A DNA stretch of 64,000 bases, taken from contig JARUPZ010000002.1 of the NCBI GenBank assembly GCA_031213475.1, positions 17,228,079 to 17,292,078 of the forward strand, given 5' to 3'. The notes beneath the pieces are model-generated. The model was not told the origin of the DNA, did no database searches, and saw nothing but the letters and a program-made list of their open reading frames with translations. Below, piece by piece: positions 1 through 64,000 of this stretch; within the stretch, counting starts at the first letter, position 1; each line of letters opens with the position of its first letter. The translations under genes were made by a program, and so were the position numbers. The stretch comes from Nereocystis luetkeana. Taxonomy: Eukaryota > Sar > Phaeophyceae > Laminariales > Laminariaceae.

Positions 1-2387
1 ACAGTTTTCATCGGACACGAAAAGCTGCCTGTCGAACTCTCGGTGTTTTTCGGGGTTTTCGTATTATTAATAGCGTGTTGGGTGCAAAATGACAACTGAG
101 TCAGACTTTTGATATACACAATCGTGGTCTGAGTCGACCTTAGCCGGGGGGGGGAAGGAAGTGGGACGACTTTTTGACAATCATGTACTCTATCTAGGCC
201 GATGGGCTTGACGGGTAAGGATGTCGTCGATCCGCGCACGGTCATTCGGGCTAGTGCCGTTGTGTGCATCCGAGATCCCACCCTTGCGCGTGTTGAAAAA
301 CGTGTTGGTGAGAGCTACCTTGTAACATACAAATTGGTGGCGAATGACAGAAGTCGTTTGCCACTATCGTTACGAACATCACGTCCGTATGCTCCAAGCA
401 CTCTACTTTCAGTACGTATGTGTGTGTTCTTCACATTATTAAACCGTTCTTTCTACCCGTCGACATCCAGCACAACCAGTGTCCGTGCCGATTCTTCAAT
501 CCTAGAAGAGATACAAGTTCTGTGGTCACAAAGCTACGCCACAGAGATACTACGTTGCCACGTACCTGGTATGCAGTAAGCACAGCAGTGGGCAATGCAA
601 TGCCACGTCATCATACTGGATACGACAGGCACGACATACACATTCTATGAAAAAGAGAAACGAAAGGAAACAAACGAAAAGAAAACAAAAAACAAAGAAG
701 ACAAATCGAAGCAGGGATATAATTAGCTGCTGCTCTGTTGGACTGGTGCAACATTTTGGTCAAAAATGCTGTTTTGCGAATTGTTGCGGCCTTTTTTGTT
801 CGCCGTAGGCAAAAAAAACAAAAGAAACGCTGTTTTTCAAATTCGCCTTCGGCGAAAGGTAAATTGAGCCATCTTTTTGAATTCGCCGCATGAGATTTTT
901 TTTTCAGGCCCTTTTTCTATAGTAGAACAAGAGAAATTTAGATTCTGATCCCGATACACGCCTTTTTGAGGTTCGGGAGGTGTATAAAAACACACTGTTA
1001 CTTGGTTTTCGGGTGTATATTCGCGCATATACGAGGTATTGCATATTTTTTTGTCTCCGGCGGCCCTCCCGGGGGCCCCTGGGGGCTTGCGCGCCTGCGG
1101 CGCGCAACTGACACCGGACCACTAATTATATCCCTTGTACGTAGTACTCGAAATCTAAAAAATTGGAGCATGCCTTATTTCCGACCTGGGTGAGGCCGGA
1201 GGTCCTATTTACTACTGCTGTATATAGACTGGTGCGTATACCGTCGTATAACTATGTGCAGCAGTACGTACTACCCAAAATATGGGGCATCCGAAGTATA
1301 ACTACGCACCATGTACAGAAAGCAGTACGTAACCATAGCTCAACATAGGGAGCGATTTCGTTGCGAACGAGATACTGCCAGATTTTGTGGGCCGCTCTAA
1401 AGCCTACACGCCCCTTGGGACGCGCGATCGGAGTATTTCACATCTCGGACGGACAGATCATGATCTATCTGATCTGTCTACAGACAGGTCATCTACAGTT
1501 CTTCACCTGCCGTTGTGAGAGGGTATGCAGGACCTGCAACATCACAGACCCATCCCAAACAACATGTGCTACATCCTACAGAATATGCGCGTATATTGGT
1601 CCCCACCCAGTAACATGAACTATTAATACTACTGCTGCAAAGTGCGCGAGTAGATCTGTCTGCGTCGAAAGATCTAGCTCATCAAGCGGGAGTGACATAG
1701 ATGATCTGTCAATGATCTGTGCTGGGTGTGAGGTATTCACACCAAGCTCGCAAACGTGACTTTTGAGATTTTTTCCCATCGCACAGCTGAGATGTGTGTG
1801 TGTCATTTTTTCTTCAAAATAATGCAGGAATTCTGAGGCCGGAGATCCGCGCCGGTCTGACCAAAAATCTCCGAAAAAAAAAAATGTCAGTTCTTTCACG
1901 CCTTCCACCGGCGCACATATGCAGTTGACGACAGCTACTACTGTGTACCGCTTTGGGCCGACGCGTAAGGGACGCTTGGTCTTGATAGCTGTACCCCAAC
2001 GCTCCTTACATAGAGAGAGGTATACTATCATATGCCCACCATCCTTCACCCTATCGTACTGGGAGACGTGGTTCCAGCACTTACCCATTCACAGAAGGCC
2101 GTGCTCGGTAACAATCCGAGGGGCGTTGGTATGGTATGGACGCATTGATACCCACGAAAGGGTAGGTGAGAAGGGGCGGGCATAACAAAGGTCGGCGTTA
2201 TTTTTTATAAGCCGCCACTAGCACTTGCCGGCTCAATGCCCTCAACGACCTACTAGCCGTTCGTCACAGGTGGCGTCCCCTTGCTCCCTCCCGGTACATG
2301 TTTCGTTTGTAGCCCGCAGAGGGGTCACCAACACCCCCACTGCTCGTCGATTTTATTTACTAATGCCGGTAGCTGGTATTGGCTCAC
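1..2387. other. Repeat-bearing flank, probably 3' part of the phosphatase gene
   Basis: No convincing complete exon was found in this stretch. It holds a copy of the GATC-rich MITE (about 1437-1740), an A/T-rich low-complexity patch (640-910) and a GC-rich patch (1055-1110). The missing C-terminal exons of the minus-strand histidine phosphatase should lie here or left of the window. One fragment at about 2085-2105, read on the minus strand, ends in the residues TAFCEW followed by a perfect donor (gtaagt). This resembles a conserved stretch expected downstream in this phosphatase group, but no acceptor in the right phase was found. Confidence 0.4.
1437..1740 (+). mobile_element. Family B GATC-rich MITE
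   Basis: It starts CACATCTCGGACGGACAGAT and ends in GATCTGTGCTGGGTGTGA, an imperfect terminal inverted repeat. The middle shares CACCTGCCGTTGTGAGAGGG and the AACATG blocks with copies at 5655, 35733 and 49072. Confidence 0.65.
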
Positions 2388-2466
2388 CGAGTTCCTTCGC
2401 GAGGCCCTCATCCGGCGTTTCCCCGTGCTCCAGCAAAGAGATCCCATCCACATTAAACGTCATCTC
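2388..2466 (-). CDS. Phosphatase exon 6 (last exon recognised)
   Basis: The exon is 26 codons plus one base: EMTFNVDGISLLEHGETPDEGLAKEL, then donor G|gtgagc. It is the conserved block following the GC-AG intron. It ends in phase 1, so at least one more exon must follow. Confidence 0.8.
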
Positions 2467-5376
2467 CTGCATCGCGAAAAGTAGAGGTTTCGGAATCTAG
2501 AGGGTCAGCTATTGCGCACGCCTTCCAAGGTTCAACTGGACGCGTCAACGAGAGTCCCCAGTCCGAACCACACACATCGATCAGCTTACGCTTCTCCCCT
2601 ATCCCAACCAATCCCCGAACCAAGCCGCAGCCAAACCTCGCCGCAATCGGCTACACACCATCAATTTTCTACCTGGTACTAGTTTTCCGCTGCAACAAAC
2701 AACAGCCGTGCGAGAAGTGTTTTCCTGGTCGGTCAAAAACCCGACGTGCTCTGTCCCGGCTTTGTAGGGATGCGAGAGCCTATGGGCATGCTACTACTAC
2801 CATGCATGAACATGAGTACACCCTCTCCCCCCTCCCCCCTCCTCTACACCGCCTCCCCATTTTTCTCTTGCCTGCAGGGCGCTGTGAACAAGGAAGCGCT
2901 CCTCTCCGCTCCTGAGACGATCCCAGAGGGCAATCATTCCGGTGGCGATCGCCCGGCGAAGGTTGGAGGTGACCAGCACCGACGACTTCGCGGCACCTCC
3001 CCGAAGGACCGTCACCGCCTCCGCAACCTTGCCGTGTTTAATAGTATAAAGAGGCGTGCGGGGGGGGGGGGGGGGCGCGGGGACTCATATGATGCATGGC
3101 CGTAGTCGTATGAGGAGGTGCGGGGGCGGCTGGGCGTACTCATATGTTGCTCGCCTTAGTCATTTGACCATTGACCACGCATCCCTTCCGATACGGAGCA
3201 CCGCTCCTACTCTTAATAGAAACACCTCCAACAGTTGGGCGCTCAGTACGTTGCTTCCATGTATAACACATTTTTTTGTTTCTTAATCTTACCCCCTTCC
3301 CGTTTCGCCGCCTGTGGCGACCGTCTGTCGCCTAGGATAGAGATCGTTTCCTCGCTTCAATCTATTTAATAGTGGACCAAACTTCTCCTTGCCAGATTCG
3401 TCTCGATCCCTCATCGCCTCTTCTGACACATCTCGTTCCTCCTTGTACATTGCACATCCTTCTACTGTGTGAGTTCTACTCTCTTGTTGCTTTGCCACCC
3501 GGGCACGCCCGTGCATCTACTTCCTCCTCCCCCCGGCTACTGGTATACCCCTTTCTCCTTTCTGGCAGATCCAGGTCCCTCACACGAAATCGCACTTTCA
3601 ACGTTCTCGGGGGGGGGGGGTATGAGGAGGAGTGTGTGTGGGGAGAGGGGCGTACTCCTTTTGTGCTTGCCTTGGTCATTTGACCATTTACCGCGCGTCC
3701 CTTTCGAGACGGAGCACCATTCCTACTCCTAAAACAAACACCTCCGACATTTAGGGCACTCAATACGTTTTTTCCCTACATTCCCTAGTTTCCTTCTTGC
3801 TAATGGGGGGGGGGGGGGGGGGGCGCGTACTCGATAGGAGAGATGCACTCGATCTCATGCATGGCCGTAGTCATATGACTATAGACCCTCGCATCCCTAC
3901 AATACCGGGACGGAGCACGTCGGGTTTTCACCGACCAGGCAAACATTGCTTGCACCAAGCGCGAAGCGCCGTGAGGTGTCCGGCGAGTCGCGTGAAGGGT
4001 GAGCTGCATCCTACCAGGTACCTGGTACTAAGAACCGCTTGTGACGCTAATGGGGGGGGGGGGGGGTATGAGGAAGGGGGCGAGGTGGGAGGGGGGGGGT
4101 GTACTAAATATCGTGCATGGCCGTAGTCGTATGACCATAGACCCTCGCATCCCTACAATGCCGGGACGGAGCACGTCGGGTTCAGGTGGGAGGGGGGGTG
4201 ATGAAGAGAGGTGCGGTGAGGGGGGGGTATGAAGAGGCGTGCGAGGTAAGGGGCGGGTGGGGTTGCGAGCATGAGGAGGCGCACGAGGGGAGAAGGGAGG
4301 GTTGCGAGTCCGAGGAGGCGCAAACAAAAGTGGACATACGAAACAGGGAAAGAGAAAACAAAAAAACAAAAATCCATGTTTCGCGAGAGGGACAGGAGAC
4401 AAGAGTTTTTCACCTCTGTACCGGAGAAGGTGTCCGGAGACTTCTGCAGGAAGCGAATAAGCTCCTGGGTCTGTCCACCGACACGAAAACACAGGCAAAA
4501 AACACATACGTGGCAAGTTTTTGGATTTACATGTCGCATTAGCGCGCTGACGGGGGGGGGGCATCGGTCGTACGGCTTAAAAACAACGGTTTTTCGCGAT
4601 ACGCGCCAAGTCAGCGCAGTTGCGAAGACGCACAACGGGTCGCTGGGGGAAAAAAAGGCAAACAAGCGAGCCTCTTGGGAGGCGAACACGGGGTGTCAAC
4701 AACAAACATCGACACAGCAAGAAACGCGGAAAAAAAACTTCGAACAAAACCCCACGTCAACGTCAACGACGACAGCGACACCAGAAGCGACAAATACGAC
4801 AACAAGAAACACCACCCACTGCCACCACCAACTACAACAGCACCCCCACCACTACCACCAACTACAACAGCACCACCACCAGCACCAGCACCAGCACCAG
4901 CACCAGCACCAGCACCAGCACCAACTACAACAGCACCACCACCAGCACCACCAGCACCACCACCAACAACTACAACAGCACCAACACCACCACCACCACC
5001 ACCACCACCACCGCCACCACAATCAACGAAAACCACAAGAGCAACACGACTACCACCACCACCACCACCATCGACAATAACAACGTTGGCAGCGGTGCAG
5101 GCGCCCGAACCAGAAGAAAAAAAACGCGCGGACCCCCCCCCCCTCGCAGTCACCTGCTGAATCCCGGTATTGCTGAGGGGAGAGTCGAAGAAGACACTGT
5201 CTCTGGTGGACAGCATCATCACCTCCCTCACGAAAGCCTTCACCAGCCGCACCAAGAACATAGGTCCGAACCCTCGGTTAAACACCTGTGTGTTCATGGC
5301 GAGGCGGTGGCCGTGGCAGCAGCAGATACATTCGGAACGCCACAAATGAGAGAGCGCACGAGAGAGAGGGAGACAC

Positions 5377-5409
<33 letters not shown>

Positions 5410-8400
5410 AATAGTGTACGGTTTCCAGATGGGAGGAATGACATATTACAATTCCCGGCGGTTTCCGGTCGCTATGGTCCCTATTTTCTGTTGCGCTCGC
5501 CACGTACTGCGCGGCAGAACGGTCTAGAGCCTGCATGATTTTCGTGACGTGTATGGCGAGGCAAGGCAAGACAAGGCAAGGCCATGCGCGTCGAGACAAG
5601 GCGAGGCAAGAGCGATACCAGCAGGCCAGGCCAGAACTCAGACCGGCCAACTTTTCACTCATCGGACAGATCATCTAGATCATCTACAGATAGATCATCT
5701 CCAGATATATCAGATAAACCCTAACGTGTCGCCAAGATATGTCAGACAGGATATGTATAGCATAGATCCAAAAGCCAGGGAGCATGTCCTACATCACGCA
5801 GAACATACGGCTCCTCCCATGCGGCAAACATGAGCTAGATCATATAGACTACAGATCAGGAATGGATCTGCCCTGAAGGATCTAATATCATACAGTAGGA
5901 ATCGATGATCTGTCGATGATCTGTTCGTGGTGTGCACCCTCACCTCGTTCCACTCAGACTCCCCATGCCTCAGGAAGATGACCCTTTTCCGCTTGGAGGT
6001 GGGGTCCACGCGTACCTTACCGGAGTCAATCTGAGAAACCACCACAAAACAGCGAAATCCACAAGGCATACGTAGATAAGACAAATACTTCGGTAAAAAA
6101 ACCAACCCTTTGTACACCGCTGCAAGACGAATTCTACTGTATTTCCAAGTGTTTTTATCCTCGAAATGTGGCTGAGATTTCAAGGGAATTGTCCAACATT
6201 GTATGACGGTTCATCGTGTGTCACCCTCGAGATAATCTTCCAACAACCGCAACCTCACTTCTCTCGCGACCACGCCTACAGAAGCGATGAAAACCCTCTC
6301 GGCGCCATACGCAAGCTAGACCACGCCAGCCCCCAGATAAGAGGGCAGCACGCATGCAGGCACGACAAATGCGTTTTTTGTTTTGTTTAGTTCCCCAGCG
6401 ATCGCGCAATTTGATATCATACGGTGTAAAACAATGTTCCTACTCCTGCAGTTTTCACGGGCACATCTCCATCCATGGGCCCCTTCTACAGCGGTCGTAC
6501 ATCGGGGAAGAGATACAAGGTCTTCTGTACAGGCTTGTTGACACCCAATATAACCTCTTCGGGACCCCAAGATAGTCACTAAAGCAATGATTGATACTTT
6601 TGGTGATATCAGCCGTCTATGTACGAGCAGCGTGGGCAGGCACCCAGCAGCAGTAGTATGTACGGGGTAGGATCACGTTGCGCCCGTGTTGTACGAGTCC
6701 TAGCGGTTGTCACTCCGACTTTTGAAAACTTCGACGGCCACTGCGTGATTGGGGGATGACAATCTAATCACCATTTCATCTGACTTATTTCATCCGGCTC
6801 AGCTCTTGGTCGAGTTACTTCCAAGTTGTTTCGTGGGGGGAAGGTCTATCACAGTAGTTTCCATGCAGGTAAGTATGATATGTGAACCACACGTGCAAGC
6901 TGACACATGATAAATACCAGGTATGAGCTGCAATAGTTCACAGGCGAGGCGGCGGGAAGGGCTCCCTCCGCCCAGTCTCTCAAACCCCGTGTATGCATCA
7001 ACGACGGTCTCTCAGACTCCGTGGAATATTGATTGAAATGGAATCGTCGGGAAGTGGAGTGGGTCCACCGGTCGTGCGTCCACCTGTCTGGTGTGAAGCA
7101 CAATCAATCGTCGTGGCCACATGGTCCATGATGGCCAAGAGCTCGAGTCCATGATCTCATGCGATATGTAACGCCAAACGAATTGACACGATGCAACGAC
7201 ACAAGGTAACCGCTAACCGCTCGACGCTAACGATTGAATGGCAGCTGGAAACATACATTGTACAAAGAGGCGATCATGCAGCCAAAAGCAGTACGAGTAC
7301 TGCTGTACGTCAATGATGCCGGGGTAACGTAACGACGTCCTTACGGCGAGCCGTTCTAGCGGCAAGGAAGAATACTGGGCCGGCAAAAAAACCGGTTAGC
7401 TCCCAGTCCCCTCTAAACAAAAGTCGTTAAAATATCTAGGAAACCTCCGCATTTTGGCTTCCCAGCATTCACATTTGGGTTTTGAGACTGCGTTATGACC
7501 CTGCGACCTGCTACGAAGAGCTTCAAGCACTCAGTTGTACGCGAGAAATTCGATCCCTCTTCATATTGATGTACGAGTGCACAACTTGTGGCGCCTTAGG
7601 ACGTCGACGGTACAAGTCCGTGCCACTTCGAGTTTTTCGTCGATAGGAAGATAAAACTAGAACTATTTAATAGTTGTAGAACGGACACGGGCGGCGTAGT
7701 CGATTCACGCCATGCACAGCGCCAAACCAATATTGTTAGACCGGGCTTTTCGCAAAAATTGATTCTGCGAAAGTCATGATGCGTGTGACCTGGCAATGGG
7801 TCACGAGCCACGAAGGGGTGGATGGAAGCTCTGACAGTATGACTTGTGAGTTGTGAGTGATGAGCTATGAGGGGCCCGGCACTTAACGTCTCGATACATT
7901 CAACCTACCTGGTATGCTATTCACGACTCACGACTGCAAGCCACAAGCAGGGCGGTCTCCGTTTATGGTGTCATGCTGACGGTACTGGCGGAAACTAACG
8001 GCTCACAGCTTACAGCAGCAGTGCCACGGCGCCACAGCACGAGCCTAAGAAATGGGAAATAAACTCACATAAATTGCGAAAAAAAAATCTGACAATGGTC
8101 TGCCCAACTTTAGACGTGCGTTTTAATTCTAGCGGGGATGTTTCTTCCCTTGTTTTTGCCGTTGTTGTTGTTGTTGTTGTTCTCACATTAACTCACAATA
8201 CAATGCAGTCCGTGGTCGCAGGCCAGGCTCGAATAACTCTGGAGTGGAAGAAATACCCGGTAAACATAAAAACAAGCAAAACATAGTACACATGATAACT
8301 GAAGCACATCTACACGTCAGACAGATAATACAAAGTGAGGTCCGCGCACGTATACGTACCAGATACATGCGGTACGCGGCACAGTTCGCCACAAAAACTG

Positions 8401-11400
8401 AGAGGACCACATACTACCCAGAAAAAATAGACAGGATGAAAATAACAACTCGACGTCGAAAAATCGAAATTAAAATCGACAATATCACAAATCCAGAAGG
8501 GAAGAGAGAAAAAAAGTTCAATTCAGGAAAGGAAGCAATCAAAAGAAAAAAATCAAGAAAGGAAACAAACAAGAGAATGCGCAATTTTTCGCAGATTGCA
8601 GGCTCGCACGCTACGCGAGGGGTGGAGAACAGAGATAAGAACAAAAAGACAAACATACGTACTCCGCTACGGAAAACACCAGGGAAGCATTTTTTTTTGC
8701 CGTAAATACCCGGAAGACTTGGTAAGATCAACTAATATGGGAAAACGCTGAAGGGCTCTAAGAACTGGGTTTAATTTGCCGAAAACCCGCGATTTACACG
8801 GCGGGACGGTCAAAAACACCGTCACAAACACCGGTAGACTCCTCAGGATGCTTCATTTAGTTTTCCGAGAGCTTTCTTGAGCAGTTTTCTGTTTCCCCAA
8901 AGTCCTAGTTTGACTGTTCGTCCATGTTGCCAGTTCTGAGGGCAAAAAATCTTCTACGATCGATTATTTCCGGCCCCAGTTCCGACAAACAATCTTATTT
9001 TTGACCCTCCAGAGACAACTGAGTGGCTGCTCCTAAAATCAAACTACAGTAGGACCCCGGAGAGGCGGAAAACTGCTCAAGAAAGTTATCGGAAAACTCC
9101 CGGGATCATTCTGAGGAGTCTACCGGTGTTCTTGCCTGTCCCGCGCGAGTAAAACGCGGTCTAAAAACTCAGTTTCTGCAGCCTAGAAATATTTCCCATA
9201 ATAGTTGATTTTAAGCACGGGGTTTTCTCATTCTGCCGAAAAACCCGCGAGTATAAGCATTTCCGGCCGTAATACGGCATCACTGCTGTACGTAGTGCTT
9301 GTTCTTCGAGTAATCAGTACCAATTGCTGCAGCTACCAATTTTCAAGTCAAAAACACCCCTAAAGATTCTTTCTCCTAGACTGCTAAACCTACTCAGGAT
9401 GGAGAGGTGGATGTTACTGGCACACTCTATACGGTGTACACACTATCATACCGCTGTACACATATCAGAGCAGCAGTGTAGGCCTCTTACACTACAAGTA
9501 ATGCTGCACGACATCGATTGCGAATTAAATGGTTGTACGTGCGAGTACTTTTCACCACACAGACGAGGCGGCGGGGAGAGGGTCGGGGCTCCCCACCCAC
9601 CCGACAAATCCCGACAACGAACCCCCAGTGTGCGAGTTAAGAATGATGGCCTCACTCCGAGGAGTTTTTATGGAAGGGAAACGCGAGGACGCGGGGTGGG
9701 TCAGCCAAATTCGAAGAAGTGTCGCGGGGACCAGCGTGAAATGTAACCCCTCTGCACGCTATGTTGTCTGGCACTTAATGGCAACTCTGAGTACATTTGT
9801 GGCAATCATTTTGCGCACCAAAACCTGTCGTCCACTTACTGCTGTACCGGGTATCACCTCGTACGAGTACACACATACATAGTAGTAGTTTAGTTTTCGC
9901 CCATCGAGATGCATTTTTGTATGTACAGCTAGCCATGTTTTGCAGGAATCTTTACGGTTATCTGTCCGTGCTCGGTGCGTTTTTTTCAAATCGAAAATAC
10001 TACGGTCCGGTTCGGTGCTGTTTTAGAAAATCGGAAATCTTACGGTGCGGTTCGGTGCGGTTCGGTGCGGTTTCAGGTATTGTAAGTCCTACGGTGCGGT
10101 TCGGTTTTGTGATATATTCTACGGTGCGGTTCGGAGCGGTTTTCAAAAATAAAAAATCTTACGGTGCGGTTCGGTGCGGTTTTCAGATATTGTGAATGCT
10201 ACGGTGCAGTTCGGTTTTGTGATAAATGCTACGGTGCGGTTCGGTGCGGTTTTCAAAAATCGGAAATCCTACGGTGCGGTTCGGTGCGGTTTTAGAAAAT
10301 CGGAAATCTTACGGTGCGGTTCGATTTTTTGCTATATCATTCGGTCAGGTTCGGTTAGGTTCGGTTCGCCGTTGAATCGGTTTTTCTACGGTGCGGTTCC
10401 AATCCCCGTAGGGAAAATCGTACAACACACGCTTTTCTCTACGGTGCAACGTATATAGAAGCCGTACAAAACCGCGGTTTCGTACGGTTCCCAGGCTTTT
10501 TATCGGGGCACTAACGTTTCTCTACGGTGCACCATATGAATGAACCGTACAAAACCGCGGTTTCGTATGGTTCCCAGGCTTTTTCTCGGGGCACTAACGC
10601 AACCGCTGTTTCTCTATCTGCTGCAAGCAAGCGCTGCTGCACAAGCAAGCTCTGCTGCAAGCAAGTGCTGCTGCATGCAAGAGAGCTACCTCAAGCAAGC
10701 GCTGCTGCTGCAAGCGCTGGTGCAGGCGCTGCTACTGCTAGCGGCTGCTGCTGCTGCAAGCGCGCGCACCCTCGCCGCCACGCGCTCCTGTGGTCTTCGC
10801 CGCTCCGACCCCTTTTCGGGCAGGGAGGACAACAAAGAAGAAGGAGGGCCGATCTCTTGTTGTGGCAGCGTTGCTTACACAGCGAGTGTCGAGGAGCGCA
10901 AGAAAGATCGTACGTCTGCCTGTTGGTGCTTGCTGCTGCTTACTGCTTCTGCAGCTTGCTGCTGCTGTTGTGCTGCAGGTAGGTACTGCTGCTTGCACGA
11001 CTTCTGTTCTGCTCGTTGGGAGCTGCAAAAGTGCTGCCGCTGCTTCAAGTGTTTATTTTTTAGCCATAATATTTTTTCGTCCCCGATTATGCGCATGCCG
11101 GAAGGCTTCCAATTTTGACTATCTGTCCGACGGAAATCCTTGATACACAAAAATGTCATGCGCAGACACTCTTATGTTTCTGATAAAATGTTCAGGCTTT
11201 GCAGATATCCTATTTTTTTCTGATATTTTCCTATTTTTCCTATTTTCCTATTTTCGAGCAGGTGTACTTCGGGAGACTCAGAGTATATATCAGAAACATA
11301 TACGTCAATATACTTTTGACACGAAACCGTGCAGAAACCGTCATGAGCCGTGCGAAACCGTGGCTCTATTGCACCGTTCCGCGGCCGATGTAACAGCGGT

Positions 11401-12335
11401 TTTTACGGTTTCAAGTTAACCGCACCGTTAAATAACCGATCTAACGGTTTTTGGCACCGTATCTTGACGCACACGGTGCGGTGCGGTTTTAAGAAATCAA
11501 GAATCTTACGGTGCAGTTCGGTACGGTTTTCAGATATTGTGAATCCTACGACGCGGTTCGGTTCTGTGATATATCCTACGGTTTTCGGTTCGGGCAGTTT
11601 TAAAATATCGTAAATGCTACGGTGCGGTCCGGTGCGGTTTTCAGATGTCGGGAACCCTACGGTGCGGTTCGGTTATATTTGAAATCCTACCGTGCGGTTC
11701 GGTGCGGTTTTCCTAACTCGTAAAACCTACGGTGCGGTACGGTGCGGTTTTCAAGAGGCAAATATCCTACGGGTGCGGTGCGGTTAACCGCACCGAACCG
11801 CACCGAACCGATAGGAAAAACCGCACCGTAAAGAACCCTGATTTTTTGTGACCACAGGCAGGATTTCAGGGAAGCGAGCTTCGTACGGGTACGATCGTAC
11901 CCGGTATTAACTCTTTTAGAACTGCAGTCCCGTTTCTGGGACAATTCAGTCAAATTCCAAGTAGTTTGTCTCCAAAACGGGACTGCAGTCTTAAAAGGTT
12001 GGGAAAACATAATCATCATCGTAGTCTGGAATACCCCACGTACTGCATATAATATGATATGAGTACGTACATACACACTCCTAGATGAATATCAGTTCGC
12101 AGAGCGTTTCGACAACTTCCTTCTTCCTCATCGGTGGTCCCACTGCAACAGCAGCACGCACCTCGGGCTTGAACTTCTTATCGTTCGAAAACATCATGTG
12201 GACCGCGCCGATGCTCGCCAGCTTGACCTTTCTCCAGATGTTCTCTGCGGCGGCGCTCCCACTGTTGACAGCGTAGGTGGCCACGCCGAAGGCGACGCAC
12301 ACCATGATCACAGTCGATAGCCGCACTTCCGACAT
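2388..12335 (-). CDS. Histidine phosphatase (phosphoglycerate-mutase-like) protein, membrane-anchored, 3' end not found
   Basis: Minus-strand gene in six exons: 12162-12335, 5944-6030, 5154-5285, 4414-4470, 2872-3027 and 2388-2466. All junctions keep phase, giving 228 residues plus one base. The RHGESEWN motif (exon 2) carries the phospho-accepting histidine of the histidine phosphatase superfamily; DSPLSNTGIQQ (exon 3) is the usual following block, then VTSNLRRAIAT (exon 5) and LQEMTFNVDGISLL (exon 6). Exon 1 starts MSEVRLSTVIMVC and contains one hydrophobic segment (about residues 8-24), suggesting a membrane-anchored enzyme. Its donor (gtgcgt) leaves phase 0, matching exon 2; this 6.1 kb join is the least certain. 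The second catalytic histidine is expected in the missing C-terminal exons. The substrate cannot be told from sequence: metabolite or protein phosphatase activity are both possible. The F-box gene starts divergently about 0.7 kb away. Confidence 0.8.
2716..2845 (-). repeat. Family A element, truncated
   Basis: The only clear minus-oriented family A copy. It abuts the C-rich tract at 2820-2845 and is cut after about 130 bases. It lies within the GC-AG intron of the phosphatase gene, some 26 bases from the GC donor. Confidence 0.75.
2872..3027 (-). CDS. Phosphatase exon 5, with a GC splice donor
   Basis: The exon has 52 codons, including VLVTSNLRRAIATG and MIALWDRL, which match the substrate-pocket helix region of histidine phosphatases (arginine pair RR). 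The 3' boundary reads CTGCAG|gcaaga, a classic GC-AG donor context. No GT donor is available nearby, and joining at the GC site gives SALQ-EMTFNVDG in phase. Confidence 0.85.
3056..3800 (+). repeat. Diverged family A fragments in a tandem duplication
   Basis: A G14 tract followed by the family core is at 3060-3105. Two diverged relatives at 3133-3260 and 3640-3770 share the segment from CGTACTC through ATTTGACCAT to GGAGCACC and continue similarly, showing a local duplication at about 500-base spacing. Confidence 0.6.
3803..4045 (+). repeat. Family A element, about 220 bases, with palindromic insertion
   Basis: A G18 tract is followed by the core GCATGGCCGTAGTCATATGA and the body as far as CCGCTTGTGA. 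Compared with other copies, eleven bases plus a repeated TAC are inserted at 4016-4029. Confidence 0.8.
4050..4187 (+). repeat. Family A element, short copy
   Basis: A G14 tract and a second G9 tract are followed by the core; the copy stops after GAGCACGTCGGGTT, about 85 bases from the G tract. Confidence 0.8.
4414..4470 (-). CDS. Phosphatase exon 4
   Basis: A 19-codon exon (TQELIRFLQKSPDTFSGTE) with acceptor ggacag|ACC and donor GAG|gtgaaa, phase 0 on both sides. It extends the helix after GIQQ. Confidence 0.8.
4795..5085 (+). repeat. CAN-type microsatellite (CACCAG/CAACTA)
   Basis: About 290 bases of CAN trinucleotides including eight tandem CACCAG-type hexamers. It lies in the intron after the DSPLSNTG exon. 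It creates long but spurious open frames (His/Gln, Pro/Ala/Thr, Val/Gly) on both strands. Confidence 0.9.
5154..5285 (-). CDS. Phosphatase exon 3
   Basis: The exon has 44 codons, phase 0 at both ends. Acceptor acacag|GTG and donor CAG|gtgact. It continues the motif as VFNRGFGPMFL and ends in DSPLSNTGIQQ, the conserved block that follows the catalytic strand in this family. The downstream intron contains the large CAN-type microsatellite. Confidence 0.9.
5352..5412 (+). repeat. GA microsatellite
   Basis: A run of GAGAGA with few interruptions. Confidence 0.85.
5652..5935 (+). mobile_element. Family B GATC-rich MITE at a splice donor
   Basis: Starts CACTCATCGGACAGATCATC and ends GATGATCTGTTCGTGGTGTG. 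The right end lies nine bases inside the intron that begins at 5943, immediately after the RHGE exon. Confidence 0.7.
5944..6030 (-). CDS. Phosphatase exon 2 with the RHGE catalytic motif
   Basis: The exon is 29 codons long. The acceptor is a pyrimidine-rich tract ending ctcag and the donor is GAG|gtgagg. It encodes the beta strand VIFLRHGESEWNE. R and H of RHGE are the phosphate-binding arginine and nucleophilic histidine of the superfamily. A GATC-family MITE begins about nine bases into the following intron. Confidence 0.9.
6605..6725 (+). repeat. Dispersed repeat, copy 1
   Basis: It begins ATCAGCCGTCTATGTACGAG and shares GGCAGGCACCCAGCAGCAGT and AGTATGTACGGGGTAGG with 30625-30745. Confidence 0.75.
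8730..9210. mobile_element. Family C MITE with long terminal inverted repeats
   Basis: The left arm (ACGGTCAAAAACACC ... CACCGGTAGACTCCTCAGGA ... TTTCCGAGAGCTTTCTTGAG) is the inverse of the right arm (CTCAAGAAAGTTATCGGAAA ... TGAGGAGTCTACCGGTGTTC). Outer ends both read inward as TATGGGAAA. There is no coding capacity. It lies in phosphatase intron 1. Confidence 0.8.
9975..10400 (+). repeat. Tandem GGTGCGGTTCGGTGCGGTTT repeat, block 1
   Basis: About ten units of some 40-45 bases, each with TACGGTGCGGTTCGGTGCGG followed by a variable A/T-rich spacer (AAAATCGGAAATC or AGATATTGTGAAT). In phosphatase intron 1. Confidence 0.85.
10420..10605 (+). repeat. Two 82-base direct repeats
   Basis: CTCTACGGTGCA then GTACAAAACCGCGGTTTCGT and CCCAGGCTTTTTATCGGGGC occur twice. 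Confidence 0.8.
10615..11050 (+). repeat. CTG/GCA-rich low-complexity region
   Basis: CTGCTG, GCAAGC and TGCTGC runs at 10617-10765 and 10925-11050 flank a 150-base more complex stretch. Several overlapping open frames here are Cys/Ala/Leu-rich and not credible genes. Confidence 0.6.
11290..11835 (+). repeat. Tandem GGTGCGGTTCGGTGCGGTTT repeat, block 2
   Basis: About seven units like block 1, ending at 11780-11835 in an inverted run of GCACCGAACCGCACCGAACC. Together with block 1 it brackets the 10.4-11.3 kb segment. Confidence 0.8.
12162..12335 (-). CDS. Phosphatase exon 1, N-terminal membrane segment
   Basis: This exon encodes 58 residues from an ATG at 12335. The reading frame continues openly past the donor to a stop at 12081, so an alternative reading is an 84-residue single-exon membrane protein. 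I prefer the spliced reading: FKPE at the exon end joins in phase to IDSGKVRVDPTSKRKRV just before the RHGE motif, and a charged linker there makes structural sense. The hydrophobic stretch STVIMVCVAFGVATYAV is followed by a basic region, WRKVK. Confidence 0.6.
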
Positions 12336-13070
12336 GTCCTGAGCACGAATCTGATTACTCGAGGGACCTCTCTGACTCTTCACGATCGTGTCTCGTCCGA
12401 GCCTGCTACACTAGAACGCTGCGGTGTGCACGTGGATGATGGGTTTCGTGACGGAATCGGAGAGTCCCAAAAGGAACCAGCAAGCTTTGTTCTTGTTCGC
12501 TGGGGTTTCTCTGTTCCTCTTGCCTCCGTTTGGATCGCACAGGAGGGACGCGAACTAGAACGGACACCACTGGATCTCAAGTAGTATAGACTTGCCAACT
12601 GTTGTAGGAGAGGTGCTACGATCGGCTGCTGCTTGGCCGTCGTTTTGCTTTTGTTCTGTCCGCTTGAAGCTTGCAAAACGACAAAACGACGACCGAGCCG
12701 GGTCTCCGAAAGTGCGCTACGAGATATCGAAGGCATTAGTTTTACCACGCCAAGACGTACGTAAGGCTATGTGAGCGTGGTGGAACGGCAAAAATCAACC
12801 TTACCGTGACGGGCGATGAATACTAGATCAGGGAAATAGCCTGGTGTGATAACAACCGGTACGCACCTGAAAGACGATATTAATTAAAGCACGGCTACAA
12901 CAGTTGCAAACATCTCGCACTCTCAGCAGGTCTGCTTGTGCCTTCCGACGTGTAACCCCGGACTTCCATATGAGTCATGCCTACTGAAGCCTTGTGAAAC
13001 CTCGTTGACAAATCAATTCTTGCGATGCAAGATGCATTGTGCTCAAGACTTGGATCTACTCGCAGCTCAC
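12336..13070. promoter_or_regulatory. Divergent intergenic region between phosphatase and F-box genes
   Basis: These 735 bases lie between the two divergent start codons and contain no repeat family found elsewhere in the window. By position they hold both promoters and 5' untranslated regions. No TATA box could be assigned with confidence. Two earlier in-frame ATGs for the F-box gene lie here (12936, 13032). Confidence 0.4.
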
Positions 13071-13625
13071 ATGAGCGATGCAGAGGACTCCGACCAGGTG
13101 TCCTCCACCCCTGCACCGTTGTGCTTCCTCTTCGATGGCTGTCTCGAGCAAGTTCTACGGTGGCTGCCGATACAGCATGCTCTTCGTACCGCCCGAACGT
13201 CCAAAGCGTTTGAGAGAGCTTCGGCTGCTTCGATAAAAGGCGTTGGATGGGATGCTCCTCCGGCTGCTGCTGCCACGGCTGCTACTGCTGTTGCTACTGC
13301 TACTGCTACACCGTTCGGAGTGTATGGCCGAATCGACGGCGCTTTGGATGCAATACAAGGAGAAGAAGGAGAAACGGTCCTGCATTGCGGGCTCGGAACA
13401 CCCTGTCTCGATCTTCGGGCGGCTGGGGATGCCGTGGATTGTGCAGCTCTTGTACATTTGCTTCAAATTGCATTCAAATCGCATGTGTCGGCCAATCGGG
13501 TCGCCAACGCCACCGGGGCGGGTCCACCCTCGGGAAGTCCAAGAGTGCCCAAGGAGCTCGGGAGCAACCACGTGCTGCCCGTGCTGAAAGGGCTTGCCGT
13601 ACACAGTCTAGCAATCAGGACGAAG
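13071..13625 (+). CDS. F-box gene exon 1
   Basis: The exon holds 185 codons, ending AAG|gtgagc in phase 0. The acidic start is followed by the F-box-like segment (about residues 15-50), a short alanine/threonine run and a region with leucine-repeat character (CLDLRAAGDAVDCAALVHL). The sequence from 12936 to 13070 is open in the same frame but has untranslated-region character. Confidence 0.75.
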
Positions 13626-16600
13626 GTGAGCGATGTTCAAAGTTCAGATCCACGTACATATATACCCGGTACTACTGGTTTAATAATATTAATATTAATA
13701 GTATTAATAGGACCAAAGGAAAGAAGTCCTCCGGAGCTTGCTTGCTTCCCCCTTCGTCCTGAGTGTGCCTCGTTGCCGCTGGAAGTTAAGCTCGCGCCTC
13801 TCGCTGCATGCTGCGAGGGTGGCCACGGTGAAGCGTCTACATGCGACACCACTGCTGCCTCGCCATCGGTTTCTGGCCGGACAACTGAGAACTGGCAACC
13901 GGCAACCTCTCGGGCAGCTTTTGGTTCAAATTAGTATTATAAATAATACGTCGTGAGTATTGTGTTCGCTGTAAAAAGTACGCACACACACGATTGTTCA
14001 CACGAACTAACGTACGTACGAGGATGGCAAATAACTCCGCACTCAATCCGGCAAATTTGCGACAGCTCACGCAGACTTTAATTGCGCGCCGCGCAATGTA
14101 TATAAAACCCCTGTTCTGGCAGGCACTGGAGCAATGTATGGTCACTCCCATTGACTAGAGCCAATTTTTATGAGAATCCTCGGCAGATATCGATCGACAT
14201 AACCAACGACACCGCCATGAAATCTGAACGCGATGCGCTGGTTAAGGTCTCCGACCCACCCTAGTGTCACAGTGCTCACAACTCGGTCGGTGATATGTGA
14301 CATGGGCTGACCAGGCGTCTAATAAAAAATTATTTTGGCGCTGGTTTGTAGAAGACAGACGACAAAAAATCTCGACCCCTCTCCGATGGCAAGAAATCGA
14401 CCATGCTTCAGGTTTGACATCGATCGACAAACCCAACGATTGCGCCACGAACTCTGAATGAAGCGCGCTGATTAGAGGCTCCGACCCGCACTGGTATCAC
14501 ACTTCTCACACTCCGGTCGGTGATATGTGGCGTGGGTGGGCCAGGCGTCTACTAAAAACATATTTGGCAGCCGGTGTGTAGAAAACAGACGACGAAAACT
14601 CTCGATTCCTCTCCGTTGGCACAAAACAGAACTTTTTGAAAGTTTTGACGAAGAGCGTAGGACGCCGCGGCCAACTTCTCGCCCCCTAGACCACGGATGG
14701 CAATGATACCTGCGAGGCCATCATTTTCACTCACTGGCCTTGCCCGGTACGAAGCTCGTTGACCGTGGGTGGAATACATGTCGAGATCGAAGGTCAATCG
14801 TCGCGTCTACTGTGGGTGTGCGAGCTGCGAGCTGTGCCTTTCTTCACTTTGTGTGCGGCGTGATTTCGCGTGGTTCCCGTCGTTCCCGTTAATACAGCGA
14901 TTTTATGGGAAGATGGCTCCCGTCGTTCGCGTTATTTCAGCCATTTGATTGGAAGATAGCTGGCGTCAACTGCCCCGTGTTATTTTACACTTGCCATTCA
15001 ATCCCTACGTCGCAACAGCGGCAGCAGCTGCCTGGTGCAAAACACATTAAAAAATAGAGCGCCGGCGGCTTTCGGCACTGCCGTCGGCACCGGCACCGTC
15101 AATGGCGATGGGTTTTTGATGCACCATGAGTTGCAGGAGACCCCTCAGCTCTCTTTATCCCTCTCTTAGCGCGTGGTCCCACGGGGGAAATGGTACCCCG
15201 TAGCAAACAAGCCTTCCATAAACATGGAACCCAAATAGTCGCATGGTTGGCACCCCTGGAACAAACTATAATATCTGCTTTTAGACAACTAATACCCGCC
15301 TGGTGACTTACAGTCATCCAATCCACAGGCCTACACATCACACCAACAAATACCTGGCACCAGGTACCTGGTACGCACGAGTACTATTGATACGAGCGCT
15401 TACCGAATGTGACGGCCATGGAATTTATGTTAGACGGCCACGAAACAACCGGAACTTACGACCAAGAGGGCGGTGAGGACCCCCCCGCGCGGTCCTGTGG
15501 GGAACGGTAGCGCACAAGCAGCTCTGCGATCAGCGATTACTGGGGGCGCCCCCCTGCGACAGTACGGGGCCTGACCCGGGGTCAGAGCCAACGCCTGGAG
15601 GGTAGAGGCTGACCAAACTGCTGAATACCAGCACAGGCTTGACTAATTTTTTAACACTTGAAAAAATTACCGCGCACAGATTCCAAGGAGTTTCCCCCCA
15701 AAGACCTGGGTGCGATTGTAAAGGGGTCAACCCCGGTGTCGCGGGCGCACTGCTTGCGGCAGGCAGCCTGCGAGTGGACGACGTCTGGAAATGTTCCGAA
15801 CAGTACCTCCTGGATGACGAAGGACACAATGGCCATGATGGCGGGAGGTCTTGTAGATAACAAAGGGAAGCTGAGCGTGTGCAAGAATTAGAGGTGTCCG
15901 GACAGACGCAGATTTTCTCCCGCAGTCCGCAGCAGATGCAGAGTGATCAGAGTATATGGCGGCGAGGCACGAGTCCGTGAAAGTTGAGTGAGACGGTCCC
16001 AATTTTTCAAATTATATGCGGTTTGTACGTAGCCAAACCTAGCCTGCCATACATATTATTAACCTCGCGATAGTCGTCGGGGAAATGCGACGCGCTGTGG
16101 TTGAAATGCTCGCTCTCAGTGGGTGTTTCTGCAGCAGCAACAATGCCGGCCACCCGGGAGTAATATGATAGATGGACAGGCAGGCAGGCAGGCAGGCAGG
16201 CAGCCCGACTGTCTGACGGACCGATATACTGACTGACAGTCAGACGGACAAGCAAACAGGCAGACACACAGACATACAGGCACAGAGACAAACATACAGG
16301 CAGACAGACAGAAAGGCGGATAAACAGACCGACCGAAAGACAGGCAGACAGACGGAGAGACAGACAGGTAGGCAGACAGGCAGGCAGACCGGCAGACAGG
16401 CAGGCAGACGGATGGACAGACGACAGTCAGGCAGGCAGACAGGCAGACGGAGAGACAGACAGACAGACAGACAGACAGAGAGACAGGCAGACAGACAGGC
16501 AGACTTACAGACGGACACGCAGGCAGACAGGCCGGCATGCAGACGGACACGCAGACAGCCCCACTGTACATACAGGCAAGCGAACAGATAGCCGACAACA

Positions 16601-17036
16601 CGCGTGGACCTTCAGTTCTTTTGGTTCTATTTGGCCGCACATTTTCGTCGTTTTGGGTTCCCACCCGCTGGCACGCGATCAGCCCTCCCGTCCCGTCCCC
16701 TTCCCTGCATCGTCGCCGCCGACACCTACCCTTCTTACGCCTTGATCTGTCGATGACCCTCCCCCACTCGCTCACCAGGGCGTACTTGAAGCTCTTGAGC
16801 ATTCCGGCGAGGAGCTTGAGGTCCTTGATCTCGCTGGCTGCCGCCATCTCGCGGCCCCGAAGGTCTTCGGTTCGATACGGCGGTGGTGCAAGCGGCTCGT
16901 CTTCTTGGACCTGTCCGGACTGTCCTCGAGGACTTTCCCCACCATGGGGCTTCGGGGTGGCGGAGACTACTCCGTCAGTGTGAGAGGCTGGTGGTGGTGG
17001 TGGTGGTGGTGGTGGTGATGTTGGTGGTGGTGGTGG

Positions 17037-17067
<31 letters not shown>

Positions 17068-20000
17068 GGTGGTGGTGGTGGGAGTGCTTCTGGTTGCGTT
17101 GCGCGCGCGCGGCGCTCTCCGAGTTGTTGCTCACCCGGCCGGAGTATTGCTGTCCACGCGAGAATTTGGTTGATCCAGTTATTAATAGTTAGTTTGTAGA
17201 TTGGTCGGTTCGGTTTTGGTTCGGTTGGGTTTGTGTTCCGTTGGTTGGTTGGTTTGTTGGTTGATTGCTTCCTGCGTTCGTAATTACGCCGCGTTGGTGT
17301 AGGGTTGGCTCGGACGCGTGTCTGTGCCTTGTTGGGACGTCGCACGTTTTATCCCACCCCCCACCCCCGCCTCATGACTTTCGTTATTTAACGAGGCGTG
17401 TTTTTCGCGGCTGCTGAAAAACCCAGTTTCGCGCCGCGTGGCTGCTGGTCGCCCATTTCAGCTGCACCTCGGCATATGTCATAGGCTGCTCCTGACAATG
17501 AATCAATCGCAAGAACTTTTCGCTTAAAATGTGACCGCACAGGAGGAGACGAAGGACCCTGAAGACCGCGAGCTGGCGTGGCTCCTCGAGGTGGTCGGGG
17601 GCGGGCTGGTATCGTTACGGCTAGGCGATAGCAGCTTCTTGGCTGACGGGGTCGTGAGAGCCATCGCCACCTTCTGCACTGCGCTGCGCGAGTTGGACAT
17701 CGGGTGAGCGCAGTTCGGGACCGCAAGCTGACGAACTTTCAGATACGTAGCACTATTCGCGTGTGCACAGTGGTATCTCTCTTTGCCCGTTTTTTACACG
17801 TGCGAGTGCAAGTCCAGGTGCTCAATGAGCGGCACAGGGAATAAAAAAAAGCAAATAAGCGCTCTTTTACCCCGTGTCCCTGGCAAGAGACTACAGCACG
17901 GCGCGGCACGCTTTGCTTTACCGTCTTTTCGTCAAACATGAATATTGATATCGATTATTCATACGACTGTTAATTATTTTTTCGCTCCATTTCCCTCAAA
18001 AACCACATGTTGCTCTTCTTGACCGGGCTTTAAGATGGGTGGAGGGCTTTGCTTCAGGATGATGGGAGGGGAGAGGGGAAGGATTGTCTTCGACGACCTC
18101 GGCAGATCGCGCCCCCTGTCGCGTGTGTGAATTCCTGCGGTGTAAGACTCGCCCGAGGCAGCCCTGGCGGTTTTTGGAGCAGCGACCCCCCGGCATGCCT
18201 CTTGGGGCTATGCTGGACGCCGTTTTTTCCCCCTCACATATTCCTTATTCCCTTTAGAATTACACCCTCCTTTTTCAGGTGGCAAATCGCTTGGAATTTT
18301 ACTTTTGCAGTGTAGTAAAAAAGTTGAGAGCGTCCTACTGATAGATAGGGGCAACGCTATCGCTTCTCTTTTTGGTTCCTCCGTCGCGATCGCCGTCGCC
18401 GCCCCCCCCCCCCCCCCCCCGACGGTTTTTGTGCAGTGATCGGTTAGCCCGCGCTGACCCTCAACCTGCGTGCGCTCACGCGGCGTGCGTGCGCACTACT
18501 GTACGCTCGCATGCATTCACACTCGCCCGCGGGGAGATGCGGGCGGACTTCGCGATATTTTCTACGAGCGAGTGCGTGCGTGCGTGCGGTCAGTTGCGTG
18601 CGTGCGTGCGAACATTCGCTCGGTCGGTCGGTCGGTCGGTCGGTCGGTCGGTCGCGGCGCCTGTGTGTCTGTGCATCTGTCTTCCCGCGCGCCCCGGCCC
18701 TTGCCGCCGCCCTTGCCGCTCAACTCCCTCCACCCTTCCGCTCCCGCTCCCGCTCCCGCTCCCGTCTTGCCCCCCTCCCCCCTCCCGCCTCCCCTCTGGG
18801 TACCCCCCTCCCCCCCTGAGTATCGGCCTCCCCCTCCCCTCCTGATTATCCACCCCCCCCTGCTGATTTTCGGCCTCCGTGCTCGCTTTCTTATTTTGGG
18901 TGCGGACACCCTGCTCTACGCGCGAAAAATGAAAAAAAAATGAAAACATCGAAGGACCGAGTCTAGGTGTTCGCTGACGAACATTTTGGAGGACACTCTG
19001 GTGACCCTTTCCACGGCACAGTGCGCGCGGTCCCTGGTCTATCTGGGCATTCGGAATCGTCGCTGCCCTGGCGATTTGGACCTCAGCGCGTTGGGTACCC
19101 AAGTGAGAAGTGTGGGAAAAGGGGGGAGGAGGGGGGGGGGATGTTATCATGTCATGCATGGCCGTGGGGTCTATAGGGGGAGGGAGGTGTATTCATGTTC
19201 ATGCATGGCCGTAGGAGATGAGGGGGAGGGGGGAGAGGGTGCACTCATGTCATGCATGGGCGTGGTGTTATGACCATAGGTCCTCGCACCCCTGCGAAGG
19301 GGGGCGGAGTGCGTCGGGTTTCACACCAACCATGGAGGTATTGCTTGCAGGGGGGGTGGGGGGTGGGGGGGGTGTACTCATGTCGAGGAAGGATGAAAAT
19401 AGCGGGGCGCCAAAGCTATGATTGTATATGGTAGACGGGGTGAGTTCTGAGCTCGTCGTGGATATTGACTGACCGGATATCCGAATCTGGATTACTGCCC
19501 AATATCTTATGAAATCCCGTTATAGAGTGTGTTACGTTTTACTTGTCACATGCCTGACCAGTAGGACTGCTTCGTCCAAATGATTTTTGCGGCACTAAGG
19601 GCGTATGTACGCTACGTGCCACCCTTCAATTTGTACTGCTATTACTGGCTTGTACTGGCCGAATCAACCTCAAGTCTTACCGAGCACAGGCCCAAGTCAA
19701 GCTAGGAGTCTTCACAAGCACATCATCCAAGCACTGATCAGTGGCATAGGGTTGGGGTTAGAGTTGGGGTCATGGTTCCGGTCGGTGGATCGGCTTCAAG
19801 CGCCAAGCATACAGTAGTAGTTGCAGTAGTACGGTACTATTACGGGGGACCATATTAAACAGGACCTACGGTCCTCATAAAAAAAAACCTAAACATTTCG
19901 CTATTTTTTACTAACAATATTTGGTCCTATTTACTATGGCCCCCCGTAATAGTAGTACGATTAAAGGGTGGGACGTGGCTTATACACACGACTAGCGGCG

Positions 20001-23000
20001 CACTTAATGTGTTTCCTGCTTCCTTGGGTGCCGCGTATCATCCCCATCAAACCAGGGGCTTTGGGTGAAGGTACAGAGCTCCCCATGAGAGGAACACCCG
20101 GAATGTGTAACGGTACTGTGCCCCCATCTGCCGTGGCATGACTCCTGACACAGGAAATGTACTGTACCCCTTTCTTTCTGCCGTAGCGTGACTTCTGATA
20201 TATAAGATATTGTACCCCCATGCCGAAACATGTACATCCTGCCGTAGCATTTCTACTGAGTCAAAAAGGTACTGTACCCCCTTCTGCCGTAACATGACTG
20301 CTGATATATGAAAGGTACTGCACCCCCCTCCCGTAACAGGAGTCCTGGGATAAAAAAGGTACTGTACCCCCTTCTGCTGAAGCATGACTCCTGATATGAA
20401 AAAGGTACTGCACCCCCCCCCTGTCGTAGCATGGCTCCTGAGATAAAAAGGTACTGTATCCCCCCTGTTGCGGCATGACTCCTGAGATAAAAACGGTATT
20501 GTACCCTCTTCTGCTGTAGCATGACTCCCGAGATATTAAAAAGGTACACTACCCCCCTGCCGAAACATGAATCCGCAAACGAACAAACGCTTGTTTTGTT
20601 TCCTCTGTTTCTTGCGTCGTCCCGCGTGTTTTTCTCTGGCGCTGACCGTTTTCCCACTTTGTTGTTGTGGAAAACGGGTCGGTGAGAGAATATCGTACGT
20701 CAGACGCTATTCTACCGGTTTTGTTTTCGTTTGCAGGCTTCAGGGTTAGGGTTATGGAGGTGAACATCACCCCCCCCCCAAAAAAGAAGAAGAAGAAGAA
20801 GAAAACGCGGAATAAAACTGAAACCAGTATATGGTGTCTGACCTGCTAGTGTTTTTTTACAGACTGGTGTCGACAAGTAGTTTCGCCCTTGTCTGTGGGT
20901 AGTGTTTTTTCTCTGTATTTTTGTATTTTTGGTTCGGCCAGTTGCGACGTTCGCGCTTTTTTTGTTTGCCCCTATTTCCCCCCCCCCCGGGCAAAACACG
21001 TTTTTTGTTTTTTGCTTTCCTTTATTTATTTTTTTGCGTACGAGGTTGTGTTTTTGTGCCTGTGCCCCTCTCCATAAATCTGGAAGACGATATGAAGCAA
21101 GAAGAGGGAAAATAGAAAAGCGGCGCAACACTATATACAAAGGGCTGGGAAAAATTAAATCCCGACAACCATTTGTTTTTTCGAGACGATATGCACAGAT
21201 ACACACCTGCTACTTCGGAGTGTTCAGTATTGGGATAAGTGCCTGCCTTTCCGTCCTAACGACGAAGGAGCCATATTCAGTATATATCAGATCAATGATG
21301 ATCGTGCAGCATACGCAGTTGGCGATAGGCCCTGTTGCTTGCCGTGCTCTGCATCGCTCTCGCACAAGGTGTGCTATTCCACACTAAATATTAGATAAAC
21401 CCCTTGAAAATAAACGGTCGACATCCTAGCTTATACGTAGTGGATTGGTATGATACATCTCTTTGCCGTTTTTTCCCTCTCTGTTTGTCTTTTGTCTCCC
21501 CTCTCCCTCCCCTTCCGGTTTCCTTCAGTTTCCTAACGTGCGGAGGCTGGACTTGGCCGGTCTCCCGAACGTCGGCTTTCAGGTCCTGGAAGGTCTGGCG
21601 GCTACGCTATCGCTGACCCACATCGATCTGTCCAGGTACTGCGTGACGTTAGAAGTAACTTCCCTTTGGGCTACCTTAGCCACCAAGCTATAAATGTCGA
21701 GCAGGTGGGGCCGATGTATTTTATACCTTGCATGAGCTCACGTAGCCGGTAGCACGCTTTGATGGATGGGAGTGTCTCACACAGCTCGCAACACATAAGT
21801 TGAAGTTTCGACGAAAATCCTCGATCTCGCGCAGGTGATGTTTTCGTTTTTTGGAATTACACATTCGCCGGCGGCGCTAGGCTCTTCGCGCCTGCTAGGG
21901 ATAGCAGCCCCGCTTGCTCTGGGGCGTTGCGCAGTGCGGGTTGACCATGCCCCGTGTGGCGCAGTAGTTGGTCAATCACAGCATCGTCAGATAATGCATC
22001 TACGAAGATGAGGGTTGCATTGGTGTACGAGCAGTGTTAGGCTTGCGCTTCCTATCCATTTTTCTCTTTTTTTTTTTTTTTTTTTTTTCTCTTGGGTTTC
22101 AGCTTTTATTTAACGGACACAAAAGAAACACACAATAAGTAGGCTACCATGATTTCCCCCAATTCTGCTGCCTGTGATAACGCTCAAAACAAAGCCCCAA
22201 AACCAGCCCAAATATGCTACTTTTATCAGGGCTCGGCCCTAGTAGCTCCAGCCAGTACGGTAGGTAGTGACTGCGTCAGATACCAGTATACTAGACCCGA
22301 CCTGTTCACTGGTCGCGGCTTCGCAGCGACCCCCCCGGGCTGGTGAGGGGGCCCTGCCGGAAACGCCCCTGGAGGGCCCCGCTGGAGGCAGGTTTTCCCC
22401 CGATTTGGCTTTACTACTACGGTGGACCATAGTAAACAGGACCACATATTGCTGGTAAAAATAACGAAATGTATAGTTTTTTGTGTTGCCGTAGGTCCTC
22501 TTTCATATGGTCCCCCGTAAATAGAGCTAAACTATACCGGGTGTACGTTGGTTCCGGGCCATGTTCTATCAGAGGGATTTGGCCGTGGATTGAGTAGGGA
22601 AAGACGAGAAAAAACGGGGAAAACAGTGTACGGCGGTACAGGAATATGCGGACTGACCGCGCAAGGTTAAACCTGAAGGTGTTACACTCCCAAAAGAAGT
22701 TTTGAAGTTTGCGAGACCGGATCGCGGCTTTTAGATTTTGAAACAATTGTTTGTTCATAAGGTTTGTGTTTTACTCAGATTTTCGGGCGAAAATCCCAAA
22801 GGGATAAAAGGCTCGAGAGAAAAAAGGCTCGAGTTATCGCGATAAATATTGCTGTTCGAGGGGTCTTTGGTCAGATGCTACGATGGCGTTGTGTGCTCCG
22901 TTTCCCGCTGTGTTTTGTTTCAGCCGCTCGCTTCGGCTGTTCCCGAGTGTCTTGTTGATCGGGGGCCGGCACAACCTCCACCCCAGTAGCAGCAGCTGTG

Positions 23001-25665
23001 GCGGGGCTCGACTCCGCTAAGGGCTGGGCGCCAGGGGCGCCGTCGGGGTCAACAGAGTCCAAGCCCTCCCTCAGCGGTCGAGGCGGCTTCGTCCATGGCG
23101 CTCACGTTATCCTTCCCTCGTTCCCTTTCTGCCATCTCTCGCTGTTCTGCGTGCCCTCTGTGCTTTTCGCTGCGCATTGTGATGACTTTCCGCTACGTTG
23201 TAGGGCGCTATTTGGAAATTCATCAAAGTACTGGCGACCATAGCATCTCCCTCAGCCAGTGCAGCACAATACTGGCAGTATGTACTCGACCAGGGCCCAG
23301 CCCTAAGTTTTTTGCGCTCGAAAACGCCCAACTAAGCTGAGAGAACTGCGAGCAAAATGGACGTAAACCTAGCAGTAGTTCACCAATCACGGCACGTCGG
23401 ATATTCGGAGTATGGAGATGGGGGTGTCATTGAGTATCAGAGCAGGTAAGAGCAGAGGTTTGCAGGAAATTGAGGGGGGGGCACCGAGGCGCGGCGCTTG
23501 AGGTGGGGGTGGAGCTGTACGCCGTGGCTTTCTCTTCCTGCTGCGCTGTCCGACGCGGTTTTCCGCGCATCCGATCGTGTCGCCAACCCCCCCCCCCCCA
23601 TCCGATAAAAGCGGGACCCAGCCCCCCATGTCTCCTGCCCGACCGACCATTGAATATACAGACGGAGCCCTGCTTGCCGAAAATTTTGCCAGTCACACTG
23701 TGTGCCCCTCCCTCCTTGTCTCCCTCCTCCTCCTCCTCCTCCTGTCCTCACCCCCCCTCCTCTCTCTCTCTCTCCCGTTCTTTCCCCCCTCCCCCCCTCT
23801 CCCCCCTTCCCCCTTCCCCCCCCCACTTCTCCTCCCACTGTCTCTCCCTCCCTCGAAGACTATGCCGATTTGGTACGGCGGGTCCGCGCGTGCTGGCAGC
23901 CGGCAGCCCAGAGCTTCTTTGCGTTTCTCTTCACGCGTCGAGCGTAGACGACGACGGCGTCGAAGCCCTGTGCAACGCGTGCCCCATGCTCCGACACATA
24001 AACTTGTCCATGACGGCGATCACGGAGAGGTCGCTCCGCACACTCGCGAAGAAGGACAGTTTGAGGTGCATCCATCACCCCCCCTCCCCCCCCAGCGGAG
24101 AGGCGGGCAGGTTGGGAGTTTTTTACTGTAGGGGGGCGGTGGGGGTAGGATGGTGGGGGTTCCGTACGGTGGGGTAGGGTATGGTACAGTAGGCGAGAAA
24201 AGGTCCCAGTATGACAACAATTTGCTTCTAACACCTCAAAGGGAGTTCTAAAGTAGAAGGCAGTAAGTCCCCCGGGGGGGTAGGGAGGTGGAGGTAGGGC
24301 CGTGGGGTGGGGTACGGTACAGTATGTGAAGGCTAATACACATCAAATAGTTATTCCTAAAACCTCAAGGGTAGTTGTAAAGAACTGGAAGGTATATCGT
24401 AAGTCCGTCCCCGGGGGGGATGTACTCGATATAATGCATGGCCGACCATATACCCTCGCATCCCTACAATGCCGGGGGTGGGGGTAAGGCGGTGGCGTTC
24501 GGTAGGCTTCGGTACGCTACCGTAGGATAAGGTGCCATATGCGAAGGCTCCACCACGACGCGACAAACTCCCCCTCAAAGGCCTCGAAGGCAGCTGTAAG
24601 GAACTGGAACGCAGTATGTTGATGGCGTGGTGTGGGTGTTGCCCGGCTCGCTCGTGGTCGTGCGCAGGCTTCACGAGACGCATCGCAGCAGAAAATGTGT
24701 ACGCAATGCTGATGTTAGTTTGGTGGGAAAATGGGCCCCACACCTCCTCCCCCTTGGCGAGGTATGCACCGCGGGGTAGATTGGGTGTAGGGCGTGCTTT
24801 TGCGATTTTGAAGGATGGTAACAGTTGCGACGTTTTTTTTTCCCCCGTTGGTGTGGAGATGCTGCAGGCTGTTTTTTTCCCCTGCCGCGCGGCCTTGTGA
24901 CATGCTGTGCGTTTTTCCTCGGATGAAAAAGGTGAAGGGGAAAAGGGTGCACAGTTGAGAAGAAAACTCTTTCTGCATCCGGCTTCGATGGGCTACTAGC
25001 GCCTTGTGTTGCGTTTGCTAGCTCTCGCAACAATTGTATGCGCAGCGGAAACTCAGCGCAAGGGATCAAAGCTCAGTTGACGGCGCACCTGGCAGTCACG
25101 AGCTCTGTGACGTGGCGGCTTACATCCTGCAGCGATACTGCTGTAGCTCAGCCCCCCCCCCCCCCCCCCCCCCCCCCTCCCCCCCCCTATCGTATATGTG
25201 TACCTCCGTTGCATTATCAGGTGGGTGAACTTACGCTGCTGCCTGAAGATAAACACCAAGTCTAATCGGCGTGCCATAGCAGACTGCCGCAGGCGGATGT
25301 CAGAGCGCGAGCGGCCGGGAGACCGGGGAACAGTTCTGGGAATGGAGCGCCCCGAAGGGAGTCGGAGCAGACGGGCGCGGAAGCCCGCTCCGCGATCCCC
25401 GATCGATGACCCTCGGGGTAACGCCCTCCAAAGCCCAGGCTTCGTTGAAAAACTCGATGGTGGAGGAGGGGGAAGAGGAGGAAGAGGAGGAAGAGGAGGA
25501 AGAGGAGGGGAATTGAGAGGAGGGGGAGGCTGGGAAGGAGGGGGAGGAGGAGGAAGAGGAGGAGCAGCAGGAAGGGGGGGGGGGAGGGGAAGGAGGAAGA
25601 GGACCAGGAGAATCAAGAGGAGGAAGGGGAGAAGGAGCAGGGGGAGGGAGCATGTCGCCTCGTGA
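13071..25665 (+). CDS. F-box-like / leucine-rich-repeat protein with Gly/Arg-rich C-terminal tail
   Basis: Plus-strand gene in six exons: 13071-13625, 17543-17703, 18967-19102, 21529-21635, 23859-24065 and 25221-25665. Every junction is in phase; the total is 536 codons plus stop. Exon 1 starts MSDAEDSDQ and has an F-box-like helix pair around LEQVLRWLPIQHALRTARTS. Later exons read as leucine-rich repeats (LRELDIGCSL, VRRLDLAGLPNVG, LLCVSLHASSVDDDGVEAL, LRHINLSMTAI). The last repeat (KINTKSNRRAIADCRRRM) runs into a tail of repeated GGRGG units and a basic end. F-box/LRR proteins usually recruit substrates to SCF ubiquitin ligases; here the substrate is unknown. Start choice is uncertain (in-frame ATGs at 12936 and 13032), and the exon-5 donor (gtgcat) and last exon are less secure. 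Introns carry most of the local microsatellites. Confidence 0.75.
14165..14815 (-). repeat. Family F dispersed repeat, with internal tandem duplication
   Basis: Two successive copies (about 14165-14400 and 14400-14640) share GGTCGGTGATATGTG, CCAGGCGTCTA and GAAGACAGACGAC blocks. The whole is the reverse complement of 41335-41775. It lies in F-box intron 1. Confidence 0.7.
16165..16545 (+). repeat. CAGG/CAGA tetranucleotide microsatellite
   Basis: About 380 bases of CAGG, CAGA and related tetramers in F-box intron 1. Confidence 0.9.
16988..17082 (+). repeat. GGT/GTT trinucleotide microsatellite
   Basis: GGT runs, then eight or nine GTT, then GGT again. Confidence 0.9.
17543..17703 (+). CDS. 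F-box gene exon 2 (LRR)
   Basis: Acceptor cgcacag|GAG and donor GG|gtgagc. The exon encodes one to two leucine-rich repeats: LVSLRLGDSSFLADGVVRAI and LRELDIG. Confidence 0.85.
18580..18655 (+). repeat. GTGC and CGGT tetranucleotide repeats
   Basis: Short GTGC runs and then eight CGGT units (about 18617-18652). Confidence 0.85.
18967..19102 (+). CDS. F-box gene exon 3 (LRR)
   Basis: Acceptor tctag|G and donor CAA|gtgaga. One base completes the split glycine codon. It encodes LTNILEDTLVTLS and SLVYLGIRNRR, again leucine-repeat spacing. Confidence 0.8.
19125..19350 (+). repeat. Family A fragments, three in series
   Basis: Three core starts (near 19155, 19203 and 19252), each preceded by a G-rich tract; the last extends through ACCATAGGTCCTCGCACC to GTCGGGTTTCACACC. 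Confidence 0.65.
19835..19957. mobile_element. Family E short MITE
   Basis: The left end TACTATTACGGGGGACCATA and the right end TATGGCCCCCCGTAATAGTA are inverted repeats about 33 bases long, enclosing an A/T-rich middle. It lies in F-box gene intron 3. Confidence 0.75.
20108..20575 (+). repeat. Family G 46-base minisatellite
   Basis: About ten tandem units near 46 bases, each with GGTACTGTACCCCCTTCTGC, then CGTAGCATGACTCCTGATAT and an A run. It lies in F-box intron 3. Confidence 0.9.
21529..21635 (+). CDS. F-box gene exon 4 (LRR)
   Basis: It is preceded by a long pyrimidine tract and cttcag, with donor AG|gtactg. It encodes FPNVRRLDLAGLPNVG, a textbook LRR beta-strand motif, then a second strand, THIDLS. 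Confidence 0.85.
22067..22090 (+). repeat. T homopolymer
   Basis: Twenty or more T bases in F-box intron 4. Confidence 0.9.
22411..22524. mobile_element. Family E short MITE, second copy
   Basis: Left end CTACGGTGGACCATAGTAAA and right end TTTCATATGGTCCCCCGTAA are inverted, as at 19835. It lies in F-box gene intron 4. Confidence 0.7.
23700..23858 (+). repeat. Polypyrimidine tract upstream of F-box exon 5
   Basis: About 150 bases of almost pure C/T running directly into the acceptor of exon 23859-24065. Confidence 0.85.
23859..24065 (+). CDS. F-box gene exon 5 (LRR)
   Basis: It follows a polypyrimidine tract of about 150 bases ending cgaag. It encodes LLCVSLHASSVDDDGVEAL and MLRHINLSMTAI. 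The proposed donor AG|gtgcat is weak but is the one that joins exon 6 in phase. Confidence 0.75.
24125..24620 (+). repeat. Three diverged tandem repeats
   Basis: Units near 24150-24270, 24295-24405 and 24490-24620 share GGTACGGTACAGTA, GTGAAGGCTA and CCTCAAGG..GTTGTAAAGAACTGG segments. The second and third are separated by a family A insertion. Confidence 0.65.
24412..24478 (+). repeat. Family A element, short copy
   Basis: A short G tract is followed by GATGTACTCGATATAATGCA and the body to CCCTACAATGCCGGG, about 60 bases. Confidence 0.65.
25152..25190 (+). repeat. C homopolymer tract
   Basis: About 35 C with one or two T, just upstream of the last F-box exon acceptor. Confidence 0.9.
25221..25665 (+). 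CDS. F-box gene exon 6: last LRR plus RGG-like tail
   Basis: The acceptor attatcag lies downstream of a 35-base C tract. One base completes an arginine codon, then WVNLRCCLKINTKSNR closes the repeat array. From about 25440 the purine-rich DNA encodes Gly/Arg repeats, ending at a TGA at 25663-25665. The opposite strand is also open here (Pro/Ser-rich), so strand choice rests on the LRR-like start and the phase match. Confidence 0.6.
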
Positions 25666-27235
25666 AGCGAAGAAGCGCACCTGCGCAGGAGCCGCAGCCG
25701 CAGCCGCGGCACCCACGGGGGAACGCGCCGCGAACACGCGGGAAGCCCACCAAGAGTCGCTACCGCTGCTGCCAGCGGGCGTCGGCGACCTCTCGCTCGG
25801 GGGAAGCCGTAGGCGCGGGGGAACCGCAAGGCGGGAGTCATTGGAGGCGCGCAGGTTGTCCGCAGAGGCTGGCAGGGGAGGCGACGGGAGATCCACTGAA
25901 GCGGAGGCAAACCGTCCCGAGGTGAGAGACAAAAGAGAGCGGCGAAGAGGGTGCGGAGGGGGAGGTGGTGGCTAGCGTTAGGCGGGTTTTTCGTGGTAGT
26001 TGTGTTCTCGGCTTTTTCTTGGTAAGTGTGGGTGCCGTGGTACGAATCCTTCATAAGTGAGCTCGTTTCTTTTTTTCGTCTGTTCGATGTGTCCCTTGCG
26101 GCGCCCCTTTTTCGCTCCGCCTTATCGCGTACAGAACCTGACTTTTACGTTTTGTTTTTGTTTTGTCGAGATAACAAGAAGCAAGCGCGACGTTCCAAGC
26201 GTTCCAGGAACCCGGCGGACCAGCGGCAACAATGGCACCTGGGTTCCCTGCCCATGCCTCGGTTCTGCGATATCGGAGCAACAGCGACTGCCTCCACCAT
26301 GACGCCGATGTATCCCGAATGCGCGCACAACAGCTCGGAAAGAGCTGCAATACTTACCTCGCGATAGGAACGTGTGGTATTGTTGACACGCGAAGCCCGC
26401 CGCCGTTACGCGCCCACCCTGCTCTTTTCATCCCGCTGGAGCCGATCTTGACCTCATGGCGGGCTGAATGTTTAGCACCCCCCCTCCGTCCCCTCCCCTC
26501 CCCTCCCCTCGTACGTTGCTCCGTGCCCCTCGTGCCGGTAACTCCCGTTCTCCGCGCACCCCGCTTCGACGCAGCCCGGAATGGTGCCGTTCGACTGGGA
26601 CGCGCTGCCTCGAGGTGACCCGTCGGGTGTTCTAGGATCGTGGAAGGGCTTCCGCGGCTTGTCGGGGGACTTGGTCCGAGAAGTAATTATGTGAGAAAAA
26701 AGGTTTTGGTGGTGTTTCGGGTTCGGGGTCTGGTGGCACACCGGGGTTTATTCGGGCGCTTTGTCAAGCGCGGGCGGGGTGTTTTTTTTTCGGTCGCTTT
26801 TATAGATTATTTTTACTATTTACAGCGTGTGGATTGATTGAATCAGGCGCACCCCGAAAAAGTAGTTGTGGTTACCGCTGGTGTGTCTCCTCAGGGTGCT
26901 TGCTTCACCGTGAAGGTGTGCGTTGTTTTTTGTTCCTTGTTTTCTCGGCTCTTGGGGGTGTTCGAGATTTCCTGCCTTTCTTTTTCTTTTTCGCTTCCTC
27001 GTTCTCCTCCTCCTCCTCCTCCTCGCGACGGTGGCGTCGTTTCCTTCCGGGTTTTCTTTTTGGCTATTTCTTGGATGTGGAACTCCTTCGCCGCCGTATT
27101 TTCGCGTAATTTACACCGCCCGATAAAATTCGGCCCAGGGGAAGGTGTGATGCGGCGGTGGCGGAGGCTTACGACACCCTCACCATTGCTGCCGTTCTCC
27201 TAAGACCAAGCGCACGCCAGACCCGAAGTTTGGAA

Positions 27236-27292
27236 TCATTATAGTCCGCACCACAAGTGCGCGCATTATAGTCCGCACCACAAGTGCGCGCA
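27236..27292 (+). repeat. 28-base tandem duplication
   Basis: ATTATAGTCCGCACCACAAG followed by TGCGCGC occurs twice head to tail. Confidence 0.9.
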
Positions 27293-27407
27293 AAGTCAGG
27301 GTGACTCCTTTTCCGGCAAAGCGTCAATGAGGTTATAGAAAAACCGAACAAACAAGTTAAAAAATGTTCCACAAGAAGCAGGCGACGGTTGCTCGTAGCC
27401 CACTTGC

Positions 27408-27660
27408 GGCGTAACCTCTGCCTGTTCGCTGCTGGCGGCAGACTCGTTTTTCGCCGCACGTGTTCACCCGAAACTTGTCGCTGACGTTGCTGGTTTCTCT
27501 CGTTGTGGCCGTCTGACCCATTACGTGAAACTATCCTTGTAACCGTTTGCGGCGTAACTTCTGTCTGTTCGCTTGCTTGCGGCAGACTGTTTTTCTCGCC
27601 TCGCCGATTCGCCCGCAACTTGTCGTGGGCGTTGTTGTTCCCGTTCATTGTGCCCGCTTA
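27408..27660 (+). repeat. Direct repeat of about 110 bases
   Basis: TGCGGCGTAACCTCTGCCTG through AACTTGTCGCTGACGTTG recurs about 140 bases later with about 80% identity by eye. Confidence 0.7.
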
Positions 27661-28998
27661 AACCCGTATGCTGGTTTTTGTTGTTTCCCGCCGGTGGACG
27701 GGTGCGGAATAATTTTTGCGCTCCGCCATGCCTATCCCCGCAGAGAGTTACACCCGCACACGAAGGTGGAGTTCAAGACCCAACTCAATCCGTGTACTCG
27801 TAGGGGTGAGCGCTTCCGGAGGGTCCACCACGGGTACCTGGTGAGCGTCTTGCCGTCCGCTTACCGTTCGTGAACTTAGTTAGGTCTGCAGTTATTTTTT
27901 TCTCTCTCTCTCTCTGGAGGCATCGGTTCCAAGGCGTCGCGAAGGTCTTGCCTCCAAGCGGGCGAGGTCTTGGTTCCAAGCGTCGGTGTTCGCAAGGGGT
28001 ATGTGGCATCAGAACACTTTTGTTGCTGATTTCGCTCCCGTCGGCCGGGGTCTGCTACCGCTATGACCACCGCCACATCTGTCACTACGAGCCGCGCCGT
28101 TCTAGCCCGTGACGAAAACACAACGAGGCACAATAGATACTCTCTGTGGAAACTCGGTAGTGGCTCGGGGCCAGGAAGCATAGGGTATACACCTCTCCAT
28201 CTTTTCTCGAACTCTCGGTGCTGTATTTGGCGAGCCGAATTATATGGTAGAGACCTGCGTGTGCAGCTCCCTCGTGCTTGGGCCCGCGGTTAGGATGCCG
28301 CTATCATATGTATGCCCCGAGTGAAGAGGACGACCACGTTAAATGTGTCGGGGATGACTTCAACATATGCAAGCATCTAAGTTCAGACGATCAACATCGC
28401 GTCCCCAAAGTTATTACACGCTGGCCCGCTTGCAGCTCGCCGGAGGTCATGGCTGGGCGGCGGCGGCGGCGGTCGGTGGGATTGTTGCGTACCGTTCTGC
28501 ACGCTGGTGTCGTTTCCGGGGATGGCTGCGTTGTCTGAGCGCGCACCCTAACGCGATGCCTTTATCCCGGGCTCGCCCCCCCCCTTGCTTCCGGGCACAG
28601 GAGGCCTCATCCTACCCAAGATTCGCATTGAAGGATCGGCGGCAACGTGAAGGAATATGTGCCACACCTGTCAATCTCTTCGTGCCCTCCGGATCCCTCT
28701 CGGCGTTTCGTTTATCACTCTTCAGATCCATACGAGCCGTCATGGCTCGCCGTGGCTAGAGCTGGAAGTGGACGAGCAGGGCTGTGTTGTGTGAGCCGGC
28801 TGTCGTCGTCTTCATCGATTGGCCCGCGGAACTTGTCTGGGGCAACATCCACAGGGGCGAAACGTTTTTATTCGTTTTTTTGCGGTCCGAAAGTTTTGTT
28901 TTTTCGTCGTTCCTCGTGTGTGCGCCGGGTGCTACTTTTGCTGCTGTTCAGGCCGAGCGAAGTGATATCAATCGGGCTAAGTGATTTAGTTGCAGCAG

Positions 28999-29540
28999 TA
29001 GAGGGGGGGGGGGGGGGGTGTACTCATTATCGTGCATGGCCGTAGTCGTATGGCCATAGACCCTCGCATCCCTACAATGCCGGGACGGAGCACATCGGGT
29101 TTTCACCGACCAGGCAGACATTGCTTGCACCAAGCGCGAAGCGCCGTGAGGTGTTGGGCGAGTCGCATGAAGGGTGAGCATCCTACTAAGAACCGGTTTA
29201 GAGGCGGATTTTCATGTACTTAGATGACAGCATCAATGAATTGATTTCTGGTGTGGACACTTCCAGAGACAGCAATGGGGTTACTATGTAACTGCCTCTT
29301 GGGTGCCTCACCATATACACACTACGTGATACGATCATCCCCCTTGTGCGGAGTAAAGGTTGCCCCCGCACAAAAACGATTCAACTTGACCGCCAGCCGT
29401 GGTAACCGCCAACCCCCCCCCCAAAAAAAAAAACGGAACCCTGGCTGTCTAGCTCACGCAGTGAGAGACGGATTTAACAGCTTCGTTGCCAACCGACGCC
29501 AACCCAATCTAGGTATATATACCAGGTACCTGGTATGTAA
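28999..29540 (+). repeat. Family A element, near full length
   Basis: G17 is followed by the core GCATGGCCGTAGTCGTATGG and a body of about 530 bases reaching ACCGACGCCAACCC. An internal A/C tract occurs at 29407-29431. It ends next to a TACCAGGTACCTGGTA palindrome. Confidence 0.8.
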
Positions 29541-30503
29541 TATACGTCGGGTTCGGGGGGGGGGTAGATGTTCATGCGGCGTATGTAGCCGCTGAAATGC
29601 CTTCTATAAAGTGTTCATACTTGAGTATTCGCACAACAAAGCTGGCGACTGACAATGAGCACGATTGTGCCGTTTTTCTAGGGGGGCATGCAGCATGGCA
29701 AAGTTGTTGATGCCGGCGCACGATTTATAGGGGGGTGGAGGGCATGACGAACTCGTTTATGACAGCTCTCTCCGTAGTTATACGTGGCTCTTCACCACCC
29801 ACCGCTCTTGGACCGAAATGTAAGGACGGCTTTGACTTCATGTTTTACAGCACTATGCAAAACGTGATTCACGTTTCTGCCAGGAGTGGGCAATATGTCC
29901 AAGAGGATCTACGAGTAAACAGAGCGTTGGTGATGCACGTACAGCGCATACAAATAAATACTGGTAGCACGTACCGGACCGATCAGATCCCCACGCCATA
30001 TATATATCCTTCCGGGTAGGTATGTTCCTGATTTATGCTAGTGTACCTGGTGTATGTTTGCGATTTGCAAGATACTATATCGTGTTTTCACTGGTAGGGT
30101 CTGTACGGCACGCCACAGGTTTCCGGGCATAGGATTCTGTACGCCATTATATGACTCTGCACGGCAGATCTCAATAATTGCACATGCTGGAAACTACAGT
30201 ACATGATCTACTGGTAACTGGTAAAACAGTGCAGGTCGTGATCTGTCTGGTGCGTGCAATATTTGTGGTACGGCTTCGACACAGAACATGTAGAGCAGAG
30301 ACAACGATATTGTGCGTTGCCCTGCTGCTCCCCAGTGTACTGCTTATCTAACCCTTTTAGTAGTGCGGTGTACATGTACGTATATCTGACTCTAATTCTA
30401 AGTAAATTCGTCCCCAAAATGGGAGGGCAGTCTTGGGTTATCAACTGTGAAGGTTGGACGCTCGCACGAAAAGAGGTCACCACGGAAATATAAATCGCGT
30501 TTT

Positions 30504-30535
30504 AAGTACGTACGTATGTACGTACGTACGTACGG
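30504..30535 (+). repeat. ACGT microsatellite
   Basis: GTACGTACGTATGTACGTAC and following; self-complementary. Confidence 0.9.
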
Positions 30536-30624
30536 TGTGCAGTTGTTCACCCCTTGAAGGATTCCTGAGATAGCAACCAAAAAAATGATACCTTTCTCTG
30601 GTGTCACCAGGTACCAGGTATCTA

Positions 30625-30745
30625 TCAGCCGTCTATGTGCGAGCAGCGCCGGCAGGCACCCAGTAGCAGTAGTATGTACGGGGTAGGGAGGGTCATCTTG
30701 CGCTCGTGCCGTACGACTCCTTGCATCAACCATTGTCACTCGGAC
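30625..30745 (+). repeat. Dispersed repeat, copy 2
   Basis: ATCAGCCGTCTATGTGCGAG onward matches 6605-6725. It is immediately preceded by an ACCAGGTACCAGGTA motif. Confidence 0.75.
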
Positions 30746-31364
30746 GCCATGTTGTAGAATATCGTCCTCCAACCACGCAGTGAGTGGCTGTACGTATTAA
30801 TAGCTGTAGTCGTCACCTTCATCACCTTTTTCCCCCTCTGGAGCCCCTGGAGAGCCACTCGAGGCCTCACAGAGAGCCCCCCTAAAAAGCCGCCGGCAAA
30901 AAGGAGCCTACGAGAGCCTAGGTTACCTGATCAGCTTATCCTTTCCACGAAACGATACCCGACGAAAGCATGGTGTGTTTCTGTCTGCACAGATGGATTC
31001 AGGGGCCGCATATGCCTCGGTGTCTGCGCATGTGCGGGTGGTGCCGCAGCTGCTCTAGCAGCAGCAGCAGCAGGAGTGGAGTTACGCTATTGAGTTTGAC
31101 AGCACGAGGCCTTTCATGATATCCACTCCACTTTAAACCTCCCAACGTGATGAGACCGAGGATGGCACCTCTTCTTCCCATGTAGAGGGGGCGCAACAGC
31201 AGCAGAGGTAACAAATAAGCGTTTGACACTCGAGGAGAAAAACTGCTTGTAGGCAGACCGAGTGAGACCGACATCCAACCCACGGAAAGCCCCACGCCTC
31301 GGACACACCATTAACTAGATAATCTATTAATAATAGTAGTTCCTCACCTGCTGTCGCGAGAGGT

Positions 31365-31565
31365 TGTCTAGGATCTGCACGATACATAAAGTATGCATCC
31401 AACCCACGGGAAACACGTGCTGGATCATACAGACTGTACGGGCTCGAAGAAATTAGGTGGATCGACGCTCCAGGGGGCAAGAGCTTGCCGGCGCCGTCCT
31501 ACGGTATCCTCCTAAACCTGAAAAAAAGCCTATTCTTTGCCATTCGAGACGGGTATAGATTTTTT
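31365..31565 (+). repeat. Family F fragment
   Basis: It shares ATCCAACCCACGG, AGAGCTTGCCGGCGCCGTCC and TTTGCCATTCGAGACGGG with 41335-41775. Confidence 0.65.
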
Positions 31566-31904
31566 TCATCTATCTCCCCGAATTACCCCTATTTCCAGTA
31601 CAATTTCATTTAAATCAGCTCTCGTACTGCATTACTACTACAACTACTGATACTAGTGTCACCCCACGGTAGAGGTCGCAGTTTTCGAGAACAAAGGCTT
31701 CTGACCAGTTGAGTTCCTAAAGTGAGGAACTACCAGTTAAGATGAAAGTTTTACTCTTATCTTCGTTTTAGGACTAGCGCATACAAGTGCTGGTCGGGGG
31801 TCACGAACGAATTTCTTCGAAGCATTTTATCAGGTGAGATATTGAGCTCCTAGTGTGAGGGGCTCAGGAACGTCTGGTGCACCCCTACGGTGGGATGGCT
31901 CACT

Positions 31905-31925
31905 GCAACAACAACAACAACAACA

Positions 31926-32008
<83 letters not shown>

Positions 32009-32035
32009 ACTACTATTACAACAACTACTCTTGAT
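31905..32035 (+). repeat. CAA then CTA trinucleotide microsatellite
   Basis: Six CAA followed by about 28 CTA triplets and some ACA. It generates long Thr or Tyr open frames that are not genes. Confidence 0.95.
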
Positions 32036-32649
32036 ACTACAGCGGCTAACAGGTTATCATACGCCTGACCAGAGCCTGTCACACGTCACCGGCCATTGTG
32101 TGTTGTTGTTGTTGTTGTTGTTGCTGCTCGGATTTCCTGGGCGCGCACAGACGCGAGCAAACGCCGACACCAACTCTCCTGTTGGTGTGGTCTGGTGCCG
32201 CGAAGAGACGCGCTGGGTGCGCTGCACTGCGCGTAGGACCCAAGCGTCCGAGCCAACTCTGACTGTCTTTCTTTGGTCTGGCGGCGGAGAGACATACCGA
32301 GTCAACTCGTCTTGGTATTTTGTACTTCACAATATGACGCACTGCTGCTGCTGCTGGTGGTGGTGGTGGTGTTGCTGCTGTGCCGCTGCCGCTGTAGTCT
32401 ACGAGTACGTATCCACCGAGAGGTGCGCGTCGCGTGCGCTTCTCTTGGTACCCAAACCCGCGCCAGCCGACTGTTGTAGTTGCCACGGAGAGATGCGCAC
32501 CCCGCTGACCGCGCGTCGGGCGCGAAGCAACGACGCTATACAGTTGTGTCACCATCCAACTCATCGATCGTTCTCCTGCTGCTTGTTGTCGTGGAGAACA
32601 TCTTGGATTCAGAAAGCTTGCTCTTCTTGTGTACCTATCTGGTGTGATA

Positions 32650-32930
32650 TCATAATATATATGTTGGTACATGGTATGATGGTACTACGCGGCTTGATAT
32701 ATACTACCCTGGTATATGGAACAAACGCGGTATTGGGATATGGGATATGTTGGTGGTATGGTATATGGGAATATGGGAAAACCACCGTATGTGGTATGGT
32801 ATGTGTTGACGGTATGGGACGGGAAAAACGCAGTATATGGTATGGTACGTTTGCGGTATGGTACCATGGTGCGATGTCGTGGATGTATTATATGGCTAAA
32901 TTTGCCTGGTGGTATGGTATGTTTCAGTTC
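32650..32930 (+). repeat. TATGG-rich degenerate repeat
   Basis: Repeated GGTATGG, TATATGG and GGGATATG words across about 280 bases. Confidence 0.75.
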
Positions 32931-33185
32931 ATAAGGTCCGTAAGGGTCGAATACGTCGTACGAGTATCATCTGTAACGAGCTTATATATCGGCCACTGGA
33001 AAGTGTTCGACAATATAAGCCTAGCGGACAGACAGACAGACATTTATTTAACGAAACAAACTCAGTTCTACAAACTGAGAATAGTGAAATCGGGAATCAT
33101 AGATCTACCACCACTCTTGCCGTTGAATGTGAGTTCCGTTTTTCTCGAATATTGGTGTATAAACGATCCTTTTATTTAGGTACAG

Positions 33186-33245
33186 AGTGGGAATGATCTG
33201 TAGATGATCTGTCCGAGTTGTGGCTTCTGACAGATCACATCTATC
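33186..33245. repeat. Family B terminal fragment
   Basis: GATCTGTAGATGATCTGTCC followed by GACAGATCACATC resembles two facing family B ends without the middle. Confidence 0.4.
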
Positions 33246-33714
33246 TCGTGTTTTTGTACCGTTTTATTTCGTCCCCCCCCGCCCCATCTCAAAGGAGTAG
33301 GCGGGGATCTATTGTACGTAGTCACCTCCCGAACTTGGAGCACAGCGAAAAACATACCTGGTATTTTTATACATCTCTCGCCACTACCGGCAAGTGGCAG
33401 CAGACGTACCAACCATCGTATACTCGTACAACCACAGAGAGACATTTGTCATTTATACGTACCAGTAGGTGCTACTGGTAAGTACCGGCTTGTCAAAAGT
33501 TGACAACACATACCTGATATATTTGTTAAGGTCTTACTCCGTTGGGCTAAAGGTAACAGGTTAACCAATCGCCTACCCTATCTAAGCCTCATAACACTCT
33601 CCCCCCCTGGAACGGACCGGATATACGGGTCGACGCGAGACACCAACACGCGGTTCCAATCTCTGGGGATCCGGAAGTATTTTTTCAGGTTCTTGACAAG
33701 AGGAAATTCACTTT

Positions 33715-33840
33715 TCTTTAAAAAGCGATTTCATGGTGGACGTGAAATTCGAACTCACGGCAAACGACCCATGTTCTGCCGTCGTCGCCATTTGTTAAGG
33801 TCTTGATCCGTTGGGCTAAAGCTGAAAGGTTAACCAACCG
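33715..33840 (-). repeat. tRNA-like SINE fragment with pol III boxes
   Basis: On the minus strand an A-box-like TAGCCCAACGG precedes a B-box-like GAGTTCGAATTTC, followed by a tRNA-like 3' end GTCCACCA. The A-box half recurs at about 33523-33590 without the B box. No complete cloverleaf with paired acceptor arms forms, so this is a tRNA-derived retroposon or pseudogene rather than a tRNA gene. Confidence 0.5.
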
Positions 33841-34671
33841 CCAGGCCAATCTAAGCCTTATACGTAACAAAAGCTCGGGAAAACTCGAAAATCGAAGTAC
33901 TCGCACCACTCTGCAGCCTTCTCATCTATGATCCATTGTACCTACGGCGGCACGAGTACAATGGAAGCACGTCGAGTCTCTCGTCGTACAGCATCGCAGC
34001 ATCCTTGGCGTGTCAGGGCGAGGAGAGCCAATCTACTCGCCGCAACTCCTGCGTGGTGGTGCACCTACCCCCCACCCCTTCGCTCTGATTCTCGTATTAT
34101 GTATGACTGCTGTATTGTCACACCGGGGATGCTTTCGCACAGATCAGGTATGCCCTATAGTGGACGCGTACTTGCAGGCTGTGTCTACGTATTTTGGCAT
34201 CCATTTTTGACCTCACGATTTAGCCACGTAAAGAGCAACAAACCATTGACCTCCCCCCCGTCAGGCCGCCCCATTGACACCGGCCGTGAAACCGGTGAAG
34301 CCCAGACGGAAAACGGACGCATCATGCACCAAGCCACGCACACACAACCTTCCCAGCCCACGCGCCTTCATGATGACATTGTTGCCGCATTGGGATTGGG
34401 TTAGGGCGTAGGACCGGCACGAAAACACCGCCAAGCCTTCAAGAAAAAAGCTAGAACACGCCGTATGCTGCACACTGGCTTGTTGTCTGCTCCCTCCACC
34501 GACCCCACCGGGCACATCCTTGACCAATCAGTCGACCGTCATAATTCGTCATGTAGTGGCGGCAAGGCAGTGACTTGCGCCAGTAGCTGGCTCGAGCGTC
34601 GGGACATGTGACCAAGGCCTGCGTATTAATAGTACCTCTCCATGCACCCGCCCGAATCACTTCCGCCTCTT

Positions 34672-35045
34672 GAGGGGGTGGACTCGATATCATGCATGGC
34701 CCTAGTCGTATGACCAGACCCTCGCATCCCTACAATACCGGGACGGAGCACGTCGGGTTTTTACCGACCAGGCAGACATTGATTGCACCAAGCGCGAAGC
34801 GTCGTGAGGTTTTCGGCGAGTCGCATGAAGGGTGAGCTGCATCCTACTAAGAACCGCTTGTGAGGCGGCCTTCCACATGGGTGACAGCTTCAATGAGCTA
34901 ATTTGATTTCCGGTGTGGACACTTCCAGAGACAGCAATGGAGGAACTATGCAACTGCCTCGTGGGTGCCTTACCAGGAACACTACGTAAAACGATCATTC
35001 CCCTTGTGCGGAGTAAAGGTGCCCCACCCCGCAGAAATGATCAAT
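34672..35045 (+). repeat. Family A element, about 370 bases
   Basis: A short G run (GAGGGGGTGGACTC) leads into the core at 34692; the body runs through the CACTACGTAAAACGATCATT block and ends near the GTGGGG at 35030. Confidence 0.8.
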
Positions 35046-35063
35046 AACTCGATCGCCAACTGT

Positions 35064-35292
35064 AGCCGAGGGGGGGGGTGAGGGGTGTACTCAATATCGT
35101 GCATGGCCGTAGTCGTATGACCATAGACCCTCGCATCACTACAATGCCGGGACGGAGTATGTCGGGTTTTCACCGACAAGGCAGACAGTGCTTGCACCAA
35201 GCGCGAAGCGCCGTGAGGTGATCGGCGAGTCGCATGAAGGGTGAGCTGCATCCTACTAAGAACCGCTTGTGAGGCGGATTTGGAGGGGGTGG
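35064..35292 (+). repeat. Family A element, about 225 bases
   Basis: A G9 tract, then core and body to CTTGTGAGGCGGATTTGGAG. It lies 85 bases beyond the POLQ stop codon. Confidence 0.8.
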
Positions 35293-35377
35293 TTAATTTC
35301 ATCACTGTGGCGGCAACAAAAAGTACACACCGCACGAGAGTCCCACGTTACGCTTACCCCTCAATCCCTGCGAGCCT

Positions 35378-38300
35378 TTACAAGCCGGCCCGCGAGGGTG
35401 GCAGCGCAGGGTGTGTGCTGTCTTTGACGGGAGTCATGCTCCCCCACTTCTTCCCTAACTGCGGATGCGCCACAAGGGGCACGGACAGCGAGCAAGCCCC
35501 CTCCATACAAGATCTGACGATGCTTACAACCTCCTCCGCGCGCGCTTGAATCACCTGGCAATGAGACAATCGGGCAAGTAGGGTGTGAGCTGGAAGATGC
35601 CCCGTGGTGTCGCGCACTCAATGTCCGTGCGCATCTATCTCTCAACACAAAAAAAGTCGTGCTCGTGCGCACCCCTCAACCACGGAAAAGACGCGCGCTC
35701 TCTCCGGGATATTCCTTCGTAGCTATTGTTCACACCTCAGACAGATCATACAGATCATACGGATCACACAGATCATACAGATCATACAGTTATGATCTAC
35801 TGTGTAATATCTAGTTCCCCACCTGCCGTTGTGAGAGGTTGTGCAGCATCTGCGTAGTACAGATTGCGACCCCGGAAACATGTACCCTACTGTAGATCGT
35901 GCAGAATATACGGCCCCTACGCGGCAACATGGGCTACACGTAGATATTACAGAATCGAAAATATATATGTATCTGACATGAAAGGTCTAGATCATGGATT
36001 GGGGACCGATTATCTGCAAATGATTTAACCGAGGTGTGCTTGTTAAACGACGAAGCCCGCAAAATAGACGGATCGACGGGACTACCAGGGCACGCTGACC
36101 GCCCCAGCGCGATCCCCTATTACAGCAGTATATGTTGCAAGTACGCGCAACATGCACTCGTCTGTTGCTCGCTGCCTATATCCCCAATACACAACCACAA
36201 CACCACCGCTAAGGACGCTGCATCAACCCTTTTACGCGTCGGTTGAGACTGTCGGCGTCCGCTCTGTATTTCTGATCGAATTGATAATCCGCTGTCCCCG
36301 TGCTGATGCCCCCCCAACATCACTTGGAGGATGGACTTGCGTAGCGGCGAAGGCAGAGAGCACGGGTCGACCAGCGTGCCCTTTCCAAAACAAACACGAG
36401 CGGTGCGGCCAGTCCGCACGCTGGCTACAGCTAGCCCTCAGGTGTCGATCACGTGCGTATTTACGCGGACAGAGAGAAACGCGCTACAGGTCTCAGCCCC
36501 CAGAGAGAGCTATGCACGCTTCGAAATGCACGCTTCGAAACGTTTCCAAATACTTACCACACTTCGAGGATTGCTCCTGAAACGATCGATCGCGCTGTAA
36601 ACCCAGGCGGCATCGTACTTGTTTTTTTTCTTCAAACACCACTTCACGTACGTACGTACTAGTACATAGGTCTCTCCTCAAAACCTTAGTTTCAGCCCCC
36701 CTCATGAGTGACCAGGGTTACAACATCAACGAAGTGAGACCGCGGTTACGGCTTGTAACCCCTTCGGAGAACTACACCCACGCTTTTGGGGACAAACCAT
36801 GAGAAACTACATCCACGCTTTTGGGGACAAACCCTTTGAAATGAGCGTAGGATAATTTTCACAGCAGTAGTATGATACCGTAAAAGGGTCCAGAACCTCT
36901 CTTTTCCAGTTACACTTACGTTTTGGGACCAAGCTACTTGGAAAAAGCGCACTACGCGGGATGCAAACATAAGGACCGCTTGGTCTTCATATTGAAGTTG
37001 GAACGGTCCTTCTACTTCCGCCCGGAATGGTCGGACGTTTTTTGTAGTTGCGCCCGGGGGATTGTTAACCGCGGCCGGGTTTTGGTCGGGGAATTTGATT
37101 GGAACGTGTTTGGATCTCTTATCGGATTGAATCGGGCTGGATTTCAACAGCACTGGATAGGATTGAATTGGGTTCCGCTTAGTCTCGGCCTGCTCACCTC
37201 GTACACCAGCTCGTCGTGGATGCTAAGCACGAGGCGGCACGCCGGTCTTCTCGCCAGCTCAGACCGACCGTTGTCGTCAGGGAACCGACAGGGGGTCACC
37301 GGCGAGCCCGCGGCAGACGCGACATAGGGTACGGTAAGGCAGGATGTACCCGGTGTCGACATCCAGCCGCACCTATCGAGCCTTTAAGAGGAAGAAAGGG
37401 GGGGCGGTGGGGGTGGGGTTGAGAGAGCTGAAAATAAATTGGCTGGAGGGGGATTCTGATCGGCGAGATATTTTGATATTTGCATCCCAGGCGGGGTCAA
37501 TATCTAGGGGAAAAAAGTGGATTTACCGGTACAGCCTTCTGGAGGGCAGTACTCACTGAACGGTACACATGTGCCATAGAAATCCAGGTAAAATGCGGCA
37601 AGAAAAGACGAAGGGGCTGCTGTACAGCAGTAGCTTGAATGTTTTTTCTTCATTAAGTAATGGAATTCTTCTGTGTATCCATAATTTACTTTTTATTGCT
37701 GTACTTGTATACCATGTATAGGAAAACGTATACCAAACGCACGTACACGCGCGTACACGCGCGTACACAGCAGGCCGCGAGCTTGAGCAGGTACATGAGA
37801 GAGCTTACGCGGACGTGAGAAGCTTCTCTTATTGAGAAAAGTAACGCTGTTACTGCGTCAAGGGAAGATTGAAGACGGCACAGAGTCACACCTGGCGGCA
37901 ACGTTGGTAGCGGCGAGCTTGAGCAAATCAGCCGCGGACCCCTGGCACACGGTGTTAGCCGCCTGCCTTTCCGCCCTGGACCTCTCCTTCGCATCCTCGG
38001 AATTTATCTGGGGCAGGTAACGACGTCGACCCAAAAGCGTTTCGACGTAGCTTTTCGCCGCGCAGACACATATTTTACGGAGGATTCCGGGGGGGGCGGG
38101 GGGGGGAAGAGCGGGGGGCGGAGAGGGTGACCCGACCAACGAACGATTAAAAACCAGCAAGATGTTTCCTAGCCAGCCGAACTAAAGACACATGCTGTGC
38201 TCTAGCGCGGTGCTGAAGAGGGAAGCAAGGCCGTCGATCAGACAATCGAGGCGCCTCAAACCTTTTAAGGGGCGTTCACATGGCGCAGCGCGCGGGGATG

Positions 38301-41300
38301 ATGTAGGATGAGGGAGTAAGAACCGGGCGTGGGGGGCGGGGGGGGGGGGGGCAAGACGAAGCCGTGGGTGAACGCCGCAGTGCAAGAAAGAGGTAAGTAT
38401 CCTCTAAAACAAAACAGCACGAGAATGCAGGACCGGGAGGACTCTTCTCTTTACCCCTCGCTCTTTCGCAGACACGACTCGTCCCCGTTCCCAACCTCTT
38501 TGCCGCCCTCCGACCTACCCACAGGTCTTGCAGTCTGCCTTGACTTTCTCCAGGAACTCGGTGAGCCTGGGATAGGTCTTCAAAACCGTCTGCCGCGTCT
38601 TCCACGCCTTCGGACGGCTCATCCCCAGCTGGGGGGCCAGCGCGTCGGCCGATTGTCCGTAGAGCACCCCATACACGACAATCTTGGTCTGAAAAATTCG
38701 TGGGCCAGGAAACGTATACAGTGGGGGTCGGCGACACGGTGGTGTCACGCAATACTTCGAAGTGTATAGCCGTGCACTAGGAAACCCATATTATGGGGAC
38801 AGCAACACGAAGGAAGCTATGACGGCAGTTCGTGCCCCAGGAAACGTACACCATGGGGGGCGACCGCACACAAACATGTCATGGAAAGGAGGGGGGAAGG
38901 TGTCTCAGCCGCTCTGGAGCGCCTGGGTCGACGGACGAACCGCTATCAAAATGGGAAATCTCAAGGCTTTGGTGGGAGAGGGGCATGGTTACTTCATCGA
39001 TTCGCTTTGCTGCCTCGTTTGCTTCCATACGGGAAACAAGAAGAGAAAAAAACGATCAGTTGAGTGCAAGCAAATCGTGTACTTGCAAGGAAAAAGACAA
39101 GGCGGTGCTTGGATTGAAAATTCAAAGGAACCATAATGACAAACGAGGGGTACTTGGTGGGGTGCGCTACTCCGAGGGAGAGTATCGGGAGTGTCTCCTC
39201 TTTACCGTAACGCCGAGAATATTCGCATGGCGTGGGCGCAATACATATAGGTGCTCAATCAATATTGCGCAGAAACGCTAAGCTCGACCAGAAGAAACAT
39301 AATGGCTATGACTAACAGCGAAGTACATCACTTTGGGCGGTGCCGTCTGCTTGGAACACACGTCCTGATGACACAAAACGTTGTTTCGGAGGAAGCACTT
39401 CTCTCAAGGAGGCATCGTTTCAACGGCAACGATGTGCCCCATAAAGAAAAATATAAAAAATGGCGAATATCGATTCGAGCGGACAGCACGCTCCTCCGAT
39501 TGAAAAGGTCTCACGTAGCCAAGATGCAATCCCAAACGAGTGCCCAACGAGAACTGCTTCCAATGAAAGCATTAAATTACCCGGCTCACAAAAACGCTTC
39601 CTCCAAACATACAAAACCCTACCAGCACAAGCGAATAACGTCTCCCCACAAGTTCATCCCTTCTATCTGGTACACCCCTTTTCCTGACTAACGCCTCCAC
39701 AGAGAACATCCAAGGTACAACACCCACCCCCAACAAACTCACCTATAAAATAAGAGAAGGGACTGACAACAAGAAACACGTGGTAATTAACTTTTATTTA
39801 CCGCTCGGAGGCAGAACCGTGCGAAAACCAACAAAAAATGAATACAATCGCAGTGGGGAAGCGGGGAAAAGAGACCCGCCCAAGAAGAGCAACTTCTAGG
39901 TGGGGCGAACATGATATCGGCTGGCTAGAATGCACACCCGACGGACCTGGCTTCGTTCTTCCACGGTGATGTCTGCCGCCTTCTTTCCGCCGCCTCGTAG
40001 GGCCGCGGCTATCTTCCGGAATACGTCGCCTCCGTCCGCGAAGACTCTCTGCAGGTCTGGGTCCCCCGAGAGATGTGCCATCAGCCGCATTTCGACCTGT
40101 TGAGACACACGAACACACACGGACACCAACAGGGGGACATGATGACGGGAGGGGGGGTGTACTCCTGTCATGCACGGCCATAGTCCGATAACCATAGACC
40201 CTCGGATCACCTACAATGCCGGAACGGGGCATATTAGGTTTTCACCGACTTGGCAGACGCGGCGGACGGGCACGATTTGCGCCGCACTTAGGCGCCCGTG
40301 AAGTTGCTCATGCTGAGCTATGCAGCAGGGGAGACCTGGATTGATGCCTCCTTTGAATGACGAGCAACATGGCGACTAGTGGCGCTTAACGCTCAGCAGG
40401 CGGCGGCTTTTCTGAGCGACTGCAACGAAACTACTACCACTGCCCCGTAATGTGAGCGGGGTGGTGTACTCGATAGGAGAGATGTACTTGATATCATGCA
40501 TGGCCGTAGTCGTATGACGACAGACCCTCGGGGAGGGTAGGTTAGACTCCCCGTGGGTAGGATACAGGGGCGGGGAGGGGGGTCGAGGTGTCTATTCCGA
40601 GAAGTTTACCTCGATCAACACGGACGCAAAAAAGAAGATCGCCAGGCGAACGGCTTTTCCTTCAAGAACGGACACTCCTGCAGTGGGTGGTCCCTTTCGT
40701 GCATGGTTGAAGGGTAGCAGCTACGGCAAGACGAAGCCGAGCTACGGCAGCACGTGCGAGTGCGAAGCAAGAGACAAAACCCCCCCGGAGGGCACTTCAT
40801 TTCACCGGTGTCCGCCATGTCGCGTAAAAACCGTACCTGAGAGTAGTCGGCGGAGACGAAAACATACCCCGGGGGCGCGACAAGGGCATCCCTCGGCCTC
40901 AATATGGCCTCATTTCCAAACCAGGGGCTTCGCCCCCCCGAGCCCCGCTCCAGCAGAAACTTAGCCTTCGCGTCACTCAAAAAGCTGGCGCGTACTCGAA
41001 ACACCTGGCGTATGGGGTCGCACGAAAAAAAAATGCCGGAAGGGTTGACCGGCGCGGCTTGATGCGTGATTTGTTGGTGCGTTCAGTGTTTCGCGTCATC
41101 GCGGTGCCTTGATTCCCGTGCATTAAGACCTATGCCAATGGAAACGCGAAGTTCAAAAGTTTTTCTTCAAATATATCGCTTTAAAAAAACAGCCGAAAAT
41201 TTTCTCGTACCGCCGCTGTGGAAAAAAAAGAGAAAAATGTTTGATTTTTTCTTTTTTTTCCCCCAACGGCTGCAGGCGGCGCAATTTGTGTTTTTCTGGT

Positions 41301-44300
41301 CGCATTTGTCAACACGGTGATCGAAACCAGCTCGTGCGACGATCGACACTCGATCTCGACATAGACTCAACCCACGGCCAACCCACTCGGTATCTGGCAA
41401 GCCCAACGAGTATAGATGACGGCCTCGAAGATATCAGGCGGATCCATGGTCTAGGGGGCTAGAGCTTGCCGGCGGCGTCCTACGGCATCCTCCCAAACCT
41501 GTAAAAAAGTCTATTTTTTGCCATTCGAGACGGATGGAGAAGTTTTGTCTTCTGTTTTGTGCAAACCAGCGGCCAAATGTTTTTTTATCACACGCCTGGT
41601 CAGCTCCCGCCACATGACACCGGCCATGGTGTGAAGACGGTGACCCTAGGGTGGGTCGGAGCCCCTAACGAGCGCACTCCGTTCAGAATTCATGACGCAA
41701 TCGTTGGTTTTGTTGATCGATGTCCGTCGAGGACTCGGAATCTCGCCGCTTCGAACCAAAGATCGGCCTGAGTTTTTCTCAATCCGATGTTGGCCCAACA
41801 TCGGCCCCAGATTTGCTTTTTTCGGGCTTTTCCAAAAGTTAGGAACTTTTTTTTTTTTTAGGTGGCCCATAGGAAGCGTGTTCTGATTTTTTTTGGTGGG
41901 TATCTTTGAAATTCAAACTTTTAATTGCAACTTCGCTGTACCATTGGCATAGGTCTAAGGGGGGCACTGCTTCGTGCGGACGGAAAACTGTGCATCTCTT
42001 GCTTTCGCTGATACCTGCAGGGTGGCCGTGGCACTTCAGGACAGCGACTAAAAAATAAGCATCCGACCACCCGGAGCTACGGTACGAATTTCCAGAGTGC
42101 TGTTGCTGCTGTATACAATAGCCGACACATGATTGATCGTCGAACCTCATTCGCCACTGGGAAAGACCGACACTCGGGGACGCAATGACGGCTTATCCAT
42201 ACGCGGACACCGCGCTGACGTTACATACATAACTACCGTATACGCTTACACATCACGGGCGAGCTCTTCCTCGTATAGTATACCAGCACACTCCTATAGC
42301 CCAGCAACAGCTCTGTTAACACAAAATTCGTTTCGTATCACGCATGTGACGTTCCGGATGAGTGCTCGCTATGTGACGAAAGGGAGGGAGCTGGACAAGT
42401 AGGGCACACATAATAGATGGGGCGGAAAAATAAAAAAACTAATTCGTAAATAAATAAATAAACACCAAGCACTCACGGGAATAAACAAATAAATAAATAA
42501 ATAAGTTCGTACCAGGTACATGGAAGAAAAATATCGCGCCGACTACTTGGCCGGGCGATTGAAGAAGGGACGAGCCCCGTGCAATGTCGGGTGTCAGCTC
42601 ACCTTGTCCGCCGGGTAACTGTAGACCTTCCCGGAGCCGCCCCTAGAGAACCCCAACCTCACCAAGACCTGGCGGGTTCTCTTAGCCTCACAAGGCGCGT
42701 AGGGATGCCCCCTCTCGCGCCAGAGGGACGCCTACCAATATTCACGTTTTGTTCATTCAGTGCGGGGGGGGGGGGGTGTACTCGATCTCATGCATGGCCG
42801 TAGTCGTATGACCATAGACCCTCGCATCCCTACAATGCCGAGACGGAGCACGTCGGGTTTTCACCGACCAGGCAGACATTGCTCTTGCACCAAGCGCGAA
42901 GCGCCGTGAGATGTCCGGCGAGTCGCATGAAGGGTGAGCTGCCTCCTGCTAAGAACTTGCCTTTGAGGCGGATTTTCTTGCATATCGATGACAGCGTCAA
43001 TGCATTGATTTAATTTCTGGTATGGCCACTTCCAGAGACAGCAACATGGGTTTACTATGTAACTGCCTCGTGGGTGCCTTACCATATACCTTTGGTACAC
43101 ACTACGTGATACGATCATCCCCCTTGTGCGGAGGGCAGGTTCTCCCCACACAAAAATCATCTACTGTAACTCGACCGCGAGCCGTGGTGACCACCAAAAA
43201 AAAAAAAAGCGGTACCCTGGCTGTCTAGCTCACGTAGTGAGAGGCGCGTTTTACAGCGTCGTCACCAACCGACGCCAACCCAGCCTATTTATGTACTTCA
43301 GTACCAGGTAAATAATAGGGGGTGGGGGGGGGGGGCAGAGAAAAAATTAAAGCGCCTAGACTCGGCTGCTCTAAGCTAAAACAAACAATTTTATGGGTGC
43401 GGGTGGGTGCGGGGAGTGCGTTTTGTTTTGCGTTTGTTGTGCATCCTCGTGGCCATATCTGTCGCTCTGCCTTCTCAGCGTTGGACAAAACAACTATCAA
43501 CCAAGTACAGCGTACGCACGCTGAGGTAGTTGCGGCTACACCGCATGGCACCGTCACGTACGCAGCTCGAAACACCGCCCTGCATTCTGCGACCAAACGG
43601 GCGTGGAACAATGGGCCAATATACACGCTCTACGCGCCCCCCTACAACCAACTCCGTTTCAGCAGCTGACCAAAACACCACAACGAAAAGGCCACGCGAA
43701 ACGCAGACGCGGTCGACCGATCATCACTACCACTGCCCTGAGCTTTTTACCATTAACATGTTCTCAGCGGCGTGTGCTATATATACCAGGCGCCACGATG
43801 TCTTACCTAATGACAAAGAGACAGTGCCGCGTTCGAGGTCTACAGCGATGACGATGCTAGGGGTCACAGTTCGCTGGTCCAGGCGGTGGCTGGCGGACAG
43901 GTCGGACCTTGTCGACCGACAAGGCCCGAGACATTTCCCTGCCTAAGCTGATTTCCCTTTGCCCAAGTTACGCGCACTGGGCTCGGAGCACATCACGCGC
44001 CCTACTGTAAATAAGCTCGGAAATTTAGGGCGGCCATGCCACGAGTACCTACTGTAGCCAGCTTGAAAATCCTTCGCGGGGTCATACACCCAGTAGTAGT
44101 ATGCGCGATCGCAGTATCACTATAGATAGTATCACAGGAAGCTCGAAAATATGAGGCTCCACAAAATCCTCTCACAACGGTTTGGTGTATTTTCGATGTT
44201 TAGGGCCGGTCTTATCGAGGGCAAAATTAACGGAAAAAAAAACGAAATAGAACGAACAGACTTTCGTTTTTCGCAAAAAACAGCAGGCTGAGTCCTAACG

Positions 44301-46140
44301 AGGGCAAAAAAAACGAAAAAAAAACGGAACAAAAATAAGAAGCCGAGTCGATTTTTTACGCGGTGCAATTTTTCGGAATGACTCAACCGCCACAGCACGT
44401 CGTTCCCGGCGATAGCGCTCGACAGCGACGGTGGATAGACACAACTCACACACGTAAGGCACCCTCCACAGCAGGCGGTTCTCGTGGTCCAACCCGCTCC
44501 CTACGGAGTGCTCTAGAACTTGTGTATCGGCCATCGCAGTTCGATGGCAGACGTTGGAATGTTGAGTGGGACTCATGTCCAAAAATTTACCGCCACAGCC
44601 ACTTCCTGATCCCCCGGTTTCTTACGAGGGCACCCCATGGTGATTCCCTACCCATATGTGCTCGCGCCGTCAGCAGACAAGCCGCGTGGCAGCCACATGC
44701 GCTACCTCGGCCATCGTGCGCTTGCCAACCGGTCGTAGAAACTTTATCGGAACTTCATCCCCACGCGTCGAGCTCCTCCTATGTTCCTCTTCGACCCTGG
44801 GTATCCCATATTTCCTTTATTTGGCACCCATTTCGTTTTTTTTAAGTCCTCTGGGACTTAAAAAAAACGAAATGTGAAAACGGAGGTATCGGGATCTCTA
44901 CTTCTAATTTTTACAATTTGACCAATAAAACTCACGTACTCTTTAGTTCTGTTTTTCGTTTTTTCATTTCGTTTTTTTCGTTTCGTTTATTTTGCCCTCG
45001 ATAAGACCGGCCCTTATTCGTAAAACAAACTAAACATAGGACCGCATGCAACAACTTTTGACTCGCCGCATTCGCGGGACAGGGATAGGCTACACGCGTA
45101 TGCCCATTTTTGGCGCTCACCATACTTTCTGCTGTGAGAGGGCCGTTCCGACCGAGATCGGCCCCGCAAGGGGCGACTGCAGCAGCGTCGGCACGACCCG
45201 TGGTGGGCAGCTTGTAGATAGGATCCTCCACGCAGCGGTCTTCGACGATGCCCACGATCTCTCCCGCGCTCATGGTGGTGTGGTCATCAGATTTTGCCAC
45301 TACAACTCTACGACGGGAGAAAGAAAAAATAAGCCGAATGATGGGCGGTCACAAGCGAACGAAATGGAAACGTTTCGTATGCAGAGCGTCTTCAGAGTCT
45401 CTCAAGGAGGCCAGGGGGGGTGGGGGCGGGGATCGTCGGGGATCGTTCATTGGCAATGTGAGGCATATTGTGACCATCAGCCCGAACCATTGAGGAATCA
45501 AATCGTTGGAAATAGCGAGGGGGGGTTGTACTCATGTCATGCATGACCGTAGCCGTCTGACTATAGACCCTCGCATCCCACTAAAGCAGGGAGATGATAA
45601 GCCCGACACGCCCATCCACCACGTTGACCACCCGGCGGAGTAGAAACCGGCCGATGACCTAGCCGTCGTCCATTTTTCAAGTTGTAAATGTCCAAATCTC
45701 TCTGTCAAACACGACGGCAGGACCGAGCGCTCGTTTGGCACAGCGATAAATGTTACGTTCGGGGAAACGAATCCGGAGAAGTTTCTCCCAACACCCTATT
45801 GTGCTCAGCGGCGAATTCCGCACCAAGCACGACGACGATAAACCGTGCGTATCCACTCGTGAAAAATACAAGGCTTCGAACCCTACTGAGGCACATGCCA
45901 TTTGCACGCGGGTCGACGCCAACCCATCACAGCCGAAGAGAACTCAGCAAAGCGCCAAACATAAAAGGGGGGGGGGGGACTACGGTTCTAATAGCTGCAG
46001 CGGCCTCACCGGAGAGATTCCCGGACCTCTGCATCGATTTCTTGGCTTAAAGGGAGCCCACCGCCGGCTGACATCGCTCCTCCCGACGATACCCCTCCCG
46101 CTTGGCGTGGGCTTTCGTCTGCCCACACTCGCGGCACCAT
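35378..46140 (-). CDS. POLQ: POLQ exons: palm and fingers of the family-A polymerase
   Basis: Seven exons. 46010-46140 leads into RESLRPRDALVAPPGYVF (40837-40897), which ends ADYSQ; an intron splits motif A before VEMRLMAHLSGDPDL (39947-40096). 38519-38688 carries fingers motif B (KIVVYGVLYGQSADALAPQL). 37892-38050 has TLLGRRRYLP and ERQAANTVCQGSAADLLKLA. 37198-37381 has the catalytic HDE of motif C, and 35378-35554 the C-terminal helix and QLGKKWGSM. Both metal-binding aspartates (motif A DYS, motif C HDE) are intact, so the enzyme should be active. Confidence 0.93.
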
Positions 46141-49100
46141 CTGGGCGTGAAGCAGCGACGCGCACGCGGACAATAACAGGAGAGGTTCAGCAATATGCAA
46201 AACAGGCGAATAGCCAACTGCATCCTTAAGAAATAAGCACAGGTTGACAACAAACCTTCCCCGCCCTGCACCCTCCCCCCTCCCCCCTCCCCCCGCCTAA
46301 CCTGCCTAACGAAGAGGGCCCTTCATCTAGCATGGGCGTCGTGCTATGGGAAGGGTCGCCCCCCTCTCTTTTCTGAGGCTCTTTCTTCTCCTAATTGAAA
46401 GGGGAAAAATGTACTCTTAATGTCGGTCTTTCAACATAGGTTATTGTTCGAACTTGTATCGTAAAACAACAAAAATGGGATCAACGATATTTGGGCGGAA
46501 CCCCGACATTAAAAAATGTGAAGGCTAAAAAAAAGGTACAAGTAGCCCTATCGTAGCATGCGTCCATACGTACAGTACCCCTATCGTAGGAGAAGGCAAA
46601 AAGGTACAAGTACCTCTATCGTAGCATGCGTCCATAGGTGCAGTACCCGTATCGTGGCATGCGGCCAAAAAAGGTACATCACCCCCGTCGTAGCATGCGT
46701 TCACAGGTTCAGTACCCCTATCGTAGGAGCAGGCCAAAAAAACGTACAGTACTCCTATCGTAGCATGCGTCCACTATGATGCTGGTAGTGTGATTTCCCA
46801 AGACGGCGATCTAGGTGGGGCAGAGCGCACGCCCCACCTCAATGTCTGGGACCTCGGCCTCTATCTCCTCCGCGAGGCTTAACCTCCACGACCTAGTCAG
46901 GCGTATCTTGTGGTCCAGGTTTTGCAACGGTGGGTTGGAGGTCACCATCCTGCCGGTGGTCGTCAAGAGATCGATGCAGGCATTTACCCGTGCCCCGCCT
47001 GCTCGGCAAGGGCAGGAGATGGAGAGAGCGGAGGAGAGCGCTTCATCGAGTCGCCTAGCAAGACACGCTCTCTGCGGGACGTTCCCCGCTCGACGATGGA
47101 AATGGAGCTCTAGTCGACGTAAAGTCTGCCATTTCGACCCCTCCTGGGAAGAAGGGAACATCGAGCCATGCCTCTATACAGTGTGGTCGAGGGAGTACTT
47201 TTTTGGGGGCCAAACTTTTTCTGACTCATGGGATCTTGACCTACCAATACACAACTGAGAAACTACCTAACCATTGTATCAACCGTCGTATCGGTGGAAT
47301 CTCGTTGGCGTATACGTGTACATTTACAAAAAAAATAAATCTCGGGTTTTGGGTGAGGTATAGAGGCTCCTGAAGCCAGGCGGCCTTTCAAAAAGTAGGC
47401 GCACCTCTGATGTAGCGTACGTCCACTGTTTGGAGGCCCTTGTCGGTACACATGCTATGCGTAGCGGTGACTATGAACTTATAGATTGTAGAGAGGGCCT
47501 ACCACACTGGTGTTACGAAATCTGTGTTTGTGTAGGCGCACTCCTCCTACGCGTTATTGTACGTATCACATACCACTCTGTCCGAACATGGAAGGATCGT
47601 TAAGGGCAGTAACATGAACACCAAAACGTTCCTTATACTGCAGTGACGGACATATCGATGAGTGCTTCCGCAAATATCGAATTATCAGAATACTGCAAGA
47701 GCAGCAGCAGCAGCAGCACCAGCACCAGCAGTGGCAGCAGCAGACACCACGATAGCCATGAGAGCAACGCCCCCTTATCCTCACCCAGGTGCGCATGCCA
47801 TCGCTTGGCGGCCAACAATCCGCCAAGAGACCGTTTGGCCGGCGCCAGAGCGCGATGCTGAATAACGGCCCCGATAAACCCACGAGCGTCCTGTGAACGT
47901 TCGGTAGGCAGGTCAGGTGAGCACAAAATTAAGGGGAAGGGCGGAAGAAGGCGGGTGAGGGAGGATATTTCACAGCACAAAGCGCTAATGACACACCACC
48001 AGGAATAGCAGCGGATTAAAACCATCGTGACCACAAGAGCCCGACGCGTTCGACGTGCTGAACGTACATCATGCCGGCCCCCTCGACCGTCCCGTAACCG
48101 GTTGCCTGTGTGCGAGACCGGTGCATGAGAAGCGAACGCCGTTTTAAATGCTTTCGTTTGCACAGCAGGTGCCGTTTTTCTTCGACCAGTCAAACAACAA
48201 GTTGTGCAGTAGCTCTACGGTGTAAGATACTACATATATATACCTCCCGTATGCACCTGTCCTGCTTCGCGCATTTTGTCTTGTGCGCCCCACGCCGCGC
48301 ATGTGGTAGACACGTCTCCTTAGCAGCTTGAGCAACCCTACTTGCCATCACCAGCAGGCACCGTTTAGCCACAACTTGAACGTTAACCGTCTATCGATCA
48401 CCACCAAGATGCACCAAGTGCGGAGCCTTTCGTTTACACTCATGGACATGACCAATACGGCCACTCAATAAGCCACCCCTTTCTCTCCCTCGCCGACACA
48501 ATTTTGGACGTCAACATCGCACCTCCTTTAACGCCGCGGCGCCGGAGCCCTTGAGCAGCTCTTGGAGGCTAGTTGTGTCCGTGGGTCCGAGGCTGGCTCT
48601 CTTGGATGCGCCTCGACCACCGCTCCCGCCGCTGGAGTTCCAAGACGGCGGGGGCGTTACCCCCAACGTACTGTACAGTATGTCGTGGATGCGCTTCGGG
48701 CTGGCCAGGGCGGTTTTATCATCCGCGGCCTTTGTATTTTTTCGGTATCACATCACAGGAGAAACCCGCGCAGCGGGCAATGCATACACCGGGAGACGAA
48801 AAGAGGTAGGGTTCAGGTGCCTGAGGAGGCCTGGCGAGAGCAAAGCCAAGCAAGACCGAAGCCTTGCCGTCGTGCCGACGTGCCGCGCACACGGCGTCGA
48901 GCCATCCTCGAGTAGGCGAACCCAACGAAAATCTCCTTACCAAAATACCGGAATACTTCCGAGAGTAGTTACAACTGCCCACGGGGAACAACAAGCCCAG
49001 GTGATCACGGCCCAAGCTTATCCACAACATCGAAATACTGATTTTCCTCTCCTCCGGAGACAACATTCCATACCTCGGACAGACGGATCATCTGCAGATA

Positions 49101-52100
49101 GGTCAGATAGATCATCTAGACCCTAACCTGCCGTTTCGAGATGCTGTGCAGGATATGTATATTACAGGTCTAACCCTGGAAACATGTCAGAGATCATGCA
49201 TGCTAGACGGCACCCGGCAACATGAGCGAGATCACACAGATCAGGAATCTACCGTATCTGGCCTGAAAGAGCTTGATAATCAAGCGGGAATATACTACCC
49301 CTCCGATGTGCGCAACATCGTTTATTCTCTTTGGAACCAGTTGAACGACGCCACCGGCTGATTAGTCCTCGCTAACTCTCGTTTGGCGGAGATACCAGGT
49401 GTCCCAAGGAAGACGGACAAAAAAGGGAATCACCTCATCGTGGTCTCCCGCCAGCTGGCCAGCCACGCTTTCCAGGTCGTGCAAGCGCAGGTCCAGGTCT
49501 CTGTGCGCGTCGAAGATGCTCCCAGCCTTTAGCTCGAGACCACAATACTCCATGCAAGCCGCAGCGGCTACCGCTGGCATCTGCGTTTTGGCGTGTTAAG
49601 CCGCATGGGCGCGGCACCACCCAGAAAACAAACAGATCGAAGACTTTCGGTCATGGCGAATCCAGGGAACTCACCGAAGCGCCATAAAATGCGCCAAAGT
49701 CAGCCAGGAGGCGGTACGCGTCATAGCGATGAGGAGGAACGAAGTGTCGATGATTTTTACTCCCTTCGACCCTCGGAAGAGGGGAAAAAAAACGACTCAG
49801 GCACGAAGGACGTTGTGGCGTAAAACGTTCCAAATTTACTGGAGCCTGGCCTGCACGCGACACACACCGAGCCGTTTCGCGTGGGAGCTTTACCAGAGGG
49901 AAAAACTCGAATGAAGGAGGAACATTCACTGGAAGTGATGTTCTGCAACAAAAGCAATGCCGGCGGACTCGGGAGCTTCTACCTACAAGAGCCGCGCAGC
50001 GACGGGGACATCCCATGCGGAAACAGCTCTCTTTATACCTACTTCTAAAACGACCCCCCACTAACTCCGAGTATTCTATCACGAAGCAGGTGGGCGTAGT
50101 TGTGAATGGCTCAATACATGGGTAGCTGTAGCGGCGCTAGGACGTTGTACCTCAATCAGGTGGAACGGAAGGGCGAGGCTGAGGTCCTTCAGGGCCTGCT
50201 CCATGTCCCCCATAAAGGACAGCGTAGCCGTCGCCTGCATGCACCAAAGGTCTACAAAATCCTGCGGCAGCCTGCCCACGCACATAAACATCCATCATGG
50301 GCAGTGGGGAGGGAGCGGGGACGCTCGCTTCAGTCGTTACGACCCAAAAACTTAAAATGAACGACGTCAGTGCGAGCGGCATGCACGCGCAGAAAAATAA
50401 GCTGAGTGTATTCGAATTGCCGAAATACCCCGGTGCGCGTCGAACGGGGATGCCTAAGTAATACAAAGTCAGACGCCATCTCTAGCAAGCGAATGTAATA
50501 GCGCTACCAGTCATATGTCGTCAATATTTTTTGACAAGCGAACAACGGCATCATAGTCTCGCATCAACCAATCCGTGCACTGCGCACGACACGGGCATGG
50601 AATTCAGCAAGTACCTTCCCAACATTTTATGGACGTGCTGCTTAGGAGTGGAAAACCCGCACACGCATAGCGCAACTCAATTCAACCATCGCTTCGACAC
50701 GGCCCATGCGAGGTGAGCCCTAAACGCGGCACGTTACTACCCTCATCCATCATGTATCAACACCCCAGCCAATCGTTGGCAGCGCCCGCCTGCCTTGTCG
50801 CAATACTGTAGTATTCTGGCTCTCTACCGTGGATCATTTAATGTAAGTATTGGATTGGATGAGGCCTCCTGCGCCGGGCAGGAGGTCCCGTCCGGTATTT
50901 CCCCCCGCGCTGAGTAAAGTGGCGAGTCACGAAACTCTGCGCGGGGTTAGTACCTGTAAATGATCTTGGTATACAAGCCCAAGAATACCCACCCTACTGC
51001 CGGGTGGGTGGGATGGTCTCAAGAAATGGCGCAACCAACTCTACTCCCGAGGTTTCGGGAGCTAAAGGAAGAAGTGACCTCGCTTCGATACAAATTCCGA
51101 GACATTTCGATCTAATCAATGGTTCCATTATTTGTGCCAAATATGAGTCCATGGATTGGATCTCCATTTTACTGTAGTATTCTGGCTCTCTACCGTGGGT
51201 CATTTAATGTAAGTATTGATTGGATGAGGCCTCCTCCGCCGGCCTGTGGTCCCGCCCATACTTCGTTGCGCCTCCTTTCAGATTGCCTTTGTTTTGTTGA
51301 TAGCTGGTCCGAAGCAGAACTGTCTCACCCATGCCTTGTCGCAATACCGCCAGTAAAATGCCTCATTATCACGCCAACTCCCTCCGCGCCAGGACGCGCG
51401 GTCTACGACCCGTTTGCAGGCGCCCTGAAGGCAGCATTTTTACTATGAAGTAAGCGTAACAGCATCAGCCGTCGACATAAAGGCAGCCGAGTGAGGGCTT
51501 ATTTCCGAGTGTCCCGGCAATAAAAAACACCGCCCAATATACGGTGGGGAAAAAGAGAAGCGTACCTACCTGTATTCAGCACTGCTTACCTATGTTTACG
51601 TATACCAATGTATGTCTTGTGTGTTCACCACCAAGGAGGGATGCTACGATAGTGGTACACTATGGCACCATAAGTTTCCTAGAGGAGTGTGCGAGCCTCC
51701 TCACTTGAGGAGCTCCATGCCCGTAAAACTAATGATTGAGAAGGCGGATGGCCTTTTCTCAAGCCAAGTCCCTCGTAGTCCAATGGTTAGGATATATGAC
51801 TCTCACTCATGAGACCCGGGTTCAATTCCCGGCGAGGGAGGAAGATTTTTTTTCGCACAAAATCTTCCTTTTTAACCCCATCGTCCATGTATAACGTAGG
51901 TGTGCTTCTTCCGTTGAGGGGCTCCGTCAGTCGCAAATATTGCCTCGTAAGACTGGCTAATATGGGAAATGTTTTGATTTGCCGAAAGAACGGTCAAAAA
52001 CGCCGGTAGACGCTTCAGGATGCCCCCCTCAGTTTTCCGAGAGCTTTCCTGAGCAGTAGTCCGTCCCTCCCGAGTCGTAATTTGACCGTTCGTTCACACT

Positions 52101-55100
52101 GCCAGTTCTGAAGATATCATAGTCTTTCGTGAAAAATCTTTAGAGGTGCATTACTTCTGTCCCCAGTTCTGACAAAACAATGTCATTTTTGACCCTCCAG
52201 AGAAAAATGATAGGCTGCGCCAAAAACCAAACTTGAGACTCTGGAGAAACGAAAAGCTGTTTGTGAAAGCTGGCGGAAAACTCTGGGGAGCATCCTGAGG
52301 AGACTACCGGTGTCTTTGACTGTCCCGCCGAGTAAGTCGCGGGTGTTCGGCGCAAAAGCGCAGTGGCTGGAGCACAAACATAATTACCCCTAACAGATGT
52401 CTTAAGGCAACAAAAGTGCTACCCCCGATTGCAACCCCTATCGCAGCACGCGTCGAAAGACACATACCTCTCGAGGGACAAGCTAGCAGGAGACGCGCGC
52501 GGCGGCGGCGGGGCGGGCGTCTTGCGCTTCTTGGAAGGCCGTCGCTGCTGCGGAGGCGCGATGTCTTCAACGGGGGGCTCGGCCAGCCACCTCGCCACCG
52601 CAGGGTCCTCAAGCGGGCCACGAACGTTAAGGCCGAGGGATCTCAGACAGACTAGAGCGCCCTTCATGTCCAAACACACCTGGTTGACGCGGATGGTTGT
52701 CAGGGTCGGTTTGTTGAGGTTGGTGGGCGCCGTTCGTTTGGAATATGGTTCGGGGGCGAGGGGGGTGTATGTATTATCATGCATGGCCGTAGTCGTATAA
52801 CGGGGGGGGGGGGGGGTGGAAGACTGCAAGGCGCCAGAGTTAAAAGGGGCGAGGCGGCTGTGTAAGGGGGTGAGGTAGCGGAGAGCAAAAACCAAAGGCG
52901 GGTCAACCCGAGCCCATGAACTTCACAGAAGGGGTTGCAGATGCATTGCCACTATCTTTACCATGTTTTTTTGCGGTCGGCGCATCAAACAGATTGCATG
53001 CGTTGCAAAAGCGATTCCCACATAGGAGAGACGAAAACACGTTTAATGGTGGCGGCATCAAGTAACACAATCTCAATCAGCACCGGAAACACAAGCCAGG
53101 TCGGCAAAAATAAAAACAAGCACCTTGGTCGTTTTCTGGTTCTCCATCACATCTCGAAGGAGGCCCCACCGGCCGCTCGGCTCTGTGGCAGTCAGCCAAC
53201 AGAGTGCATCAACCTTTCGGGTTGTTTCACGACGAGGGGCGAGGGGCGGGGGCGCGGAGACATCGCCACGAAGCGCGAGCAATGTCATGCATTTTTTATT
53301 CAATACATACCTGGTTTGACTTTACATGTTTTTTCAAAATTGTAAATTTACCAGCAAACGAAAAAACGTTTCAGTTCATTACATATAGGTCGTTTTCATT
53401 TTACTCGGGAAACCGTCCAGGTACGTGTTAAAGAGAATCGTACCTTGCATCGCCGACCCTTGCCAAAAACAAGTTCCGAAACATGGGTCGCAACAGCACA
53501 GACCACGGATGGAAGGCTCGGGACAAACGGCTACCATCTGCCATTAACACTTACCTGGTACCTGTTAATTAGACAGCAGAACCAACCTCAGCAGGACACA
53601 TGCTATTACGAGTGCATGAAACGGAAGTGTTCATTAGATGCGTCCCATTTCCTAAACCAGTAAGGCAAAGCTAAACTGTTGCTCTAGGAGGCTGGACGCA
53701 GCGAACAAACCAGAGGGATACTTTTGGGTTCGAACCTTTCCAAGCTGGCACCTCTGGGGCGAACCCCTCACCCCTCGCTTCCATCCTAGGCTCGCACCAA
53801 AGACCCTACACATTTACCGGAACCAAAAAATGCCGCCACTAAAGTTCGTGTGTATGGAGTGACAAAAATCCTGCTCGCACCTACAACGCCCACATATTTC
53901 GCAACGAGTTTATTCTCACCCCAAACGCGTTCCACCTACGGCAGACGAGGAGAGCTTGGTTCCAGGGCTTGAGTCTACGTTGCTGGCGGCCACCGCCGCC
54001 GCTGCCGTCACTCTCGCGATGACGATGGCACCTCCTGCGCTGCCCTTCGCTGCTGCAGTCGGCACATAGCCAAGGGAACCCCACCTGACAAGATACACGG
54101 TTTGGGAGCTGAGGTTATTTTCGATTTGCATACTTATTGTTACGCGGTCATTGCTGCTTGTGGCAGAGTTGGGACCAGCGCCGTCCATTCGGGCTGCGCG
54201 AACGGCAAGCTATAGGTGTTAGATGGAAGTCACAAGCGGGCACCCTACCCTCTCGCCCAAAAATGCAGTTTCGGCTCTTTTGTGCGGCTGTATACGAAAC
54301 ATGGACAACATGGGGGTCACTTCAAAAGGTCCTCGTCCTTTCGAGTTCTTCTGCCCACCGAGTGGATTGAACAAGCTGGGAACAAGAGTCATCTGGCCCG
54401 GCCTGGAAACAGTCGAAGAGGCCGGTAGCCAGCCGTAGCCGGTCAATTGTGACAGACATTGCTTGCTTTTTCTGTTCTCGACACAATTTTTCACCGCGAT
54501 AATACCGCACTAAAAACCTATTGGCAACTCACGAAGAGCGCAATGGCCTCCACTGCTCTCTTTGGAAGGGCCTCCCAGCAAGTCGCAACTCTGCCTCCAC
54601 TTCGGCCGCTTGTGACACCGAGCGCGGTTGCCCGCGAATCATCCCCCTTCTGTCCCTTAGCTGGTCTTTTCAGTGCCGCCTCGTTTGTTGCTGACCCCGC
54701 GCAGCGCGCTGATGACACCAAACCTGCCGCTACTGCCGGGGAGCGACCGGTGGGAAGGTTTCCCCCGCCGCCGTCAATGTTGGCGATGCAGCCATCACTT
54801 GCTTGGTCACTCGAGCAGGGGGGCACTTGATGCCACTCGGTTGGGCGACGGGGTAGGAGCGGCGGAAGGGCCAAGTATTGGGCAGTCTTGCCGTCGAAAG
54901 AAACGGCGATGCCGCTAACCACTCGCATGCTTGGTGCGTTGAGGGAACGCGAAACAAAAAAAACAAGAGGGCGTGGGGGACGTGCGCAATTGAACGAAGG
55001 GGCAGACAGACGGGCAGAAGGGGGGGGAGGGGGGAGGTACAGGCCATCAGCTACAGGCTCCTACTTTGTAGAAAACTAGTATCACGAACAACGGATGGGA

Positions 55101-58100
55101 GATATCGTTTAGTCTCGAAACGTCTCGACACTCCCCAGACAAGCGAAAATCGTTCGAAAACACACACGAAGCCTTGCGCCAGATAGATAACAGCATATAA
55201 TGACCCTTTTCTCGTCTTGTCTTGATCCTGAGCACCCACACTCACACATCTTCGCTCTCGCGCCGCGACAGAGGGATGAAGCTCTCGCCGGCGGACGGTA
55301 CCGTGTACGGCGCCACCGCCAACCTCGACGTCAGCATCTCCCACGACCGTCTATACAGGCACCTCCCGCCCCTCCCCGTCCTCCCGTCTTCGACCCACTG
55401 CAAGCTGCGGCTCCCGAGAACGAACGAGAAACAACTTGAGCGTCGCCAGGCGGAGGAAAACTTCGCCATTACCGACGGGCCGCCACAGAACACGTCTCTC
55501 ATCGCGCCATCAGCGGGACATACCCCAACGCCACGGGTAGCGGAGTCTCCTCCGAGGTCGGCCGCAGGTGTGCGGCAGGCCGAAAAAGCGGGGCCGACGA
55601 GCGAGTGCTCTCCTACGGTGGCGGCCACAGCGGGGGGTGAGGTGGGGCTCGTACCCACGGCCTTGCTTGAAGGGTCGTGATCGGAGTCATCAGCTGACCC
55701 GAGCAGCGCCGGCAACGTGTTATTGGCCTCGTAGAGGAAGGATGACGCGCCTGACTCCGGAGGAGTTCTCACCGGTGTTCGCATAGTGCGGTCGTCGGCT
55801 ATGTTCGCCGGAGCCTTTGTCCTTCCACCCGCGCTACCGAACGCGATCCTCGTGCCACCACAAGCGGGCGCGTTACTCGGTGTCATCAGGATCTTCGCCG
55901 CCCTAGCAGCGGGCGATGCCTCCGATATTTTCCGCTTTGAACCACCAGATACGCTGGCGGTAGCGCTGTCGCTGCCGCCACCACCCCCGATGAAAAAAGC
56001 GTCGCCGCCTCCACTAGCAGCACCCTTGAAAACCTTCTCAGATTTAGCGATGCTCGGGTGCTCCACCATACCACCATCATTGCCAAGGGCTCCATTTAAC
56101 CCTGAACCCTTTGCCCTGGCCACCAGCGTTTCTTCCGCCAGATTGCTGGTCTCCACCGTCCCCCCATCCCTCAGAGTGGCGAGTTGCCGTTTGCCGCCGA
56201 GGCGTGACTTCTGCGTTTTTCCGGACGTAGAATATCGTATTCCCACGACCGGCAAGTTGTGGGGTGACGGCGGATCCCCGGTGGATGTCCTCGGCTCTGG
56301 TACGGGTACCTTTCTAAGCGGGACAGAAGATGGCCCACGCCCCGCCAGACGGCTAGGCGTGGCAGAATGAAGGCCTGAAGCGCACGTTGTTCCGATGCTG
56401 TGGAGGAAAAGACATGGGGAAGCGAGGGAGGGGCGAGGGAGCAATATAAGTCTTCCGGCTCCCGCGGTGGTTTTTAGTCACCAACCGCACGTAGTGCGGT
56501 AAAGGGTTGTGCAACCTCGAAGGGCGCTCCACGCGGCCCGAAGACATCCATACACCACACCGAAGGAATACGTCTGAACCATTGGCCTAAAAAAAAAACA
56601 CACCGGCAGAGTTTTGTCTGCGGTACGTGAAGGTGGGAACACCCTCGGAGTGACACTCGTTTCTCACCTCCTGCTTTGATTCAGGCTGTCACATTCACCG
56701 TCTGCACTCCCTTGACTGCCACTCTTCTCTCGCCCTTTCTCAGGCTCCACGTCGTCGTTCTCATCAGAGTCCGAGTCCTCCTGCACCCTGCCTGACGAAA
56801 AAGCCGCCATGACCCTGTCGAGCTCATCTCCCTCAGCCTCGCTGCCGCTGTCGCTGCTGCTGCTGCCTCCACTCGATGCGTCGCTGTCGCCGCCGCTGCC
56901 GTCGCTCAGCCCTGTCTCGCCTAGATTGCGCCCGCCGCCATGCCTGGTCGCAGCGTGAGGACCGCCGCGTTCTCCGGGCCGCTTGCGATTTAGAGCCTGA
57001 TCAATAACCGACGTACAGTGTTGACGAGCGGGTGCGAATTTCTAATTTCACCCGCGCCAAACAAATGGGGACCCCTTCGGAGCTGCCTGAAGCGCCCGAC
57101 GTTCGCCATACGCACGCACACAAGTTGGCGAGAGTTACAATATCATGCTGCTCAAATTCCTGGTGATATTATTTTTTAGCAACAAAATTGTGGCTCAAGG
57201 CAAGTGACAAGAGTGTTGGGGACCATAAATGGAGCAGTATTAAACGGCTAGAATACCAGGGCAGCGGCGGCACGCAATGCGCCGATCGGGAACAGAGTCA
57301 GAGGAAGCACGAGGGACTAAAATTCAACTGAAATGTTGAGTTCTTGTGAGGTGGTGACGTCGCTCCTTGTGTCTTCTCGAAACGGACGCGATGTGTGGAG
57401 AGAACAAAGGGAACTCAGCCTTCAATCTATTTTGTTTTTGGCGAACAACCCACTCCTGAATTACCTTCGGCGCCACACGAACGAGATCGTTCTCCCCACC
57501 GATGTCCAACAACGCGCCGCCGACTTCACTGCCGCCGCCTAACCTTCCCTGAACCGCTTTCAGCAGCTTCAGCGCTTGCGCCTTGTTGCCTTTCTCTCTG
57601 CGTACGGGAACGCGGCGAGGCGTGTCTGTAAGCACAAACTGGCAGGAAGTATGTTTTGTTTCCTGCAGGATCAAGTTTCCAGCCAGATGGCCGTGGTCTA
57701 CCACTACGATCGATACCGTATGCCATTATACCACTTGTTCCAAAATACAAGGACGATCGTATATTTCTATTGAATGCAAGCGGTCCTTATATTTCCCACC
57801 ACGCCAACTTATCAGCTGAGTTGCCGTGGTGTGCTTCTACTGATAACGCCAACGTTCGATCCAATTGGCCACATTTGAGCAGTGAACAAAACTGCGGCAA
57901 GTAGCTTGGAAGTCGGACTCGTACTCATGCCCAACTGGGACCAAAACAAGATGGTCGAAGTTCGGGTAGTGGAGGTAGTAGACCTCCAAACTCTGGTGGT
58001 ATGGCTACAAGGACGCGGCCAAAAGCGGAGAGGTTATACACCATAACTATGCGCCCGCATGAGGAATGAAGGACAACGAGAGACACAGCTCCCCTGCACG

Positions 58101-61100
58101 ACGATGAAAAAAACGCACCCGTGGCTGCTGCAACATGGCAATGCTTAACAATTTCAATGACCTAATCGAATGCTTCCACCCCTTGCTACGAGCACGACCA
58201 GCCTCGCGCGGTATGGGGCGCCCATCAGTGAAATGCACGACATGGCTTACCAACCTCCTCGAGTTTCCGCAAGCTACCAGTATCAACAAGGTTCGCACGG
58301 AGAGACCCTCCCTCACTTCCTTCAAGCTCTCCCCCATACCCATTCTGCCCTTCAAAATTACAACTTGAGCAGGTCTAACTTCGTCCTTAGACGCCATAGG
58401 CAGCAAACAGACACGGTGGTGACTACTATTCATAGGCGCAGAGACGACTTTCGATTACAGGAAGCAGCGCGAGCTACCTCCGATCAACATAATACGGGGT
58501 TCTCGTTCCAAACAGACCAGAACCAATTACCAGTCACGTTGTGCACATCACCAACAGTTGGAAGACCTGTTGTTTGCGCGCATATGTACGACACTCAACT
58601 CGCCTTTTGGCATGCACCATCCGAGCAGCATCTCTGAGCATCTGGGCCCTCCGTTCAAACCGGATGGACTCGCGCGTGCCTCGGCCTGAGAAGCAGGAAC
58701 AAACGGTGACGTGTCAATTTACCAACGCTGGAGGACGGAAAAAAAATATACAAAAACGCAGAAAATGCGGCGATGCAGTAGGGTATTACCTCTAGGAGAT
58801 GCGATCATCTCACCGGGCGGAATCGACAGAATCTGTGCTGCGACACAAAACGGGCCTGTGCTGCACTACAGCCTCTACGCCACACCTTTCTTTTCAACCT
58901 CTCTTCTGATGCGGAAAGGCACGTTGATCCTAAGGGCTGTGGCCAGCTTGTCAGGCGGAGCCGACACCAGGTTCTTGGCGTTCAAAAATCCACCCTGGTA
59001 CAGGGCGCTCGCTTCCGTCCGAGAAATTCCTGGAACCTGTGATAGAGGCGAGGAAACATCGCAAAAGAGATATCATTTCCCTTCCAGTACCTCGTAAGCA
59101 GGCAGAAGCGCAACGCTAAATACAATGGAGACAGGGAGCGACCGTGGAATGGTGGCGGTAACACGGAGTCAAGGACGACGCCGACGTGGAGAGAGTTGAA
59201 ACCTCTTCGAGGTACGTAGATACACACCCGTACCAGATACCAGGTACGAGGATAATTTGCCATATTTTGAAGGCAGGTTCGATGCTTCATATCGGTTTGG
59301 GGTGCGAAAAAAGCGATGGTTGAAAGCGATTGGACAAGGGACAGGGGAAATGGCGAAACCTACCCGAGTAGACACCGAGACAGTGTGGTGACGTAAACGT
59401 TCCAAAATAAGGCATTCTGCCATCCTTAGGGTTCGTGAAACACCAGTCGGTTGCCCTGCGCTCTGATTGTGTTTGTAACGGCTAGTTCGAGCGTCTATTG
59501 ATAGAGCCGTTGACGTTGGCAACACGTGACATTGGCTCGCCCACCTACCTGCATGAGGGGCAGAAGGTGCTTGCTGACGCCCAAGCTAAGCTTCGGGATG
59601 TAACCCTTGACGAGCATGAGGAACATCCCCCAACCAAGCTCCTGTTGCAGAGGAACGCAACGGCATGTCGAATGTCAACGGACACATGCAGGACACAATA
59701 CCGTGCGATATGTTTTGCGCAGAGGTCTGCGTGTTTAGGAAAAAGAGGGAATCGACGATGGGCTACGTGACATCGCAAGGACAGAAACAATTAATGGAAC
59801 TATCAGCGGGGAGTGAATATATAGCCCTAAAGGTCAGCGAGCACGCGAGCACACCGTCAATGCCCCGAGCACTACAACGGAACCTAAAAAAACATCGTAC
59901 TCGTAGGTGGTATAAGCAGAAACGAATGAACTGCTTGCTCGTCAGAGAGCAGCAGGTGGGCAGATAGGCGCGCCATTTGTCGTCATACCCAGCGATATGC
60001 TATTCAGCAAACCAACAGGCACCCAGCGGCTAGCCCGCCGGGACATAGCTTCATCTGGGTGCTCTACCGTTGCATTAATGTGGATCGCAACCTTGAGGAA
60101 GGATGCCACCATGCCCGAAAACGTGGCCGTCGACTGCCGCAGGCTCTGCAGCTCTCCCTTGTTCATGCCGTACACTTTGGCCACCTTGTGCAAGCGATAG
60201 CGTGCACGCGATGGGGGGTGGAGTGAGCACGAGGGGTTGCATGTGCGCACGAATCTCATGCAAGCGGAAAACATCACAAGCAGTCGAGCCCGCACCATTC
60301 AGTACAATACGTGCGGGTCGCACAGCCTTTGAGCTGTACGGACGGGACAAACTCGAGAATAGCATGAATATCTTCGTGGGGGATAAGGCATCCGCAGGCA
60401 TCTTGAAAACCAAAGCGAAGGCGGCCGCTAACGTCCAAGCGAACCCCTTGGCGCAACAAATGCAATGCAGTTGCGCTTTTCGAGAGGCTTGATCCCTTGG
60501 ACTAAGAGAAAAGATCAAGCCTGAAATCGCCGAGATCCCTTGGACGGAGTGAACATAGCAAACATCAAATGGGCGAGGATCGAACTCGCGACCCTTTCTT
60601 TGGTGGTCATAGAGCACTACCCACAGTGCTACTTTACCAGGTCACGTGGCCCTATGTAGCCTACAAAATTTCTACACAAAGCTGTGAAACCAACCAGAGC
60701 ACGGCGCAAACCGGGCTGCGATCCCAGTGTCACAAGTTCTTGAAGACCCAGAGCACCCATACGGTCGCCCCGGTGGTTCAAGTGGTTAACCTCGAATTCT
60801 ACTTGTTTGAGTCCTGGGTTCGAGCCCCAAGTGGGTCGGACTTTGACTTTATTTGCAAAAATAAAAATAAAAAGGATTCAATTGTTGAGAGCGCCTTGCA
60901 GCGTGGGTAGGCACAATTCGATGCGAGTCGACGAGGGAAGAAAATACTGAAATCTTCTCGCGATAATAATGAAGGCACGTACCGTAGCGGAAAGGGGGGA
61001 GAAGAGCCTGCTATGTGACCCCGGATCTGAGTTACGAGTGGGAAGGAGAGAGAGAAGAAGATGTGCGAAGATAATGAATGGGATGAGAAAAAAAAAAAAA

Positions 61101-63845
61101 TGATCGGTGGCGCGTGTGCTTCCTTCATGGTGTGAGCGACGTATCACCTGGCCGAGGTTACAGCCGTCGGAGACGTCCTTGAGCGCCATCGCCGCAACGA
61201 GGCGTACGGCTTTCCGAGCCGCGCCACCGGCAGACGATTTTTCTTCTCGCCTTCTGTTCGCGGGGAGCAAGAAACAAAAAGTGGGGGCAAAACAACTTAT
61301 CAGTTTTCCTGTCGACACAACTCTATGCGAAAGTGATCTCGGTCATCTGTGCCGAAAACCTGCTGTGTGAAAGGGATACAGCTGTAAGCCCCGACATAAT
61401 ATACGCGGGTTCGGGCAGAAGCGGACCGTCAAAACCCGGCAAATAATTGAGGATCGTAACGCGACATGGCGCACGTGCTACGGTGTGTACACCCCACCCC
61501 CTCCCGCAGCAACCTCTACCCTTCCAAGGACATCCTATGAATCCACCCCCTACCCCGATCGCAACACGTCCAACCGAAGTGCACCCAAGCCACGATATAA
61601 CCCCCCCCCCCCCCCAGAATAAAACGCAACTTTCTCAGACCTGGGGGCCGTGTCTCCCGTCAAAGCCTCGCCTCGTCCACGCCGTTTCAGCGCCGCCTCA
61701 CACACCGCTGCCGGCGACACCAGCGGCTCGTCCTTCACCTTTCCGCTTGGCCCTCTCGATGCCCAAAGGTGCAGGTGGTTCTCGGTAATGCCTATCTTGC
61801 GGAAGTCCTCGACCAGATCGGCTCCCGGGCCCGCAGGCATTTCTTCCGCGGCAGCGCGTGCTTTGGAGTGCATCTTTAGATATAGGGTGGTTGGGAGCGA
61901 TTTGAGGAATGTCGGATGCAAACGGTGTTGGCAAGCCCAGCTGGATGATACCGTAAACTGCGCGGGGGGAGCATTGCTGTCACTGACCTATCAACTAACC
62001 TCTGAACCTGCACCCATACGTTTGGGGATAAGCTACTGGGAACCATTGTGGGATATAATCCGCGGTAGCCAAAGAGGTAAGGGGGGGGTTGTACTCATGT
62101 CATGCATGGCCGTGGTAGTCGTGTGACCATAGACCCTCGTACCCCTACCATGCCGGGACGGAGTAGCACGTCGGGTTTCCACGGACCAGGCAGATGTTGC
62201 CTGAAGCAAGCGCGGAGCGCCGGGAGCTGTTCGGCGAATCGCATGAAGGTTGAGCTGCATCCTACTAGGAACCGAGTGTGAGGCGGACTTTCTTGAATAT
62301 GGATGATTCCGTCGGATGGGTTGATTTATTTTCTGGTGTGGCCACTCCCAGAGACAGCAATGGGGGTACTACGTAACTACCTCGTGGGGGTCTTACCATG
62401 TGCACACCACGCTAGGGGGGGGGTGATAAAAGAGGGGCTTGGGTTCAGCCCGCGGCATTGAAGCACAGTATGTATTGGGGATAGCAACTATGGAATAAAA
62501 TATGTTGTCCTGCCATAGCCAGCGGCGTGCAAGGTGAGGGGGTTCATATGCCTTGTGATTTGCTGCGCGCTTCTGTGCAGGTTTCCATCAGTCTGTAAGC
62601 AGAAAAATGGTAGAGGCGTGCACTTTTGATAGAGGTAATCCTTCGCGTGTCCTGCGCAACACTCAGAGTGCGGGACGGGGGCGTGGCAGTTGGACGGGGC
62701 GTAATGCGACACAGCACTACCCACACCATGCTACAGTCGCACTATATACTGATCCCTGAGCACATGGCCAGGAGCGAAGGAAATCGTCACACAGGCTTAA
62801 ACCGCAATAAAAACATCGAACGTTACACGTGCACCTCTTTTCACCTTCCCAGCGCCCAACAAGGCCCGTCTGCGCGCTGCCTCCCGACGGGGGGTGCGTA
62901 TACTGAAACCTCCAACTCTCTGCCCACACCAGAACTCACCGCGCACAAGCGTTCCCAGTTCGGTTTAAGCCCCGGCGGTGGGCAGAGAGGGGTGAGCAAG
63001 TACGCCAGGTAGAGGGGGTTGCGGAGATTTATTCCATTCTTGGCCTCTGAGAAGTAGGCGTTTCATCGGAGGGGGCGGGGGAGAGGGGTCACGGTCAGTA
63101 CTCGAGCGCAAGAAGGAACCTCGACTGCAAGAATTGGCCGGTTTCAGAGTATTATGAAGCATTTGGCGAGGAAAACAAGCTCCATACGAAGCTGACAACG
63201 CAACCTGATCTCCACCGTTAACCGAGAGAGGACTGTGTGGGGTGTTTCTTCCGATGTACGTACCCCCTGTCCCAAGCATCGCTCCATATCCAGCTCAGCG
63301 TCTGCTACACACATTGCAGGTCAAACGGATTTCCACCCACTCACTTCAGCGTACGCCCGTAAAACATTTCTCCTTTCCCGCACCCTTCGCTACACACGAA
63401 CCCGTGTATGTACCTGCGCACCGACGTCTGGCACCCACTCTACCTGACAAATCTCGGTATACCACCAACCCGTCTCCAGGCGACATGGAACTCCGGAAGA
63501 TAGCTAGACCGAGCTTCGTCGGTACCAGCCATCTCTCCGCTTCCCCCGCGCCATGATCGCTTTCGGTGTGGGTGGAAACCCGACCTACTGAAGGGAAGTC
63601 GACTCCAAGTGGGGTCCCTTGTTGGGGCTTTGGGCGTTTGGCCGGGGGTGGGGGATGCGCGGCGACTCTGCGGTTTCCTCGAGCAACTTTAGCTTCCCGC
63701 TCTCTGGTCGTGGGCGGTGCAACGAGCTCGACGCACCCCTCATCGATCAGGAGTTGGATGGATGCCCAGGCGTAGTCGTGGATGACTTCCCGGCCTGCTT
63801 TATCGGGCTGCTGGTAGAAGATCAGCAAGCACGAGAGGAATTCGG
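35378..63845 (-). CDS. POLQ: DNA polymerase theta (helicase C-terminal part, linker and complete polymerase domain), 5' end outside window
   Basis: Minus-strand gene, 24 exons in the window, all joined in phase: 1,811 residues to the stop at 35378-35380. POLQ performs microhomology-mediated (alt-EJ) double-strand-break repair. Exons: 63444-63845, 62940-63046, 61641-61873, 61148-61253, 60092-60184, 59549-59641, 58899-59036, 57465-57662, 56668-56996, 55246-56397, 54533-54929, 53920-54084, 52468-52679, 50151-50271, 49434-49580, 48523-48729, 46838-47143, 46010-46140, 40837-40897, 39947-40096, 38519-38688, 37892-38050, 37198-37381, 35378-35554. Diagnostic motifs: KLGLAIFRSSMSPGDGLVVY (helicase winged helix), KGELQSLRQSTATFSGMVAS (ratchet), TTTGRMVTSNPPLQNL, ADYSQVEMRL (motif A), KIVVYGVLYG (motif B) and SIHDELVYEV (motif C). 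The order helicase-linker-polymerase separates it from bacterial PolA, POLN and HELQ. The helicase ATPase motifs lie beyond position 64000. Confidence 0.95.
35731..36042 (+). mobile_element. Family B GATC-rich MITE
   Basis: It starts CACACCTCAGACAGATCATA and contains a short CAGATCATA tandem, then CCCACCTGCCGTTGTGAGAG. It ends in ATTTAACCGAGGTGTG, the inverted repeat of the start. It lies upstream of the POLQ last exon, in the 1.6 kb final intron. Confidence 0.75.
36755..36835 (+). repeat. 37-base tandem duplication
   Basis: GAACTACACCCACGCTTTTG with GGGACAAACC occurs twice. In the last POLQ intron. Confidence 0.85.
40146..40262 (+). repeat. Family A element, short copy
   Basis: G-tract, TGTACTCCTGTCATGCACGG, then body to TTCACCGACTTGGCAGACGC; about 110 bases. 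Confidence 0.7.
40456..40540 (+). repeat. Family A element, very short copy
   Basis: GGTGTACTCGATAGGAGAGA, then the core GCATGGCCGTAGTCGTATGA and about 15 more bases. It has the same duplicated TACTCGATAGGAGAGATG start as the copy at 3830. Confidence 0.7.
41335..41775 (+). repeat. Family F dispersed repeat
   Basis: Contains TAGAGCTTGCCGGCGGCGTC, TTTGCCATTCGAGACGGATG and CCACATGACACCGGCCATGG, matching the inverse of 14165-14815. It lies in the 5.1 kb POLQ intron. Confidence 0.7.
42435..42505 (+). repeat. AAAT microsatellite
   Basis: Two AAAT runs separated by 22 bases. Confidence 0.85.
42762..43300 (+). repeat. Family A element, near full length
   Basis: G12 tract, core and full body with an A13 tract near 43200, ending with ACCGACGCCAACCCAGCC. 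Relative to the 28999 copy it carries a nine-base insertion flanked by TAC at about 43086-43097. Confidence 0.8.
44203..45013. mobile_element. Family D: Harbinger-like non-autonomous DNA transposon
   Basis: Perfect terminal inverted repeats of at least 24 bases begin GGGCCGGTCTTATCGAGGGC on the left and are mirrored exactly at 44990-45013. The flanks carry a three-base target duplication TTA (44200-44202 and 45014-45016). A TWA duplication and GG-starting repeats are typical of PIF/Harbinger. The 811-base interior has no recognisable transposase and contains a perfect 20-base hairpin at 44830-44873. Confidence 0.85.
44830..44873. repeat. Perfect hairpin inside the Harbinger-like element
   Basis: Arms 44830-44849 and 44854-44873 are exact inverse complements (ATTTCGTTTTTTTTAAGTCC) with a four-base loop TCTG. 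Confidence 0.9.
45519..45592 (+). repeat. Family A element, very short copy
   Basis: GGGGGGTTGTACTCATGTCA then GCATGACCGTAGCCGTCTGA and the body to CCCTCGCATCCCACTAA. Confidence 0.65.
46525..46782 (+). repeat. Family G minisatellite, second locus
   Basis: Three and a half units near 69 bases, containing AAAAAGGTACAAGTACCTCT and ATCGTAGCATGCGTCCATA. They share the GGTAC..GTACCCC..CGTAGCATG skeleton with 20108-20575. Confidence 0.8.
46838..54929 (-). CDS. POLQ: POLQ exons: exonuclease-like domain and thumb/N-terminal polymerase region
   Basis: Seven exons: 54533-54929, 53920-54084, 52468-52679, 50151-50271, 49434-49580, 48523-48729 and 46838-47143. GIAVSFDGKTAQYLALPP and VCLDMKGALVCLRSLGLNVR are the exonuclease-fold strands; the usual DxE catalytic residues are absent, as in other POLQ proteins. 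Exon 54533-54929 also contains a roughly 100-residue low-complexity insertion. HRDLDLRLHDLESVAGQLAG and PKRIHDILYSTLGV are the thumb region. 46838-47143 ends with the template-primer motif TTTGRMVTSNPPLQNL. Confidence 0.9.
49068..49320 (+). mobile_element. Family B GATC-rich MITE
   Basis: It starts ATACCTCGGACAGACGGATC, then CTAACCTGCCGTTTCGAGAT and CCCTGGAAACATG, matching the 5652 copy most closely. It lies in the POLQ intron between exons 49434-49580 and 48523-48729. Confidence 0.7.
50812..51255 (+). repeat. Direct repeats of about 80 bases, 360 bases apart
   Basis: GTAGTATTCTGGCTCTCTAC and GGATGAGGCCTCCT blocks occur at 50812-50895 and 51173-51252. In a POLQ intron. Confidence 0.85.
51769..51840 (+). 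tRNA. tRNA-Glu (CTC)
   Basis: This 72-nt cloverleaf has acceptor arms TCCCTCG/CGAGGGA, D arm GTCC..GGAT, an anticodon stem TATGA/TCATG enclosing the loop CTCTCAC (anticodon CTC), and a perfect T arm CCGGG-TTCAATT-CCCGG with B box GGTTCAATTCC. There is no intron. A run of eight T at 51845-51852 is a canonical RNA polymerase III terminator. The gene sits antisense in the POLQ intron between exons 52468-52679 and 50151-50271. Confidence 0.93.
51845..51852 (+). terminator. Pol III T-run terminator of tRNA-Glu
   Basis: Eight consecutive T residues start five bases after the tRNA discriminator base. Confidence 0.8.
51955..52350. mobile_element. Family C MITE, second copy
   Basis: Same organisation as the copy at 8730: GGTCAAAAACGCCGGTAGAC at the left and GAGGAGACTACCGGTGTCTT at the right, with the shared middle CAGTTCTGACAAAACAAT and TTTTTGACCCTCCAGAGA. 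It lies in a POLQ intron about 115 bases after the tRNA-Glu gene. Confidence 0.8.
52755..52816 (+). repeat. Family A element, minimal copy
   Basis: GGGGGGTGTATGTATTATCA followed by the core, ending after GTCGTATAAC and a new G15 tract. Confidence 0.65.
55246..57662 (-). CDS. POLQ: POLQ exons: disordered central linker
   Basis: Three exons: 57465-57662, 56668-56996 and 55246-56397. Exon 56668-56996 is acidic and Ser/Gly-rich (EAEGDELDRVMAAF, EDSDSDENDDVEPE). The large exon has low complexity, with a short conserved-looking patch KRKISEASPAARAAKILMTP. Central linkers of POLQ vary strongly in length between lineages; here it is short (about 560 residues), without clear RAD51-binding motifs. The first exon's start could alternatively be a few codons downstream (ccag|TTT). 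Confidence 0.8.
58899..61873 (-). CDS. POLQ: POLQ exons: ratchet and helix-hairpin-helix region
   Basis: Five exons lie here. 61641-61873 contains EDFRKIGITENHLHLWASR; its donor gtctga is the least certain. 61148-61253 contains AVRLVAAMALKDVSDGCNL; 60092-60184 has KVYGMNKGELQSLRQS; 59549-59641 has ELGWGMFLMLVKGYIPKLSL; and 58899-59036 has GISRTEASALYQGGFLNAKN, the helix-hairpin-helix-like end of the helicase module. The middle exons are exact multiples of codons. Confidence 0.9.
60555..60845. repeat. Two opposed tRNA-like segments in a POLQ intron
   Basis: At 60568-60650 (minus) there is GCGAGTTCGATCCTCGC, a paired T arm with B box. At 60768-60840 (plus) there is an A-box TGGTTCAAGTGG and B box GGGTTCGAGCCC, followed by an A-rich stretch. 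Acceptor arms do not pair. These are probably tRNA-derived SINE remnants. Confidence 0.45.
62080..62420 (+). repeat. Family A element, about 330 bases
   Basis: G7 tract, TTGTACTCATGTCATGCATG, then a diverged body through GACAGCAATGGGGGTACTAC to CACACCACGC, where a new G tract follows. Confidence 0.75.
62940..63845 (-). CDS. POLQ: POLQ exons: helicase winged-helix region
   Basis: There are two exons (63444-63845 and 62940-63046). The first carries YAWASIQLLIDEGCVELV, a low-complexity insertion, then WLVPTKLGLAIFRSSMSPGD, the signature after the helicase core in theta-type helicases. The second gives LAYLLTPLCPPPG, the conserved LTP block. The Ala/Pro/Lys-rich insertion (about 63560-63690) is longer than usual for the family. 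Confidence 0.9.
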
Positions 63846-64000
63846 CTGGCATGGGGAAAACGGCAGCAGCAAAGTACGAGACCACAAATCGCAGGGGTAG
63901 GGTGAAGTGCGCCGATAAGGATGGTGCACTGTGGAAGGGCGAGACAACCTTATCACGTCCTCATGCCCTGAAGTTCCGCGACGGCTCTCGCCTGCTGCAT

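Follow-up and report, generated by a model that had tools for sequence, protein, structure and literature searches.

A SINE-like retroposon of a brown-alga genome that probably inserts into C runs, and its likely LINE partner

The window analyzed here, a stretch of 64,000 nucleotides (G000:C2:17228079-17292078) from a host genome of 465 Mb, holds a dispersed repeat, family A, whose copies meet G-rich tracts at one end and vary in length at the other. Read on the opposite strand, as an earlier note on this DNA had proposed, the repeat resembles a 5'-truncated retroposon with a poly(C) 3' tail; the locus therefore raises the question of whether the C run belongs to the element or to the site that received it. 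The evidence collected below makes it very probable that family A, an element of ~520-540 bp, is a non-autonomous, SINE-like retroposon that depends on a LINE and prefers C runs (G on the other strand) as insertion sites; a mechanism for this is proposed after the description of its likely LINE partner.

Copies of family A and their one-sided truncation

Family A was searched by BLAST with two full copies, and then with the family consensus. The window contains 17 copies by this search, in line with the original estimate of about 17 sharing a core, with the correction that the copy at 3136-3186 more probably represents the 3' end of a LINE copy (3134-3609). Allowing 3 mismatches at most, the 20-base core GCATGGCCGTAGTCGTATGA is found at 10 places in the window and nowhere in 100 shuffles. 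In retroposon sense the element reads TATATTATATACCTGGTATATA ... GATAATGAGTACAC, then C(n), with a long T run in its interior. On one strand (retroposon sense = minus) lie 16 of the 17 window copies; in random regions of the genome the two orientations are represented by 11 vs. 9 copies. The features of the window are as follows (strands in retroposon sense; tracts and duplications are given without strand).

2708..2829, plus strand: 5'-truncated family A copy; interrupted C-rich tract on the 3' side, none at the truncated end
3083..3113, minus strand: very short family A 3' fragment near a G16 tract (3060-3075)
3134..3609, minus strand: 5'-truncated copy of the partner LINE, 83% identical to positions 3733-4199 of the L053 LINE; G11 at the truncated end
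3650..3804, minus strand: another partner LINE copy, 5'-truncated (LINE positions 4047-4199), adjoining the G19 tract
3799..3823: target duplication, first copy, GCTAAT + G19; GCTAAT is LINE sequence
3824..4045, minus strand: 5'-truncated family A insertion beside the LINE copy; its 3' terminal GAGTAC segment is duplicated
4046..4066: target duplication, second copy, GCTAAT + G15
4099..4182, minus strand: 5'-truncated family A copy between two G tracts
19131..19381, minus strand: nest of four family A fragments, all very short and in the same orientation, with G-rich tracts between them
24421..24476, minus strand: 5'-truncated family A copy
29003..29018: G16 tract at the 3' end of the full-length copy 29018..29554
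29018..29554, minus strand: full-length family A copy; the consensus alignment covers 29018-29528
29555..29564: G10 tract at the 5' end of the full-length copy 29018..29554
34678..35058, minus strand: 5'-truncated family A copy, consensus positions 139-524
35085..35281, minus strand: 5'-truncated family A copy, across a G tract from 34678..35058 and in the same orientation
40157..40258, minus strand: 5'-truncated family A copy, truncated end without tract
40483..40530, minus strand: 5'-truncated family A copy whose 3' terminus is duplicated
42764..42776: G13 tract at the 3' end of the full-length copy 42776..43317
42776..43317, minus strand: full-length family A copy
43318..43335: G5-T-G12 tract at the 5' end of the full-length copy 42776..43317
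45527..45592, minus strand: 5'-truncated family A copy, truncated end without tract
52765..52801, minus strand: family A fragment; interrupted tract on the 3' side, G15-type tract on the opposite side
62090..62411, minus strand: 5'-truncated family A copy with a G tract at the truncated end

Truncation was counted in 37 copies that pool the 17 of the window with 20 from 22 random 10-kb regions of the same genome (~218 kb in total; 2 matches to the T run only and 2 at region edges were dropped before counting); the LINE end at 3136-3186 is included in this set, and in the set of 28 truncated copies used below. The G-tract end, scored as kept within 15 nt of the consensus end, is reached by 17/17 window copies and by 17/20 copies of the random regions; the far end, scored within 30 nt, is reached by 2/17 and 4/20, respectively. 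The pooled counts of 34/37 vs. 6/37 bear out the retention of the G-tract end and the loss of the far end that had first been described, and differ from the equal truncation at both ends that had been named as evidence against a retroposon. Truncated copies start at many consensus positions, from 139 to 497, and the aligned lengths in the window range from 28 to ~540 bp.

A first look at the whole genome returned 6,773 family A candidates; 40 were scored, and the 39 copies outside the window were 85-90% identical. Family A reaches a density of ~92 copies per Mb in random DNA (20 copies in 218 kb) and 266 per Mb in the window, and its genome total is estimated to be of the order of 40,000 copies, a rough extrapolation from the 218 kb. 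Tens of thousands of copies, if this estimate holds, are relevant for annotation: the short fragments resemble minisatellites or low-complexity DNA, and it is easy to mask or overlook them. Among full-length copies the median pairwise identity is 86% and the best pair reaches 91%; the compared copies are therefore not very young. In one subfamily the 3' terminal GAGTAC segment is tandemly duplicated (GAGTACATCTCTCCTATCGAGTACACCCC); it is represented in the window at 3824-3860 and 40470-40500, and in the loci L016, L018, L027, and L030.

Like SINEs, family A is short, non-coding, dispersed, and present in high copy number; its 5' truncation and constant 3' end are those of a LINE-dependent retroposon. 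The two full window copies contain no ORF of at least 200 aa, and the best matches in a scan for pol III A and B boxes were unconvincing, in agreement with the lack of coding capacity and of clear pol III boxes noted at the outset. One window copy and 12 full-length loci gave no Rfam match near the gathering score to tRNA, 5S, 7SL, or any other known RNA; a weak likeness of the core to the start of 5S rRNA was dropped after this search. Since a tRNA-, 5S-, or 7SL-derived 5' head with a pol III promoter was not recognized, family A is termed SINE-like and not a SINE in the strict sense.

The C/G tracts at both junctions

Tracts were scored in retroposon sense by a strict criterion of at least 8 C in 9 nt, no more than 40 nt from the junction. 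On the 3' side, 12/17 window copies have such a tract, and the five others (at 3136, 24421, 34678, 40483, and 52765) have shorter or interrupted C-rich stretches. In the pooled sample, 26/34 copies that reach this end carry a strict tract, and G tracts are accordingly present at most copies. A true RNA tail, encoded or added, could leave this pattern by insertion without target specificity: the tract is commoner on the 3' side than at truncated 5' junctions, and several family A copies carry it on the 3' side only. Yet the truncated ends, whose tracts the earlier note had not described, are left unexplained by a tail alone. The truncated 5' end adjoins a C tract of the same polarity in 15/28 copies, compared to 5.7% of local control positions (150-600 nt away, same strand, N=2006; binomial p 4e-12), and a tract on the wrong strand in 0/28; random regions (8/13, p 8e-8) and the window (7/15, p 5e-6) agree. 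Such a concentration of insertions in one sequence type, together with one empty site described below, is that of a site-preferring element.

Since a tail cannot place C at a truncated 5' end and a duplicated C-tract target can, the target reading is favored; the tract is regarded as mainly target because tracts of one polarity lie at varied truncation points and because one empty site retains its tract. The poly(C) tail of the original description survives as a C run at the 3' end; this stretch is not, or not only, a tail of the element and is better explained as its insertion target. A tail inserted without target specificity, which would also leave the empty site and the co-oriented neighbors discussed below without explanation, is unlikely. 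As a caveat, 13/28 truncated copies fail the criterion at the truncated end, five of them with shorter or interrupted C-rich stretches and eight with none (the LINE end at 3136 counts among these eight); duplication is therefore not universal, or some of the C is supplied by the RNA.

Homopolymers slip easily, and a combined account, a refinement of the target explanation and not its opposite, would have the RNA end in a short C run, the site consist of a C tract, and the tract length be altered later by slippage. GAGTAC(A/G) junctions followed by C runs of widely differing length, in family A as in the LINE, agree with this account; no measurement here separates templated C from target C, and we consider its prospects evenly balanced.

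A tract without its insert is directly visible at one site. At L030:8560-9060, a family A 3' fragment lies between G12 and G13; the related sequence L014:7220-7600 (~75% identical) lacks the fragment and reads GGCAACGGT-G13-CAGAATAAA, its G13 uninterrupted, and thus contains the G tract without insert. This was the one genuine case in an automated empty-site search of 54 copies with repeated flanks, and it represents a paralogue, not an allele; the other flagged pairs were repeats of the element itself or derived from the duplicate contig L007/L008.

Target duplications, listed in the earlier note as a check on retroposition, were found in two family A cases and one LINE case, each consisting of the tract plus 6-9 bases. 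The window copy 3824-4045 has GCTAAT+G19 on one side and GCTAAT+G15 on the other. Since GCTAAT makes up the first part of the LINE copy next to it (3650-3804), a piece of the LINE was duplicated across the insert. A family A copy in L003 has the flanks C11 AAAGATCAA and C11 AAAAGATCAA, with eight extra bases preceding the consensus 5' end, and the LINE in L053 lies between C9 AAGTAGATG and C14 AGTAGATG. A systematic search for duplications extending beyond the tract gave only a weak signal, with 3/73 copies scoring at least 9 compared to 1.2% in re-paired controls; one of these three, located within a tandem nest, is unlikely to be a true duplication. A weak signal beyond the tract is expected, though not proof, if duplication mostly stays inside the tract, and many more copies are consistent with duplication of this kind.

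Neighboring copies less than 100 bp apart share their orientation in 7/7 pairs (one pair includes the LINE end at 3136), as expected from a polar target; some neighbors of family A copies, beyond what had been noted before, are LINE copies. Short nests with expanded tracts (3083-4182 and 19131-19381) resemble minisatellite growth, and could suggest that the copies were cut down and multiplied not by retroposition but by recombination or slippage between G tracts, a fragile and G4-prone DNA. However, the truncation points are spread along the element, dispersed copies on many contigs share one end, and the target duplications and the empty site fit insertion; recombination or slippage may contribute to the nests but is quite improbable as the general origin of the copies. 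The two full window copies have G tracts at both ends, which by itself would suit a DNA transposon with G-rich ends; these tracts are direct and not inverted, contrary to the inverted terminal repeats that such an element had been predicted to show, and given also the one-sided truncation and the terminal ~70 nt that belong to a LINE with reverse transcriptase, a DNA transposon is extremely improbable.

The supply of targets was surveyed in a 282-kb sample, which contains 221 C/G tracts of at least 7, compared to 29-47 in five mononucleotide shuffles, and 80 G/C tracts of at least 10 vs. 46 A/T tracts. GAGTAC is the hexamer most enriched shortly upstream of C tracts in this sample (28-fold). 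A GTAC-type end borders 27/221 tracts; most tracts are therefore not bordered by an element, and a large supply of targets exists.

A LINE with the same 3' end and a possible insertion mechanism

A genome profile search for the LINE endonuclease family PF14529 yielded 5 matches from 13 candidates. The match on contig C27 (locus L053) belongs to an element with RVT_1 (1.7e-24) and Exo_endo_phos_2 domains, the latter at 1e-5 and 25.8 bits in the ORF (whole-protein cut-off 27.4) and at 29.7 bits in the genome search. The best PDB matches of the L053 protein include L1 and R2 proteins, and human L1 ORF2p shares the best E-value. No LTRs were found in L053, where self-comparison showed only repeats that can be traced to family A copies and to the truncated LINE copy that follows; judged by its domains, endonuclease and reverse transcriptase, the element is a non-LTR retrotransposon. 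Its reading frames are interrupted, and it is 5'-truncated relative to L051 and L052. This LINE starts inside a family A copy's C tract, and its end reads GCAACAAATGAGTACG at C14; it is followed by a truncated LINE copy with an internal repeat, which ends at C7, and then by a family A remnant.

The LINE 3' ends on contigs C27, C5, and C7 read GAGTACG followed by C14, C16, and C13, respectively; those on C5 and C7 were placed by their expected distance from the endonuclease matches, with ~1 kb unread in between. A fourth endonuclease-bearing locus, on contig C2 (L055), gave no LINE match within the stretch examined. Over the terminal ~70 nt, the LINE and family A can be aligned (11 LINE and 12 family A sequences), with the consensus GTGCTCCGTC..GGGATGCG..GGTC.ATGGTCA..ACTA.GGC..GAGTAC. 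For the shared 3' RNA, a closing helix GUGCUC/GAGUAC with inner hairpins is predicted; 94% of its pair cells are standard pairs, compared to 27-46% with slid partners, in a structure derived from the same alignment, and the covariation measures in this alignment are indistinct from those of shuffles. Family A thus has its 3' end in common with an autonomous-type LINE of the same genome, as LINE-dependent elements do, although the L053 copy has interrupted frames and no intact copy was found. By this common end the L053 LINE is the likely autonomous partner of family A, the kind of element with reverse transcriptase that the earlier note had suggested looking for; the one-sided truncation and this LINE together uphold the reading of family A as a 5'-truncated retroposon on the other strand.

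A second, abundant LINE (L054, G000:C13:4577000-4584500) has an open frame of 1250 aa with EN and RT domains, and a G11 tract ~540 bp downstream of the ORF. It was rejected as a partner: its match to family A consists of the T run only, and GAGTAC at a C tract does not occur there. Among 4,777 genome candidates for RVT_1, the 150 that were scored all lie within 126.6-129.7 bits, so close together as to suggest a single family of recent amplification.

The mechanism that we infer for family A would begin with binding of the LINE protein to the shared 3' RNA end and its predicted closing helix. The LINE endonuclease would nick a C/G tract at its edge, on the G strand, and the free ...GGG-OH would pair with C at or near the RNA 3' end, however much C the RNA itself may carry, and prime reverse transcription (target-primed reverse transcription). 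Reverse transcription would often end prematurely and leave truncated 5' ends, and the duplication would comprise the tract and at times a few adjacent bases. Insertion would in this way leave tracts on both sides in which later elements could nest in one orientation, one insertion creating the landing site for the next. In its broadest form, a LINE and a non-autonomous element would jointly perform target-primed reverse transcription on C:G instead of A:T, with an endonuclease that nicks G runs and a self-regenerating target that produces directional nests and G-rich repeats genome-wide; this extended scenario is put forward tentatively, as possible rather than probable.

In L1 and Alu, the nick falls at the edge of a homopolymer, the primer pairs with a homopolymeric RNA end, and 5' truncation and target duplication follow; the L053 LINE and family A differ by using C/G for A/T, and by the 3' sequence common to the LINE and the non-autonomous element. 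What is known best about LINE target choice concerns A/T-rich nicks and complex sites, rDNA among them. We know of no earlier LINE system specific for mononucleotide C/G runs; if the interpretation is true, the present system would be the first. With a pair for which plain C/G runs serve as sites, one could ask in a simple way which of the two, endonuclease or RNA end, dictates target choice, or whether both do; C/G-run targeting would also help to explain the G-rich nests in this genome. At the level of titles and the beginnings of abstracts, no report on C-tract or poly(C) LINEs was found in the open-access literature searched; in the text accessible for one study of the L1 endonuclease, poly-C and poly-G appear only as overhang controls (PMC12809410).

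By text description, the closest known counterpart of family A and the L053 LINE is RTEX-N1_Ec32 with RTEX-1/-2_Ec32 in Ectocarpus (PMC12477816). RTEX-N1_Ec32 is described as a non-autonomous element of ~600 bp and the most abundant single family of the Ectocarpus genome, with >6000 copies; its 3' end is conserved with autonomous RTE-X LINEs, and its 5' end is of undetermined origin (PMC12477816). Family A resembles it in size, abundance, a LINE-shared 3' end, a 5' end without known source, and a brown-alga host, a likeness at the level of published descriptions (PMC12477816). The main-text passages on RTEX-N1_Ec32 mention no C/G-tract target, and the words 'homopolymer' and 'guanine' are absent from them; figures and supplements may differ (PMC12477816).

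A 3' end common with a LINE is also seen in stringent-type LINE/SINE pairs as described for UnaL2 and its SINE in eel, where the SINE 3' end comes from the LINE 3' end and is taken as the recognition signal (PMC3747384). Stringent-type elements are given poly(A) or poly(T) tails there, or tails of short repeats, for instance TGTAA or TTG, whereas family A ends at a C tract that is probably mainly target; family A differs further in that a pol III-type head was not recognized (PMC3747384). Insertion of LINEs into simple repeats is known from the microsatellite-targeting non-LTR elements Togen, in (TG)n, and some HERO elements; compared to the accounts of these, the L053 LINE and family A are distinguished by a mononucleotide C/G target, an Exo_endo_phos (APE-like) endonuclease, and an abundant non-autonomous partner with the same target (PMC4640811).

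Other repeats and genes in the sampled sequence

The 9-mer TACCTGGTA/TACCAGGTA occurs at 81 sites in the 282-kb sample, compared to ~2 expected under a uniform model, mostly in unrelated contexts; sites in the window include 563, 2670, 4012, 7906, and 29520, and the number scales up to >100,000 per genome. Three altered 8-mers occur at background frequency, and the surroundings of the 9-mer have a palindromic preference centered on TA. Among 104 sites searched, 16 have an aligned insert-free relative, several of them ambiguous in TA-rich ends; at L016:2623, L053:5762, and L023:831, the relative clearly has plain TA. The 9-mer looks like a 7-bp insertion CC[AT]GGTA at TA, such as a DNA transposon that targets TA would leave behind on excision, with a footprint of 5 bases that is unusual; a source element did not turn up in the sampled sequences.

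Two minisatellite-like arrays in the window (20239-20574 and 46529-46773) have units of ~46 and 33/68 bp containing GGTACTGTACCCCC or GGTACAGTACCCC; they were set aside as relatives of family A, the GAGTAC end not being seen in them. One of 8 ORFs scanned, an open frame at L010:1-2730 (minus strand), combines a NADAR domain with a reverse transcriptase, a combination reported for Gypsy elements of Ectocarpus (PMC12477816) and a hint that the host is a brown alga. The only above-threshold Rfam match in the window is a tRNA-Glu (CTC) gene at 51769-51840 (plus strand).
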